A stretch of DNA of 50,405 bases from a virus (IMGVR_UViG_3300024231_000884:1-50405); one strand, 5' to 3'; positions 1 to 50,405 are shown, numbered from the stretch's first letter. Made by a program: numbers and translations. Notes: generated from the letters alone by a model not told the origin.

Positions 1-1
1 T

Positions 2-3000
2 ACATGGAATCAGATTATTCCTGGATTTAGTGTAGATGTATACGAATGGGTTGAGAGTGACTTGTTACCAAGCGAATGGGATCAAATAGCTGATACTACC
101 GAAGGCTTGGCCAGCAGCATAAGTGGAACATCATTATACAGTGATGATTCTTATGTAAGAGCAAGAGTATATGATAGTGTAGCAAATGTATTTGCACCAA
201 AATATTATTTCTGGGTTAAGAATAAAAATACACTGCCTACTACATATGGCAGGAAGATTAGTTCGTTTGATGTTGCAAACTTAATAGCAGATCCAGCAGG
301 ACAAGGTTATAGACATGTTACATTACTCGATGGCAAAAAGTTTGCATTACATAATATAAAAAATCTAGTAAAAGACAAAGATACTATTTTGCATGTTGAT
401 TACTATGTTCAAGACAATGCAGAAAATAGAAATATTCACAGCGAGTATGCATTAGTTGTTGAAGGATTAGCATCTAGCAAGCCAAACAATGACATTGTCG
501 ACAAGTGGGTTGATAGTTTAGCAGGCTACGACAGAAACGGAAGAGTTCTGCCTGATTTAAATATTAGTGTTGCTCAAAGATACGGTATTTTAAATAATCC
601 AAATCAAACTATTTTTGTTAATAGACAAGAAGCATTAAAACAAGTTGTTGAAAGAGTAAACGGAGTATTGTCTCAATATACAATAGTTGATGATTTTGAT
701 ATTTCTCCATTATTCCAAACAGAAACTCCTCCAAGTAAGTTTAGCAATGAGTGGGATACTCAAATTGACAGTGAAAGTTTGTTGAGATTTGTAGGTACTG
801 CAAAAATCAAACAAGCAACTCTTACGCCTATTATTGTTGATGGAACTATTACAGGTGCAACTATTACGCAATCTGGTAGAGGATATGTTGATAGTAACTA
901 TACAACAGGCAAACGTCATGGTCCTACTGTAACTGTAGAAGGACAAGGTTCCGGCGCAGAGTTAAAAACTTACATCAACAATCTTGGTCAAGTTATTGAA
1001 GTTGAAGTAGTTGATGGTGGCAAAAACTATTTAAATGATACTACGCTTATTGTGCGTCCATTTAGTGTCCTTGTAACAACTGACTCCGAAGTAGGCGGCC
1101 TATGGGCAGTGTACAACTGGATGTCTTCTACACAGGAATGGTTTAGAAACTATATTCAAAGCTATGATGTTAACAAGTATTGGAGATATGTTGATTGGTA
1201 TTCAACTGGATATAACGAAGTTACATCTATTGATTTTGTGATTGACGGAAGTTATGCACTTGAAGCATTAGACGATAAACTAGGAAATACTGTTAAGATT
1301 GAAAATATTGGCAGCGGCGGCTGGATATTATTAGAAAAGATTGACAATCAAGTTGAAGTAGACTATACTATTAACTATAAAGTAGTAGGTAGACAAAATG
1401 GTACAATAGAGTTTAGCAATACACTATATCAAAACGATGCAGTTGGATTTGATAATATAATCTATGATATATCGTTATATGATAGCGAACCAACAGACGA
1501 AATAAAAATAATACTATATGCACTAAGAGATAACTTATTTGTTGATCAGCTAGAAGTAGAATGGAACAAACTATTCTTTAGTAGCATTAGATATGCAATG
1601 AGCGAACAAGTTGATTTAGATTGGATATTTAAATCAAGTTTTGTAGTTGCAAAACACAATGTCGGAGAGCTTACACAAAAAGTAACATATCAAAACGACA
1701 ATCTTCCAAACTATCAAGATTACATAGAAGAAGTAAAACCGTATAGTACTAAGATTAGAGAATATATTAGTTCTTATGGTAGAACAGAACCAACACAAAC
1801 TAGTGTTACTGATTTTGATTTACCACCTCGTTATGATGCAGAGCGTGGACAGATTATTAGCGAAACTATTAAGTTTTTCAACAATGGCATTACTGGTATA
1901 AATGATACTACAACTACATATCCACAAAAGCATTGGTTAGATAATGTTGGATTTGAAATAACAGAGTTTGTGGTTTACACCGGCGGCAGCGGATATACTG
2001 ACACTGCAAATGTAACAGTAAGCGGAGGCGGCGGCCCAACACTAGAAGGGCTTGCTTATATCGGCGGCGGTTCTATACAATATATAGAAGTTAATACTAC
2101 AGGCGCAAAATACTTTACAACACCAACTGTAACAATAAACGGAAGTTTAACAGAGGATGGTGTTGATGCAGTTGTTTATGCACAAATAGGAAACAGTGTA
2201 ATCAGATCAACTCATATGTTAATGAAGTTTGATAGAGTTGTTGGTGCATATTACTTTACTACATTAGATGAAACAGAAACTTTTGTTGGCAACGGTGGTT
2301 TAACTGATTTTAGTTTAAAATGGCCATTGAGTACAAACAGTGCTGATATATCAATAACTGTAGCTGGCGAACCGCAGTTACTTAGTGATTTTGTATCATC
2401 AAATGTTATTGATACAACCAAAACCTTTGATAGATTTCGTGGTAAAATAACATTTGCAAATGCACCTGCAAATAATGCTCAGATTGTTATAAACTATAAA
2501 AAATCATCTAGTTTATTAACAGCCGAAGATAGAATAAACTTCTTCTATAAGCCTACTACAAATATGCCAGGAAAAGAACTAAGTCAGCTAATGGACGGTG
2601 TTGATTACGGCGGCGTACAAATGGATAGTATCGGCTTTGGAGAAAATACCGGATTTGATGCAAACGGGTTTGGTATTGATTTTGATACATTTGACACTAA
2701 CTACGAAGACGAGATTATTACACTAGATGGTAGTACTCAAATAATAACACTGAGTAGTGTTTTAGACTCAGGTGTAACATACAACGTGTATCTTAACAAT
2801 GTAAGAATAGATGATCCTGCATATGACGGAGTTAGTGTAACAGCTAATCCAAATGCAAAAATGGTATCACCACAAGGCGACAATATTACAAATACTATAT
2901 TCTTAGATAGTGATGTTATAGAAACCAAAGACGGCGATATTGTGATCATTAGAAAATCTACTAGTGATGGTAGTTTTACTCCAGAGTCAACAGCATTTGA

Positions 3001-5404
3001 TGTAAGTTTGCAAGGTGGAAACTTTGAATATACAACTGCAACTGGAATAGATTCTGGAGATATAGTTGTTGATGGCGACGGATTTGTTACAGAAACAAAC
3101 AGTAAAGGACCAGAAGAACAAGTTCCGGGACAAGTACTAGATACAGTTGATATTCAAGTGTACAATAGAAGTTCAGACGGACAAGGTGTTATTAGTGTTA
3201 GAAACTATATCACAGATGGCACAACTATCGAATGGGAGTTTGATAGTTTTCCACAATCAAATACTACACTGATTGTAAAAGTTGACAGCGATATTATTGA
3301 TAACAACGATCTAAATGTTGATTATGAAAACAAAGTTATAAGTTTAAATGATAGTACAGCACTAGATGCAGGAAAAAATCTTTCTATACTATCAATCGGA
3401 ACTAACGGAGTTGATTTACTTGATAGTGATAATATTGTTTCTACTGGTGACACTTTTATATACGATTTGCCAATCACATGGAAAACTGGATTAAGTTCTT
3501 TTGTAACAATCAATGGTGTATTACAAAATGATACAACTGACTACGGGCTTACAGAATCAGATAACAATACAGCACAGCTGGAGTTTCCGATTAAAATAAC
3601 TGCCGGCAAAATTATTGGATATACAATATATGATGGTAATGTAAACCAATACAGTCAGATGGTAATCGACAATACCTTTGCAACAGATGGCCAAAATAAA
3701 GTTCATAGATTTACAAATGATGTTGCATTGCCTATTATTAATAAGCCTCTTGCACATAATATTTTAGTCAAGCGTGGAGATGGTAGATTCTTAAATGCAG
3801 GCTATAGAAAAAAATATACAATAGATAGTAATAGATCATATGATATTGATAGATGGCAGTTTGAAGATACAACAGCCGTTAGAAATACAGATGTTATACT
3901 TTATATTAATGGTTCTATTGTTAATGTTCTTGATTACTATTATGATACTGCAAACGGTAGAGTAGAACTTCTTAACAACAATGTTGGACTTATTGGAGAT
4001 ACATTAGAAATCTTTATTATTAGAGATGCAGAATATTACTTTATAAACACAACAGTAGAAATACAAAATGGCACAGCAGTTAATGATCCAGTAGTTGGGC
4101 AAGATATAAGTTTTGAATTGGCTGATGATAGTACTACAGTTATTGCTTGTGTTGAAAAGTTTAGTAGATCAGGTTCAACACTATTAATAGAACTACAAGG
4201 ATATATTAGAGAATTATTCCAACTAAAAAGTATTGACGACACACCGGAGATTGTAGCAAGTTGGGAAAATGATAGTACAAAAGCAGTTATTGGAGATATT
4301 ACTCTTATAGAAACAGATATTTTATCATTAACTGAAGCACCAGCTGATTGGGAAACTATAGACATCTATGTATTCAGTAATCACGATATAAACGGATTTG
4401 AAAGAAATACATATGATATTGTTTGGAATACAAATCAAGCACCTGCTGGAACACAGTTTTATATTGATAAAAACTTATTAAGCAGAGGATTTATCAAACT
4501 TGAAAAACCTGCATTAAGTGCAAACTTTGTTTGGGTATTTAAAAATGGAATATTGCTTTCGCCACAAAACGATTATTCACTTGATGCTAGTGGAACAGGC
4601 GTTCAGCTTTACAGTAAAGTTACATCAAATGACAAAGTTGAAGTATTGCAGTTTACAGGATTAACAAGTAATCCTAAGTTTGGATATCGTATTTTCAAAG
4701 ATATGTTAAATAGATTCCACTTCAAGCGTTTAAATAAAGACAACGAATACGAGTTGCAACAACCATTAAACTATTATGATTCTAATATTCAACTAGTTGA
4801 CAGTACAGGTATTCAAGAACCTAACAAGGCATTGGGTGTACCGGGTGTTGTTTGGATAGACAAAGAGCGTATTGAATATTTTAGTGTTGATGGCAACCTT
4901 CTTAGACAGATAAGAAGAGGTACTTTAGGCACAGGCATTAAAGAACAATATTCAACAGCAACAAAAGTACAAGGCCAGGGTATAGAAGAAAATATTCCTT
5001 ACAAAGACGAAACATCTAAAACTATGTTTGTTGGCGATGCTAGTACCAAGGAGTTTATACTTGATTTTGTTCCAACTAGTATTAACGAGATTGATGTATT
5101 TTTAGCTGGAGCTAGATTGCGTAAAGATAACATTATAACATTTGACAAAACAGTAGATCAAGATTCACCTGAGGCAGATGTAACAATAGATCCTGAATAT
5201 ACTATTGAAAATATATCAACAGAAAGCGGCACAGTAACCGTGCTAACACTTGCAGATTATATTGACCCTCCTGCAGACGGAACATTTATTGAAGTTGTTC
5301 GTCGAACAGGAAGAATATGGAATGATACAGGAAAAACTCTAGCAGATAGTGAAAATCAAATAGCTAGATTTATAACAGACAAAACAATATCGCTACCACG
5401 ATAA
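2..5404 (+). CDS. Very large virion structural protein, 5' end outside window
   Basis: The reading frame is open from base 2, so the gene begins left of the window; the TTG at 62 is not its start. About 1,800 residues are visible up to the TAA at 5402-5404. The sequence is rich in Asp, Asn, Thr, Val and Gly and looks like a beta-rich virion protein. Two glycine-rich patches of the GxGY...VTV type lie at about 825-1060 and 1965-2155, a pattern common in phage tail and baseplate-associated proteins. A more globular part with Trp and charged residues lies at about 1090-1800. No enzymatic motif was seen. Its position directly before the fibre genes supports a tail or baseplate-periphery role. Large proteins of this kind precede fibre genes in marine T4-like phages. 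The exact structural role is not known. Confidence 0.75.
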   Translation, partial: TWNQIIPGFSVDVYEWVESDLLPSEWDQIADTTEGLASSISGTSLYSDDSYVRARVYDSVANVFAPKYYFWVKNKNTLPTTYGRKISSFDVANLIADPAGQGYRHVTLLDGKKFALHNIKNLVKDKDTILHVDYYVQDNAENRNIHSEYALVVEGLASSKPNNDIVDKWVDSLAGYDRNGRVLPDLNISVAQRYGILNNPNQTIFVNRQEALKQVVERVNGVLSQYTIVDDFDISPLFQTETPPSKFSNEWDTQIDSESLLRFVGTAKIKQATLTPIIVDGTITGATITQSGRGYVDSNYTTGKRHGPTVTVEGQGSGAELKTYINNLGQVIEVEVVDGGKNYLNDTTLIVRPFSVLVTTDSEVGGLWAVYNWMSSTQEWFRNYIQSYDVNKYWRYVDWYSTGYNEVTSIDFVIDGSYALEALDDKLGNTVKIENIGSGGWILLEKIDNQVEVDYTINYKVVGRQNGTIEFSNTLYQNDAVGFDNIIYDISLYDSEPTDEIKIILYALRDNLFVDQLEVEWNKLFFSSIRYAMSEQVDLDWIFKSSFVVAKHNVGELTQKVTYQNDNLPNYQDYIEEVKPYSTKIREYISSYGRTEPTQTSVTDFDLPPRYDAERGQIISETIKFFNNGITGINDTTTTYPQKHWLDNVGFEITEFVVYTGGSGYTDTANVTVSGGGGPTLEGLAYIGGGSIQYIEVNTTGAKYFTTPTVTINGSLTEDGVDAVVYAQIGNSVIRSTHMLMKFDRVVGAYYFTTLDETETFVGNGGLTDFSLKWPLSTNSADISITVAGEPQLLSDFVSSNVIDTTKTFDRFRGKITFANAPANNAQIVINYKKSSSLLTAEDRINFFYKPTTNMPGKELSQLMDGVDYGGVQMDSIGFGENTGFDANGFGIDFDTFDTNYEDEIITLDGSTQIITLSSVLDSGVTYNVYLNNVRIDDPAYDGVSVTANPNAKMVSPQGDNITNTIFLDSDVIETKDGDIVIIRKSTSDGSFTPESTAFDVSLQGGNFEYTTATGIDSGDIVVDGDGFVTETNSKGPEEQVPGQVLDTVDIQVYNRSSDGQGVISVRNYITDGTTIEWEFDSFPQSNTTLIVKVDSDIIDNNDLNVDYENKVISLNDSTALDAGKNLSILSIGTNGVDLLDSDNIVSTGDTFIYDLPITWKTGLSSFVTINGVLQNDTTDYGLTESDNNTAQLEFPIKITAGKIIGYTIYDGNVNQYSQMVIDNTFATDGQNKVHRFTNDVALPIINKPLAHNILVKRGDGRFLNAGYRKKYTIDSNRSYDIDRWQFEDTTAVRNTDVILYINGSIVNVLDYYYDTANGRVELLNNNVGLIGDTLEIFIIRDAEYYFINTTVEIQNGTAVNDPVVGQDISFELADDSTTVIACVEKFSRSGSTLLIELQGYIRELFQLKSIDDTPEIVASWENDSTKAVIGDITLIETDILSLTEAPADWETIDIYVFSNHDINGFERNTYDIVWNTNQAPAGTQFYIDKNLLSRGFIKLEKPALSANFVWVFKNGILLSPQNDYSLDASGTGVQLYSKVTSNDKVEVLQFTGLTSNPKFGYRIFKDMLNRFHFKRLNKDNEYELQQPLNYYDSNIQLVDSTGIQEPNKALGVPGVVWIDKERIEYFSVDGNLLRQIRRGTLGTGIKEQYSTATKVQGQGIEENIPYKDETSKTMFVGDASTKEFILDFVPTSINEIDVFLAGARLRKDNIITFDKTVDQDSPEADVTIDPEYTIENISTESGTVTVLTLADYIDPPADGTFIEVVRRTGRIWNDTGKTLADSENQIARFITDKTISLPR

Positions 5405-5407
5405 ATA
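5401..5407 (+). promoter_or_regulatory. T4-type late promoter motif ATAAATA
   Basis: The bases read GATAAATAC, which matches seven of the eight bases of the T4 late consensus TATAAATA. The motif overlaps the stop codon of the large structural gene and lies 30 nt before the ATG at 5431, as expected for a gp55/gp33-type late promoter. The same GATAAATAC is found on the minus strand before the fibre gene that starts at 21814. Confidence 0.6.
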
Positions 5408-5430
5408 CAGTATAGAAACGGAATGGAAAC

Positions 5431-6033
5431 ATGATTAACGAACAAAGCGGTGTACACCTCGAAGGACACATAAAAATACACAATCCAGAAAGTGGGCATG
5501 TATTTGTTAACAAGCGCAATGCTATTCATTATGAAAATATGAGTATTAGTCTTGCTGAAAGTCTTGGCAATGCTGGATCAGGCTACATATATCAAATGGG
5601 GTTTGGCAACGGCGGAACAACTGTTGATCCAACTGGTATTATTACATACTTAACACCAAACAGCACAGGTACAAATGCAAGTTTGTACAATCAAACATAT
5701 GCAAAAGTGGTAGACGATCGCAGTGTAAACAATGTTGACCCTCAAAGAAATAAGATTGAAACACGTCACGTTACTGGTACAAACTATACAGATATTGTTG
5801 TAAGTTGTTTGTTAGATTATGGAGAACCAGAAGGACAAGATGCATTTGATACTGCTGCTAATACAGAACAACAGTTTGTATTTGACGAGCTAGGGCTAGT
5901 CGGATATTCATCTAGCGGAACAGGAAGACTTCTTACACATGTTATTTTCCATCCAGTACAAAAATCACTCAATAGGTTAATACAAATTGATTATACTGTA
6001 AGAGTACAAAGTCTTTCGGGAGGTAATACTTAA
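5431..6033 (+). CDS. Virion structural protein, tail/fibre region (200 aa)
   Basis: This 200-residue protein has no recognisable catalytic motif. It starts MINEQSGVHLEG and continues with a segment about a glycine-rich strand (GYIYQMGFGNGGT, near residue 50) and a C-terminal beta-strand pattern. The ATG at 5431 follows a GGAATGGAAA ribosome-binding region and the late motif at 5401. Its stop overlaps the ATG of the next fibre gene (TAATG), so the two are probably translated together. Small proteins of this type sit between the large structural protein and the fibres in marine T4-like phages. A fibre-attachment or baseplate-decorating role is an inference from position. Confidence 0.65.
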   Translation: MINEQSGVHLEGHIKIHNPESGHVFVNKRNAIHYENMSISLAESLGNAGSGYIYQMGFGNGGTTVDPTGIITYLTPNSTGTNASLYNQTYAKVVDDRSVNNVDPQRNKIETRHVTGTNYTDIVVSCLLDYGEPEGQDAFDTAANTEQQFVFDELGLVGYSSSGTGRLLTHVIFHPVQKSLNRLIQIDYTVRVQSLSGGNT

Positions 6034-8018
6034 TGGCATATGAGATTCCATTCACTGATCAATCCAATAAGGGTATTATAACTGTTGAAGATAATGCAAT
6101 CAATACCGAAACTAGTTTAAAACTTCCAGGCAGATTATTATCAGATTACGGAGTTGCTGTTAATGAAAACTTTTTAAAACTATTAGAAAACTTTTCAAAC
6201 GCTAACCCGCCATTAAATCCTGTTGAAGGACAACTTTGGTATGATACTACAGACAGCATAGATCAGTTAAAAATATATGATGGTACAAACTGGGTTGCAG
6301 CCGGCGGCCTAAAAAAGAACGCATCAGAACCTGATAGCACAAACAGTGTTAAAGGAGATCTTTGGGTTAATACATCAACTAGTCAGTTATATTTGTATAC
6401 AGGCAGCGGCTGGTTATTAATAGGACCAGATTTTAGTAACGGAAATACTACTGGAGCAAAATCAGTTGAGTTAATAGATACCGGTGATGTTACCCGAACG
6501 GTAGTTGTAGTATACATTGAAAATATACCAGTTACTATTACAAGTAGAGTTGAGTTTTCACCTAAAACAGCATTTGCTGGATTTAATAGCACAACACCAA
6601 TAAAAGTTGGAACAAACTTTAGTCAAGCATTGACTACAGCAAAATTTAATGGTACTGCAACAACAGCAGAAAACTTGTTAGTAAGTGGCGGAGTTATTCC
6701 AAGTTCTGCATTTATGCGTAATAATATTGTTAATCAGTTAGCTGAAAAACTACAAATCAAAACAAATGACGGATTAGAAGTTGGCGTTTCGAAAACACTA
6801 AGTGTATTAGTTGAAGGCAACAATAGCATTATTGAAAATGCTGTACCAGGCGCACCAATAGATTTAAGAGTCAACAACAACGGAATATTTTCAATACCGA
6901 TTAGAGTTAAAGGAAACACTAATGTAGGTATTAACAACTTATCTCCAACTGAAAGTTTAGATGTAGTTGGAAATCAAAAACTTGCTGGTAACTTAACTGT
7001 AACCGGAACAACAGGACTGACAGGCAATACTAGTGTAACTGGAAATTTAACCGTAACAGGAAACTTTGATGTTGACGGCAGTTTAACTACAACAAGTATA
7101 ATGCCTGACACAGCAAATGTTTATTCTATTGGATCGTCAGTACTGCCATATGATACACTTCATGCTAATCGTATAACAGGCAGTCTAACAGGTAACGTAA
7201 CAGGTAATGTTAGTGGAACAGCAGGTAGTACAGCCAAACTTAATAGTGTAACTACATTTTCATTAGCAGGCGATGTTAGTGCAACAAGTTTTACATTTGA
7301 CGGACAAACAGGCGGCTCTTCAAAAACGTTTACATCAACTATACAATCAACTGCTATTTCTGACAGGGCAGCAGCATCTAGTGTAAACAGAACAACCGAC
7401 GAAGTGTTGTTGAATCAAGGCGGAACATTAGTTAAAGCAACACCTGATCAACTGATTGGATCTATTGATACTATGCCAGTAGGCACAGTGATAATGTTTG
7501 GAGGCCTAGTTGCACCCGATGGGTGGTTTATTTTAGATGGCGCTGAAAAATCATTAACAACATATGGTAACTTAGCAACAGTATTAGGATATCTTGCAGC
7601 AGATCCAACAACATGGTATCACGGAACTCCAAGCGATCCAAATACATTATTTAAGATTCCGGATATGCGAGGAAGATCGCCTGCAGGACTTGGTAGAGTA
7701 TTAGCATCTAATAATAGAATTACAGACGGAACAGTAGGTGTTATGGGCGGCATAGGAGGTAGCGAGGATGTTACCTTAGCAGCAGCCAACTTGCCGGAAC
7801 ACGAACACGATTTACGAAGCAGTACAGGAGAGCAGTTTTATGCTACTACAACAGCTACAGCAACCGCATCTGAAGTTGTACCCAATGACGGTGATTCGTC
7901 TGGAACTGGATCTCGTCTACAAACATCAGGAGGTGTAGTAGATATAGCAAACGATGCAGTAGATATAACAAATCCGTATGTTGCACTTAACTTTATTATC
8001 TATCACGGAGTATCATAA
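6033..8018 (+). CDS. Tail fibre protein with C-terminal tail-collar domain
   Basis: The 661-residue protein begins with a domain shared with the next two genes: a beta-rich start, then NENFLKLLENF and GQLWYDT near residues 47-73, then a short YDGTNW segment. The middle (about residues 300-400) contains repeated TGN/VTG triplets (LTGNTSVTGNLTVTGNF) typical of fibre shafts. The C-terminal part, from about residue 485, has the phage tail-collar pattern: MPVGTVIMFGG, then PDGWFILDG, then FKIPDMRGRSPAGLG. In T4-like phages such proteins form or tip the distal fibres and contact the host surface. The gene overlaps its upstream neighbour by one base and abuts the next gene. Confidence 0.85.
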   Translation: MAYEIPFTDQSNKGIITVEDNAINTETSLKLPGRLLSDYGVAVNENFLKLLENFSNANPPLNPVEGQLWYDTTDSIDQLKIYDGTNWVAAGGLKKNASEPDSTNSVKGDLWVNTSTSQLYLYTGSGWLLIGPDFSNGNTTGAKSVELIDTGDVTRTVVVVYIENIPVTITSRVEFSPKTAFAGFNSTTPIKVGTNFSQALTTAKFNGTATTAENLLVSGGVIPSSAFMRNNIVNQLAEKLQIKTNDGLEVGVSKTLSVLVEGNNSIIENAVPGAPIDLRVNNNGIFSIPIRVKGNTNVGINNLSPTESLDVVGNQKLAGNLTVTGTTGLTGNTSVTGNLTVTGNFDVDGSLTTTSIMPDTANVYSIGSSVLPYDTLHANRITGSLTGNVTGNVSGTAGSTAKLNSVTTFSLAGDVSATSFTFDGQTGGSSKTFTSTIQSTAISDRAAASSVNRTTDEVLLNQGGTLVKATPDQLIGSIDTMPVGTVIMFGGLVAPDGWFILDGAEKSLTTYGNLATVLGYLAADPTTWYHGTPSDPNTLFKIPDMRGRSPAGLGRVLASNNRITDGTVGVMGGIGGSEDVTLAAANLPEHEHDLRSSTGEQFYATTTATATASEVVPNDGDSSGTGSRLQTSGGVVDIANDAVDITNPYVALNFIIYHGVS

Positions 8019-9941
8019 ATGGCCTATAAACTAAACAAAACAGACGGATCGCTACTAGTAGAACTAGTTGATGGTAGGTTAGATATATCCAGTGCTGATA
8101 TTGCACTAATAGGAAAAAACTATCAAGGGTTTGGTGAAAGTATAAATGAAAACTTTATTAAAATGTTGGAAAACTTTAGTAATAGTACAGCACCAGTTAA
8201 ACCGCTCAAAGGCCAACTTTGGTATGATACTTCTACAGGTAGATTAAAAATATACGATGGTATAACATTTAGAAGTACAGATAGTACAATATATGCTAGT
8301 TCTCAACCGTCAGAACTAATACCAGGAGATATATGGATAGACGGATCTAAAGATCAGTTGTTGTTTTGGAACGGAGTTGAAGCAGTATTAGTAGGACCAT
8401 CATATACTAAAAATCAGCTTAGGTCAGGCGATGAAATAGAAACTATCAAAGATACTACAGGACAAAATAGAGTAGTTATTAAAAAATATTTAAACGGTAG
8501 TCTATATGCTGTACTTTCAAAAGAGACTACAACATTTACACCATTTCCGGCTATCACAGGATTTACAGATTTAAAACAAGGTGTTAACATAAACACAGCA
8601 TTTGTTGATTTTGAATGGCTTGGAAAAGCATCAAGTGCTGGAAAGATTGTTGACGAGCTTGGAAATGTTTTTGATCAAAATAGTTTCTTAAGTGCTGTAG
8701 TTGACGATGTTACAACAGGTCGACTAGCAATAGCAAATGACAACGGATTAAGTGTTGGACTTGATACAGATCTTACAATAAAAGTAAGTGGCCAAACAAC
8801 GTTATGGCAAAACAATATTCAAGATGCTGATTTAAAAATAGATCTTAAAGACGTGTCTGGACAATACACTGCTATGCATTTTGATGCAGATACTAAGAAG
8901 ATTGGTGTTTTTAAAGAAAATCCTGCATACACATTAGATGTTACTGGTGATTTACGTGTTACTGGAGATTTATTGATCGAAGGTGACGCTACAAGTTTAG
9001 ATGTTGCTACATTAAGAGTTGAAGACCATCAGATTGAACTTGCAATTAAAGACGATAGTACATTAGCAACAGATAGTGAAGCAGACGACGGCGGTATTGT
9101 TATAAGAGTTGAAGGCGACGATAAACGGTGGACTTGGTTAAATTCAACCAACAGTTGGACTAGTAGTCATATTATCGATATTGAAAACGAGTTAAATTAT
9201 TATGCTATTAACAGCACAAATGTTTTGTCTTTAGATACATTAGGGTCAACAGTTGTAAACAGTAGCCTAACAGGAATCGGACAACTTAATACATTAGTAG
9301 TAGGAAACAACCTGCAAAGTGATACAATGACATTTACTGAAGATCGTATCACAACAACTAATAATCTAGAGTTTGCATCAACTGGTAGTATAAACTTAAT
9401 AAACAAAGTAAAAATAACAAATGTAGAAACTCCAGTAAGTCCACGTCGAAAAGCCGACAACGTATTATTAACAGAAGGTGCGGATCAAGATGTAATAGTT
9501 AAAAGATATGTTGATGACGAAATACAATCAGCAACTATTGTTATGGGAGTTGATGTTACTGGACTTGGTACTACATATGCAACAGGAACATATGGTGATA
9601 CTTTGGCTGACGATGGATTGCTTACTAATATTGCTGTATTATTAACAGAACTATATCCAATACCAGTAGCGCCCTTTGACACACAAGGCAAAACAGCAAA
9701 AATACATGCTTACTATTATACAGGCTCGTCAGATCCGATTGATGTTAACACCGGCGTTGTAAAATCGTTAACAGCAGTTGACAGTGCTGGTACACAAAAC
9801 GTTAATGTTATAGGCGATTTTACAATCAACTCTCCTACAGCAACAGTTAATCTAACAGCAACTAGACTAATAATAACTATGAAGATAAACAGCGGATTAT
9901 GGGATGTCAATGGCAGCACAATAGCAGCATCGGCACTTTAA
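8019..9941 (+). CDS. Tail fibre protein, paralogue 2 (640 aa)
   Basis: The N-terminal roughly 110 residues repeat the domain of the preceding fibre (NENFIKMLENF, GQLWYDTSTG, LKIYDG), showing that the genes arose by duplication. A shaft-like region near residues 305-335 reads LDVTGDLRVTGDLLIEGD, followed by a segment (LRVEDHQIELAIKDDST) that is common in fibres of marine T4-like phages. The C-terminus differs from that of paralogue 1 and has no collar motif, so it probably carries a different tip or receptor-contact domain. The ATG at 8019 follows the previous stop directly, so translation is probably coupled. Confidence 0.8.
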   Translation: MAYKLNKTDGSLLVELVDGRLDISSADIALIGKNYQGFGESINENFIKMLENFSNSTAPVKPLKGQLWYDTSTGRLKIYDGITFRSTDSTIYASSQPSELIPGDIWIDGSKDQLLFWNGVEAVLVGPSYTKNQLRSGDEIETIKDTTGQNRVVIKKYLNGSLYAVLSKETTTFTPFPAITGFTDLKQGVNINTAFVDFEWLGKASSAGKIVDELGNVFDQNSFLSAVVDDVTTGRLAIANDNGLSVGLDTDLTIKVSGQTTLWQNNIQDADLKIDLKDVSGQYTAMHFDADTKKIGVFKENPAYTLDVTGDLRVTGDLLIEGDATSLDVATLRVEDHQIELAIKDDSTLATDSEADDGGIVIRVEGDDKRWTWLNSTNSWTSSHIIDIENELNYYAINSTNVLSLDTLGSTVVNSSLTGIGQLNTLVVGNNLQSDTMTFTEDRITTTNNLEFASTGSINLINKVKITNVETPVSPRRKADNVLLTEGADQDVIVKRYVDDEIQSATIVMGVDVTGLGTTYATGTYGDTLADDGLLTNIAVLLTELYPIPVAPFDTQGKTAKIHAYYYTGSSDPIDVNTGVVKSLTAVDSAGTQNVNVIGDFTINSPTATVNLTATRLIITMKINSGLWDVNGSTIAASAL

Positions 9942-9943
9942 CG

Positions 9944-9950
9944 ATAAATA
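9944..9950 (+). promoter_or_regulatory. T4-type late promoter motif ATAAATA
   Basis: GATAAATAA lies in the short gap after the stop at 9941 and 37 nt before the ATG at 9981. A GAGGAG ribosome-binding site at 9970-9975 follows it. Its placement suggests that the third fibre gene has its own late transcript. Confidence 0.55.
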
Positions 9951-9980
9951 ACATAAGAGCACTAAGCACGAGGAGCAACA

Positions 9981-11516
9981 ATGGCCTATATTGTAAATAG
10001 ATATAACGGTACACAGATAACAGTCGTTGAAGACGGCACAATAGATCAAACAACTGATCTAAAACTTATTGGTAAAAACTATAGTGGTTTTGGCGAAGCA
10101 CAGAACGAAAATTTAGTTCATTTACTAGAAAACTTTAGAGGAACTACTGCTCCTGCTAAAGCTATAGATGGCCAGGTATGGTATGACGCAGGAACTACTA
10201 AACTAAAGTTTTATACTGGTAGTGCGTGGAAAACAGCAGGCGGCACAGAAGTTTCAAGTTCAGAACCAGCAGGACTAGATGAAGGCGACTTATGGTGGAG
10301 CAGTACAAGTAATCAACTGTACGGTAAAACAGCAGCAGGTGAATTTATCTTAGTAGGTCCTCAAAGTGCAGGCAGCGGAACAACACAGATGCTTAGTGTT
10401 AATGTTACAGATAACTCAGTTCCGTCAGTTGAAAAAACTATTATTGTTGCTCTAATAAATGATGTTAGTGTGTATGTAATTTCTGGAGAAGAATTTACAT
10501 TAAATGGCGTACAAGCAGCTGGTGTTCCTTCGTTAACCGGATTTAGTTTAATCAAAAAAGGTATTACTTTAGTTAATAGTACTACAGGAATCACACAAAA
10601 TGAGCTAGACCAGCCGGTTACCGGTGCTAACAATGAACCAATTATTTGGGGATCTGCAAATGATGCATTACGTTTAGGCGGCTTTTTAGCTAGTGATTAT
10701 TTAAAAACAACTGATTCATTAGCATTGGGCGATGCTGGATTTACAGTTGGTAACAGTAACGATTTAAAAATAGACGTAAATGATGGCACAGTTCCAAGAC
10801 TTGTAAACCAAAATAACGCAAGTAACAAGATATTGTTTGCATTAACTGCACCAGCAGCAGGATCAGCTGTAGGCATTGTTTCAATAAGAAACGCATCAGT
10901 TGATAAAGGAATTTATCCAGAAACAACAAACCTGTATAACATTGGTAGCGCAACCGAAAAGTTTAATACAATGTATGCTACTACATTTAACGGATCGGCA
11001 ACAAGTGCCAATGCACTTGATGTAGGTGGTACTGCCCGCAGCGCATCTACTACAGCAGGAGTAAACACTATTGCAGCAAGAGATAGTAGTGGAAACTTAA
11101 CTGCAACAGTATTCAATGGTACAGCAACTAAAGCACGTTATGCTGACCTTGCAGAAAAATATACAACAGAAGAAACACATCCAGTTGGAACAGTAATGGC
11201 AGTATCGAGTGCTAAGTTTACAGAATCACAAGATATTAGTGCCGAAACAAGACCTGCAAAATCTAGCGATTTTGCAATAGGTGTTATCAGTGAAAATCCA
11301 GCTTACTTAATGAATTCAGAAATCGACGGACAAGCTATTGCACTAAAGGGCCGTGTACCAGTAAGATGCACAGGCATAGTTCAAAAAGGAATGGCATTGT
11401 ATGCATGGGAAGACGGAGTTGCTTCTCAAACTGCTACTAAAGCATTAGTTGGTATTGCATTAGAATCAAGCGACGATCCTTCAGAAAAGTTGGTTGAGTG
11501 CGTTTTAAAAGTGTAA
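9981..11516 (+). CDS. Tail fibre protein, paralogue 3 (511 aa)
   Basis: The N-terminal domain again matches the two preceding fibres (NENLVHLLENF, GQVWYDAGTTKLKFY). The C-terminal 130 residues begin with YADLAEKY and continue with a compact domain (HPVGTVMAVSS, IGVISENPAYLMN, VPVRCTG) that I associate with marine T4-like phage fibres. A short shaft with SATSANAL and SGNLTATVFNG repeats lies just before it. The start is supported by GAGGAG at 9970-9975 and by the late motif at 9944. Three fibres with a shared base and different tips suggest either several fibre types per virion or a combinatorial receptor range. Confidence 0.8.
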   Translation: MAYIVNRYNGTQITVVEDGTIDQTTDLKLIGKNYSGFGEAQNENLVHLLENFRGTTAPAKAIDGQVWYDAGTTKLKFYTGSAWKTAGGTEVSSSEPAGLDEGDLWWSSTSNQLYGKTAAGEFILVGPQSAGSGTTQMLSVNVTDNSVPSVEKTIIVALINDVSVYVISGEEFTLNGVQAAGVPSLTGFSLIKKGITLVNSTTGITQNELDQPVTGANNEPIIWGSANDALRLGGFLASDYLKTTDSLALGDAGFTVGNSNDLKIDVNDGTVPRLVNQNNASNKILFALTAPAAGSAVGIVSIRNASVDKGIYPETTNLYNIGSATEKFNTMYATTFNGSATSANALDVGGTARSASTTAGVNTIAARDSSGNLTATVFNGTATKARYADLAEKYTTEETHPVGTVMAVSSAKFTESQDISAETRPAKSSDFAIGVISENPAYLMNSEIDGQAIALKGRVPVRCTGIVQKGMALYAWEDGVASQTATKALVGIALESSDDPSEKLVECVLKV

Positions 11517-11535
11517 ATACTAAAAAGGAAAAGTT

Positions 11536-12453
11536 ATGGCAGTCGGCGACATTATCTCACAATCAAGATACAACGAACTACAAGGAAAAATTTCAGCATT
11601 ATTAGGAGTTGGGTCTGGTGATAAAGGATACAACAATACTGTATCGAGTAATCCAGTTGCCGAAGGAAACGAAGTATTAGTTTCTGACATGAACACATTG
11701 TTTGCCGACTTTGAAAAAGTATATGTACACATTAATAATACTGCACCAGTTACTATTAATACAGTTGCTACTTCTAATGAAATAGAAGATGCTTTATATA
11801 ATGCATATGAAATATTAATAGTTGAACTAGAAGACGATAGATTTATTCTAAATGGCAATCAAGCTGACATAGAATCAGGCGGAGTTAATAGTGTAAGAGA
11901 TGGAGCTACATCGCCTTGGGGAGGAACATCCCAGCCTCAATCAGTTAATCATACTGTACAGATATCTTTTTCTTCGATTGCAGCTCGCAGATGTTTCTTT
12001 AACGCTGGTGGCGAAATTAGATTTGATTCGTCAATCAATATTGATAATGTTCCAGCTGACACTAACCTACAAAAAAATCAAGACTGGTATGATATTATAT
12101 TTAATGCAGGCCAAATAAAATTTGGAAGAACAGTAACTACTAATACAAAACCATCAGGAACTTCTTATGCTATTGGCAATGAGGATTTAACAACTTCATA
12201 CCAAACTATATATAGAAAAACAGGTAGCATTGCGGGCGGATATTCAGATAACGAATATTATATTGAAGCAAAGTTAGAATCAAATAACACTGATATTACT
12301 TTTAATATTGTATTTAATGATTTAGATGTTGGCACCGGAGGAGCAGATGAATATGTTGCAGGAGTTCTTACTAGTGCAGTTTCGCATATTAGAGCATCGG
12401 GCTCTTATGTAAGTTCACCAGCCCCGTCGTATGCAAAAACAAGCGATTTATGA
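11536..12453 (+). CDS. Virion structural protein, paralogue A (305 aa)
   Basis: This 305-residue protein shares its core with the next gene. Both have an aromatic, beta-rich segment around the phrase GGEIRF, then AGQIKFGR (here near residues 160-200) and a C-terminal LDVGTGG-type stretch. It starts MAVGDIISQSRYNELQGK after an AAAAAGGAAAA ribosome-binding region. A weaker late-like motif, TGTAAATA, lies at about 11512-11519. No enzymatic residues are evident. Position and composition indicate a tail-fibre accessory or other virion protein; the exact role is unknown. Confidence 0.65.
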   Translation: MAVGDIISQSRYNELQGKISALLGVGSGDKGYNNTVSSNPVAEGNEVLVSDMNTLFADFEKVYVHINNTAPVTINTVATSNEIEDALYNAYEILIVELEDDRFILNGNQADIESGGVNSVRDGATSPWGGTSQPQSVNHTVQISFSSIAARRCFFNAGGEIRFDSSINIDNVPADTNLQKNQDWYDIIFNAGQIKFGRTVTTNTKPSGTSYAIGNEDLTTSYQTIYRKTGSIAGGYSDNEYYIEAKLESNNTDITFNIVFNDLDVGTGGADEYVAGVLTSAVSHIRASGSYVSSPAPSYAKTSDL

Positions 12454-12482
12454 TTGACATACAATGTATAGTATGTTACATT
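12454..12482 (+). promoter_or_regulatory. Possible sigma-70 promoter (TTGACA-17-TACATT)
   Basis: A perfect -35 box TTGACA at 12454-12459 is followed after 17 nt by TACATT (12477-12482), which matches four of the six -10 bases. The predicted start site near 12489 leaves a short leader containing AAAAGGAACC before the ATG at 12501. The weaker -10 makes this less certain than the other sigma-70 sites in the window. Confidence 0.45.
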
Positions 12483-12500
12483 ATAAAAAAGGAACCATAG

Positions 12501-13610
12501 ATGCCATCAATATCTGCTCTTAACTATAATAATATTAGAGAATCAATAGCTGGAAGAGTAGGCAATCAATCTGTTTGGACTGAATATGGGTCATTGACAA
12601 CTCCACTAACAAGTACAAGCGGATATGGTAGAAGTTTTAGTAGTAATACAGTAGTTGGCGGAAATACACCAGGTGTAAGTGATACAGTAACTGAGCAACA
12701 ATACTTTGATTTATGGTTGGATATACAAGCGGCACATGTTCATCAAACCGGCACATTAGCAACTGATATTGATCCTACTGACTTTGAACAAGGAGTTGAT
12801 CAAGTTGTTGAACAACATATTACCGACCTAACTACTACAGCAAATACTATTCTAGCATTTAATCATACATCTACAGATTTTCCAACTAGTAGTTTTGATG
12901 GTCCAAATCCGTTAGAAACAACAGGCGGAGCAAGTACAACTAGTTCTCGTACTACAAGTTTTGGTGGATCGGCCGACGCAGTTAAAGTTATATCGCACGA
13001 AGTTACAGTTGATTTTGGATCTCATCAAGCATTTTTATATTTCTTAGCATCTGGAGGAGAAATACGTTTTGCATCAAACGCAAGTGGAGGAACCACAGGC
13101 ACTCAGTATACAAAAGATTGGGACTGGGCACAAGTGTTAAATGATGCTGGACAAATACGGTTTGGTAGAGTAAATCAAAATACCTGGCGTTGCGATTCAG
13201 TAACAGGCACAGGAACAGGTTATAGTAATGCAAGTATTACAACTGGTTCTCCAACTACAAAGATTTTTGAAAAACAAGGTGGCGGCAGAGCCGGAGGTAA
13301 TCCAGGAGATGTACCTGTAGCACAGATTTATGATGATAACTTTTTTAGGATTTATGCAAGTACTAATACTGCATTTAATACAGCAACACAACTAAAGTTT
13401 AAAATAGAACTAGACGATGGCGATTCTGGAACAGGCGGCCAGGCAGAACCAGGCGGACCAGCAGGGCAGCTAGTAGACGAAAGTGTTACAGCAACAATCA
13501 ACAGTACAGTATACACTTATACTCCGAGTAGTGATTTTGTTTGGGATAGTACTACTTACAATGCTATCTCATTACCTACTCCAACCGGAACAAAAGATTC
13601 CGATTTTTAA
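12501..13610 (+). CDS. Virion structural protein, paralogue B (369 aa)
   Basis: The protein is a longer relative of the preceding gene product. The shared core includes GGEIRFASNASGG, WDWAQVLNDAGQIRFGR and a C-terminal DDGDSGTGG segment. It is rich in Thr, Ser and Gly, and no catalytic motif was found. The ATG at 12501 follows AAAAGGAACC. It closes the structural block; the next genes are metabolic. The two paralogues probably form similar virion parts, but whether they are fibre components, neck decorations or something else cannot be told from sequence alone. Confidence 0.65.
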   Translation: MPSISALNYNNIRESIAGRVGNQSVWTEYGSLTTPLTSTSGYGRSFSSNTVVGGNTPGVSDTVTEQQYFDLWLDIQAAHVHQTGTLATDIDPTDFEQGVDQVVEQHITDLTTTANTILAFNHTSTDFPTSSFDGPNPLETTGGASTTSSRTTSFGGSADAVKVISHEVTVDFGSHQAFLYFLASGGEIRFASNASGGTTGTQYTKDWDWAQVLNDAGQIRFGRVNQNTWRCDSVTGTGTGYSNASITTGSPTTKIFEKQGGGRAGGNPGDVPVAQIYDDNFFRIYASTNTAFNTATQLKFKIELDDGDSGTGGQAEPGGPAGQLVDESVTATINSTVYTYTPSSDFVWDSTTYNAISLPTPTGTKDSDF

Positions 13611-13611
13611 C

Positions 13612-13640
13612 TTGACAATGTAGTCTAAAGCATATATACT
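13612..13640 (+). promoter_or_regulatory. Strong sigma-70 promoter (TTGACA-17-TATACT)
   Basis: TTGACA (13612-13617) and TATACT (13635-13640) are separated by exactly 17 nt. The predicted start is near 13647, which gives a leader of about 17 nt holding a TAGGAG ribosome-binding site before the ATG at 13664. It is well placed to drive the six-gene set from 13664 to 18494 with the unmodified host polymerase, so early in infection. Confidence 0.75.
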
Positions 13641-13663
13641 ACTATTACAAGTAGGAGATATTT

Positions 13664-14011
13664 ATGGACGAACGCTTAGAAAAAGCATTAGATTTTAGCA
13701 ATTACATGATTACTTTAAATAATCAAAAACGTTTGTTAAAAGAACAGTACCACGATAATCTTGTTTATTATTTTAATGGTGGTCAGTTTTCTGTAACAAA
13801 AGATCTTATAAGTTTTTGTCAAAGTTTATTGGCACTACATCAAACTGAAACTATATTAGTTGATGATAGTGGTATACCTATTGAAATAGAAGTATTACAA
13901 GATTTTGCCAATGAACTCGTAAATGTGTATTGGCAATCAACAAACAAATACTTAACTGAATATAATAAGTTAAAAACAAATAGAACAGTTGAAAGTATTA
14001 TGGATTTATGA
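13664..14011 (+). CDS. Small protein of unknown function (115 aa)
   Basis: I do not recognise this 115-residue protein. It looks mostly helical, with charged and aromatic residues spread throughout, no cysteine cluster and no membrane segment. The ATG at 13664 follows TAGGAG and a strong promoter. Its TGA overlaps the ATG of the glycosyltransferase-like gene (ATGA), so it is the first gene of that operon and is probably translated together with it. A regulatory or accessory role is possible, but nothing in the sequence shows it. Confidence 0.7.
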   Translation: MDERLEKALDFSNYMITLNNQKRLLKEQYHDNLVYYFNGGQFSVTKDLISFCQSLLALHQTETILVDDSGIPIEIEVLQDFANELVNVYWQSTNKYLTEYNKLKTNRTVESIMDL

Positions 14012-14829
14012 CAAAGGGTGTATTGTTATTCGCAAGTAATAATAAATCAGTTGATTATGTAAAGCAAGCTATTTTCCTTGCTAAACGCATACGCAAGTAT
14101 ATGGACTTGCCCACTTCGATTGTTACAGATATAGATATCGAATCTGATGTATTTGATTATGTTATTCACTCCGATGACATGACTAAAAATAGTACTAGTA
14201 AACGATATGCCGATGGCGATTTTAGTGATAAAACATTAAAGTTTAATAATAAAAACAGAGCATCTGCATATGAGTTAACTCCTTACGATTCTACTATTGT
14301 AATGGATACTGATTATATCATTAGCAATGATTTACTAAACAACTGCTTTGTACAGCAAAAAGATCTTTTGCTATACAAGGATGCTACTCATGTTGGAATG
14401 CATAGAATAGTACCCGAGTTTGAAAAAGTAAGTGATACTAGTGTAGATTTTTATTGGGCTACTGTAATCTTTTTTAGAAAAACAGATGAAAACAAAATGT
14501 TCTTTGATTTGATCAAGCACATTGAAGAAAACTATATACACTATCGTAATATGTATCAGTTTAAAACAAGTGTATATAGAAACGATTTTGCTTTTAGTAT
14601 TGCAGTACATATTATGAATGGATATCAAACAGGAAACTTTGTTGGAAGTTTGCCAGGAACAAAGTTTTATGCAACAGACAAAGACGTAGCTGTTGGGATT
14701 AAAGACGATGAAATAAAAATACTAGTACAAAAAAATAAAAGACTTGGAGAATACACTGCTGTAAATCTCAAAGGTAGTAACTGTCATGTGATGAACAAGT
14801 TTAGTTTGGAGAGAATTATTGACCAATAA
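14008..14829 (+). CDS. Glycosyltransferase-like protein, GT-A/GT8 type (273 aa)
   Basis: The 273-residue protein has the layout of GT-A glycosyltransferases: an N-terminal strand (GVLLFASNNKS), helix-rich donor-binding part and the sequence TIVMDTDYI, whose DTD at residues 100-102 fits the metal- and nucleotide-sugar-binding DxD motif. The later ATVIFFRK segment fits the acceptor side of GT8-like enzymes. The neighbouring gene at 14819 is a paralogue with the same layout. The expected activity is transfer of a sugar from a nucleotide donor to an unknown acceptor. It overlaps its upstream neighbour as ATGA. Confidence 0.65.
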   Translation: MTKGVLLFASNNKSVDYVKQAIFLAKRIRKYMDLPTSIVTDIDIESDVFDYVIHSDDMTKNSTSKRYADGDFSDKTLKFNNKNRASAYELTPYDSTIVMDTDYIISNDLLNNCFVQQKDLLLYKDATHVGMHRIVPEFEKVSDTSVDFYWATVIFFRKTDENKMFFDLIKHIEENYIHYRNMYQFKTSVYRNDFAFSIAVHIMNGYQTGNFVGSLPGTKFYATDKDVAVGIKDDEIKILVQKNKRLGEYTAVNLKGSNCHVMNKFSLERIIDQ

Positions 14830-15661
14830 CTTTACAATGCTGGCACAAAACAGTGGTTTTGATTATGTTAGACAAGCATGTTTAGCAGCAATGAGTATTC
14901 ATGCTACAAACAAAGATGTTAGTATTTGTCTTATCACTAATGAAAGTGTGCCTACAAAATACAAACATTTGTTTGATCATATCGTTGAAATACCGTGGGG
15001 AGATCATGCCAAGGATGAAGATTGGAAAATCAGCAATCGTTGGAAAATATATCATGCTATTCCGTATAACGAAACTGCGGTGATAGATACAGATATGTTA
15101 ATACTTGAAGACATTAGTAGTTGGTTTGATTTCTTAAGAAACTATGATTTATTTTACACTAGCAATGTGTATACATACCGTGGAGAACTAGTAGATGACA
15201 ACTATTATCGTAAAGCGTTCAAAAAATACAATCTTCCAAACTTGTATAGTGGCCTCCATTGGTTTAAGAAATCTGACTTAGCACATGAATTTTATACTTG
15301 GCTTGAAATGATAACAAACAACTGGGAACAGTTTTATAAATCAGCTAGTTCTGGAAAAAAGTTTGCATTGCGTCCAAGCATGGATGTTAGCGCAGCAGTT
15401 GCTTGTAAAATAATGGACATTGAACATTTGATTACAAACAATAAAGTTAAGAATCCTACATTTACACATATGAAACCAAAGATTCAAGGTTGGGACATTA
15501 ACTTTGCATATCGTTGGCAAGATAGAGTTGGTGTTTATTTTGACAGTGATATGAGGCTAAAAATAGGAAATCATCAGCAATCGGGCATTTTTCATTACAC
15601 TGAAAAAGATTTCTTAAATAATAGTTTAATGAAAAAATATGAAAAATGTTTAGGAATATAA
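14819..15661 (+). CDS. Glycosyltransferase-like protein, paralogue (280 aa)
   Basis: The gene begins with TTG at 14819 inside the end of the preceding gene. A GGAGAG site at 14808-14813, five bases upstream, supports that start. The protein mirrors its neighbour: MLAQNSGFDYVRQA at the N-terminus, then AVIDTDMLILED with DTD at residues 90-92 as a probable metal-binding DxD. A later Trp-rich segment (LHWFKKSDLAHEFY) may form the acceptor site. It probably transfers a sugar in the same pathway as the gene at 14008. The acceptor is unknown. Confidence 0.65.
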   Translation: MTNNFTMLAQNSGFDYVRQACLAAMSIHATNKDVSICLITNESVPTKYKHLFDHIVEIPWGDHAKDEDWKISNRWKIYHAIPYNETAVIDTDMLILEDISSWFDFLRNYDLFYTSNVYTYRGELVDDNYYRKAFKKYNLPNLYSGLHWFKKSDLAHEFYTWLEMITNNWEQFYKSASSGKKFALRPSMDVSAAVACKIMDIEHLITNNKVKNPTFTHMKPKIQGWDINFAYRWQDRVGVYFDSDMRLKIGNHQQSGIFHYTEKDFLNNSLMKKYEKCLGI

Positions 15662-15662
15662 T

Positions 15663-16205
15663 ATGAAACGATTTGTATGTTTTGATGACGATGGAAATAT
15701 TTATAAAATCTCAAAAGAATCTGATGACAGATTTAAGTTTCTTGAGTGCGACTTTGAAGATGTTAAGAAGTTTATAGAAGGACATTGGAGTTTATTAGAC
15801 TACAAGGTTGAATATGATTTTATAGATAAAAAATATTATATTAAAAACCAGACACAAGTCGACGAGGACAAGCTGATGTGGTGTTTTCTATATCAGATTC
15901 CTAGAACTGTACCTAATAACAAACAAATAGTATTAACTAAAGATAATGTAAAACATGTTTGGAAAATATCTGCTGATCCTGGTTTTATAGAAGATTTAAA
16001 TGATAAAAAAGTTACAATCGATCTTTCAAACTACTACTTTAGTATAACAAAAAAAGATGACCCAAATGTATTGTATCGATTAATACGTTTTAATAACGGA
16101 GATGAAGTAGCGTTTGAAAATGATTTTGAGTTTGACAACGAAGAAGTTTCAGTATATACTATGCGTAGGTTTGATACTTATCATTATGAGGAAATAAATG
16201 GCTAA
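15663..16205 (+). CDS. Protein of unknown function (180 aa)
   Basis: I cannot assign this 180-residue protein. It opens MKRFVCFDDDGNIYKIS, is acidic and aromatic, and looks like a soluble alpha/beta or all-beta fold with no evident catalytic cluster. The ATG at 15663 follows the preceding stop by one base. The gene's end overlaps the next ATG by 8 nt and supplies that gene's GAGG ribosome-binding site. It lies between two glycosyltransferase-like genes, which suggests the same pathway. It could be a small lectin-like, scaffold or regulatory protein, but nothing proves this. Confidence 0.65.
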   Translation: MKRFVCFDDDGNIYKISKESDDRFKFLECDFEDVKKFIEGHWSLLDYKVEYDFIDKKYYIKNQTQVDEDKLMWCFLYQIPRTVPNNKQIVLTKDNVKHVWKISADPGFIEDLNDKKVTIDLSNYYFSITKKDDPNVLYRLIRFNNGDEVAFENDFEFDNEEVSVYTMRRFDTYHYEEING

Positions 16206-17121
16206 CACATTTAGAGTTATTGATTGCGATATTATATATTTGTCATACGACGAGCCTAATGCAGAACAAAACTATGCAGACTTGTGTAAGAAAGTTCCGT
16301 GGGCAGAGCGTGTGCATGGTGTAAAAGGCAGTGATAGCGCACACAAAGCAGCCGCTAACAAATCAACTACTGATAGGTTTATTACAATAGACGGCGACAA
16401 TATTATTGATGAAAAGTTTTTGTCGCAAACAATGGACTTTGATGAAAATACAGATTTGACTAATAAAGTTATTAGTTGGACTGCACTTAATAGTATCAAT
16501 AATCTTACATACGGAAATGGCGGCATTAAGTGCTGGCCCAAACAACATGTATTAAACATGCGTACACACGAAAATGCACCCAACGATAATCCACATGCAC
16601 AAGTAGATTTCTGTTGGGATACACAGTACATACAAATGAATGGTACATACAGTACTATTATGAATAATGCTACACCGCATCAAGCATGGCGTGCTGGATT
16701 TAGAGAAGGTGTTAAAATGGCACTGGATCAAGGCATGCGTGTTAGTGTAGAGGACTTTCATAAAAATCACTGGAAGAACTTGCACCGTTTGTACATCTGG
16801 CTAATGATTGGTGCAGATGTTGAGAACGGCCGTTGGGCTATCTACGGCGCACGAGAAGGATTGTACAAGACAATGTGTACAGACTGGGACTTTGTAAATG
16901 TACGTGATTTTGATTGGCTCAATGAGTATTGGGATAGCAAAGATATGGATGAAGACCATATGGAAATAGAAACTGTTGGACTTGGGTATTCACTGATAGA
17001 CGAACTTGAGTTGCCTATTGCTGCTGAACCACTTGATGGAAATCAAAGTCTATTTTTTAAAACAGTATACAAAAATCCGGCACGTGATAACAGCAAACAA
17101 TTCTTAGATAGAGAACAATAA
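16198..17121 (+). CDS. Glycosyltransferase-like protein with DGD motif (307 aa)
   Basis: The 307-residue protein begins with a Rossmann-like strand (CDIIYLSYDEPNAEQNY), followed by RVHGVKGSDSAHKAA and then RFITIDGDN, whose DGD at residues 65-67 suits a metal-binding DxD. A later YGNGGIKCWPKQHVLNM segment is shared with the C-terminal domain of the gene at 21893, so the two belong to one family. The family resembles GT-A (GT2-like) glycosyltransferases; the substrate is unknown. GAGG lies just upstream of the ATG, and the stop overlaps the next ATG by one base. Confidence 0.6.
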   Translation: MANTFRVIDCDIIYLSYDEPNAEQNYADLCKKVPWAERVHGVKGSDSAHKAAANKSTTDRFITIDGDNIIDEKFLSQTMDFDENTDLTNKVISWTALNSINNLTYGNGGIKCWPKQHVLNMRTHENAPNDNPHAQVDFCWDTQYIQMNGTYSTIMNNATPHQAWRAGFREGVKMALDQGMRVSVEDFHKNHWKNLHRLYIWLMIGADVENGRWAIYGAREGLYKTMCTDWDFVNVRDFDWLNEYWDSKDMDEDHMEIETVGLGYSLIDELELPIAAEPLDGNQSLFFKTVYKNPARDNSKQFLDREQ

Positions 17122-18494
17122 TGGAACGCAGCGAAAGCGAAGAAATCAAGCGTATCGATAAGATTACGCAGGAAATATCTCCTACGTTTTGCTTTGCCAA
17201 GTGGTATCATGCAAACATCTATTTTCAGACAGGTGAAACACATAGTTGTTATCATCCTGCTCCTCACAAGATTGACGCAGCACCGCTATTAGAGAATCCT
17301 AGTGCTATACACAATACAGCACAAAAGAAAGCAGAACGTGCTGCTATGATGAAAGGTGAACAACCTAGTGGATGCAACTATTGCTGGAAGATTGAAGCAA
17401 TGGGCAAAGACTATGTTAGTGATAGAAAACAACGCAATCAAACTATCTTTTTCAAAGAACGCTTGAAAGCTGTCAAAGAAGGCGGTGCTGAGTTTGATGT
17501 TAATCCAGAATACTTGGAAGTTTCGTTTGGTAATGAGTGCAACTTCCGTTGTGGATATTGTCATCCAAAAGCCAGCAGTAGATATCATCAAGAGATCAAG
17601 CAACACGGTCCTTATACAAACGTAAAGAATCACAGATGCGATATTGACTGGTTTGAAATATTTGAAGAACAAAGCAATCCGTATTTAGATGCATTTTGGA
17701 AATGGTGGCCAGAGCTTAGTAAGGACTTGCATATTTTGCGTATTACAGGCGGTGAGCCTACAATACAACAAAGCACATACAAGTTGTTTGATATGCTGGA
17801 TGCAGATCCTAAACCAGAGTTAGAACTAAACTGCAACAGCAACTTAGGTGGCAAGCCAAAGCAGTTGGAAAAGTTTACAAACCGTGTGAATGACTTGTTG
17901 ACAAACAACAAGATTAGACGTTTTAAAATGTTTACAAGTATTGACACTTGGGGCAAACGTGCAGAGTATATTCGTGATGGGTTAGACATTGAAGTGTTTG
18001 AACGCAACTTAGATTACTTTATGCGCAACTGTGAAGCACCAATGGTTATTATGATTACATTTAATATTTTCAGTGTCACTACATTCCGCACATTGCTTGA
18101 AAAGATTCTTGAATGGCGTAAAAAATACAATGATGTAGAAACGCACAGATGGCAACGACTAGGGTTTGATACTCCGCATCTCAAAGAACCTCTACAGTAT
18201 GATATCAATATCCTGCCTAAAAACTACATGAGTTATATGCACGACCATTTGCAGTTTATCAAAGAGAACACAGATGATAATCGCAAGGATGCATTTAGCA
18301 CTATCGAGTATGAAAAGTTTCGTCGTGTAGTTGATTACATGGAATCTACAGAATATCCACTAGATAAAGTTATTCAAGGACGTAGAGACTTCCACAACTT
18401 CTTTGAAGAACAAGGGCGTAGACGTAATGTCGATCACGAACAAGTGTTTCCAGAGATGTCAGACTTTTTTGAACTTTGTAAGAAATACGTCTAG
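17121..18494 (+). CDS. Radical SAM protein with N-terminal twitch domain (A, 457 aa)
   Basis: The radical SAM CxxxCxxC motif is FGNECNFRCGYCHPKAS with cysteines at 140, 144 and 147, and the SAM-binding GGEP is at 210-213. A cysteine-bearing domain comes before the core: Cys24 (PTFCFAKWYHA), Cys43 and the pair Cys85/Cys88 (SGCNYCWK). This matches the 'twitch domain-containing radical SAM protein' family, in which an auxiliary-cluster domain lies N-terminal to the barrel. Reductive cleavage of SAM to a 5'-deoxyadenosyl radical is expected; the substrate is unknown. The gene overlaps its upstream neighbour as TAATG, and its last 36 bases overlap the convergent gene on the other strand. Confidence 0.85.
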   Translation: MERSESEEIKRIDKITQEISPTFCFAKWYHANIYFQTGETHSCYHPAPHKIDAAPLLENPSAIHNTAQKKAERAAMMKGEQPSGCNYCWKIEAMGKDYVSDRKQRNQTIFFKERLKAVKEGGAEFDVNPEYLEVSFGNECNFRCGYCHPKASSRYHQEIKQHGPYTNVKNHRCDIDWFEIFEEQSNPYLDAFWKWWPELSKDLHILRITGGEPTIQQSTYKLFDMLDADPKPELELNCNSNLGGKPKQLEKFTNRVNDLLTNNKIRRFKMFTSIDTWGKRAEYIRDGLDIEVFERNLDYFMRNCEAPMVIMITFNIFSVTTFRTLLEKILEWRKKYNDVETHRWQRLGFDTPHLKEPLQYDINILPKNYMSYMHDHLQFIKENTDDNRKDAFSTIEYEKFRRVVDYMESTEYPLDKVIQGRRDFHNFFEEQGRRRNVDHEQVFPEMSDFFELCKKYV

Positions 18495-19073
18495 TGCTTG
18501 TTTAGTTTCAGGCCACATATTTTCTTCTAGTTTTTTCATATAAAAATCAACGTCAACTTTCCAAAATGTTTGAAATGTTCCTTTGTACTCTAACTCTATA
18601 GGATCTTTTAAATATCCTTGGTTGTGCATAATCTTTGACCATATGCGATGTACTTTACTTTGACTTCCAGTTTCTAATGTATTTGTACTAATATATTGAG
18701 GATTTTCTAATCCAACATAGTGCATACACACAGGCGTAAGCATTTGACTAGTCCAATGATTCATAGGAGAGTGTCGATAGTTGTGTACAGCATGGGCACG
18801 TTCCCCGTCAACTATATCATTTAATACACATGTTCTAGCACTTATTCTATGTGCATTTTTTCCTAGTATGCCTAACTGTTGCAAACTATGGCTCACACTA
18901 GTGCCTACAATATTATCTCCATAGTATAATAAAAATAAGTTTGCATTTTCGTGTTTGTTAATATAATCTATTAACACAGTTTTATTATGATTGTTATAAA
19001 ACCCTTTAGCAGCAGCACCTTTATAAAAATCTGTTAGATCTTGTGTACCATTATACATTTCTAGTTTATACAA
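18459..19073 (-). CDS. Probable acyltransferase, GNAT-like (204 aa)
   Basis: The 204-residue protein has a weak resemblance to GNAT N-acyltransferases: a helix-rich start, then two strands around LFLLYYGDNIVGTSVSHSL (about residues 45-65) that fit beta-2/beta-4, and RISARTCVLNDIVDG followed by an aromatic helix. No clear acetyl-CoA Q/RxxGxG/A loop was found. The gene lies directly behind an adenylate-forming ligase and overlaps it by 8 nt, so a ligase that activates an acid and a transferase that delivers it is a plausible pair. The final 36 bp overlap the radical SAM gene on the plus strand. The assignment is tentative. Confidence 0.45.
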   Translation of the reverse strand: MYKLEMYNGTQDLTDFYKGAAAKGFYNNHNKTVLIDYINKHENANLFLLYYGDNIVGTSVSHSLQQLGILGKNAHRISARTCVLNDIVDGERAHAVHNYRHSPMNHWTSQMLTPVCMHYVGLENPQYISTNTLETGSQSKVHRIWSKIMHNQGYLKDPIELEYKGTFQTFWKVDVDFYMKKLEENMWPETKQALDVFLTKFKKV

Positions 19074-20127
19074 ATGTTTGCGTCCTTATAATCTTTTTTA
19101 GATTATTATCTACTTCTATTTTATCTACTGCCCGAAGTCTAAATCTTGGAATATATCGATGTTGTTCTACAAAATTTGCCATATCTTTTATATTGCCTGT
19201 ATAATATAATATACACTGATTTTTAATTTGTTGGCATAATGCAAGTTCTGCACCAGCTGCAACGGCCGCTTTTTCTATTTGTTCAGGGTATACTCTGATA
19301 GTATTTTGTTTAAACATATTGTGTTTGCGTCCGTTAATTGTAAATCTATTTCTGTCACCGTTAACACAGTCACCACTAATCCATATGTTAGATTGACTAC
19401 TCCATTTGCAAGCAATCTGCCCGTTTATAATATCAACTTCTGCACCCGGAGTAATACTATCTATAGTATATGTATTTTCTTCTTCGCTGTACAACACCAT
19501 AGGAGGTACTTCAGTACTACCGTATACATTGTATACTTTTCCTGGATTATGCTCACGTAGCTCGTCCAGCATACCTGTTGGTGTAAAATCACTTCCTGTA
19601 ATAACAGTTTCTAAACTACTATAATCTAGTGTCTTCCATCTATCGTGTTTGTGTAATACTTTCCAAACATTGGGTAATAATAATGTATGTGTCGGACGTA
19701 TTTCGTGTACACGATTTACATAGTCAATGCCTTTGAATGTTTCGATGTATAGTTCGCAATCTAGTTTTAATGCAAGGTATACACTTAGCACACTAAACGC
19801 AATACCGCGAGGAGAATAGTAACTGAGTATTTTACTATTTTTATCTAACCCTAGTGTTTTAATATTTGCATCTACAACTTGTTCTATGGTTTCTTTGGTA
19901 TGTCCAATGTTCTGCGGAAATCCGGTTGTACCGCTAGTACTTAGATTAAGAAACTGATCACCTCTATAGCCATAGCTATATCCATTTTGCCAATACCAGT
20001 TGTGTAATAGTTTAAGAACGTTCTGTTCCCAGTCTGGGTTGTTACTGTAACAATTCACAGGATTACTTAGTGTGTAATCGCTTATCCATTGTTCGGATAT
20101 TTGTTCACCGTCTATAAAAATTTTCAT
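19066..20127 (-). CDS. Adenylate-forming (AMP-dependent) acid ligase, short form (353 aa)
   Basis: The ANL-superfamily core motifs are present in order: STSGTTGFPQ at 63-72, VYGSTE ending at 206, ISGD at 250-253 and GRKHNMFKQNTIRVYPEQIE from 266, with NNLKKIIRTQ near the C-terminus carrying the likely catalytic lysine. The enzyme should activate a carboxylic acid with ATP to an acyl-adenylate. At 353 residues it is much shorter than the usual 500-600, lacking much of the N-terminal region. The P-loop ends in Gln where Lys is usual. The start at 20127 abuts the previous stop (TAA-ATG). The downstream acyltransferase-like gene is the probable acceptor partner. Confidence 0.8.
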   Translation of the reverse strand: MKIFIDGEQISEQWISDYTLSNPVNCYSNNPDWEQNVLKLLHNWYWQNGYSYGYRGDQFLNLSTSGTTGFPQNIGHTKETIEQVVDANIKTLGLDKNSKILSYYSPRGIAFSVLSVYLALKLDCELYIETFKGIDYVNRVHEIRPTHTLLLPNVWKVLHKHDRWKTLDYSSLETVITGSDFTPTGMLDELREHNPGKVYNVYGSTEVPPMVLYSEEENTYTIDSITPGAEVDIINGQIACKWSSQSNIWISGDCVNGDRNRFTINGRKHNMFKQNTIRVYPEQIEKAAVAAGAELALCQQIKNQCILYYTGNIKDMANFVEQHRYIPRFRLRAVDKIEVDNNLKKIIRTQTFV

Positions 20128-20346
20128 TTATTTCTCGTTGATACAAGCAGGAAAGTTTTTTTCAGTACCGTCGGTGATTTTTTTAGCAATCTTGTAAGGT
20201 GTAAATCCAAACATAAAAGGAAAAAATGCGTGTAATATGCCCATTATAAAAATACCAAGTCCCAAAAAACTATAACATATTGCTATAAAACAATGTGTAA
20301 AATAGTTAGTATTTGCTTTTTTTAAATGTTTCCAATCAAATAACAT
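20128..20346 (-). CDS. Small membrane protein, DUF6356-like (72 aa)
   Basis: The 72-residue protein has a polar start with KHLKKANTNYFTHC, one hydrophobic segment from about residue 18 to 47 and a charged C-terminus. The pattern of HLKK, NYFxH and HAFFPF matches my memory of the DUF6356 family of small bacterial membrane proteins. Its function is unknown. The ATG at 20346 follows AAAGGAGAG and a consensus sigma-70 promoter. It is the first gene of a three-gene set with the ligase and acyltransferase, so it may anchor or channel their product at the membrane (inference). Confidence 0.7.
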   Translation of the reverse strand: MLFDWKHLKKANTNYFTHCFIAICYSFLGLGIFIMGILHAFFPFMFGFTPYKIAKKITDGTEKNFPACINEK

Positions 20347-20383
20347 ACTTTACTCTCCTTTGAAGACTTTTTAATATGTTATC

Positions 20384-20412
20384 ATTATAGCATATTTTTT
20401 AGTGTAAGTCAA
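20384..20412 (-). promoter_or_regulatory. Strong sigma-70 promoter on the minus strand (TTGACT-17-TATAAT)
   Basis: On the minus strand TTGACT (20412-20407) and a perfect TATAAT (20389-20384) are separated by 17 nt. The predicted start is near 20377, leaving about 30 nt and an AAAGGAGAG site before the ATG at 20346. The -35 box lies inside the last codons of the fibre gene upstream, so the membrane-protein, ligase and acyltransferase set can be expressed apart from the late fibre gene. Confidence 0.8.
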
Positions 20413-21814
20413 CCCATGTTGTTCCGGTATATCCTTGGAACTTGTTATTACTAGTGTTAAACAATATCATACCTGCTTCTGCTGTCATACTATCTCTGTC
20501 AGCAAATGTAGTACCTCTAGCTTTAAATACTGGAACTTCTAATACGCCCTTGTTGTTGAACTCTAGTCTATTTTCTGTATTTGTAACATGTGTATTAGAC
20601 GCTGAACTTAGTTGTATACCAAAACTTGACGGCATAGTATTTCCAGTTGCAGCCGGTGTCCCGTCAACTTTAAATCCAAAAAGCCCACCACGTTTGTATT
20701 CAGTACCGTTGTATCCCCAGCTTTCGATACTTAATAGTTCGTCATTGTTTAATAATGATGTTTTAGAATTGCCTTCGCCTCTGTGTGCAAGAGAGTCAAT
20801 CGAGTCAGTTTGTATACTTAAACTATCAGCAATAATATTTACTTCGTCATTTTCATTACCAATGTTTACCTTATCATTTACGCCACTAATAAGTGTTCCA
20901 TTGCTTGAACCTGATACAATATTAATAAATCCATCTTCGCCTTGTGTGTCATATGCAACTGCTCCAACAAGTCTTCCCATAAAATCAGCTTTGTAAGTTG
21001 GCGAGCTTTCCAAGGACAATCTCATTACCGGTGTGCCATCGTAATGATTTAAGTTGGCTCTTACTTCTGTGTCAGCTCTAGTTGCTCCAATATTAACTAT
21101 AGGACCTCTTGCAACTGCATCATCTTCAGGATAAACAGGATGAGCAAGTCCACCGTAAAACTCCCATTGATCGTATCCACCAGTATTGTTGTGTCCAGTT
21201 AGTCGTGTAGCAATATCATCGCCTGGCTGTATAGCAAGTAACTCTCCAGTAAGATTTCCTGTAACATTGCCTGTTACGTCTCCAGTTACTCCGCCTATTA
21301 CTTCACCAGTATGTGTACCTGTAGTATCACCGAAAAAATCTCCGTAGCTAGTACCATTAAAGTCACCGTTAAATGTACCGTATATTACACTATCAGCAGT
21401 TATACTTCCTGTAAGCTCACCGTAAAACGATCCAGTAATACTGTCGGCATTAATAGATCTTGCTCCAGTATTAACAATAGCTTCGCCATTGCTATCTACA
21501 ATGTTTCCGACAACATCAGCAATAACCAATCCAGTATCACCATCAAATGCTAACCCCTCGTTGTCGTCGTATACACTACCAGTAACACTACCAGTTAGAT
21601 TGCCTGTGGAAGATAAAATAGTATTACCTTCTGTATCTTCAATGGTTCCAATCAAAGAACCATACAAGTTTCCAGTTTCAACATCAACTAATATAATACC
21701 GTCAACATCAACAACACTGGCTTTAATCTGTCCCTGCCAGCTATCAACAATAACTGTTTCGTCTGCTGTAATAATATCTAGTCGGTATGCTTCACCTGGT
21801 ATAAAATCGGTCAT
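20399..21814 (-). CDS. Fibre-like virion protein with TG-repeat shaft (471 aa)
   Basis: The start is placed at the ATG at 21814 (MTDFIPGEAYRLD) because AGAGGA lies about 10 bases upstream and the late motif is 24 nt away; a GTG at 21847 would add 11 residues. The first 200 residues are a chain of short glycine-threonine beta-repeats (GDVTGNVTGNLTG and similar), a shaft-like pattern. The C-terminus (GMILFNTSNNKFQGYTGTTW, then VDLH) is a common end of marine phage fibre proteins. It is the only structural gene on the minus strand here, set apart from the main block, so it may be an exchangeable fibre. Confidence 0.75.
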   Translation of the reverse strand: MTDFIPGEAYRLDIITADETVIVDSWQGQIKASVVDVDGIILVDVETGNLYGSLIGTIEDTEGNTILSSTGNLTGSVTGSVYDDNEGLAFDGDTGLVIADVVGNIVDSNGEAIVNTGARSINADSITGSFYGELTGSITADSVIYGTFNGDFNGTSYGDFFGDTTGTHTGEVIGGVTGDVTGNVTGNLTGELLAIQPGDDIATRLTGHNNTGGYDQWEFYGGLAHPVYPEDDAVARGPIVNIGATRADTEVRANLNHYDGTPVMRLSLESSPTYKADFMGRLVGAVAYDTQGEDGFINIVSGSSNGTLISGVNDKVNIGNENDEVNIIADSLSIQTDSIDSLAHRGEGNSKTSLLNNDELLSIESWGYNGTEYKRGGLFGFKVDGTPAATGNTMPSSFGIQLSSASNTHVTNTENRLEFNNKGVLEVPVFKARGTTFADRDSMTAEAGMILFNTSNNKFQGYTGTTWVDLH

Positions 21815-21837
21815 TTTTGTTGGTTCCTCTTCTCTAG

Positions 21838-21844
21838 TATTTAT
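21838..21844 (-). promoter_or_regulatory. T4-type late promoter motif ATAAATA (minus strand)
   Basis: The minus strand reads GATAAATAC, identical in nine bases to the site at 5400-5408. It lies 24 nt before the ATG at 21814, just upstream of AGAGGA. It supports late expression of the fibre-like gene and the choice of ATG over the GTG at 21847, since the GTG overlaps the motif. Confidence 0.6.
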
Positions 21845-21856
21845 CACATTCTGTTC

Positions 21857-21885
21857 TTGACTTGTTGATTAAAATATGTTATAAC
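21857..21885 (+). promoter_or_regulatory. Sigma-70 promoter at head of the 21-gene run (TTGACT-17-TATAAC)
   Basis: TTGACT (21857-21862) and TATAAC (21880-21885) have the ideal 17-nt spacer. The predicted +1, about 7 nt past the -10, is at 21892-21893, which is the A of the ATG at 21893. No ribosome-binding site can fit between, so the mRNA is probably leaderless. It is the only promoter seen before the tightly packed genes that run to 43714. Confidence 0.7.
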
Positions 21886-21892
21886 TAGTTAT

Positions 21893-23539
21893 ATGTATGA
21901 TATAATCTTTATTGGCGAAAAAAACAAACAGTGGAACTCTGTAAAACAAAGATTTCCTCTTTTAAAAAATGCAGATACTCTTGAAGATGCAAAGCGTATT
22001 TGTATTACAAAAATGTTCTGGGTAGTGTGGCCTGACATTGTAATAAACAATGATTTTAACTTTGATTACGAACCAGATGCATGGAGCACTGATTATGTTC
22101 ATGTATTTAAAAATAATGAGTTTTATGATGGTGTTTCGCTAATACCTAAAAATGCAACAATATCAGACAGAGAGTTGCAGCATAGATTTTTTGTTAACAA
22201 AAAAGAAGTAGATATACAAGCAAGTGTGCCTGCTCCGTATGATATATTCAACATTGATACATATAAAGAATACTTAAACGCATTAGAAACTAGCACAACT
22301 GATATGTTTTGGATGAGTACTGCTAATATTAGTATTGATACAGAGTTTGTTGACACGTTCTACATATCACATCACGAACAGATTGATAGAAAACAAAACC
22401 ATGCATTTATACATCAAGTAGACGGCGAAGATTTGTACAATGGTTTATTTTTATGCAGCAAACACGTTCCGTTAAGTAAACGAGAAGTAGAATATAGATT
22501 TCCTGTAAATCGAAAAGAACACGATATAGTTACAAGTGTTGCTGGTAAGTACAATATATTTAATGTTGTTGATACATATGAAGAATATATAAACGCATTA
22601 GAAACTAGTACAACTGAAATGTTTTATATTATTCCCCCAACGGTAACAGTTTGTAAAGATTTTATGTTTGATGATTATTTTGAACATTCTAATAGTTTTG
22701 ATAGACGTATTAATCATGTATTTCTAAATGGCAAGTTTCATGATGGTATTATACTTTGCAGTAAATATGCTAAAATCAGTAAACGTGAATGGCACTTTAA
22801 ATTTATTGCTAACAAAAAAGAAGTAGATATACAAGCAAGTACACCTAACCCTTACGATATTGTTTTTATTAGTTATCAAGAACCAAATGCAGATGAAAAC
22901 TTTGAAAATCTAAAAACTAGATTTCCAGATAGAGTAATACATAGAGTACATGGTGTCAAAGGAATACATCAGGCACATATCGAAGCAGCAAAGGTATGCA
23001 ATACACCTATGCTTTATATAGTTGATGGCGATGCTGTAGTTGTTGACGATTTTAACTTTGATTGGCAAGTTCCAGCTTGGCAATATAATCATGTGCATGT
23101 ATGGCGTAGTAAAAATCCAGTAAACGGATTAGTTTATGGGTATGGCGGTATTAAGTTATTTCCAAGACACGAAACACTTAACATGGATATTAGTAAGCCT
23201 GATATGACCACAAGTATTAGTGATAAGTTTGTAGCTATGCCAAGTGTTTCAAATATTACAGCATTTAACACTGATGCGTTTAATGCGTGGAAAAGTGCAT
23301 TTAGAGAATGTGCAAAACTATCGAGTAAGATTATTGATAGACAAAAAAGTCAAGAAACTAATGAACGTTTGAGGACTTGGTGTATGCATATGATACCCGA
23401 TACTCCGTTTGGAAAGGATGCACTGCAAGGAGCCAAAGCAGGCACAGCTTACGGCACTCGCAACAAAGGTGATAGCCAAGCATTAAAAGCTATCAATGAT
23501 TTTGATTGGTTAAAGGAAAAGTTTGATGGAAATATATAA
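21893..23539 (+). CDS. Modular glycosyltransferase-like protein with three degenerate tandem modules (548 aa)
   Basis: The protein is built of four related modules of about 105-120 residues. The last, from about residue 320, is the best preserved: PYDIVFISYQEPNADENF, then RVHGVKGIHQAHIEA, MLYIVDGDAVVV with DGD at 378-380, and YGYGGIKLFPRHETLNM. It matches the glycosyltransferase-like protein at 16198. The first three modules keep a frame of PYDIF, YxEYLNALETSTT and KREVxxRFxVNxKExDI, but lack the DGD, so they are probably binding or scaffold units. DNA-level repeats between modules show recent duplication. It starts at the predicted transcription start and is the first gene of the long run. 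Confidence 0.65.
   Translation: MYDIIFIGEKNKQWNSVKQRFPLLKNADTLEDAKRICITKMFWVVWPDIVINNDFNFDYEPDAWSTDYVHVFKNNEFYDGVSLIPKNATISDRELQHRFFVNKKEVDIQASVPAPYDIFNIDTYKEYLNALETSTTDMFWMSTANISIDTEFVDTFYISHHEQIDRKQNHAFIHQVDGEDLYNGLFLCSKHVPLSKREVEYRFPVNRKEHDIVTSVAGKYNIFNVVDTYEEYINALETSTTEMFYIIPPTVTVCKDFMFDDYFEHSNSFDRRINHVFLNGKFHDGIILCSKYAKISKREWHFKFIANKKEVDIQASTPNPYDIVFISYQEPNADENFENLKTRFPDRVIHRVHGVKGIHQAHIEAAKVCNTPMLYIVDGDAVVVDDFNFDWQVPAWQYNHVHVWRSKNPVNGLVYGYGGIKLFPRHETLNMDISKPDMTTSISDKFVAMPSVSNITAFNTDAFNAWKSAFRECAKLSSKIIDRQKSQETNERLRTWCMHMIPDTPFGKDALQGAKAGTAYGTRNKGDSQALKAINDFDWLKEKFDGNI
22195..22225 (+). repeat. 31-bp direct repeat, copy 1
   Basis: This stretch is identical over 31 bases to 22810-22840, 615 bp downstream. 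It encodes NKKEVDIQAS at the end of module 1 of the glycosyltransferase-like protein, and the second copy encodes the same residues at the end of module 3. Confidence 0.8.
22810..22840 (+). repeat. 31-bp direct repeat, copy 2
   Basis: Identical to 22195-22225. A second repeat pair in the same gene, starting at 22276 and 22591 (315 bp apart), encodes NALETSTT in modules 2 and 3. The identities show that the modules duplicated or recombined recently. Confidence 0.8.
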
Positions 23540-24566
23540 ACTTTTAGACAGATTTGAAATACTAAATCCGCAAGATGAATATTTTGAAAACTTACGCCGT
23601 GTATACATTGATAATGATATAAGTGCTATATTAGAGTTTACATCAGATGAAGATTTGCGTAGTGCTATTTTAACAAAAAACATTCATAGTATTTTTCGTT
23701 GTATAGATAACAAACGTATAATTGGTGAAGCTGAAGACTTACGCAAGGCAGTCTTAGAAAAAAACTTACATAGTTTATTTAGATTACTGCCAGGAAACGA
23801 TGATTTAAGAAAAGCAGTCGTCGACGACAACATGCATAGTATTTTTAGATTAGTAGGCAACGAAGATTTAAGAAAAGCTACGATGGATGACAATATATGG
23901 AGTATACTTAGACTCTTAAAAGATAGAGATAGTACACATTTTGTTGATGCATTTAAAAACTTTGAGACTAACAATGTTCAAATAGACGAAGATTGTTTTA
24001 GTAGAGGACAGCTACAAAGTAAACTTTGGCTAGTAGATGAGCTTAAAAAATGTAATGTTGAACTAGGTAAAGTATTTTTATGTGCAGGGTGGTATGCTAC
24101 TCTTGCTACTATGTTATTTGAAAGTGATATAAAAATAGATTTTATTCGGAGTTTTGATGTAGATCCAGATGTTTGGAAAATAGCCGAAATATTTAACAAA
24201 CCTTGGGTTACTGATAACTGGAAATTTAAAGCCAGCACTGAAGACATACACGAAATAAGATTTGACGAACATATATACGATGTAAACAAAACAGACGGTA
24301 CAACTCAGAGATTGTGGACAGTACCAGATACTGTTATTAACACAAGTTGCGAACATATAAATAACTTTGATAGTTGGTATGACAGCATAACATACGGAAG
24401 TTTAGTAATAATGCAAAGTAATAACTATTTTGAAATCAACGAACATGTTAACTGTCATGAAACACTTGAAAGTTTTACAAAACAAGTATATCTCGGCGAA
24501 GAGCTGTACAGTGGCGAACTAGAACTAGAAAAATACAAAAGGTTTATGCGAATTGGATATAAGTGA
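23526..24566 (+). CDS. Tandem-repeat protein fused to a SAM-dependent methyltransferase-like domain (346 aa)
   Basis: The ATG at 23526 is preferred over the TTG at 23523; the gene overlaps its neighbour by 14 nt. Residues of about 35-145 contain four copies of a unit of about 22-33 residues: EDLRKAVxxxNxHSIFRLL. The C-terminal roughly 190 residues resemble a class I methyltransferase: VFLCAGWYATLATML as a motif I equivalent, then RSFDVDPDVWKIAE with the acidic strand that binds SAM, and VINTSCEHI near the catalytic position. Repeat units usually bind a protein or other polymer, so the fusion may target the methyltransferase. The methyl acceptor is unknown, and the family call is by pattern only. 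Confidence 0.6.
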   Translation: MEIYKLLDRFEILNPQDEYFENLRRVYIDNDISAILEFTSDEDLRSAILTKNIHSIFRCIDNKRIIGEAEDLRKAVLEKNLHSLFRLLPGNDDLRKAVVDDNMHSIFRLVGNEDLRKATMDDNIWSILRLLKDRDSTHFVDAFKNFETNNVQIDEDCFSRGQLQSKLWLVDELKKCNVELGKVFLCAGWYATLATMLFESDIKIDFIRSFDVDPDVWKIAEIFNKPWVTDNWKFKASTEDIHEIRFDEHIYDVNKTDGTTQRLWTVPDTVINTSCEHINNFDSWYDSITYGSLVIMQSNNYFEINEHVNCHETLESFTKQVYLGEELYSGELELEKYKRFMRIGYK

Positions 24567-24777
24567 TTTAAGTGTACGTGAGCTACAAAAAGAAAGTGCA
24601 AGAGCTCTAAGTACAATACAAGCAACTAACAATAATATTTGGCAGTTTAATAAGAAAGCACATCACAACAGTCAAAACTGGTACAAGGCTGTTATTGAAT
24701 GGTATGTTGAACAGTATGGCGACCTACCCAGTAAGGTTGGTCCTGGTAAAGATGTAAAGTTGATAATGGATGTATAA
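24553..24777 (+). CDS. Small protein of unknown function (74 aa)
   Basis: The gene starts with TTG at 24553 inside the end of the methyltransferase gene; there is no in-frame ATG or GTG nearby and only a weak AAAAGG site upstream. The protein is 74 residues, mostly helical in look, with many Asn, Gln, Lys and aromatic residues (NNNIWQFNKKAHHN; EWYVEQYG). It has no cysteine. It ends within the start of the radical SAM gene at 24770. It could be a helical accessory protein or, less likely, a peptide substrate for a neighbouring radical SAM enzyme. I do not recognise the family. Confidence 0.55.
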   Translation: MDISDLSVRELQKESARALSTIQATNNNIWQFNKKAHHNSQNWYKAVIEWYVEQYGDLPSKVGPGKDVKLIMDV

Positions 24778-25849
24778 GTACGAAAATATAAAAACAATAC
24801 ATTTAGAAAACACACAAAACTGTCAAGCCAGTTGCCCTATGTGTGATAGAAATCAAAACGGCGGAGCATTAAATCCGCATATTGATTTGAGCGAACTTAC
24901 ACTAGATGATTGTAAACGCATCTTTGAACCAGAGTTTATTGCACAACTGAACACTATGTATATGTGCGGTAACTTGGGCGATCCTATTGTAGCACGAGAT
25001 ACACTAGAAATATTCAAGTACTTCCGTGAACACAATGATAAAATGTGGCTCAGTATGAATACAAATGCAGGAGCAAAAAGTGTTGAATGGTGGAGTGAGT
25101 TGGCTAATGTTATTGGCCGGATGGGTGCTGTTATTTTTAGTGTTGATGGTTTAAGGGATACTAATCACCTGTATCGTCAAGGCGTTGTATGGGATAATGT
25201 AGAACGCAACATGCGAGCGTTTATTGCAGCAGGTGGCAGAGCACGTTGGGACTTTTTAATTTTTGAACACAATCAACACCAAGTTGAAGAAGCTGAAGCA
25301 CTTGCAAATACATGGGGATGCGAAAGATTTGTTAAGAAGAAAACTGGCAGATTTGTAACAGCACAAAGTGAAAAGAAAGAATCACATCAAGCAGTAAATC
25401 GCAAAGGTGAACAAACTGCCAAACTTAAAAAACCCGATGCCAAGTATTTAAACAAGGCACTCGAAACATACGACAAAGTAAAAGAAAAACACGGAAGTAT
25501 GGATACTTATTATGATCGTGCTGCTATACATTGTAAAGTAAAAGACGAAGGCAACTTGTTTATTACAGCAGAAGGACTTGCTATGCCGTGTTGTTGGACT
25601 GCTGGACGTATGTACAAATGGTGGCACAAAGATCCTAAGCAAGAACAAGTATGGGATTTTGTTGATGCAGCTGGAGGCAAAGATGCTATTAGTGCTAAAA
25701 AACATGGATTACGTGCAGTATTTGAAACAGGCATTTTTGATAATATACAAAATAGTTGGGATAAGAAAAGTATAGCTGATGGAAAACTAAAAGTATGCAG
25801 CATGAAATGTGGCAAAGAGTTTGACCCATTTGCAGAGCAGTTTAAATGA
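24770..25849 (+). CDS. Radical SAM/SPASM-type protein (B, 359 aa)
   Basis: The cluster motif is close to the N-terminus: TQNCQASCPMCDRNQNGG with cysteines 18, 22 and 25. The barrel continues with IFSVDGLRDTNHLYRQGV and LIFEHNQHQVEEA, phrases shared with the proteins at 27018 and 35311, so the three form a subfamily. The C-terminal part holds extra cysteines (AIHC, GLAMPCCW and VCSMKCGK), consistent with a SPASM-like domain that binds an auxiliary cluster. SPASM proteins often modify peptides, but the substrate here is unknown. The ATG overlaps the previous gene's end by 8 nt, and the stop overlaps the next ATG (ATGA). Confidence 0.8.
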   Translation: MYKYENIKTIHLENTQNCQASCPMCDRNQNGGALNPHIDLSELTLDDCKRIFEPEFIAQLNTMYMCGNLGDPIVARDTLEIFKYFREHNDKMWLSMNTNAGAKSVEWWSELANVIGRMGAVIFSVDGLRDTNHLYRQGVVWDNVERNMRAFIAAGGRARWDFLIFEHNQHQVEEAEALANTWGCERFVKKKTGRFVTAQSEKKESHQAVNRKGEQTAKLKKPDAKYLNKALETYDKVKEKHGSMDTYYDRAAIHCKVKDEGNLFITAEGLAMPCCWTAGRMYKWWHKDPKQEQVWDFVDAAGGKDAISAKKHGLRAVFETGIFDNIQNSWDKKSIADGKLKVCSMKCGKEFDPFAEQFK

Positions 25850-27021
25850 CGCCGTATTGGAAAAATAAAACATTTTGTTATGCACCGTTTAACCAAATAT
25901 ATTTTGGAAGAGATGGTATTGTAAAACCGTGTTGCGCATCTACTAGTAGTTTTGGCAACTATAACTACAGTTCTATTGAAAATGTTTACAACAGCAAATC
26001 TGCAAAACTTACTCGCCAGGATTTTTTAGAAGGAAACTATCCTAAAAATAGTTGCCAGTCTTGCAGCAAGTTTTATAATCAAACCGGCAGCATACATAAT
26101 GTACAAATGTTTTCAAATGAAAATGCATACAAGGCAATGCATTATAGTAAACAGGTAATGAGTGCTGATTTATCAGAACAAAAACCTATTTTTGTTGATT
26201 TACTTGTAAGTAATAACTGTAACTTTGCATGTCTAGGATGCGAATCTGAACTTAGTAGTACATGGGCAAAAAACTATACTGATATAGAAATACAAAGAGA
26301 TTTAAATATACGACATACTAATGTATCTAGCGAATGGAGTAATAATATAGATCCTATTATTGAATACATTTTAGAACATGCGGATACAATACAATCAATA
26401 CATTGTAACGGAGGTGAGCCCTTTATGCAAGAACAATACTACAAACTATTTGATGTATTGATTGATAACAAAATATTTGACATACACATTACATCGCATA
26501 CAAATGGCAGTGTAAGTACATACAAAGGCAAAGATATTGTAAATGATTATCTGTCAAAGTTTACAAATTTTGATATCACATTTAGTCATGATCATTTTGG
26601 CAAGCGTGGTACATATATTAGATATCCGCTGGTAGAAGAAAAATGGTTAAAAAACTACAACAGAATAAAACAAGTTGCAAAAGTACACGTACAAACAAGT
26701 TATAGTTTGTTTAATGCACTAACTATAGATACACTAGAAGAATGGTATATTGACAATGATATTGATATGGACAATTGGATTTTGTTACCATGGCACGGGC
26801 CAACAGCATACACTCCGGTGCTACTAAATGATCAGCAAATGATGTTTGCAAATTCAAAGTTATACAAACTACAAAAAAATCATCGATTATTTGATTATCT
26901 AAATATACGTGATGATAATCCTAATCTTCACCGTAACTTTAAAAAAACAATAGAGATGTGGGACCAAAAAAGGAATACTAACTTTGTAGAAACCTTTCCA
27001 GAGTTAGCAGAACTAATATGA
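25846..27021 (+). CDS. Radical SAM protein with N-terminal twitch domain (C, 391 aa)
   Basis: The protein begins with the twitch-type Cys pattern: FCYAPFNQIYFGRDGIVKPCC (Cys11, Cys29, Cys30) and a CQSC pair at 70/73. The radical SAM motif SNNCNFACLGCESELSSTW has cysteines 125, 129 and 132, and NGGEPFMQEQ lies near residue 190. The layout matches the other twitch proteins here, but the barrel is more divergent, with many lysines. ATGA overlaps link it to both neighbours. The substrate is unknown. Confidence 0.8.
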   Translation: MTPYWKNKTFCYAPFNQIYFGRDGIVKPCCASTSSFGNYNYSSIENVYNSKSAKLTRQDFLEGNYPKNSCQSCSKFYNQTGSIHNVQMFSNENAYKAMHYSKQVMSADLSEQKPIFVDLLVSNNCNFACLGCESELSSTWAKNYTDIEIQRDLNIRHTNVSSEWSNNIDPIIEYILEHADTIQSIHCNGGEPFMQEQYYKLFDVLIDNKIFDIHITSHTNGSVSTYKGKDIVNDYLSKFTNFDITFSHDHFGKRGTYIRYPLVEEKWLKNYNRIKQVAKVHVQTSYSLFNALTIDTLEEWYIDNDIDMDNWILLPWHGPTAYTPVLLNDQQMMFANSKLYKLQKNHRLFDYLNIRDDNPNLHRNFKKTIEMWDQKRNTNFVETFPELAELI

Positions 27022-28082
27022 TTAAAAAAGTTGAACTAGAAATAACCAGTGATTGTAATGCAGCTTGTCCGGGTTGTGCTAGAACACTTAATAGTGATTT
27101 GCTGAGAATAAACAGTTTTTCACTGCAAGATCTGCAGCGAATATTTCCACCTGCAGATTACAATGGAGTAGAGTTCAAGTTTTGTGGTGTGCTTGGAGAT
27201 CCTATTACCAATCCTGATTGTTTGGCTATGACAGAGTACCTTCTTAGTCAAGGTGCTTATTGTGAATATAGTACCAATGGTGGATATAATAATGCAGCGT
27301 GGTGGAAACAACTAGGCGAACTTGCATCAATGTATATTGGAAAGTTGCATATACATTTTTGTATTGACGGCCACAAAAACACCAATCACATATATAGAGT
27401 AAACACCAAATGGAGTGTTGTAGAACGCAATATTATAGCATTTTCTGAAGCAGCACCAGAACGTCATGCTACATGGATTTATATTATTTTTGATCACAAT
27501 GAGCAAGAGTTAGTTACTGCTAGAGCACATGCCGCAGTACTAGGATTTGATTTTGCTACACGTACTGGAATGCGTAATAGTTATCACGATTGGGTTGCAA
27601 AAATAAAAACTAAAAAACAAACGGAACAAAAAGTTATTACAACTACAGGAAGTAAAGAGCATAGTAAAAAAGATATAATGAAAGATTTAGATAAGTTTAT
27701 TACTGAGTATAAATCTCATAAAGCTGATGCCAAAAAAACTAAAGAAGTAGTTGATAGTATTATATGTAAGTATATCCACGAAGGTGAAATATTTATAGCA
27801 AGTGATCAGACTATGTGGCCGTGTTGTTTTTTATGGGATAGTGCATTTAAAAACAGAGAAGGTATAATGCAGAAACTAAACAGATTTGAACCTGGGTGGA
27901 ATAGTTTACTGTTACACACCAAGGAAGAAGTAATGCAACATCCTTGGTATAAAGATCTATTAACAGCAAGTTGGCAACCAAGTCATCCATTACATCTTAG
28001 TAGATGTATTAGAACATGTGCAAAAAATAAAGCATATCATAATGAAATAAACTACGCAGATAAAGGTATAAGTACAGTATGA
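27018..28082 (+). CDS. Radical SAM/SPASM-type protein (D, 354 aa)
   Basis: The protein opens with EITSDCNAACPGCARTLNSD, cysteines 13, 17 and 20, a near match of the start of the protein at 24770. Shared barrel phrases include CIDGHKNTNHIYRVNTKW and IIFDHNEQEL. The C-terminal part has IICKYIHEGE, then TMWPCCFLWD and RCIRTCAKN, cysteines that fit a SPASM-like auxiliary domain. It is a paralogue of B and I. The start is an ATGA overlap and the stop overlaps the next gene by four bases. Confidence 0.8.
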   Translation: MIKKVELEITSDCNAACPGCARTLNSDLLRINSFSLQDLQRIFPPADYNGVEFKFCGVLGDPITNPDCLAMTEYLLSQGAYCEYSTNGGYNNAAWWKQLGELASMYIGKLHIHFCIDGHKNTNHIYRVNTKWSVVERNIIAFSEAAPERHATWIYIIFDHNEQELVTARAHAAVLGFDFATRTGMRNSYHDWVAKIKTKKQTEQKVITTTGSKEHSKKDIMKDLDKFITEYKSHKADAKKTKEVVDSIICKYIHEGEIFIASDQTMWPCCFLWDSAFKNREGIMQKLNRFEPGWNSLLLHTKEEVMQHPWYKDLLTASWQPSHPLHLSRCIRTCAKNKAYHNEINYADKGISTV

Positions 28083-29476
28083 GCAAAGTAAGTGACACAT
28101 TTTGTATCCTTCCATGGGTACACCTTAGTACAAGACCAGATGGTAGTATGCGAGTATGCTGTACAGCAAACGCTAGTAGTGTAGGCGCCACCAACGATAA
28201 AGAACATGGCGGACAAGTTGGTATTCTTAAAACCGATGACGGAAAGCCAAACAACTTAAACGTGACTGATTTTCAAACTGCTTGGAATAGTGAATACATG
28301 AAAAATGTACGCAAGCAAATGATGAACGGTGAAAAGCCTCCTAGTTGTTTGAAGTGCTATAGAGAAGAAGCAGCAGGACACAATAGTAAACGTATGTGGG
28401 AAACAGCATACTGGAGTCAGCGTACTGATGTTGACAAACTGATAGCCGATACAACAGAAGACGGCGAAGTGCCTCCTAACCTAGCATACATTGACTTACG
28501 CTTCGGCACCAAGTGTCAGTTGGCATGTGTAATGTGTTCACCACACGATAGTAGTGGTTGGATCAAAGATTACAAGGCAATCTTTCCAGGTGTTAAGAAT
28601 GAGTCACTCAAAGAAACAATGCAGTGGCAAGACAAAGGCAGTACAAACGGCAGTAGCTACAACTGGCATAAACAAAATCCAGTATTTTGGAAACAGTTTT
28701 ACGAACAAATGCCAAGTATGCAACAAATATACTTTGCCGGCGGCGAAAGTCTTATCATTGAGGAACATTATGAAATACTTGAACATGCGATTAAAATGGG
28801 CTATGCAAAAGATCTCGAACTACGTTATAACAGTAATGGAGTCGAATGGAGAGAAGATTTATTTGATCTATGGCGAGAATTCAAACTGGTGCGCTTCCAC
28901 TATTCGATAGATAGCATACATGAAATGAATGATTATATTCGTTATCCAAGTGAATGGAAACGTCAGGAAGAAGTATTTCATATATTAGATAACGAAACCA
29001 GTAACAATGTAGAAATAACTGTAGCATGTGCAGTACAAGCACTAAACATATACTACATACCAGATTTTATCAAGTGGAAACTAGAGAAAAGATTTAAAAA
29101 GATCAACATGTGGCCCTTTGGCGCAGGCGGAGTAAACTACCACTTTGTTTACCATCCTCCGCACTTGAATGTTAAAGTGCTGCCAGAATGGTTTAAAGCA
29201 GAAGTACGTAAAAAGTATGAAGAGTTTTATCCATGGTGGGAAGAAAACTGGGAACTAGGTATTCCTAGTTGGCACAAAGGTAAAGTAACCAAAGCAATGT
29301 TTGACGCCGCCCCTTATGGTATTAAACGTCTTAACGGTATGCTACAGTTTATGGAATCAGAAGACTGGAGTAGACGCTTGCCGGAAATGCAAGAGTTTAT
29401 AAACCTATGCGACAAACAACGTGGTATTACCTTTGCTGAAACATTTCCTGAGATGAAAGATATTTTTGATGGATGA
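28079..29476 (+). CDS. Radical SAM protein with N-terminal twitch domain (E, 465 aa)
   Basis: The N-terminus has the family pattern FCILPWVHLSTRPDGSMRVCC (Cys9, 27, 28), then CLKCYREEAAG (Cys90/93). The radical SAM motif FGTKCQLACVMCSPHDSSGW has cysteines 146, 150 and 153. The SAM-binding position reads AGGES, a small change from GGEP, near residue 223. Later phrases SNGVEWREDL and YSIDSIHEMNDYIRYP match the twitch proteins at 39405 and 41229. At 465 residues it is the longest radical SAM protein of the run. The next gene, a QueC-like ATPase, overlaps its end by 8 nt. Confidence 0.85.
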   Translation: MSKVSDTFCILPWVHLSTRPDGSMRVCCTANASSVGATNDKEHGGQVGILKTDDGKPNNLNVTDFQTAWNSEYMKNVRKQMMNGEKPPSCLKCYREEAAGHNSKRMWETAYWSQRTDVDKLIADTTEDGEVPPNLAYIDLRFGTKCQLACVMCSPHDSSGWIKDYKAIFPGVKNESLKETMQWQDKGSTNGSSYNWHKQNPVFWKQFYEQMPSMQQIYFAGGESLIIEEHYEILEHAIKMGYAKDLELRYNSNGVEWREDLFDLWREFKLVRFHYSIDSIHEMNDYIRYPSEWKRQEEVFHILDNETSNNVEITVACAVQALNIYYIPDFIKWKLEKRFKKINMWPFGAGGVNYHFVYHPPHLNVKVLPEWFKAEVRKKYEEFYPWWEENWELGIPSWHKGKVTKAMFDAAPYGIKRLNGMLQFMESEDWSRRLPEMQEFINLCDKQRGITFAETFPEMKDIFDG

Positions 29477-30347
29477 TACTAAGTACTTAGACTATTTAGA
29501 ACTACATTATAAAAAACGAAATTTTGTCGATCAGTTTGAAAAAAAGAACTATACTCGAAGATATCCCACTGTTTATAGAATAAACAACCTGCCTATACAT
29601 CTTGATAAACATGCAAAAAAAATATTAGTAGCATTTAGTGGAGGTGCCGACAGCAGTCTATTACTTTACATGTTGTGTACACTTATTAAAAGAGAAAAAC
29701 TCAAAACAAAAATAGATGTATACACAATGGTACGTTTCTGGGAACAAAAGCCTTGGCTAAAACCAATGGCAGAAGATGCTTTTAAATATTTAAAAAAACA
29801 GTTTCCAAATATCATTGGTATGCAGCATTGGGGATTCTTGCCACACGAATTTGAAACAGTGCCTTTAAAAAATCTAAATCTACCCAACTTGACATTGCCA
29901 CCAATGGCAAAATGCGATGTGTTAATAACACACGGTTATCAAGAATATTTAATAAAATCTTATAACTACGAATGGGTATACAGCGGAACCACTATGAATC
30001 CTCCTTTGGATAACAATCAAGCACCTGAATTTCGAAATGAAAAAGTTGTTAAGGATAACTGGGATTGGGTTATTACAGGATCTTGTATTAATCCTTTTGG
30101 GCTTCTAAGAAAAAACTATACAATGGCACAGTATGTTAACTATAAGTTAGATGATTTATTAAAGTTAACACGAAGTTGTGAAGCTGGCATAGTTGATATT
30201 AAAGAAGATTACAAAACTAAATATCCTCCAGAATGCGGAACTTGTTTTTTCTGTCAGGAAAAACAATGGGGAAAGGACAATGTCAGCGGATTTTTATTAG
30301 ATATACCAAAACAAAAACAAAGTTTATGGGAGAAAATCTTTGGCTAG
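29469..30347 (+). CDS. PP-loop ATPase, QueC-like (paralogue 1, 292 aa)
   Basis: The ATG at 29469 is preferred over a TTG three bases upstream. The PP-loop SGGADSS lies at 57-63 in AKKILVAFSGGADSSLLLYML. The C-terminus carries TRSCEAG and then ECGTCFFCQEKQWG; cysteines in this arrangement bind zinc in QueC. QueC makes 7-cyano-7-deazaguanine from 7-carboxy-7-deazaguanine using ammonia and ATP. Here the central part is divergent, and no QueD, QueE or FolE partner was seen in the window, so a different adenylation-based amidation or nitrile-forming reaction is possible. It lies between two twitch radical SAM genes; a paralogue is at 31667. Confidence 0.7.
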   Translation: MDDTKYLDYLELHYKKRNFVDQFEKKNYTRRYPTVYRINNLPIHLDKHAKKILVAFSGGADSSLLLYMLCTLIKREKLKTKIDVYTMVRFWEQKPWLKPMAEDAFKYLKKQFPNIIGMQHWGFLPHEFETVPLKNLNLPNLTLPPMAKCDVLITHGYQEYLIKSYNYEWVYSGTTMNPPLDNNQAPEFRNEKVVKDNWDWVITGSCINPFGLLRKNYTMAQYVNYKLDDLLKLTRSCEAGIVDIKEDYKTKYPPECGTCFFCQEKQWGKDNVSGFLLDIPKQKQSLWEKIFG

Positions 30348-31674
30348 TTTAGATTGTTATTATGCTGTAGGCGGAATCAACTTTAAAAATGGATTTGCAA
30401 CGAGTTGTCCTACACAACACGAAAAGTTTCAAATGCTTGATGATGAGTACCTACCAAGCAAGTTTTTTAATAATGAAAACTTTAAAAATCATCGTAAAAA
30501 ACTAATGAGCGGAACTTGGTGCAAAGGCTGCAATATGTGTGAACATGTTGAACAAGCAAACGCAGGCAAGAGTATGCGTCAAGAGCAAGATGTTGATTTG
30601 CAATATTATAATAACGAAACCGGAGAAACAGCATTTGAAGGATTAAAAACAATCGAGATGCGTTTTAGCCATAGTTGTAATATGAGCTGTTTGCATTGTA
30701 GTCAAGTATTCAGCAGCGGCTGGATGTCCAAGCTAAAAAAATACACACCTGACGATGAAGATTATAAACACAATCTAATACAGCTAACTGGACAAATGCA
30801 TCGACAAGATGCAGATGATGATTATACTATAAGTATTAGTACAGCTCGTGCTTTAGAAATAGTCGAAGATCTCAACACCAACTTTCCAAACCTCGAAAGA
30901 GTAGATTTTGCCGGCGGCGAAGTGTTGTATCAAAAACAGTTCTTTCCAACACTCAGCAAACTATCTGAACATCCTAATGCTGAAAATATGAAAATCATTT
31001 TCCATAGTAACTTTAATGCAGATTTTGATGCAGTTGAGTTAAGTAGGTTATTAAACTTGTTTGGTGATGTAAACATTCAAATAAGCGTAGATGCTGGTCC
31101 TAGATTATATCCTTACTTTAGACAAGGCGATTGGCAAAAGCTAAAAGAAAATATAAATCATTTTAAACAAGCTGACAATAATCATTGCGAGATTAATATA
31201 GTTTACACTACAGGAACATATCAACTTATGGAAATAAAAGATGCGATGCTTAGTTTTTTAGAACTTGACATTAACTATATCAATGTTAGTATAGTGTATA
31301 CACCTGATTATCTAAATCCAAGTGTAATGTTATTGAAACATAGAAGTTCGGTATTAAACGATATCGAAGAAACACGTAATGCTATATTTGGTGTAGATAA
31401 AAAAAGAAGAGAGAACATAGAGTCGTCTAGGATATTAAAAAGTCACTTCCAAGTAGGAATAGAACAGCCTTACGATATGTGGCAAGATATCAATAGTGCA
31501 GTAGCAGGTTTAGAATATATAAGAAAATACATTTTAAACTACGATGCAAAAAAATCTGATTGGACTGCTTTTATGAAGTATATTGAAAAAACAGATAAAA
31601 TATGGAAGCAAGATTTTAATCAACATATTAAAAACTACAAGTTTGTAAACGGAGAAGTTATACGAAATGTTTAA
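30340..31674 (+). CDS. Radical SAM protein with N-terminal twitch domain (F, 444 aa)
   Basis: The start is TTG at 30340, supported by GGGAGA at 30328-30333, six bases upstream. The N-terminus has a short, altered twitch pattern (DCYYAVGGINF, then SCPTQHE and CKGCNMCEHV). The radical SAM motif is FSHSCNMSCLHCSQVFSSGW with cysteines 113, 117 and 120. The SAM-binding position reads AGGEV instead of GGEP. The middle keeps ISVDAGPRLYPYFRQGDW, comparable to the ...SIDxxxxxxxYxR phrases of the others. It sits between the two QueC-like genes and overlaps both. Confidence 0.8.
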   Translation: MASLDCYYAVGGINFKNGFATSCPTQHEKFQMLDDEYLPSKFFNNENFKNHRKKLMSGTWCKGCNMCEHVEQANAGKSMRQEQDVDLQYYNNETGETAFEGLKTIEMRFSHSCNMSCLHCSQVFSSGWMSKLKKYTPDDEDYKHNLIQLTGQMHRQDADDDYTISISTARALEIVEDLNTNFPNLERVDFAGGEVLYQKQFFPTLSKLSEHPNAENMKIIFHSNFNADFDAVELSRLLNLFGDVNIQISVDAGPRLYPYFRQGDWQKLKENINHFKQADNNHCEINIVYTTGTYQLMEIKDAMLSFLELDINYINVSIVYTPDYLNPSVMLLKHRSSVLNDIEETRNAIFGVDKKRRENIESSRILKSHFQVGIEQPYDMWQDINSAVAGLEYIRKYILNYDAKKSDWTAFMKYIEKTDKIWKQDFNQHIKNYKFVNGEVIRNV

Positions 31675-32491
31675 TACAAACAATTCTTTATACAAAAATA
31701 TTTCAAATGACATACTGCTTACAACTTTTAGTAAGTTGACTATTCCTTTTGATACAAGATGGCAGCGTATTGGCATCAATCTTTCAGGTGGTGCTGATAG
31801 TGCATTGCTGACATATCTGTTGTGTACAATCATACAACGTAATAATCTAGATACAAAAGTAGATGTGATTACATATCAACGTTGTTGGGAAACAAGACCA
31901 TGGCAAGGATATATTAGTTTACAAGTATTCAACAAACTAAAAGATATGTTTCCATATATTATTGAGAATAGATATACAACATATATTCCACCTGAAATAG
32001 AACACGGTGTAATAGGAGCAAGTATCAACGGCAAAAGTGGCGATCAGATCATAGTAGGAAGTTACAATAAGTTTGCTGCTTGGGAATATAAACTAGATGC
32101 AGTGTACAATGCTACTAGTAAAAACCCAGACGATTTGCGTGAAGACCGCATGACCAATAGAGACAAAGATGCAGAGGATGGCGTAACGTCCGACGTGTGG
32201 TTTTACAGCGGTAAAGTAAAATCAACGTTTGTACATCCTTTTAGATTTGTAAAAAAAGACTGGATTGTAGCACAGTATCATATACGAAATATTTTAGATT
32301 TGTATGACACAACACGTAGTTGTGAAGGTGATATAAATCATATGGAAAGTATAAAAGAGGCATGCGGCCATTTTAGAGATTATAATGCAGGAATGTATAT
32401 TCCAGAATGTAAACAGTGCTGGTGGTGCGAAGAAAGAGATTGGGCAGATAAGCAAGTAAAATCTGTCATTGAGGAAATAAATGAGTTTTGA
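31667..32491 (+). CDS. PP-loop ATPase, QueC-like (paralogue 2, 274 aa)
   Basis: The PP-loop SGGADSA is at 40-46 (INLSGGADSALLTYLLC). The following segment VDVITYQRCWETRPWQG matches TMVRFWEQKPWLK of the protein at 29469. The C-terminus has TRSCEGD and ECKQCWWCEERDWAD, a QueC-like cysteine arrangement. The two ATPases may work as a heterodimer or on different substrates. The ATG at 31667 overlaps the previous stop by 8 nt. The next gene, a radical SAM protein of another subfamily, uses a GAGG site inside its tail. Confidence 0.7.
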   Translation: MFNTNNSLYKNISNDILLTTFSKLTIPFDTRWQRIGINLSGGADSALLTYLLCTIIQRNNLDTKVDVITYQRCWETRPWQGYISLQVFNKLKDMFPYIIENRYTTYIPPEIEHGVIGASINGKSGDQIIVGSYNKFAAWEYKLDAVYNATSKNPDDLREDRMTNRDKDAEDGVTSDVWFYSGKVKSTFVHPFRFVKKDWIVAQYHIRNILDLYDTTRSCEGDINHMESIKEACGHFRDYNAGMYIPECKQCWWCEERDWADKQVKSVIEEINEF

Positions 32492-33635
32492 TACTATTGA
32501 TTTGTTAACTGGAAAGTTGTTTCAAGTGACATGGGATCTTGGAAGACGGTGCAACTATGACTGTAGTTATTGCCCAATACACAGACATGACAACTTTAGT
32601 AAACATGCTACGTTGGATGAACTAAAAGCCAACGTAGATTTCTTGTTTGAATACATTGACGTGTACATGGAACATCGTAACTTCAAGGAAGCAAATGTAG
32701 GATTTACAGGCGGTGAACCTACGGTAAATCCGCACTTTATTCCGTTTGCAAAATATTTAAAAGAAGCATACGAAGCAAAATATCAAGACAAGTGGGAAGC
32801 TGATTTTGCCCTTACAAGCAATGGTGCATTTAGTGAAAAAATGGGCCAAGCAATAATGGAAAACTTTTGTCATGCCACTATTAGCTATCACAGTGAAAGT
32901 GATAGTAAACTCAAACAACAAGTAAAAGACAGAATACTACAACTACACTATCAGGGCGATATGTATGGGTGTACAGTTAGTGTAAATGTTATGTTTCATG
33001 CAGAATATTTTGACGAGTGTAAAGAACTATGTGAGTTTTTACTGCAACACGGTGTTGATTTTGTTCCGCGGGTTATCGGCGAAGAGCCTGATAGCAAACC
33101 TAGCTTTGCTCATCAATATAATGAAGAACAACTTGCGTGGATGAAAAACTATTGGAAACAAAAGAATGATGCATTGTATGCTAGTAGTGCAGTAGGTGAT
33201 GTTGTAAAAAATGCAAAAAAACTAGGAAGTAGTATAGGACGTCCTTGTTGCGGCAGTAGAGATATGATGCTTCACAACGGTACAGAAAAACGTAAGAGTA
33301 CATTTGTAGATTTTAGAGAGTTTAAAGGATGGAAGTGTAGTGTTAACTGGTTTTTCTTACACTTAGAACAGCAAACCGATCAAGTGTTTCATCATCAAAC
33401 CTGTCAAGCAAAGTTTAATGGCACAAGAGGCGCAATAGGAAAAATAAGTGAAGGTAAAAAGTTAGTTGACGATTTAAGAAAACAAATGCAATCTGGTACT
33501 ATGCCTACTATTGTTTGTCCAAAACAGACATGTGGTTGCGGTCTATGTGCTCCTAAGAGTATGCAAACAGATAAACTATTAAACGTGCTAAACAACCACA
33601 TAGATATAGGAGTATTAGATGATCATAACGGGTAA
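32481..33635 (+). CDS. Radical SAM protein with C-terminal cysteine-rich domain (G, 384 aa)
   Basis: The cluster motif GRRCNYDCSYCPIHRHDN has cysteines 24, 28 and 31, and TGGEPTVNPHF places GGEP at 77-80. The C-terminal 140 residues are rich in cysteines: GRPCCG, GWKCSVNWFFLHLEQQ, HHQTCQAKF and CPKQTCGCGLCAPK. They fit a SPASM-like domain with one or two auxiliary clusters. The protein is a close duplicate of that at 42539 and is more distantly related to that at 44368. GAGGAAATA precedes the ATG. Confidence 0.85.
   Translation: MSFDTIDLLTGKLFQVTWDLGRRCNYDCSYCPIHRHDNFSKHATLDELKANVDFLFEYIDVYMEHRNFKEANVGFTGGEPTVNPHFIPFAKYLKEAYEAKYQDKWEADFALTSNGAFSEKMGQAIMENFCHATISYHSESDSKLKQQVKDRILQLHYQGDMYGCTVSVNVMFHAEYFDECKELCEFLLQHGVDFVPRVIGEEPDSKPSFAHQYNEEQLAWMKNYWKQKNDALYASSAVGDVVKNAKKLGSSIGRPCCGSRDMMLHNGTEKRKSTFVDFREFKGWKCSVNWFFLHLEQQTDQVFHHQTCQAKFNGTRGAIGKISEGKKLVDDLRKQMQSGTMPTIVCPKQTCGCGLCAPKSMQTDKLLNVLNNHIDIGVLDDHNG
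32724..32766 (+). repeat. 43-bp direct repeat, copy 1 (in radical SAM G)
   Basis: The 43 bases are identical to 42782-42824 in the paralogue, about 10 kb away. They encode VNPHFIPFAKYLKE. Nucleotide identity this long in a conserved coding segment is compatible with a recent duplication or gene conversion, though strong conservation contributes. Confidence 0.75.
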
Positions 33636-34173
33636 CAAAGACACCGGTGTAGCTGGAGCATTAGCAAAGATTTATCCTGATGCAGAGTTTATTAGTAGAA
33701 GTACTGGCTACGATTTTGGTAAAAAACTAGACATGGAACGCTGTGCAGAAGCAGTACTAGCACATGATGTGTTTATTAACTGTAGTGCTTTGTTTAGATT
33801 CAATCAAACTAGTTTACTTGATATTGTCTATAAAAAATGCACACTTGAAAATCATCAATGCCATATTATCAACATAGGCAGCACTACTGATAGAGTTAAA
33901 AAAGGCGGAGCATGGTTATACAATGCTGAAAAGAAAGCATTGCGTGATTATAGTAATACGTTAGGACTTACAGGTGTATGGGCAAGTGGTCCTAAAATAA
34001 GCTATATTAGTTTTGGAACACTAGACAATAATCAAGAAAAACACCCAGATAGAAAAACTATGGATATCAATCTAGCTGCTGAATATGTCAAATGGATGGT
34101 AGATCAGCCTAGTCATTTGAACATCAACGAACTAAGTATTGATCCAATGCAATCAGAGAAATGGTATGCCTAG
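33619..34173 (+). CDS. Short-chain dehydrogenase-like protein, short form (184 aa)
   Basis: The start MIITGNKDTGVAGALA has a TGxxxTGVxxA-type dinucleotide-binding loop at residues 4-14. INCSA near 54-58 corresponds to the NNAG strand, INIGSTTD contains the likely catalytic Ser, and YNAEK at 102-106 is the YxxxK motif. The protein is only 184 residues, while classical SDRs have about 250, so parts of the C-terminal substrate loop are absent. It probably oxidises or reduces a hydroxyl/keto group or acts as an epimerase-like enzyme. The gene at 48197 is another short SDR. ATAGGAGTATTA precedes the ATG. Confidence 0.65.
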   Translation: MIITGNKDTGVAGALAKIYPDAEFISRSTGYDFGKKLDMERCAEAVLAHDVFINCSALFRFNQTSLLDIVYKKCTLENHQCHIINIGSTTDRVKKGGAWLYNAEKKALRDYSNTLGLTGVWASGPKISYISFGTLDNNQEKHPDRKTMDINLAAEYVKWMVDQPSHLNINELSIDPMQSEKWYA

Positions 34174-35311
34174 TGTACCAAAATATGCATGTGCATTGCC
34201 ATTTCATCACATGGCTATGCGTCCTGATGGACAAATACGACCTTGTTGTGTGTTTAGAGAAGAAGAAGTTCCAGACGATTTAAATGTAGCACATCCTGAT
34301 CCGTTCAATCACGAATATATGAACTATCTTAGACAAAAAATGTCCAAAGATGAGTATGTTCATGGCTGTAAAAAATGTTATGATGATGAAAAAAGTAGTG
34401 CTAGGAGTATGCGTACTGACATTAATGCCGGACTTATAGGAGATTTTGGATTACCCACAGAAGAAGAAGGCAGAGGAAAGATAAAAAAACTTACAAATAT
34501 CGATCTAGCTCTTAGTAATGTGTGTAATAATAAATGTAGAATGTGTATGCCGGAACTTAGTACACATTGGTACAGTGATGCTAAAAAACTTGGATGGAAA
34601 ATACCAAAAGGCATTATCACAGACAACACTATTGTTAACCATTATGATTTATCTGATTTAAGATTTATAAAAGTGCTCGGCGGCGAGCCGATGATGGAAC
34701 AAGACAAACTAATCAAAGTACTCAACAAGTGCAATCTTAGCCAGTTGACTATATTGCTAGTAACAAATGTAAGTATATTACCAAACAAACAACTGGTTGA
34801 ACTATTACAACAGTGTAAAAAAGTACATATTGATTTAAGTATTGATAGTTACGGAGAGCTTAATGAGTTTCTTCGTAAAGATAGTAACTGGAACACAGTT
34901 TACAACAATCTTGCTTGGTACAAACAGCATTTTAAACATATAAATGTACACAGTGCATTTAGTATATACAATATAAACAAAGTGCATGAAATATTAGATT
35001 TTTGTATAGAACAAGAGTTGTATCATGAATGTGTGGTTGTTGATGGACCGGAGTGGATGCAACCACGTAACTTGCACGAAGATGTAAAACCTTGGATTTT
35101 AGAATACTTGCAAAATATTGAAAAAAACTATAGTGTGTTATATCGTAAAATATTTGCACAACTTGTACACGAGATTAAACAACCAGGAAACTTTGGATTG
35201 TTTTTAAGAAATGATGCACAGTTAAATAAGCTACGCAAGGAACACTGGATGGATAAAAACAGCGAGCTTTGGAACAAGTTAGAACACCTAATAACACCGG
35301 AGTTATTTTAA
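34166..35311 (+). CDS. Radical SAM protein with N-terminal twitch domain (H, 381 aa)
   Basis: The ATG at 34166 is chosen because translation then begins MPSVPKYACALPFHHMAMRPDG, the family start, and overlaps the previous stop by 8 nt. Twitch cysteines are Cys9, Cys27, Cys28 and the pair Cys68/71. The radical SAM motif SNVCNNKCRMCMPELSTHW has cysteines 120, 124 and 127, and VLGGEPMMEQ provides the SAM-binding GGEP. SIDSYGELNEFLR follows. The protein is clearly of the same family as those at 28079, 36318 and 39405, but shorter. Confidence 0.8.
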   Translation: MPSVPKYACALPFHHMAMRPDGQIRPCCVFREEEVPDDLNVAHPDPFNHEYMNYLRQKMSKDEYVHGCKKCYDDEKSSARSMRTDINAGLIGDFGLPTEEEGRGKIKKLTNIDLALSNVCNNKCRMCMPELSTHWYSDAKKLGWKIPKGIITDNTIVNHYDLSDLRFIKVLGGEPMMEQDKLIKVLNKCNLSQLTILLVTNVSILPNKQLVELLQQCKKVHIDLSIDSYGELNEFLRKDSNWNTVYNNLAWYKQHFKHINVHSAFSIYNINKVHEILDFCIEQELYHECVVVDGPEWMQPRNLHEDVKPWILEYLQNIEKNYSVLYRKIFAQLVHEIKQPGNFGLFLRNDAQLNKLRKEHWMDKNSELWNKLEHLITPELF

Positions 35312-36318
35312 TGCAAACAATTAATGATACCGATGTTTATCAAATACAAATAGATGTAACAAGTTACTGTAATAGTTTTTGTCCTTCATGTATTCGTAAT
35401 ATTAATGGCGGCCCCGTAAATCCAAGATTAAAATTGCAGCATATGTCTTGGTCTATATGGAAAGAAGTTTGTAACTTTGCTAAACATAGTAATATGCATC
35501 TCATAACTTTTAATGGAAACTATGGAGATTTTACAAGTCATCCAGAAATCGTTGATATGTTATACTATCTACATGAAATACATCCTAAAATAAAACTAGC
35601 AATACATACAAACGGTGGAGCTAGGAATACACAATTTTGGATAGATCTTGCAAAAGTGTACCAGTTGTTTAACGACTCGGAAGTTGTGTTTAGTATCGAC
35701 GGGTTAGAAGATACTAATCATATCTATCGCCGTGGAGTCGACTTTAATCAGGTAATGGCTAATGCAAAAACATTTATGGACCATGGCGCCGATGCACGAT
35801 GGAGAATGATAGTATTTGATCATAACAAACATCAGTTAAAAGAAGCAAGTGATATGGCTAAACGTTTAGGGTTTTGTTCATTTACACTAAATCGTAGTTA
35901 TTTTACAGAAAATAAAGCAGACGAATATAAAGAATTTCCTGCAGGCACAATTACTGCACCTACTGCTAAAGAAGTAGATATTATGCGATCTGCTGTAGAA
36001 TATATTGGTAATGCAGAACAGAAGAAACAACTAGTAAAAATAAAAAGTGCATGTCCGTGGCAGCAAGAAAAAAATTTACAAGTAAACCAGATGGGTGAAG
36101 TATGGCCTTGTTGCTATTTAAGTTTTCATACAGGCAGCAGATGGCGTGGCAATTTTGAATGGCTCGACGAAAAAATCGAGTTGTATGGCAAAGATTTTAA
36201 TAACTTACATAAGCATTCGTTTAAAGATATTGTAAATCATGACTTTTTTAAAAAAGATTTGCCACATTCATTTAAAAATAGTTTGCTAGGTATTTGCACA
36301 GCAAAGTGTGGTGTGTGA
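35311..36318 (+). CDS. Radical SAM/SPASM-type protein (I, 335 aa)
   Basis: The ATG at 35311 overlaps the preceding stop by one base (TAATG). The cluster motif TSYCNSFCPSCIRNINGG has cysteines 20, 24 and 27, closely like the proteins at 24770 and 27018. VFSIDGLEDTNHIYRRGV and MIVFDHNKHQLKEA confirm the relation. Near the C-terminus, KSACPW, GEVWPCCYLS and GICTAKCGV supply SPASM-like cysteines. It is the shortest of the three paralogues. The stop overlaps the next ATG (TGATG). Confidence 0.8.
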   Translation: MQTINDTDVYQIQIDVTSYCNSFCPSCIRNINGGPVNPRLKLQHMSWSIWKEVCNFAKHSNMHLITFNGNYGDFTSHPEIVDMLYYLHEIHPKIKLAIHTNGGARNTQFWIDLAKVYQLFNDSEVVFSIDGLEDTNHIYRRGVDFNQVMANAKTFMDHGADARWRMIVFDHNKHQLKEASDMAKRLGFCSFTLNRSYFTENKADEYKEFPAGTITAPTAKEVDIMRSAVEYIGNAEQKKQLVKIKSACPWQQEKNLQVNQMGEVWPCCYLSFHTGSRWRGNFEWLDEKIELYGKDFNNLHKHSFKDIVNHDFFKKDLPHSFKNSLLGICTAKCGV

Positions 36319-37430
36319 TGTTTAAGTGTGGTTGGCTAGCAGGCGGCATTAATATTTCAGAAAATCCATCAAGGTCGGTAATGCCTTGTTGTCATGTTGA
36401 TAAGTTAGATCCTAAAAATCATGTATTAATTCATAATGGAAAAGATCTTATAAACGGCGATACACTAAAACAAATGCGCAAAGATGCTGTAAATGGTATT
36501 ACTCCAGAGTTGTGTAAAATGTGTGTATCAAAAGAAAAGCTAGGTATAGACACTCCTCGATTGCGTAGTATTAGAGAATTTAATAACAAAGGTATTGTTA
36601 AAGAAGTATTTGATCCGTCTGATGTTGAAGCATTGTATATTAAGTTTAGTAACTTGTGTAACTTTAAATGCGTGATGTGCGGCGCAGGATCGAGTCATTT
36701 GATCGCAAAAGAACAAAACTGGAGTACGCCTCTTTCGGAAATAAACGATTTTTATGATACACAACTGTTAGATTTGCTACCACAAATGACGAACTTACGT
36801 CATGTACAAATCACCGGCGGAGAACCGTTGTTGCATAAAAAGAAAAATTTAGACTTTTTGAGTAAACTTTCAAAAGATGTAAAAATACAATATAGAACAA
36901 ACGGTAGTATATATGACAACGAAGTAACCGATTTCTTAAAAACTTTTGACACTGTGCATTTTCTAACGTCAATTGACGGGCAAGAAGATGTATTGCATTA
37001 TCAACGTCCAAGAAGCGAATGGAATGTAATCGAAGAAAATCTCAAGCAATATAAGGATAAAGGATTTACAATCATTAACACTATGACAGTAACATCTTTT
37101 AATATACATCAAATACCAAAGTTTATTAACGAACAAGGATATTTATTTGATTATATGGTTTATACTCCTGTAAGATTTCCAGAAGAGTATAGGGTAAACT
37201 TAATACAGCCTAGCAAGCTCGAACAGATTGTTGAAGAACTAAAACAAGCCGAAGACCCAGAGCAAGGCGATCTAAAAAATATTATCAAGGATATAGAAGA
37301 AAACTATATGTACACTCCAAGTGATAAAATAATAGAAAAGTTTTGGACACAAGCTGAGTATATGAAACAGCATAGAGGTGTTGATTTGGAGACGCTCATC
37401 TCTGAAATGTACGCACATTATATACGGTAA
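36318..37430 (+). CDS. Radical SAM protein with N-terminal twitch domain (J, 370 aa)
   Basis: The ATG at 36318 is part of a TGATG overlap. The N-terminus FKCGWLAGGINISENPSRS, then VMPCCHVDK and CKMCVSKEK, holds cysteines 4, 24, 25, 66 and 69. The radical SAM motif FSNLCNFKCVMCGAGSSHL has cysteines 114, 118 and 121. The SAM-binding segment reads ITGGEPLLHKK. SIDGQEDVLHYQRPRSEW and TMTVTSFNIHQIPKF are family phrases. Confidence 0.8.
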   Translation: MFKCGWLAGGINISENPSRSVMPCCHVDKLDPKNHVLIHNGKDLINGDTLKQMRKDAVNGITPELCKMCVSKEKLGIDTPRLRSIREFNNKGIVKEVFDPSDVEALYIKFSNLCNFKCVMCGAGSSHLIAKEQNWSTPLSEINDFYDTQLLDLLPQMTNLRHVQITGGEPLLHKKKNLDFLSKLSKDVKIQYRTNGSIYDNEVTDFLKTFDTVHFLTSIDGQEDVLHYQRPRSEWNVIEENLKQYKDKGFTIINTMTVTSFNIHQIPKFINEQGYLFDYMVYTPVRFPEEYRVNLIQPSKLEQIVEELKQAEDPEQGDLKNIIKDIEENYMYTPSDKIIEKFWTQAEYMKQHRGVDLETLISEMYAHYIR

Positions 37431-37437
37431 GTACAGT

Positions 37438-38646
37438 ATGCAGTGTGTTATGCCATTTATACATATGAATATAAAGCCAAACAAAACAGCAACCGCTTGC
37501 TGGCGTTGTCACGAAAAGTTAGGTGATTATACTACAACTAATCTAACGGATATTTGGTACAGCGACAACTGGCAAGAGTTTCGTCGACAGCATCTTGCAG
37601 GTGAAAAGCCTGAAGGATGTAAAAGTTGTTGGCAAATGGAAGAAGCAGGAATCAAAAGCACTAGATTAACAATGCTTGAGGATTATTCAGAACAAGTTGA
37701 AGCACTCGAAGATGTAGAAGATTTAACAATACCGCCCTTTCCAAGAGATATGGAGTTTAGGTTTGGAAACTTGTGTAATATGAAATGCAGGCATTGCAGT
37801 CCTAAGTTTAGTAGTCAGTGGGTTACGCAATGTAAAAAAGATCCTGAATTTTATGAAGTTGCAAAAGATATTTCAAGTGGTAGCTTAAACTTTAGCATCA
37901 ATCAGTTGCCCGAAGATACTATGCAACAACTTAAAAGTTTTGCACCTAACTTAAACATGATACGTATAACAGGCGGCGAACCGTTGATGCACCCGATGCA
38001 TCATGAAATGTTGGAAGTATTAAAGCCATATGCACAAAATATCACACTTGAATATAGTACAAACTTGCACTATCTAAACAATGTATTAGAACATTGGCCA
38101 TTGTACAAAAGAGTTATATGTAGAGTAAGTGTAGATTCAGATCCTAGCACATACGAATACTTGCGTGAAGGTGGCAACTTAGATAAACTTGTAGAAAACT
38201 GGAACACTGTAAAAACACAGATGTCGACTCAAATAGAAAACAAGCAACTAGACTTACATGCTACTTGTACTGTAAATGTACTTAATGCTGTTAAGATAGA
38301 TGAAGTGTTAAAGTTTTGGACAGAACTAGACAGTAGATTGCACGTTAGTTTTGTACAATACCCTGGAGTAATGGATATTTGTAACTTACCAGATAATCTC
38401 AAAGACGTAATAAGAGAACGCTGTCATATAGGATTAGAATATACAAAACAACATGCATCTAACAGACTAGTACACCATGCAACACAGAGTGTAGAAAAAA
38501 TAATAAAATGGCTAGACAAACCTGTAAACGCAGAATTTGATCACACATTTGTTAAATGGATGCGAGCACAGGATAAAGTTAATAACAAATGTTTGTTTGA
38601 TTACTACACAGAATTTGATTATTTAAAGGATTTATATTATGAGTAG
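37438..38646 (+). CDS. Radical SAM protein with N-terminal twitch domain (K, 402 aa)
   Basis: The ATG at 37438 gives the family start MQCVMPFIHMNIKPN and leaves a 7-nt gap, the only real gap in the whole 21-gene run. The twitch cysteines are Cys3, Cys21, Cys24 and the pair Cys61/64 (CKSCWQMEEAG). The radical SAM motif FGNLCNMKCRHCSPKFSSQW has cysteines 113, 117 and 120, and ITGGEPLMHPMHHE follows. The place of the usual PCC is taken by ACWRC, a shifted pair that may change the auxiliary cluster. Confidence 0.8.
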   Translation: MQCVMPFIHMNIKPNKTATACWRCHEKLGDYTTTNLTDIWYSDNWQEFRRQHLAGEKPEGCKSCWQMEEAGIKSTRLTMLEDYSEQVEALEDVEDLTIPPFPRDMEFRFGNLCNMKCRHCSPKFSSQWVTQCKKDPEFYEVAKDISSGSLNFSINQLPEDTMQQLKSFAPNLNMIRITGGEPLMHPMHHEMLEVLKPYAQNITLEYSTNLHYLNNVLEHWPLYKRVICRVSVDSDPSTYEYLREGGNLDKLVENWNTVKTQMSTQIENKQLDLHATCTVNVLNAVKIDEVLKFWTELDSRLHVSFVQYPGVMDICNLPDNLKDVIRERCHIGLEYTKQHASNRLVHHATQSVEKIIKWLDKPVNAEFDHTFVKWMRAQDKVNNKCLFDYYTEFDYLKDLYYE

Positions 38647-39412
38647 AGTTTGGGCGTTTGGTTGTAGTCACACACTAGGAACAGAACTAGGAGTGTCTAA
38701 ATATGTAGATCCTGATAAATGGATGCTGGAAAATGCAGGCACAACAAACATTTGGGAAGTGCCCGACAAACACCTTGGTAGAGTAAGAAATGACTGGGCA
38801 GATTTGCTTGACGAATTGTATAAAACTACAGATCTACTACAAGAAGAAAAGCATTTGTCATATGCAGGAAAAGTTGCAGAGTCACTAGGATACGAACTGT
38901 GTAATCATGCAATACGAGGATCAGGTGCTGATAGAGCCTTACACGAGCTAAGTGTTGTTCGTGAAAAGCATATAGACTGGGACAATGATATTGTATTTGT
39001 TGGTTATACACACATTTACAGATTTATGTTTGACGAAGAACGTTGGGACGGCAACCGCAATCTCAACTGGATGAAAACACACAAACAAAAACATTTACAA
39101 CAACTACACAAAATGATGTTGTTAGACGGGCCTTGCGATTACTTTTGGAGCGCAGCAAATGCAGGAATATATCATATGATAAAGACAATGTATCCTAAAG
39201 TGCATATGATAGATGTAGTAAATACCACCAACACTTATAAGCCGGGCGTTGCACTAAAAGATTTACGATTTAACACAACAACACTTGACGACTATAGTAA
39301 ACGAACTAATAATAAAAAAGACATATATCCGCAAGGACATTTTAAAGAATACACACATGAGTTATTAGCAACTCATTTAATCAACAAACTTGGAATAAAC
39401 TCAGATGAGTAA
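38639..39412 (+). CDS. SGNH-hydrolase-like protein (257 aa)
   Basis: The N-terminal MSRVWAFGCSHTLG resembles SGNH/GDSL block I, with Ser10 as the possible nucleophile. IRGSGADRALHEL (near residue 87) may be the second block with an oxyanion glycine. Near the C-terminus, PQGHFKEYTHELLATHL could supply the catalytic histidine. Such enzymes remove or add acyl groups on sugars or peptides. A second protein of this kind is at 40579, and both lie between twitch radical SAM genes. The overlaps with neighbours are 8 nt each. Without a structure the call remains tentative. Confidence 0.55.
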   Translation: MSRVWAFGCSHTLGTELGVSKYVDPDKWMLENAGTTNIWEVPDKHLGRVRNDWADLLDELYKTTDLLQEEKHLSYAGKVAESLGYELCNHAIRGSGADRALHELSVVREKHIDWDNDIVFVGYTHIYRFMFDEERWDGNRNLNWMKTHKQKHLQQLHKMMLLDGPCDYFWSAANAGIYHMIKTMYPKVHMIDVVNTTNTYKPGVALKDLRFNTTTLDDYSKRTNNKKDIYPQGHFKEYTHELLATHLINKLGINSDE

Positions 39413-40589
39413 GATATCACCACCATCAGAAACATTTTGCAATCTTCCGTGGATGCACATTGCTACTAATGCAAGTGGAAACTTTCGTCCTTGCTGCAAC
39501 AGTACTCCTGGAAAAAACTTCATCAAAGATCCTGAAACTGGCAAACCTTATAAAATGGGCAAGGTGCCACTTGACAAAGTTTGGAATAGCCCAGATTATG
39601 TAAATCTACGTAAACAAATGTTAGCTGGCGAACGTCCGGAAATGTGTTCACGTTGTTGGAAAGAAGAAGACTCTGGTATAAAAAGTTTACGTCAGTCATG
39701 GATGGATAGGTGGCTAGAAGATAAAGAATATACAGAAACCCCCGAACTAAACATAGTATATGCAGATATTAGATTAGGAAATATGTGCAATCTCAAATGT
39801 CGTATGTGCAATCCTTATGCTAGTAATCAATGGTTAGATGAATGGCATTTGGTTAATGATCCTTTACCTGATGACGAAATGAAAAGACTTGGTGGCGAAA
39901 CCTGGCCCTGGTATCGGTATACACAGTATGAAAGAAATATTGATGCCTTTTTGCCAACTATCGAAGAAGTATACCTTACAGGCGGCGAACCTACTATTAT
40001 TAAAGATCATGAATTTATACTTGATAAAATAATAGAGTCGGGCCGTGCAAAAAAAGTAAAAATAAAATATAACACTAATCTAACAAATATTCCAAACTAT
40101 CTATTAGAAAAATGGAAAGAATTTAAAGCAATAAAATGTAATGTAAGTATTGATGCAATAGGAGATTTGGATAGATATATTCGTTATCCTAGTAACTGGA
40201 ATAAAGTTGAAGAAAACTTTTTAAAAGTACGACAGTTGGATAACGTAGTAAATGAAATACATTGCACAGTACAGATGTACAACATAACACGATTGCATGA
40301 GTTTTTAGATTGGGCAGAACCGTTTGGACATAAAATTTATCTAAATATATTAAATCATCCTGAGGAGTTAAATATAAGAGTATTACCTCAGGAACTAAAA
40401 GCACAAGTTACAAAAACATTATCTAACTACACACATATAGATAAAGTCCAAGGAGTTATTGACTACATGAATGCTGAGAACTGGGTTGACAAACTAGAAA
40501 AATTCTATTATTATAGTAAACAACTAGACCAAAGTCGTGGTCAAAATCTGTATGATGTATTACCGGAGTTTAAAAAATATGAAGTCTAA
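39405..40589 (+). CDS. Radical SAM protein with N-terminal twitch domain (L, 394 aa)
   Basis: This is a textbook copy of the family: FCNLPWMHIATNASGNFRPCC (Cys12, 30, 31), CSRCWKEEDSGIKSLR (Cys81/84), the radical SAM motif LGNMCNLKCRMCNPYASNQW (Cys128, 132, 135) and LTGGEPTIIKDHE. The later phrases YNTNLTNIP, SIDAIGDLDRYIRYP and LNHPEELNIRVLP recur in the proteins at 28079 and 41229. The gene overlaps both neighbours (8 and 11 nt). Confidence 0.85.
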   Translation: MSKISPPSETFCNLPWMHIATNASGNFRPCCNSTPGKNFIKDPETGKPYKMGKVPLDKVWNSPDYVNLRKQMLAGERPEMCSRCWKEEDSGIKSLRQSWMDRWLEDKEYTETPELNIVYADIRLGNMCNLKCRMCNPYASNQWLDEWHLVNDPLPDDEMKRLGGETWPWYRYTQYERNIDAFLPTIEEVYLTGGEPTIIKDHEFILDKIIESGRAKKVKIKYNTNLTNIPNYLLEKWKEFKAIKCNVSIDAIGDLDRYIRYPSNWNKVEENFLKVRQLDNVVNEIHCTVQMYNITRLHEFLDWAEPFGHKIYLNILNHPEELNIRVLPQELKAQVTKTLSNYTHIDKVQGVIDYMNAENWVDKLEKFYYYSKQLDQSRGQNLYDVLPEFKKYEV

Positions 40590-41232
40590 AAATATTGCAG
40601 TATTTGGTTGTAGCTGGACTCAAGGAGTAAAATCAGAAGTTTTTGATAACTGGGTAGTTTGGTTAAGTAAGATGTATCCTCAGCATAAATTTTATAACTT
40701 TGCAGCAGCTGGAACTGCTATAACATATCATACTCATTTATTAGAACAAGTAATGCAAGATAAAACTTTTGATGTAAAACTTTTTCAAGTCACAAGTCCT
40801 GGAAGATTTACATGGTGGAAACCTCATAAGTTTAAAGAAATAATGTATCAAAAATATGACAACTATTATTGCCTAGAGGAAGATTATGGCAAGTTTGTCG
40901 ACCGTATTAATACAGGAACAATACTTTCAAACAAGTTTTTAGATTCTGATCGCAAAAAACACAAGTTTGGAGTAGAATATTACAAAAGATTGTGCGACGA
41001 TCAAGTTGATTTAGATCATCGTGTTTACATAAACTATGTAAAAAATAATGTAGATTTTTATTTCCATCATAGAAGATCATATGAATCTCATATTCCTAGT
41101 GTGTTCACTGAGTTAGGTGAAAAGCAGTTTTACAAATATGTAGTTGATGACGGCGAACATTTTGGTACAGAAGGAAACCAATGGGAAGCTAACTGGATTA
41201 AAGATCAGTTAACTGATAGGAACATATTATGA
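40579..41232 (+). CDS. SGNH-hydrolase-like protein (217 aa)
   Basis: The ATG at 40579, overlapping the previous gene by 11 nt, gives MKSKNIAVFGCSWTQG, an SGNH-like block I with Ser11. FAAAGTAITYHTHLLEQ near residue 38 may be the second block, and DGEHFGTEGNQWEANWIKDQL at the C-terminus provides the probable histidine of a DxxH-like pair. The FGCSWTQG start is shared in type with the protein at 38639, but the bodies differ. A role in deacylation or acyl transfer on the product of the cluster is inferred from the fold alone. Confidence 0.55.
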   Translation: MKSKNIAVFGCSWTQGVKSEVFDNWVVWLSKMYPQHKFYNFAAAGTAITYHTHLLEQVMQDKTFDVKLFQVTSPGRFTWWKPHKFKEIMYQKYDNYYCLEEDYGKFVDRINTGTILSNKFLDSDRKKHKFGVEYYKRLCDDQVDLDHRVYINYVKNNVDFYFHHRRSYESHIPSVFTELGEKQFYKYVVDDGEHFGTEGNQWEANWIKDQLTDRNIL

Positions 41233-42542
41233 CAAACACATTTTGTCCCATTCCTTGGATATTCCAAGCTGTCCGGTCCAATGGCGATCTCAGAGTATGT
41301 TGTCAGGCTAATGTAACAAAAAATAAAGGTGTAATACGCAAATCAGATGGCATAGCATATAACTCAGGAGTTGATAACTTACAAGAAGCACGTAATGCAG
41401 ATTTAATGAAAAATATACGTTCTAATATGCTACATGGTAACTGGAGCGAAGAGTGCGGGCGCTGTCAACGAGAAGAAGATAACGGACTAACAAGTAGAAG
41501 ACAATACGAAAATGTACAATGGAAATATAGTATTATTGATGCTTTAAAAGATACAGCTCCTGATGGTAGTATTGATATAGAAAAAACTCCAGTAATATAT
41601 TATGATTTGCGATTTGGCAACTTTTGTAATCTTAAATGCCGTATGTGTGGACCAAGTGACAGTAATGCGTGGTTTGAGGATTGGATTAAACTAACAGGTA
41701 AAAATACGTTTAGTGATACTAGTGGCGAAGTTACAATAGAAAACATAAATGGCAAACTTTGTGCTAGTGATTTTGATTGGCCTAACAACGAAAGTTTTTG
41801 GCAACAGTTAGAAGCAAATGTACATAATATTGAGCATGTGTATTTTGCTGGCGGCGAGCCTATGCTTATTGAAAGACATTATGAGTTTTTGCAAAAATGT
41901 ATAAATGTTGATGCTGCTAAAAATATGACAGTAGAATATAATACTAATATGAGTACGTTACCTCCTAGGGTAATGAAGTTATGGGAAAAGTTTAAGCATG
42001 TACGAGTAGGTGCAAGTATAGACGGCATGGGCAAGGTATTAGAATACCAGCGATATCCTGCAAAATGGGACAAGTTGCATAAAAACCTAACTACACTAGA
42101 TAGTATGCCTGAGAACATACAGAGTTGGTTTGCATTTACAGTTACAGCATATAATGTGTTTCACATGGTTGACTTTATGAAATGGAAACTGCAAGAAAGT
42201 AACTTTAAAAGAATAAGTGGAACCAAAAGTAAGCCAATAGTTAGTCATCATGTTGCACATAATCCTGAACATTTGAATATTCGAGTACTACCACCGGAGT
42301 TAAAAGTTATTGCTACTAATAATTTTAATGAGTTTGTACAATGGGTAGAAGATAACAAGTATCCAGACTATGTATTACGTTCTGCAAAACATATACGAAA
42401 TGGTATTGTAAAATATATGAATAGTGAAAGTTATTATGAAGAATATTGGGATTATTTTGTTACCTATACAAAGTCCTTAGATAAAATGAGAAACGAGTCA
42501 CTACTAGACGTCGAGCCAATGTTTAAAGGACATTTTAAATGA
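41229..42542 (+). CDS. Radical SAM protein with N-terminal twitch domain (M, 437 aa)
   Basis: The N-terminus has FCPIPWIFQAVRSNGDLRVCC (Cys6, 24, 25) and CGRCQREEDNGLTSR (Cys76/79). The radical SAM motif FGNFCNLKCRMCGPSDSNAW has cysteines 133, 137 and 140. The SAM-binding segment is FAGGEPMLIERHYEF. It is most like the protein at 28079 (shared HHVAHNPEHLNIRVLPPE). It has ATGA overlaps on both sides. Confidence 0.85.
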   Translation: MTNTFCPIPWIFQAVRSNGDLRVCCQANVTKNKGVIRKSDGIAYNSGVDNLQEARNADLMKNIRSNMLHGNWSEECGRCQREEDNGLTSRRQYENVQWKYSIIDALKDTAPDGSIDIEKTPVIYYDLRFGNFCNLKCRMCGPSDSNAWFEDWIKLTGKNTFSDTSGEVTIENINGKLCASDFDWPNNESFWQQLEANVHNIEHVYFAGGEPMLIERHYEFLQKCINVDAAKNMTVEYNTNMSTLPPRVMKLWEKFKHVRVGASIDGMGKVLEYQRYPAKWDKLHKNLTTLDSMPENIQSWFAFTVTAYNVFHMVDFMKWKLQESNFKRISGTKSKPIVSHHVAHNPEHLNIRVLPPELKVIATNNFNEFVQWVEDNKYPDYVLRSAKHIRNGIVKYMNSESYYEEYWDYFVTYTKSLDKMRNESLLDVEPMFKGHFK

Positions 42543-43714
42543 GTTTTGATACAATAGATTTACTTACGGGCAAGAACTTTCAAGTAACATGGGACTTAGG
42601 CCGCCGTTGTAACTACGACTGTAGTTATTGTCCGGCCCATCGTCATGACAACTTTAGTAAACACGCTACATTAGACGAACTAAAAGCAAATATAAACTTT
42701 TTGTTTGAATATATGGATGTATATATGTTATATAGAGAACACAAACATGCAGCTATAAGTTTTACAGGTGGCGAACCTACAGTAAATCCGCACTTTATTC
42801 CGTTTGCAAAATATTTAAAAGAAGAGTATGAAAAAAAATATGCAGATCGGTGGGGCGCTGTATTTTCATTAACTACAAACGGTGCCATGAGTGAAAAAAT
42901 GGGCAAGGCAGTTATGGAAAACTTTCGTCACGCAACAGTAAGTTATCATAGTGAAAGCGATAGTAAACTCAAACAACAAGTAAAAGATAGAATACTACAG
43001 TTTCATAATGACGGACCTTCTTATGAGTTTACATTAAACGTAAATGTTATGTTTCATGCAGCATATTTTGATGAATGCAAAGAACTTTGCGATTTCCTAC
43101 ATGATAATGGCATTAAATATGTTCCTCGTATTATTGGCGAAGAACCGGGTAGTGCAAGTGCTATGGCTCATCAGTATACTGACGATCAGTTAGACTACAT
43201 GAAAAACTATTGGAAGTATAAAAATGCCAGCTTAAATAATGACAAAGTTGATACTACACCAAAAGTTAAAAAAGAAAAACCCAAAGAAGAAACAAAAAAA
43301 GCAGGATACGAAATTGGTAGACCTTGTTGCGGTCAAAGAGAAATGTGTTTAAGTTCAAAAGGAAATAGTCGTAAAAGCACCTTTGTGGATTTTAGAGATT
43401 TTAAAGGATGGCATTGCAGTGTTAACTGGTTCTTCCTGCATCTAGAACAACAAACAGATAGTGTGTTTCATCATCAAACTTGTCAAGCAAAGTTTGATCA
43501 AACTAGGGGATCGATAGGAAAAATAAGTGAAGGCCATAAGATTATTGCAGACTTAAAACAAAAGTTAGAAACTGGTACTATGCCTACTATAATATGTCCA
43601 AAGCAAACTTGTAGCTGTGGACTGTGTGCTCCTAAAAGTGCATACAAAGAAAACTTCCAAGATGTTTTATATTCACATGTTGATAAAGTAGTATTTGAAA
43701 ATAATATTGATTAA
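42539..43714 (+). CDS. Radical SAM protein with C-terminal cysteine-rich domain (N, 391 aa)
   Basis: The protein is a close duplicate of that at 32481: both start MSFDTIDLLTGK, share GRRCNYDCSYCP (cysteines 24, 28, 31 here) and TGGEPTVNPHFIPFAKYLKE, and end in CPKQTCxCGLCAPKS. The difference is greatest in a Lys-rich linker near residue 240 (KVKKEKPKEETKK). A 43-bp identical stretch shows the closeness at DNA level. It is the last gene of the long run; the next gene starts after 35 nt with its own late-type motif. Confidence 0.85.
   Translation: MSFDTIDLLTGKNFQVTWDLGRRCNYDCSYCPAHRHDNFSKHATLDELKANINFLFEYMDVYMLYREHKHAAISFTGGEPTVNPHFIPFAKYLKEEYEKKYADRWGAVFSLTTNGAMSEKMGKAVMENFRHATVSYHSESDSKLKQQVKDRILQFHNDGPSYEFTLNVNVMFHAAYFDECKELCDFLHDNGIKYVPRIIGEEPGSASAMAHQYTDDQLDYMKNYWKYKNASLNNDKVDTTPKVKKEKPKEETKKAGYEIGRPCCGQREMCLSSKGNSRKSTFVDFRDFKGWHCSVNWFFLHLEQQTDSVFHHQTCQAKFDQTRGSIGKISEGHKIIADLKQKLETGTMPTIICPKQTCSCGLCAPKSAYKENFQDVLYSHVDKVVFENNID
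42782..42824 (+). repeat. 43-bp direct repeat, copy 2 (in radical SAM N)
   Basis: Identical to 32724-32766. Another 29-base identity covers the segment that encodes DSKLKQQVKDR in both genes, shortly downstream of the first. Confidence 0.75.
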
Positions 43715-43720
43715 AACTAA

Positions 43721-43727
43721 ATAAATA
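43721..43727 (+). promoter_or_regulatory. T4-type late promoter motif ATAAATA
   Basis: AATAAATATAT lies in the 35-nt gap between 43714 and 43750, 29 nt before the ATG, with an AAGGAA ribosome-binding site in between. It suggests that the nitroreductase-like gene has its own late transcription start. Confidence 0.5.
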
Positions 43728-43749
43728 TATTTTTAAGTAAGGAATAACT

Positions 43750-44349
43750 ATGGGCAATACTTTCAATAAAAGATATATTAACAGACGATCTACATTTAAC
43801 TTTGATCTTACCAAAGATTTTGATATGGATGCCTTCAAAACTGTAATAGAACTATTTTCTTCTAATATGCCCAGCAAACAACACCAGTTTCCGTATCGAA
43901 TAGATATTCTTGACTGGAGTGATAGAGAACTGAGAAAAGATATTATGTATGGATCTACGCCGAGAGAACAATCTATTCGTAACGCTAAGTTTAATAGTCA
44001 AGTTCTTGCACCAGTATTAGTTTGTTTTACACATCGCTTAGATCCTGAACCATATATTGCTCCTGTAGAAATAGGAATGGCACTAATGTCATTAACATAC
44101 TTACTTCAGTCTAATGGATTTCTAACTAGTTTTTGTCAATGCATCGAAGATCCTAATAGTCTTGGTACACGTATCACTGGAAAAGACAATACCACGCTGC
44201 GAGTGATTTTACCAGTAGGCCAACACGCCTATCCTAAAGACACACTCACTATTCCAAATCCGTTTGAAGAAGAAGAACTGTGCTTAAAACTAAATCCTAT
44301 ACATCAAAATACTCCTAATATAAAATATCAGATTGACACACGTAAATAG
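43750..44349 (+). CDS. Nitroreductase-like flavoprotein (199 aa)
   Basis: The 199-residue protein resembles the nitroreductase fold in outline: SSNMPSKQHQFPYRIDI at about residues 38-54 corresponds to the FMN-binding SKQN loop of the gene at 48714, FNSQVLAPVLVCFTH matches NSQVLANLVLAFE there, and IGMALMSLTYLLQSNGF fits the long central helix. FMN-dependent reduction or dehydrogenation is expected. Family members in this size class also act as dehydrogenases in peptide or cofactor maturation. AAGGAA precedes the ATG. The end of the gene overlaps the -35 box of the next promoter. Confidence 0.6.
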   Translation: MGNTFNKRYINRRSTFNFDLTKDFDMDAFKTVIELFSSNMPSKQHQFPYRIDILDWSDRELRKDIMYGSTPREQSIRNAKFNSQVLAPVLVCFTHRLDPEPYIAPVEIGMALMSLTYLLQSNGFLTSFCQCIEDPNSLGTRITGKDNTTLRVILPVGQHAYPKDTLTIPNPFEEEELCLKLNPIHQNTPNIKYQIDTRK

Positions 44350-44361
44350 GAATGTTATAAT
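44333..44361 (+). promoter_or_regulatory. Perfect-consensus sigma-70 promoter (TTGACA-17-TATAAT)
   Basis: TTGACA (44333-44338) and TATAAT (44356-44361) are both perfect, with the ideal 17-nt spacer. The predicted +1, seven bases past the -10, is 44368, the A of the ATG. No ribosome-binding site can lie on such an mRNA upstream of the start, so a leaderless transcript is predicted. It heads the run 44368-48691. Confidence 0.85.
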
Positions 44362-44367
44362 ACAAGT

Positions 44368-45480
44368 ATGAATGAAGATTTAAAATGGTCCAACTATGAT
44401 TTTACTAAGATACCTTTCGACGACATTGTCAGCGTTGGCCAACGCACTTTGTTGTATCGCGATATATTTACTGTCAGCTGGTTACTTGGACGGTTCTGCA
44501 ACTACAAATGCTCCTACTGCTGGCCTTACGCCCGCAGTGACCGTAAAGACCACCGTCCTACAGAACTATGCTTACGGACCATAGATGAAATAAAGAGGCA
44601 AGCACGTGAAAACGGATTTAATAGTTATCATTTTAGTCTTAGTGGGGGTGAGCCTACTTTCCATCCTGGCTACTTGGACATTCTACAGCATCTGGCTGAT
44701 GACGTAGACAACACCAACTACACCAGTGTACATATGACATCTAACTGTAGTCGCAACATGGCATGGTTTGAAAAGTATGTAGAAGCAGTCAAGCCATTCC
44801 ACCGTGCCAGTATTACTGCAAGTTTACACACAGAACACTTAAATACAGTTGAGAAGATGCAAGACTTTGCAGATAAACTAATCTTCTGTCAGGAGCACGA
44901 TGTTCAAGTTACAATCAATATGGTTATGGTTCCAGACTGGTTTGAAAGAGATTGGGAAAACGCCTTGTTCTTCCATGAGCAAGGAATCAACGTTACACTC
45001 AAACCGCAATCAGACCCTACTGCTAGTAGGGTGGTTGATGGATACAAACCGGAGGACCTAAAACGTTTGCACAATGGTATGCCACAACGTGCATATACAG
45101 AAAGTAAACGCAAGTGGTCAGGCCGGCCGAGTCCTAGTTTTGATATACCTAAAGATATGATGTACATGCCTGATGCTAGTGTGCCTTGGCATATGCAAGT
45201 AGAATTTAGAGATTCCAAAGGTGAAGCATGGTATATGGATCAAGCAGAAAGATTTAATGCTTTTAACTTCAATAACTTTAAAGGATGGAGTTGCAACGCA
45301 GGCTATCAAGGTATTATTATACGTGAACCTGATGGTAGTGTAAAGCGTAGTTATAGTTGCCATGATGCTCCGCTAGGCAATATCGAAACAGGCTTTAAAC
45401 TGTTTGACAAAGCTATGCCTTGTGTTACAGGCAGTTGTGTTAGTAGTGCCGATAGTAAGATACCAAAGAGAAAGGTATAA
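44368..45480 (+). CDS. Radical SAM protein with C-terminal cysteine-rich domain (O, 370 aa)
   Basis: The cluster motif GRFCNYKCSYCWPYARSDR has cysteines 44, 48 and 51, and LSGGEPTFHP places GGEP at 93-96. The C-terminus has GWSCNAGYQG, REPDGSVKRSYSCHDAP and MPCVTGSC, matching the layout of the proteins at 32481 and 42539 in a shortened form. The 5' part is clearly richer in G+C than its surroundings: 34 of 60 bases at 44521-44580, against 17 of 60 at 43741-43800, which may point to a separate origin. The start is at the predicted transcription start. The next gene overlaps by one base. Confidence 0.85.
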   Translation: MNEDLKWSNYDFTKIPFDDIVSVGQRTLLYRDIFTVSWLLGRFCNYKCSYCWPYARSDRKDHRPTELCLRTIDEIKRQARENGFNSYHFSLSGGEPTFHPGYLDILQHLADDVDNTNYTSVHMTSNCSRNMAWFEKYVEAVKPFHRASITASLHTEHLNTVEKMQDFADKLIFCQEHDVQVTINMVMVPDWFERDWENALFFHEQGINVTLKPQSDPTASRVVDGYKPEDLKRLHNGMPQRAYTESKRKWSGRPSPSFDIPKDMMYMPDASVPWHMQVEFRDSKGEAWYMDQAERFNAFNFNNFKGWSCNAGYQGIIIREPDGSVKRSYSCHDAPLGNIETGFKLFDKAMPCVTGSCVSSADSKIPKRKV

Positions 45481-46904
45481 TGGCCAACTTTATTATTTTT
45501 GCAGGTATGGAAGAACCAGCGACATATGCCGTACGTTCAGGCGGCCAGTATCAACTTGCTTCCTGGCTACGTTCCTTTGGTTATACTGTAAAAGTAATAG
45601 ATTTTTGTTTTAAAATTAGTCCTAATATTTTAGAAGAAATTGCAAATAAACATATTGATGACGATACACTTGCATTTGGAATAAGTACTACTTTTTGGAA
45701 TATTGATCTAGTTACACATAATGGATTAACTATAGGCGGAATTCATTGTCCAAAATGGGTAAAATATTTAAAGAAAACTTTTCAAAAAACAAATCCTAAT
45801 ATTAAATGGATACTCGGCGGATCCAACGCAGCATCTCCTTTATTAGAAGATGACGACTGGATTCGTATATATCAGTTTGCTGAAGACGAAACACTTGCAA
45901 TGTTAGATAGATTATCTAACAAAATAGAAGTACGCCCACTGTTTAATATACAAAACTTTACAAGAAAATATCATGACAGTGATGCTATTCAGCCTTATGA
46001 AACGTTAAGTATTGAGATAAGTAGAGGATGTATATTTAAATGTAAGTTTTGTCAGTTTCCTTTGATTGGTAGAAAAAAAGGAACTAACATAAGGCGAGAA
46101 GAAGATATCCGTACAGAGCTATTACAGAATTATGAACAGTTTGGCACTACAAAATATTATTTTAGTGATGATACATTTAACGAAAGTCTAGATAAAGTAC
46201 AAATGATTCATCGTATTAGTAAGTCTTTGCCATTTGAGTTAGAATATGTAGCTTATATTAGAATAGATTTATTAGCTTCGTATCCTGAAATGATAGATTT
46301 GTTACCGGAATCAGGATTGCGTAGTGCATTTTTTGGTATCGAAACATTCCAAGAACAAGGTGCAAAAGCTATCGGTAAAGGCTGGAATGGAAAATATGCC
46401 AAAGACTTTTTGTTAGAACTAAAAGAAAAATGGAAAGATAAAACAAACTGGTGGATGGGAATGATTGTAGGTCTTCCTGGTTGGAATAGAGAACAAGAAG
46501 AAAAAGATTTACAATGGTTAATAGACAACGATATGAGTTGCTGGTGGCATTGGGCATTATATATTAATCCTATTAACGCAGAAAACGGAGTACAGTTTGT
46601 AAGCGAGTTTGAAAAAAACTATGAAAAATATGGATATGAGTTTACAGAAGACAACCTTGTTAACTGGGTTAACGGAAATTTAGTACATACTGAGCTACAA
46701 CAAGCAGCAATCGAAATAAATGACAAGTCTTTTAAATATAAAAAAGTTTCTGGATTTCGAATAGGAGAGTTTAGTACAACTTTAAGATGTGATATGAGAG
46801 ATTTAGTTAATGTAAAGGAAATAGATGTTCCCCGTGAAACATTATTAAATAATACAAAACAGTTTGTAAATAAATATATTGAATGCCAGTTGCAGGAAAT
46901 CTAA
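45480..46904 (+). CDS. Radical SAM protein with cobalamin-binding-like N-terminal domain (P, 474 aa)
   Basis: Residues 1-145 resemble the Rossmann domain of B12-dependent radical SAM enzymes: FIIFAGMEEPATYAVRSGGQY, SWLRSFGYTVKVIDF, LAFGISTT and WILGGSNAASP. A clear DxHxxG is absent, as is usual in this class. The radical SAM motif EISRGCIFKCKFCQFP has cysteines 184, 188 and 191. Later phrases (FSDDTFNESLDKV, SAFFGIETFQEQGAKAIGKG) fit the B12-type elongated barrel. Such enzymes methylate unactivated carbons or rearrange rings. It is the only member of its class here. The ATG overlaps the previous stop (TAATG). Confidence 0.8.
   Translation: MANFIIFAGMEEPATYAVRSGGQYQLASWLRSFGYTVKVIDFCFKISPNILEEIANKHIDDDTLAFGISTTFWNIDLVTHNGLTIGGIHCPKWVKYLKKTFQKTNPNIKWILGGSNAASPLLEDDDWIRIYQFAEDETLAMLDRLSNKIEVRPLFNIQNFTRKYHDSDAIQPYETLSIEISRGCIFKCKFCQFPLIGRKKGTNIRREEDIRTELLQNYEQFGTTKYYFSDDTFNESLDKVQMIHRISKSLPFELEYVAYIRIDLLASYPEMIDLLPESGLRSAFFGIETFQEQGAKAIGKGWNGKYAKDFLLELKEKWKDKTNWWMGMIVGLPGWNREQEEKDLQWLIDNDMSCWWHWALYINPINAENGVQFVSEFEKNYEKYGYEFTEDNLVNWVNGNLVHTELQQAAIEINDKSFKYKKVSGFRIGEFSTTLRCDMRDLVNVKEIDVPRETLLNNTKQFVNKYIECQLQEI
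46870..46876 (+). promoter_or_regulatory. Possible T4-type late promoter motif ATAAATA inside a gene
   Basis: AATAAATATAT lies in the last codons of the B12-type radical SAM gene, 36 nt before the ATG at 46906. Spacing is like the other late motifs, but A+T-rich coding sequence can contain it by chance. Confidence 0.35.
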
Positions 46905-46905
46905 A

Positions 46906-47631
46906 ATGTATTATTCTAAAGAACTAATGAAATCTCAAAATAAAACAATGTTTCCTTCTAAGGCATTTGAAAACTTTTTTAGTAACAGTGAGTTTGACAA
47001 AATAAAAACTACGGCAATCGAGCTTGAAGAAAACGATCCTGTTGTACATTCAGGACAACAATATACTAAGTTTAAATATTACGAAAGTAACCTTTATGCT
47101 CTACTTAACAAACGTATAGAAGATATAATAGGAAAACATAATGTATACTTGTCGGTAGTTTCAAACACTCAAGGAAATCCTGTTCCAACACACACTGACC
47201 ATAACTTATCAGATGTTAGGGAAAATGCATTACCCTATGCAACATTATGTATTCCTTTAGATGTTATAAGTGAAGATAACAAATGGGGAACAGCATCAAC
47301 CATAACGTTTGATCAATATTATTTTCCTGATCAAGATTGGGAATACAGACGTCATATTTTTACAGGATTTTTAAAGCCTAACACAATAAAAAACTCAAAA
47401 GGTTTTATAAATGAAACTACTATTACAAAAGAATATTATGATCGCTATTTAAATCAACACGAAGATTATAGTTTTTTTGAAGGAATGAGTATTGAAAAAA
47501 TAATAGATTGGAAAAAAAATAGTCTTATGATTTGGCATCAATGTAGATTTCATTGTAGTGATTCTTATTTAAGTTCTGGTACTAAAAATAAAAAAAGTAT
47601 AATATTATGGACAACAAAGGAAAGTAAATGA
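46906..47631 (+). CDS. 2-oxoglutarate/Fe(II) oxygenase-like protein (241 aa)
   Basis: The ATG at 46906, one base after the previous stop, is preferred. The facial triad appears as THTDH (His96 and Asp98) and His216 in HQCRFHCSDSY, and KKSIILWTT near the end may bind 2-oxoglutarate through Lys. Such enzymes hydroxylate or desaturate unactivated C-H bonds, coupled to decarboxylation of 2-oxoglutarate. Two other proteins with an HxD...H pattern lie at 47628 and 49368. The stop overlaps the next ATG (ATGA). Confidence 0.65.
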   Translation: MYYSKELMKSQNKTMFPSKAFENFFSNSEFDKIKTTAIELEENDPVVHSGQQYTKFKYYESNLYALLNKRIEDIIGKHNVYLSVVSNTQGNPVPTHTDHNLSDVRENALPYATLCIPLDVISEDNKWGTASTITFDQYYFPDQDWEYRRHIFTGFLKPNTIKNSKGFINETTITKEYYDRYLNQHEDYSFFEGMSIEKIIDWKKNSLMIWHQCRFHCSDSYLSSGTKNKKSIILWTTKESK

Positions 47632-48200
47632 ATTTTATTGAACTCGACGATCTTCCAGTATATGATTTATACACAGAGTTTTTAAGATTACTTGACGAAA
47701 AAAAGATATGGTGGTCTGATACAGGCAACGATCAGATTTGTTTAAATGCAACCAAAGCCGATCCGTCAAACTGTTTGACAGGAAGAGGAAGTTTATTTTT
47801 AGATTGGGATAGCTCTTATACAAACAAACAAGGAACACTAGTAGTACCTCCTAGAAAAGTTCCTTTAAAAGAAGATAGCTTTGAAATACTTTGTACAGGG
47901 TTTAAAGATTCGTTATTTGAAGATGTATATAACAGCATAACCAAAAAATACAACGTAGGTAGGATTCGCATAATGAATTCTAGACCTAAAACTTGTTTAA
48001 CTTGGCATAACGATGATACTCCTAGATTACATTATCCGATGAAAACACAAGACGGATGTTATATGGTAATCGAAAACGAAAGTAAACATCTAAAACAAAA
48101 TCAATGGTATTGGACAAATACAGTTGTTCCTCATACTGCATTTAACGGTAGTACAGATGAAAGATTTCATCTAGTAGTTACAATACTAGGTGATAAATGA
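47628..48200 (+). CDS. Aspartyl/asparaginyl beta-hydroxylase-like oxygenase (190 aa)
   Basis: The core TCLTWHNDDTPRLHYPM has His127 and Asp129 (HxD), PHTAFNGSTDERFHLV has His169 and Arg179, and CYMVIEN lies between. The order and spacing match cupin-type Asp/Asn beta-hydroxylases, which hydroxylate side chains of proteins or amino acids using 2-oxoglutarate. The protein is 190 residues, the usual size for the catalytic domain alone. ATGA overlaps link it to both neighbours. The substrate could be free amino acid, peptide or a lipid-linked intermediate. Confidence 0.7.
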   Translation: MNFIELDDLPVYDLYTEFLRLLDEKKIWWSDTGNDQICLNATKADPSNCLTGRGSLFLDWDSSYTNKQGTLVVPPRKVPLKEDSFEILCTGFKDSLFEDVYNSITKKYNVGRIRIMNSRPKTCLTWHNDDTPRLHYPMKTQDGCYMVIENESKHLKQNQWYWTNTVVPHTAFNGSTDERFHLVVTILGDK

Positions 48201-48691
48201 AATACGCAATAACAGGACATACATCGGGTATAGGAAAAGCTATATCTGAATCAGTTGTAAACTTTATTGGATTTAGTAAAAGTACTAGCTATGACATTAA
48301 TAACCGTATTGACAGAAAACGTATTATTAAACAATGCAATGACGTTGATGTTTTTATAAACAATGCACATGATGGGTTTGGACAAACTTATATGTTATTA
48401 GATTTGTTCCATGCATTTAAAGATACTAACAAAACAATAATTAATGTTGGTAGTAATGTAGCTGAGGATGAAACTATATTAAAAAACTACGAACATTTAC
48501 TAGAATACCAAATACAAAAAAAATCATTACGTATATTGCACAATGATCTGATTAAGCTGGACACAACCTTAAATTTAAAATATACTCATTTTGGATATGT
48601 AGGAACTGAACGCATATTACAAAAGTATCCTAATATGTCCACTACAGAGTATATCACAGTAGACAATGCAGTTAGTATAATATTGTCATAA
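48197..48691 (+). CDS. Short-chain dehydrogenase-like protein, short form (164 aa)
   Basis: MKYAITGHTSGIGKAISE carries TGHTSGIG, a near-canonical TGxxxGIG dinucleotide-binding loop at residues 6-13. FINNAHDG corresponds to NNAG, INVGSN to the Ser-bearing strand, and YQIQKK supplies YxxxK. At 164 residues it lacks part of the substrate-binding C-terminus. Its general layout agrees with the protein at 33619, so the cluster has two short SDRs. The ATG overlaps the previous stop (ATGA). Confidence 0.7.
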   Translation: MKYAITGHTSGIGKAISESVVNFIGFSKSTSYDINNRIDRKRIIKQCNDVDVFINNAHDGFGQTYMLLDLFHAFKDTNKTIINVGSNVAEDETILKNYEHLLEYQIQKKSLRILHNDLIKLDTTLNLKYTHFGYVGTERILQKYPNMSTTEYITVDNAVSIILS

Positions 48692-48694
48692 ATA
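48688..48694 (+). promoter_or_regulatory. T4-type late promoter motif ATAAATA
   Basis: CATAAATAC overlaps the stop of the SDR gene and lies 26 nt before the ATG at 48714, with TGAGGAG in between (48698-48704). Confidence 0.5.
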
Positions 48695-48713
48695 CATTGA
48701 GGAGAAAATATTT

Positions 48714-49364
48714 ATGGATCATACAGAAGTAAAAAAAGCAATCATTAGAAGTCAACATTGTCAGCGTAACTGGGATTTACAAAAACAGATTCCAAAAGAT
48801 GATATTGATTTAATAATACATAGTGTGACAAACTGTCCTAGTAAACAAAATATTTCTTTTTATAAAGTACATGCAATCACTAATAGACAAGTTATTGAAA
48901 ATATTCATGATAACACTTCAGGGTTTTTAAACTATGAAACAGGAAAGAACGAAACTAACAGTCAGGTATTGGCAAACTTAGTGTTGGCATTTGAAGTTGA
49001 AGATTATATGAGCAGACATACTACTGATACGGTACACAGAAATGACGAAATGTGGGCATATGATGATGGTAAACTAACGGCTGCTCAAAAGAAAAGTTTA
49101 GAAAAAGATGCACATATGGCTATTGGTATTGCAGCAGGCTACGCAAATCTTATTTCTAGTATGTTAAACTACGGTACTGGTTGTTGTGCATGTTTTGACG
49201 CAGATGAGGTTGCAACTGTAGTTGGTGCTAAAAATCCAATCAAGCTATTAATGGGTATAGGAATCAAAGACGAAACAAGACCACGTAGAGAGCATCACAC
49301 AAAACCTGAGTTTGTTTTTCCAACCAAATCTAAACAAGAGATACAAGTAAACTTCATAAACTAA
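48714..49364 (+). CDS. Nitroreductase family protein (216 aa)
   Basis: The protein carries nitroreductase-type features: TNCPSKQNISFYKV (FMN phosphate/isoalloxazine loop, near residue 45), NSQVLANLVLAFE, an uninterrupted helix AHMAIGIAAGYANLISSMLNYGTGCC and a final IKLLMGIGIKDETRPRREH. It should bind FMN and reduce or dehydrogenate a small substrate. Compared with the protein at 43750 it is nearer to the classical family. TGAGGAG at 48698-48704 supports the ATG at 48714, and a late-type motif lies before it. Confidence 0.75.
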   Translation: MDHTEVKKAIIRSQHCQRNWDLQKQIPKDDIDLIIHSVTNCPSKQNISFYKVHAITNRQVIENIHDNTSGFLNYETGKNETNSQVLANLVLAFEVEDYMSRHTTDTVHRNDEMWAYDDGKLTAAQKKSLEKDAHMAIGIAAGYANLISSMLNYGTGCCACFDADEVATVVGAKNPIKLLMGIGIKDETRPRREHHTKPEFVFPTKSKQEIQVNFIN

Positions 49365-49367
49365 TAT

Positions 49368-50030
49368 ATGACAGTTAAAATATATAAATCATTATTGTCT
49401 AATCAAGTGATAGACAATCTTCTTGATTTCTTCAATAGTAATACAAGTTTGCATTATGATACAATGGGCATGATCAAAATAGGTCAACCCTGGAGTCACA
49501 TACAGCATATACTCGAACCTATTTTAAAAAAATATATACCGGTTGATAAAAACTTAGGTGACAACTTTTACAAGCATAGTTTTCCTTACTTTACACACGT
49601 AGATAGCGGAAATAATAAAAATAGTTACAATGTTTTAATTCCACTTTATGTAAGTAATAATATAGAACAAAAGTTTGTTGTGTTTGATCAATATTGTACA
49701 GATTACAGTGGTGCAACATGGTTAGGTGATATATGGAAACCTGAACAAGATTTTAATCTCAATAAAAAACGTGATTTTCCATATAAAGACCCAACTGTAG
49801 TTGGTTGTACTGACCAGCCTATTTCTGATGACATGTATGAAATATTAAAATATGATTACCGTAATGAAGAACAATTTTATGGGTTAACTGGTACTGCATA
49901 TGATTACAAACCAGGAAATGTTCTTATATTTCCTAGCAATAGACTACATTGCACAGGTCGTATGGATTGTGATTATAAAATAGGATTAAGTTTACGATTT
50001 GAAATACTTGACAAATCTGTTTTTCTATAA
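49368..50030 (+). CDS. 2-oxoglutarate/Fe(II) oxygenase-like protein (220 aa)
   Basis: FPYFTHVDSGNNKNSYNVLIPL supplies HxD at His77/Asp79, and FPSNRLHCTGRMDCDYKIGLSLRF supplies the distal His194 and a 2-oxoglutarate-binding Arg210. This is a regular double-stranded beta-helix pattern. Hydroxylation of an unknown small molecule is expected. The ATG follows the previous stop after three bases. The final codons overlap the promoter for the aldehyde dehydrogenase gene. Confidence 0.7.
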   Translation: MTVKIYKSLLSNQVIDNLLDFFNSNTSLHYDTMGMIKIGQPWSHIQHILEPILKKYIPVDKNLGDNFYKHSFPYFTHVDSGNNKNSYNVLIPLYVSNNIEQKFVVFDQYCTDYSGATWLGDIWKPEQDFNLNKKRDFPYKDPTVVGCTDQPISDDMYEILKYDYRNEEQFYGLTGTAYDYKPGNVLIFPSNRLHCTGRMDCDYKIGLSLRFEILDKSVFL

Positions 50031-50036
50031 TACAAT
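50008..50036 (+). promoter_or_regulatory. Sigma-70 promoter (TTGACA-17-TACAAT), leaderless layout
   Basis: TTGACA (50008-50013) and TACAAT (50031-50036) are 17 nt apart. The predicted start, near 50042-50043, coincides with the ATG at 50042. The nearer TATAAT at 50026-50031 has only a 12-nt spacer and is rejected as the main -10. Confidence 0.65.
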
Positions 50037-50041
50037 AAGAT

Positions 50042-50405
50042 ATGAAACCTCAAGACAAGCAATCAATTCTTCTGAGCCTAGCACAGTTTATAGAAGATAA
50101 CCAACAAAAAATACTACAACTTGAACCAACTGCACTTGTTAATATTAGTGTTGATATTTGTAGATATTATGCTGGTGCAGCTCGAAACCTAATAGCTGTG
50201 CCTGAATATGAATACTTTAAGACATGTACTAGTAGTATGAGATGGGAATCAAAAGGACACTGTTTAGGTGTTGTTCCGTGGAACTATCCATTGGTTATAG
50301 CATTATGGAAAATAGCGCCGGCACTAGCAGCTGGATGCACTATTGATATTAAACTAAATGATGGTAATGTAGGTGCCTTGCCTTGGATATTAGATAACTG
50401 GAAAA
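50042..50405 (+). CDS. Aldehyde dehydrogenase, N-terminal part, 3' end outside window
   Basis: The frame from the ATG at 50042 is open to the edge of the window (121 codons). [20 protein letters not shown], followed by AAGC and then IDIKLND, matches the NAD(P)-binding start of the aldehyde dehydrogenase superfamily (PWNxP; the Lys of KxxE). The N-terminal part before PWN is only about 75 residues, shorter than the usual 130-150, so the enzyme may be a short form. The catalytic Cys and Glu lie beyond the window. It may oxidise an aldehyde made by the cluster. No ribosome-binding site is seen, in keeping with a leaderless mRNA. Confidence 0.75.

What the first reader, a model, noticed from the sequence alone, without database searches (positions are those of the whole stretch)
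17121..46904. Sixteen radical SAM genes within 30 kb of a phage genome
Sixteen proteins carry CxxxCxxC and GGEP-like motifs: at 17121, 24770, 25846, 27018, 28079, 30340, 32481, 34166, 35311, 36318, 37438, 39405, 41229, 42539, 44368 and 45480. They fall into four subfamilies (N-terminal twitch; short SPASM-type; C-terminal Cys-rich; B12-type). Radical SAM genes occur in marine T4-like phages, but I know of few arrays this dense. The variety suggests a multi-step modification pathway, or a set of variants each acting on a different position or substrate.
Basis: partly seen in the sequence, partly recalled or inferred. Interest (0 to 1): 0.9.

Follow-up and report, generated by a model that had tools for sequence, protein, structure and literature searches.

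The report
Radical-enzyme island beside phage tail fibres
A little-known group of giant marine phages carries, next to its tail-fibre genes, a fixed set of sugar-transfer and radical-chemistry enzyme genes with a changing set of further radical enzymes in the middle, probably to build an unusual chemical coating whose nature is still unknown.

Summary
In detail: all sixteen proteins are radical SAM (rSAM) enzymes by Pfam and keep CxxxCxxC. Two further records carry 15 of the 16 at about 100% identity. Not a recent tandem amplification: every one has a nearer relative in other contigs than in the window; dN/dS is 0.03-0.11 in the ten genes where it could be computed. The island has a backbone in nearly invariant order: fibre-like proteins, two GT8-like and two further transferase-like proteins, an MTase-like protein, and rSAM types A, B, A, C. 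Inside sit variable cassettes: 1,111 distinct rSAM sequences in the fetched viral loci form 232 clusters. The phages look like uncultured jumbo phages distantly related to PA5oct and Phosso. Anchor genes 24553 and 44368 match none of 50,697 phage records at 1e-5. Orthologous B-A-C trios lie on Bdellovibrionota contigs; one chromosomal island also carries a fibre-protein homologue and both GT8-like genes. Most likely this is a decoration pathway acting on tail fibre or host surface. Sugar versus peptide chemistry is unresolved: folds tie.

The parts
62..5404 (+). C-terminal part of a giant tail/virion protein (cut by the contig end)
   Evidence: 43% to a 4,572-aa protein of sister record G003; about 25% to the virion structural protein of phage Phosso
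5431..6033 (+). tail-region protein
   Evidence: 74% in G003, 66% in G002; 55% in Sinorhizobium phage Phosso
6033..11516 (+). three tail collar/fibre-type proteins (6033, 8019, 9981)
   Evidence: Pfam Collar domain in 6033, E 1.4e-9; all three are similar to one Phosso protein
11536..13610 (+). two fibre-like proteins (11536, 12501), candidate carriers of the decoration; fibre role inferred from place and relatives
   Evidence: number of relatives varies among phages; homologue on the chromosomal island L356, profile E 9.5e-39 among the cellular proteins searched
13664..14011 (+). small conserved protein of the backbone
   Evidence: followed by 14008 in 40 adjacent pairs; homologue on L356, E 1.3e-26
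14008..14829 (+). GT8-like glycosyltransferase
   Evidence: family profile (A8) matches glycogenin, E 2.6e-6; no Pfam match at 0.01
14819..15661 (+). second GT8-like glycosyltransferase
   Evidence: same family profile; follows 14008 in 49 adjacent pairs
15663..16205 (+). backbone protein of unknown function
   Evidence: conserved position: followed by 16198 in 32 adjacent pairs
16198..17121 (+). transferase-like protein (DGD motif), probable glycosyltransferase
   Evidence: conserved family in phages and Bdellovibrionota; no solved-structure match at 0.1
17121..18494 (+). rSAM type A, backbone
   Evidence: PF04055 E 3.9e-5; NF033640 299.5 bits; directly behind 16198 in 22 of 22
18459..21847 (-). 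inverted block: unknown protein, short AMP-binding protein, DUF6356 protein, fibre-like repeat protein
   Evidence: AMP-binding E 6e-18, DUF6356 E 2.2e-8; the other labels by eye
21893..23539 (+). transferase-like protein with degenerate extra copies of its domain (by eye)
   Evidence: Glyco_tranf_2_3 E 9.5e-4, below cut-off; before 24770 in 91 of 91 pairs
23523..24566 (+). MTase-like protein 'm' with N-terminal short repeats
   Evidence: family conserved in phages and Bdellovibrionota; MTase label is by eye only, no solved-structure match
24553..24777 (+). 74-aa conserved protein 's'
   Evidence: 298 matching stretches in IMG/VR, none in 50,697 phage records at 1e-5
24770..25849 (+). rSAM type B, backbone
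   Evidence: PF04055 E 1.5e-6; its cluster is found in 118 loci
25846..27021 (+). rSAM type A, cassette
   Evidence: PF04055 E 6e-5, SPASM E 1.2e-7
27018..28082 (+). rSAM type B, cassette
   Evidence: PF04055 E 0.0011
28079..29476 (+). rSAM type A, backbone
   Evidence: PF04055 E 5.4e-8; model pLDDT 92.3; its cluster is found in 123 loci
29466..30347 (+). PP-loop ATP pyrophosphatase-like protein, cassette
   Evidence: PF01171 E 7.8e-4, below its cut-off; family profile matches PP-loop enzymes weakly, best E 0.0064
30340..31674 (+). rSAM type A, cassette
   Evidence: PF04055 E 8.4e-9
31667..32491 (+). second PP-loop protein
   Evidence: family flanked by rSAM genes in 77 loci
32481..33635 (+). 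rSAM type C, cassette
   Evidence: PF04055 E 2.1e-9; 68% to 42539
33619..34173 (+). short-chain dehydrogenase-like protein
   Evidence: PF00106 E 0.007, below cut-off
34166..35311 (+). rSAM type A, cassette
   Evidence: PF04055 E 2.2e-10
35311..36318 (+). rSAM type B, cassette
   Evidence: PF04055 E 1.3e-8, SPASM E 7.8e-7
36318..37430 (+). rSAM type A, cassette
   Evidence: PF04055 E 1.8e-14
37438..38646 (+). rSAM type A, cassette
   Evidence: PF04055 E 2.7e-8, SPASM E 6.4e-7
38639..39412 (+). SGNH-hydrolase-like protein (by eye)
   Evidence: 80% in G003, 88% in G002, same place; no Pfam match
39405..40589 (+). rSAM type A, cassette
   Evidence: PF04055 E 2.1e-11, SPASM E 2.2e-8
40552..41232 (+). 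SGNH-hydrolase-like protein (by eye)
   Evidence: DUF1574 E 7.8e-6, below cut-off
41229..42542 (+). rSAM type A, cassette
   Evidence: PF04055 E 7.5e-9
42539..43714 (+). rSAM type C, cassette
   Evidence: PF04055 E 1.3e-10
43750..44349 (+). nitroreductase-related protein (weak)
   Evidence: falls into the cluster of 48714; no Pfam match of its own
44368..45480 (+). rSAM type C, backbone and 3' anchor of the array
   Evidence: PF04055 E 7.8e-15; at least 594 matching stretches in IMG/VR, best 80 loci 80-100% identical; none in 50,697 phage records at 1e-5; model pLDDT 88.6
45480..46904 (+). rSAM type D
   Evidence: PF04055 E 5.9e-17; no B12-binding match
46906..50030 (+). oxygenase-like proteins (46906, 47628, 49368), short SDR-like protein (48197), nitroreductase (48714)
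   Evidence: Asp_Arg_Hydrox E 1.9e-8 in 47628; Nitroreductase E 3.5e-8 in 48714; the other labels by eye

Best explanation
The island is a biosynthetic and decoration locus of an uncultured jumbo-phage lineage, sited next to the tail-fibre genes. A fixed backbone (fibre-like proteins, two GT8-like and two further transferase-like proteins, an MTase-like protein and rSAM types A, B, A, C) makes and attaches a common chemical group. Variable cassettes, mostly between the core rSAM genes (other rSAM enzymes, PP-loop ATPases, oxygenases, nitroreductases, SDRs), then add further radical or oxidative edits, so that each phage carries a different version. The most likely target is the fibre-like protein encoded next door (11536/12501 family), through a sugar attached by the GT8-like enzymes; a glycan of the host surface is second. 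SHOWN: rSAM identity, conserved order, variable interior, purifying selection where computable, kinship of sister contigs to jumbo phages, chromosomal counterpart. INFERRED: that the enzymes act in series, that the product is a decoration, the carrier, and sugar rather than peptide chemistry.
For: Order is almost invariant: among 16198, 17121, 21893, 23526, 24553, 24770 and 28079 no pair is ever reversed except three, with 1, 3 and 3 reversals (82, 59 and 95 in order). Against 44368 the reversals are 0 to 3, except 28079 with 71 in order and 29 reversed. Those 29 are loci of a second phage arrangement in which C comes before A; C-m-B-A is read directly in L037 and L039, and GT 21893 and C are direct neighbours in 16 of 16 pairs. 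The fibre-to-transferase part is also ordered. In 69 of 71 loci with at least 8 kb upstream of 44368, three or more rSAM genes lie upstream. The backbone rSAM clusters occur about once per locus: 123 in 123, 122 in 118, 116 in 116, as expected of distinct steps and not of copies. dN/dS is 0.03-0.11 in 10 of the 14 genes tested; in 4 synonymous change was saturated. GT8 assignment. Chromosomal island L356, behind rplS, trmD and pheST (by eye), carries homologues of 11536 (E 9.5e-39), 13664 (1.3e-26), both GT8-like genes (35%) and 16198 (47%) in the window's order, with A- and C-type rSAM genes. Among 146 cassette representatives are UDPG_MGDP_dh, CTP_transf_3, GDP_Man_Dehyd and Epimerase, also Trp_halogenase, P450 and APS_kinase, one member each. 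DegT is in 6 of 21 array records, CTP_transf_3 in 3 of 21, PqqD/RRE in 0 of 21. Relatives of the A enzymes sit in or near polysaccharide genes in L153 (Wzt-rSAM fusion), L157, L355 and L357, all read by eye.
Against: No modified product is known and no structural protein has been shown to be a substrate. The fold comparison does not separate sugar from peptide enzymes: for 28079 DesII, CteB, BlsE and SkfB tie at Z 11.3-11.7; for 44368 BlsE, EpeE and SkfB tie at 15.7-16.3, and Foldseek alone puts peptide maturases first for 28079 and viperin first for 44368. Most cellular neighbours show no glycan genes: Glycos_transf_2 is in 4 of 133 sampled neighbours of cellular rSAM genes. DegT is absent from 15 of 21 array records. 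Only one chromosomal island (L356) links fibre protein and rSAM genes; it lies at a contig end, and its gene at the place of 15663 is not a significant match in the wider search. The 16198/21893 and 'm' families match no solved structure. Phosso, in the same slot, points rather to protein modification. The phages' host is unknown.
Confidence: 0.45

Rival explanations
1. Direct post-translational modification of the fibre or another virion protein by SPASM/twitch-type rSAM enzymes (thioether, epimer, C-C crosslink), as in RiPP maturation, with the transferases working beside them.
For: Best Foldseek matches of 28079 are SkfB and CteB (sactipeptide maturases), then anSME; many of NCBIfam's weaker matches are peptide maturases. 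Phage Phosso carries 4 rSAM matches of other SPASM-type families in the same slot behind its giant tail protein (a fifth annotated rSAM gene lies further off), and between them a protein ending in a Cys/His/Ser-rich tail.
Against: PqqD/RRE in 0 of 21 array records (records may be fragments). No small variable precursor was found: the one small ORF, 24553, is conserved over its whole length. No Cys-rich end was seen among the printed C-termini (at most 25 distinct tails per family) of the 9981, 11536, 12501, 13664 and 15663 families. PP-loop, nucleotide-sugar and cytidylyltransferase genes are not expected.
Confidence: 0.25
2. The product changes the host's surface glycan during infection (receptor masking, superinfection exclusion), not the virion.
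For: This is the reading offered for the glycosyltransferases in the host-recognition cluster of pelagimyophages (PMC7029224, passages). Cellular relatives lie in or near surface-polysaccharide genes in L153, L157, L355 and L357, read by eye.
Against: No polymerase, flippase or exporter was found in the window by Pfam (the window is only part of a genome). The backbone runs on from the tail genes, and a fibre-protein homologue travels with it on one chromosome.
Confidence: 0.2
3. A hypermodified DNA base or a tRNA base (such as a 7-deazaguanine derivative) is made; rSAM, PP-loop and transferase genes recall QueE, QueC and base glycosylation.
For: phrog_2076 'QueE-like' matches 5 of 16; phrog_1550 'QueC-like' matches 29466 at E 1.3e-5.
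Against: 31667 matches no NCBIfam family at 0.001. Tet_JBP in 0 of 21 records, although no control rang, so this counts for little. The great variety of cassettes and their place beside tail genes do not fit one base.
Confidence: 0.07
4. A hypervariable store of acquired genes without a joint pathway, each cassette acting alone in host metabolism.
For: 121 of 232 rSAM clusters are singletons (some may be fragments at contig ends); one phage outside the lineage (L253) carries 44368 without an array.
Against: Fixed order of the backbone and purifying selection on cassettes; the B-A-C trio recurs in bacteria.
Confidence: 0.1

Closest known systems
Host recognition cluster (HRC) of pelagimyophages (Zaragoza-Solas et al. 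2020, PMC7029224; passages read)
   Different: Probably another phage group: 14 of 20 long array records have the ATPase of sister record G003 at 58-81% identity, whose nearest sequenced relatives are jumbo phages. Pelagimyophage Mosig has 2 rSAM matches against 12-21 in 15 of 20 array records. The passages seen describe no fixed rSAM core.
rSAM cluster of Sinorhizobium phage Phosso (PV764938.1)
   Same: Same slot: behind a giant virion protein, a 5431 homologue (55%) and a collar-type protein.
   Different: Its rSAM proteins resemble other families (DynA/PapB-like), and among the 16 of 25 CDS of the stretch that I compared there was no blastp match at 1e-3 to the backbone transferases, 'm' or the B-A-C core, apart from one 94-residue match to 36318.
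B-A-C rSAM trios on Bdellovibrionota contigs (found here, all from MAGs)
   Same: In L097, L101, L103, L112, L120 and L137 orthologues of 44368 (57-70%), 28079 (58-63%) and 24770 (42-46%) lie side by side, often with 'm' and 16198/21893-like genes.
   Different: Smaller rSAM sets and no fibre gene seen, except in L356; sporadic: the C orthologue is in 6 of 129 genomes of one class. The L110 trio is only 23-43% similar.
NCBIfam NF033640 N_Twi_rSAM
   Same: 17121 passes its cut-off; 15 of 16 match at E <= 0.001.
   Different: 24770 (B) and 44368 (C) fall far below the cut-off (38.6 and 46.7 against 170); the family name gives no function.
Virion glycosylation of mycobacteriophages (Freeman et al. 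2023; known only as cited in a passage of PMC12619734)
   Same: Phages with glycans on their own capsid and tail proteins.
   Different: rSAM cassettes are not mentioned in the passage seen.

Membership tests
Radical SAM superfamily | CxxxCxxC and PF04055 domain | tested here: met
   16 of 16 at E <= 0.0011, 12 of 16 over the gathering score; motif 16 of 16; two models with rSAM folds
NF033640 N_Twi_rSAM | score above the curated 170 bits | tested here: inconclusive
   met for 17121 (299.5), not met for 24770 (38.6) and 44368 (46.7); scores of the other matching members not shown
B12-dependent radical SAM (45480) | B12-binding domain | tested here: not met
   only Radical_SAM found by Pfam at E <= 0.01
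RiPP biosynthesis | RRE (PqqD-like) domain | tested here: not met
   PF05402 in 0 of 21 array records; control rang in 3 of 14. Records may be fragments, and RREs too divergent for this model are not excluded
RiPP biosynthesis | small precursor peptide with variable core | tested here: inconclusive
   24553 conserved throughout; ORFs below 55 aa were not surveyed
Surface polysaccharide (O-antigen) locus | polymerase/flippase or ABC exporter | tested here: inconclusive
   none among Pfam matches of the window, but the window is part of a genome
Pelagimyophage HRC | pelagimyophage genome, island between VrlC and gp14 | tested here: inconclusive
   VrlC and gp14 not sought; two proteins of sister record G003 have jumbo phages as nearest sequenced relatives
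Arenbergviridae (PA5oct) | marker genes close to PA5oct | tested here: inconclusive
   48-51% in two proteins of G003; PA5oct has no rSAM match; no genome-wide tree made
DNA base hypermodification | Tet/JBP oxygenase | tested here: inconclusive
   0 of 21, but no control genome rang
7-deazaguanine (QueC/QueE) pathway | QueC match of the PP-loop proteins | tested here: inconclusive
   31667: no NCBIfam match at 0.001; 29466: weak phrog_1550

The most novel reading that the evidence does not exclude
A so far undescribed pathway of three cooperating radical SAM enzymes (types B, A, C) with an MTase-like partner and glycosyltransferase-like proteins, shared by jumbo phages and Bdellovibrionota, makes a new class of covalent decoration. 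The phages have expanded it into a combinatorial chemistry of some 200 tailoring rSAM families that diversifies their fibres or their host's receptor, so that receptor binding evolves through enzyme cassettes as well as through protein sequence.
Probability: 0.33. Interest if true: 0.92.

Novelty: new variant of a known kind. Interest (0 to 1): 0.76.

Why it matters
Radical SAM enzymes catalyse some of the most difficult reactions in biology. The viral loci fetched here alone hold over a thousand distinct ones, most around one conserved genomic backbone, and two anchor genes of that backbone match no sequenced phage in the collection searched. If the island decorates fibres or receptors, it is a chemical arm of the phage-host arms race and a source of new enzymes. 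Phage Phosso, with a small rSAM cluster in the same slot, is in culture and gives a way in; the bacterial trios are so far known here only from MAGs.

Tried and rejected
Megablast of the array against 50,697 phage records: no match. Iterated profiles of single rSAM families converged on all rSAM proteins and could not tell subfamilies apart; four competing profiles were used instead. The small ORF 24553 as a RiPP precursor: rejected as main idea, because it is conserved throughout and in L253 lies apart from any rSAM array. Cys-rich tails on fibre homologues: none among the printed tails. Fold comparison as judge between sugar and peptide chemistry: tie; enzyme families not listed there are not excluded. 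Tet/JBP search: uninformative, no control rang. Host assignment: not reached. Tandem duplication: rejected. Thirteen of 16 have a best hit of 22-33% within the window against 59-95% elsewhere; 45480 has none within (86% elsewhere); the pair 32481/42539 is 68% within, with 81% and 75% elsewhere; hits of 95% or more were left out of this count. Contiguous same-strand A, B, C triples in cellular loci: 7 of 61 loci against a shuffled mean of 2.05, 2 of 2,000 shuffles as high; loci were fetched with an A-type query, and of the 72 loci eleven were left out as suspected viral or duplicate contigs. Pair counts were not cleared of contigs fetched twice; one search counts each pair of distinct sequences once. 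The E-values first printed for L356 were for a search of one protein (6.9e-42, 9.4e-30 and, for 15663, 1.3e-6); the wider search in the same call gave 9.5e-39 and 1.3e-26 and no match for 15663 at 1e-3, and I use the latter. L354, L358, L359 and L360 repeat the contigs of L100, L137, L101 and L103. Clusters include proteins cut by contig ends. The neighbours scanned are 133 of 163 candidates, at most three per locus. Records with array genes were chosen for having them, so rSAM counts say nothing about phages at large; G008/G009 look like near-copies. The moraphage paper (PMC12619734; abstract, outline and passages) describes another aquatic jumbo lineage; 'radical SAM' does not occur in its main text; identity with this lineage was not tested. 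Labels given by eye, not by a call: SGNH hydrolases, amidinotransferase, MTAN nucleosidase, PLP enzymes, MTase for 23526, the oxygenase and SDR labels of 46906, 49368 and 48197, the housekeeping and polysaccharide genes of cellular loci.

Full report
WHAT WAS CHECKED. The window is a 50,405-base linear IMG/VR record with closely packed genes, most in one direction. All sixteen named proteins match Pfam PF04055, twelve above the gathering score, and all keep CxxxCxxC. I sorted them by eye into four types and used these as seeds of competing profiles: A with an N-terminal Cys domain (9 in the window), B with GDP or GDF in place of GGE (3), C with C-terminal cysteines (3) and D (1). The B12 label of 45480 was not confirmed. 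Two further IMG/VR records carry 15 of the 16 (all but 17121, beyond their ends) at about 100% identity, and there two more rSAM matches follow downstream, so the array is not an artefact of one assembly and is larger than the window.

HOW THE ARRAY AROSE. Thirteen of the sixteen are only 22-33% identical to their nearest relative in the window but 59-95% to relatives in other contigs; 45480 has no relative in the window; the pair 32481/42539 is 68% (81% and 75% elsewhere). So the array was assembled from separate lineages and not by recent tandem duplication. dN/dS is 0.03-0.11 in 10 of the 14 genes tested; in the other 4 synonymous sites were saturated. The genes are kept as working proteins, cassettes included.

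A FIXED BACKBONE AND A VARIABLE INTERIOR. In viral loci fetched with queries 39405/A2, 44368 and 24553, the backbone genes follow the order 11536-13664-14008-14819(14837)-15663-16198-17121-21893-23526-24553-24770-28079-44368. Gene 17121 follows 16198 directly in 22 of 22; 23526 and 24553 are neighbours at the median (n = 35), as are 24553 and 24770 (n = 55). Between 28079 and 44368 lie 2-11 genes (median 7, n = 52) with up to 8 rSAM genes (limited by 10-kb flanks). In the window this interval holds 15 genes, nine of them rSAM. In a second phage arrangement, 29 loci, C comes before A; C-m-B-A is read directly in L037 and L039. The distinct rSAM sequences of the viral loci number 1,111, in 232 clusters at 40% identity, 121 of them singletons, some of which may be fragments; three clusters (28079, 24770, 44368) stand out with 116-123 members. 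Genes flanked by rSAM genes on both sides, by cluster and number of loci: PP-loop 77, SDR/hydroxylase 57, transferase/'m' 42, nitroreductase 34, a PLP-like family 26, oxygenase-like families 20, 18 and 18 (names partly by eye). A Pfam scan of 146 representatives adds Trp_halogenase, P450, Aminotran_3, UDPG_MGDP_dh, CTP_transf_3, GDP_Man_Dehyd and APS_kinase, one member each (only 25 of 68 families shown).

WHICH PHAGES. Two proteins of sister record G003 have as nearest sequenced relatives the Pseudomonas jumbo phages of the PA5oct type and Sinorhizobium phage Phosso, at 44-51% identity. One of the two, an ATPase, is present at 58-81% in 14 of 20 long array records; five had no match and one a 28% match. 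These 20 records are 124-328 kb long and carry 12-21 rSAM matches in 15, 9 in two, 5 in two and 1 in one. PA5oct has none, Phosso 4, pelagiphage Mosig 2. 44368 gave at least 594 matching stretches in IMG/VR, and 24553 gave 298; neither matched any of 50,697 phage records at 1e-5. Other array members do match sequenced phages weakly: 39405 matches 16 records below 60% identity, 17121 two, 24770 one. The record with one rSAM match, G012 (L253), has only the 28% ATPase match and carries 44368 alone beside a nitroreductase-like gene.

THE BACTERIAL COUNTERPART. Of 72 cellular loci found with an A-type query, several on Bdellovibrionota contigs hold B, A and C side by side. In L097, L101, L103, L112, L120 and L137 the orthologues are 57-70% (44368), 58-63% (28079) and 42-46% (24770) identical, often with 23526-like and 16198/21893-like genes; L110's trio is only 23-43% similar. 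All are MAG contigs. Contiguous triples occur in 7 of 61 loci against 2.05 expected by shuffling labels. A tree of the C enzyme joins six bacterial sequences and four of the second phage arrangement on one well-supported branch (100/99), apart from the window's group; the bootstrap had not settled, some branches are long, and two further bacterial rows stand far off. The C orthologue is sporadic: 6 of 129 genomes of one class. One island, L356, lies behind rplS, trmD, pheS and pheT on a contig that elsewhere carries ribD, tgt and secDF (by eye). It holds A, a 16198-like gene, C, then homologues of 11536 (E 9.5e-39), 13664 (1.3e-26), 14008 and 14819 (35%), a gene at the place of 15663 whose match is not significant in the wider search, 16198 (47%), then A, A and C genes. 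It ends at the contig end, so a prophage remnant is possible. It still shows fibre-like protein, GT8-like genes and rSAM genes together outside a phage contig.

WHAT IT DOES. The backbone includes two proteins whose family profile matches glycogenin, a GT8 enzyme (E 2.6e-6). Two models were predicted with confidence (pLDDT 92.3 and 88.6). Their nearest solved folds tie between enzymes of sugars and nucleotides (DesII, BlsE, viperin) and peptide maturases (SkfB, CteB, EpeE, anSME). PqqD/RRE was found in 0 of 21 array records, which speaks against ordinary RiPP chemistry. DegT is in 6 of 21 and CTP_transf_3 in 3 of 21, which speaks for sugars in part of the phages only. Cellular relatives lie in or near polysaccharide genes in a few genomes (L153, L157, L355, L357; read by eye), but most sampled cellular neighbours show nothing of the kind. 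Phosso, in the same slot, has other rSAM families and a protein with a Cys/His/Ser-rich tail between them, a lead for direct protein modification. I therefore commit to a decoration pathway sited with the fibres, with sugar chemistry somewhat ahead of peptide chemistry, at 0.45.

WHAT IS KNOWN. [quoted passage not shown] A survey of the East Australian Current found rSAM enriched among phage genes of the Tasman Sea (PMC7150976, passages). The Baltic survey mentions rSAM domains in one passage (PMC9301287). Two jumbo-phage overviews hold none of the rSAM terms searched (PMC13282480; PMC7824862). My ten text searches (listings, and passages of six papers) showed no description of a dense array with a fixed core, or of the Bdellovibrionota trio. 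The library holds open-licence papers only, so this is not proof of absence. I call it a new variant of a known kind.

Noticed in passing
L356:6067-18513 (G085:C21): On a bacterial contig, fibre-protein homologue, GT8-like genes and rSAM genes stand together in the phage order behind pheST, at a contig end; prophage remnant or domesticated system.
   Followed up: partly
L346:7272-14396 (Sinorhizobium phage Phosso): Cluster of SPASM-type rSAM genes behind the giant tail protein; a protein among them ends in a Cys/His/Ser-rich tail. Homologues of part of this set (58%, 39%, 33%) lie in the Oligoflexia contig L136.
   Followed up: partly
G004:C1:33099-36385 (L173): Beyond the window's end the same array continues with two more rSAM genes (28-31% to 45480).
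   Followed up: no
L253:9989-11116 and L256: A phage outside the lineage carries 44368 (85%) without an array, in L253 beside a nitroreductase-like gene; the 24553-like gene lies between other genes some 7 kb away.
   Followed up: partly
window 23523-24566 and 21893-23539: Short repeats in the N-terminal half of 23523 and degenerate repeated copies of the transferase domain in 21893 (by eye); the proteins differ in length between phages.
   Followed up: no
L313:13271-13663, L017:4190-4579, L261:411-746, L075:10150-10611: Stand-alone ORFs that look like the Cys-rich ends of rSAM proteins: split enzymes or separate cluster-binding subunits.
   Followed up: no
L016:15233-15781 and relatives (8 loci): A nucleosidase-like gene (MTAN by eye) inside arrays, which could remove 5'-deoxyadenosine, the by-product of rSAM enzymes.
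   Followed up: no
L153:6175-8685: An rSAM domain fused to what reads like a Wzt ABC-transporter ATPase in a polysaccharide locus of a Zetaproteobacterium.
   Followed up: no
L125, L127, L131: Contigs in bacterial MAGs (Rickettsiales, Acidimicrobiaceae, Chloroflexi) with 12-13 rSAM genes in 21 kb; probably phage contigs binned with bacteria.
   Followed up: no
window 18459-21847 (minus strand): The only inverted block of long genes in the window: short AMP-binding protein, DUF6356 protein, fibre-like repeat protein and an unknown protein.
   Followed up: no
L101, L103, L110, L120, L137: Genes that look like HTTM/vitamin-K carboxylase-like membrane proteins (by eye) near the rSAM trio of Bdellovibrionota.
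   Followed up: no
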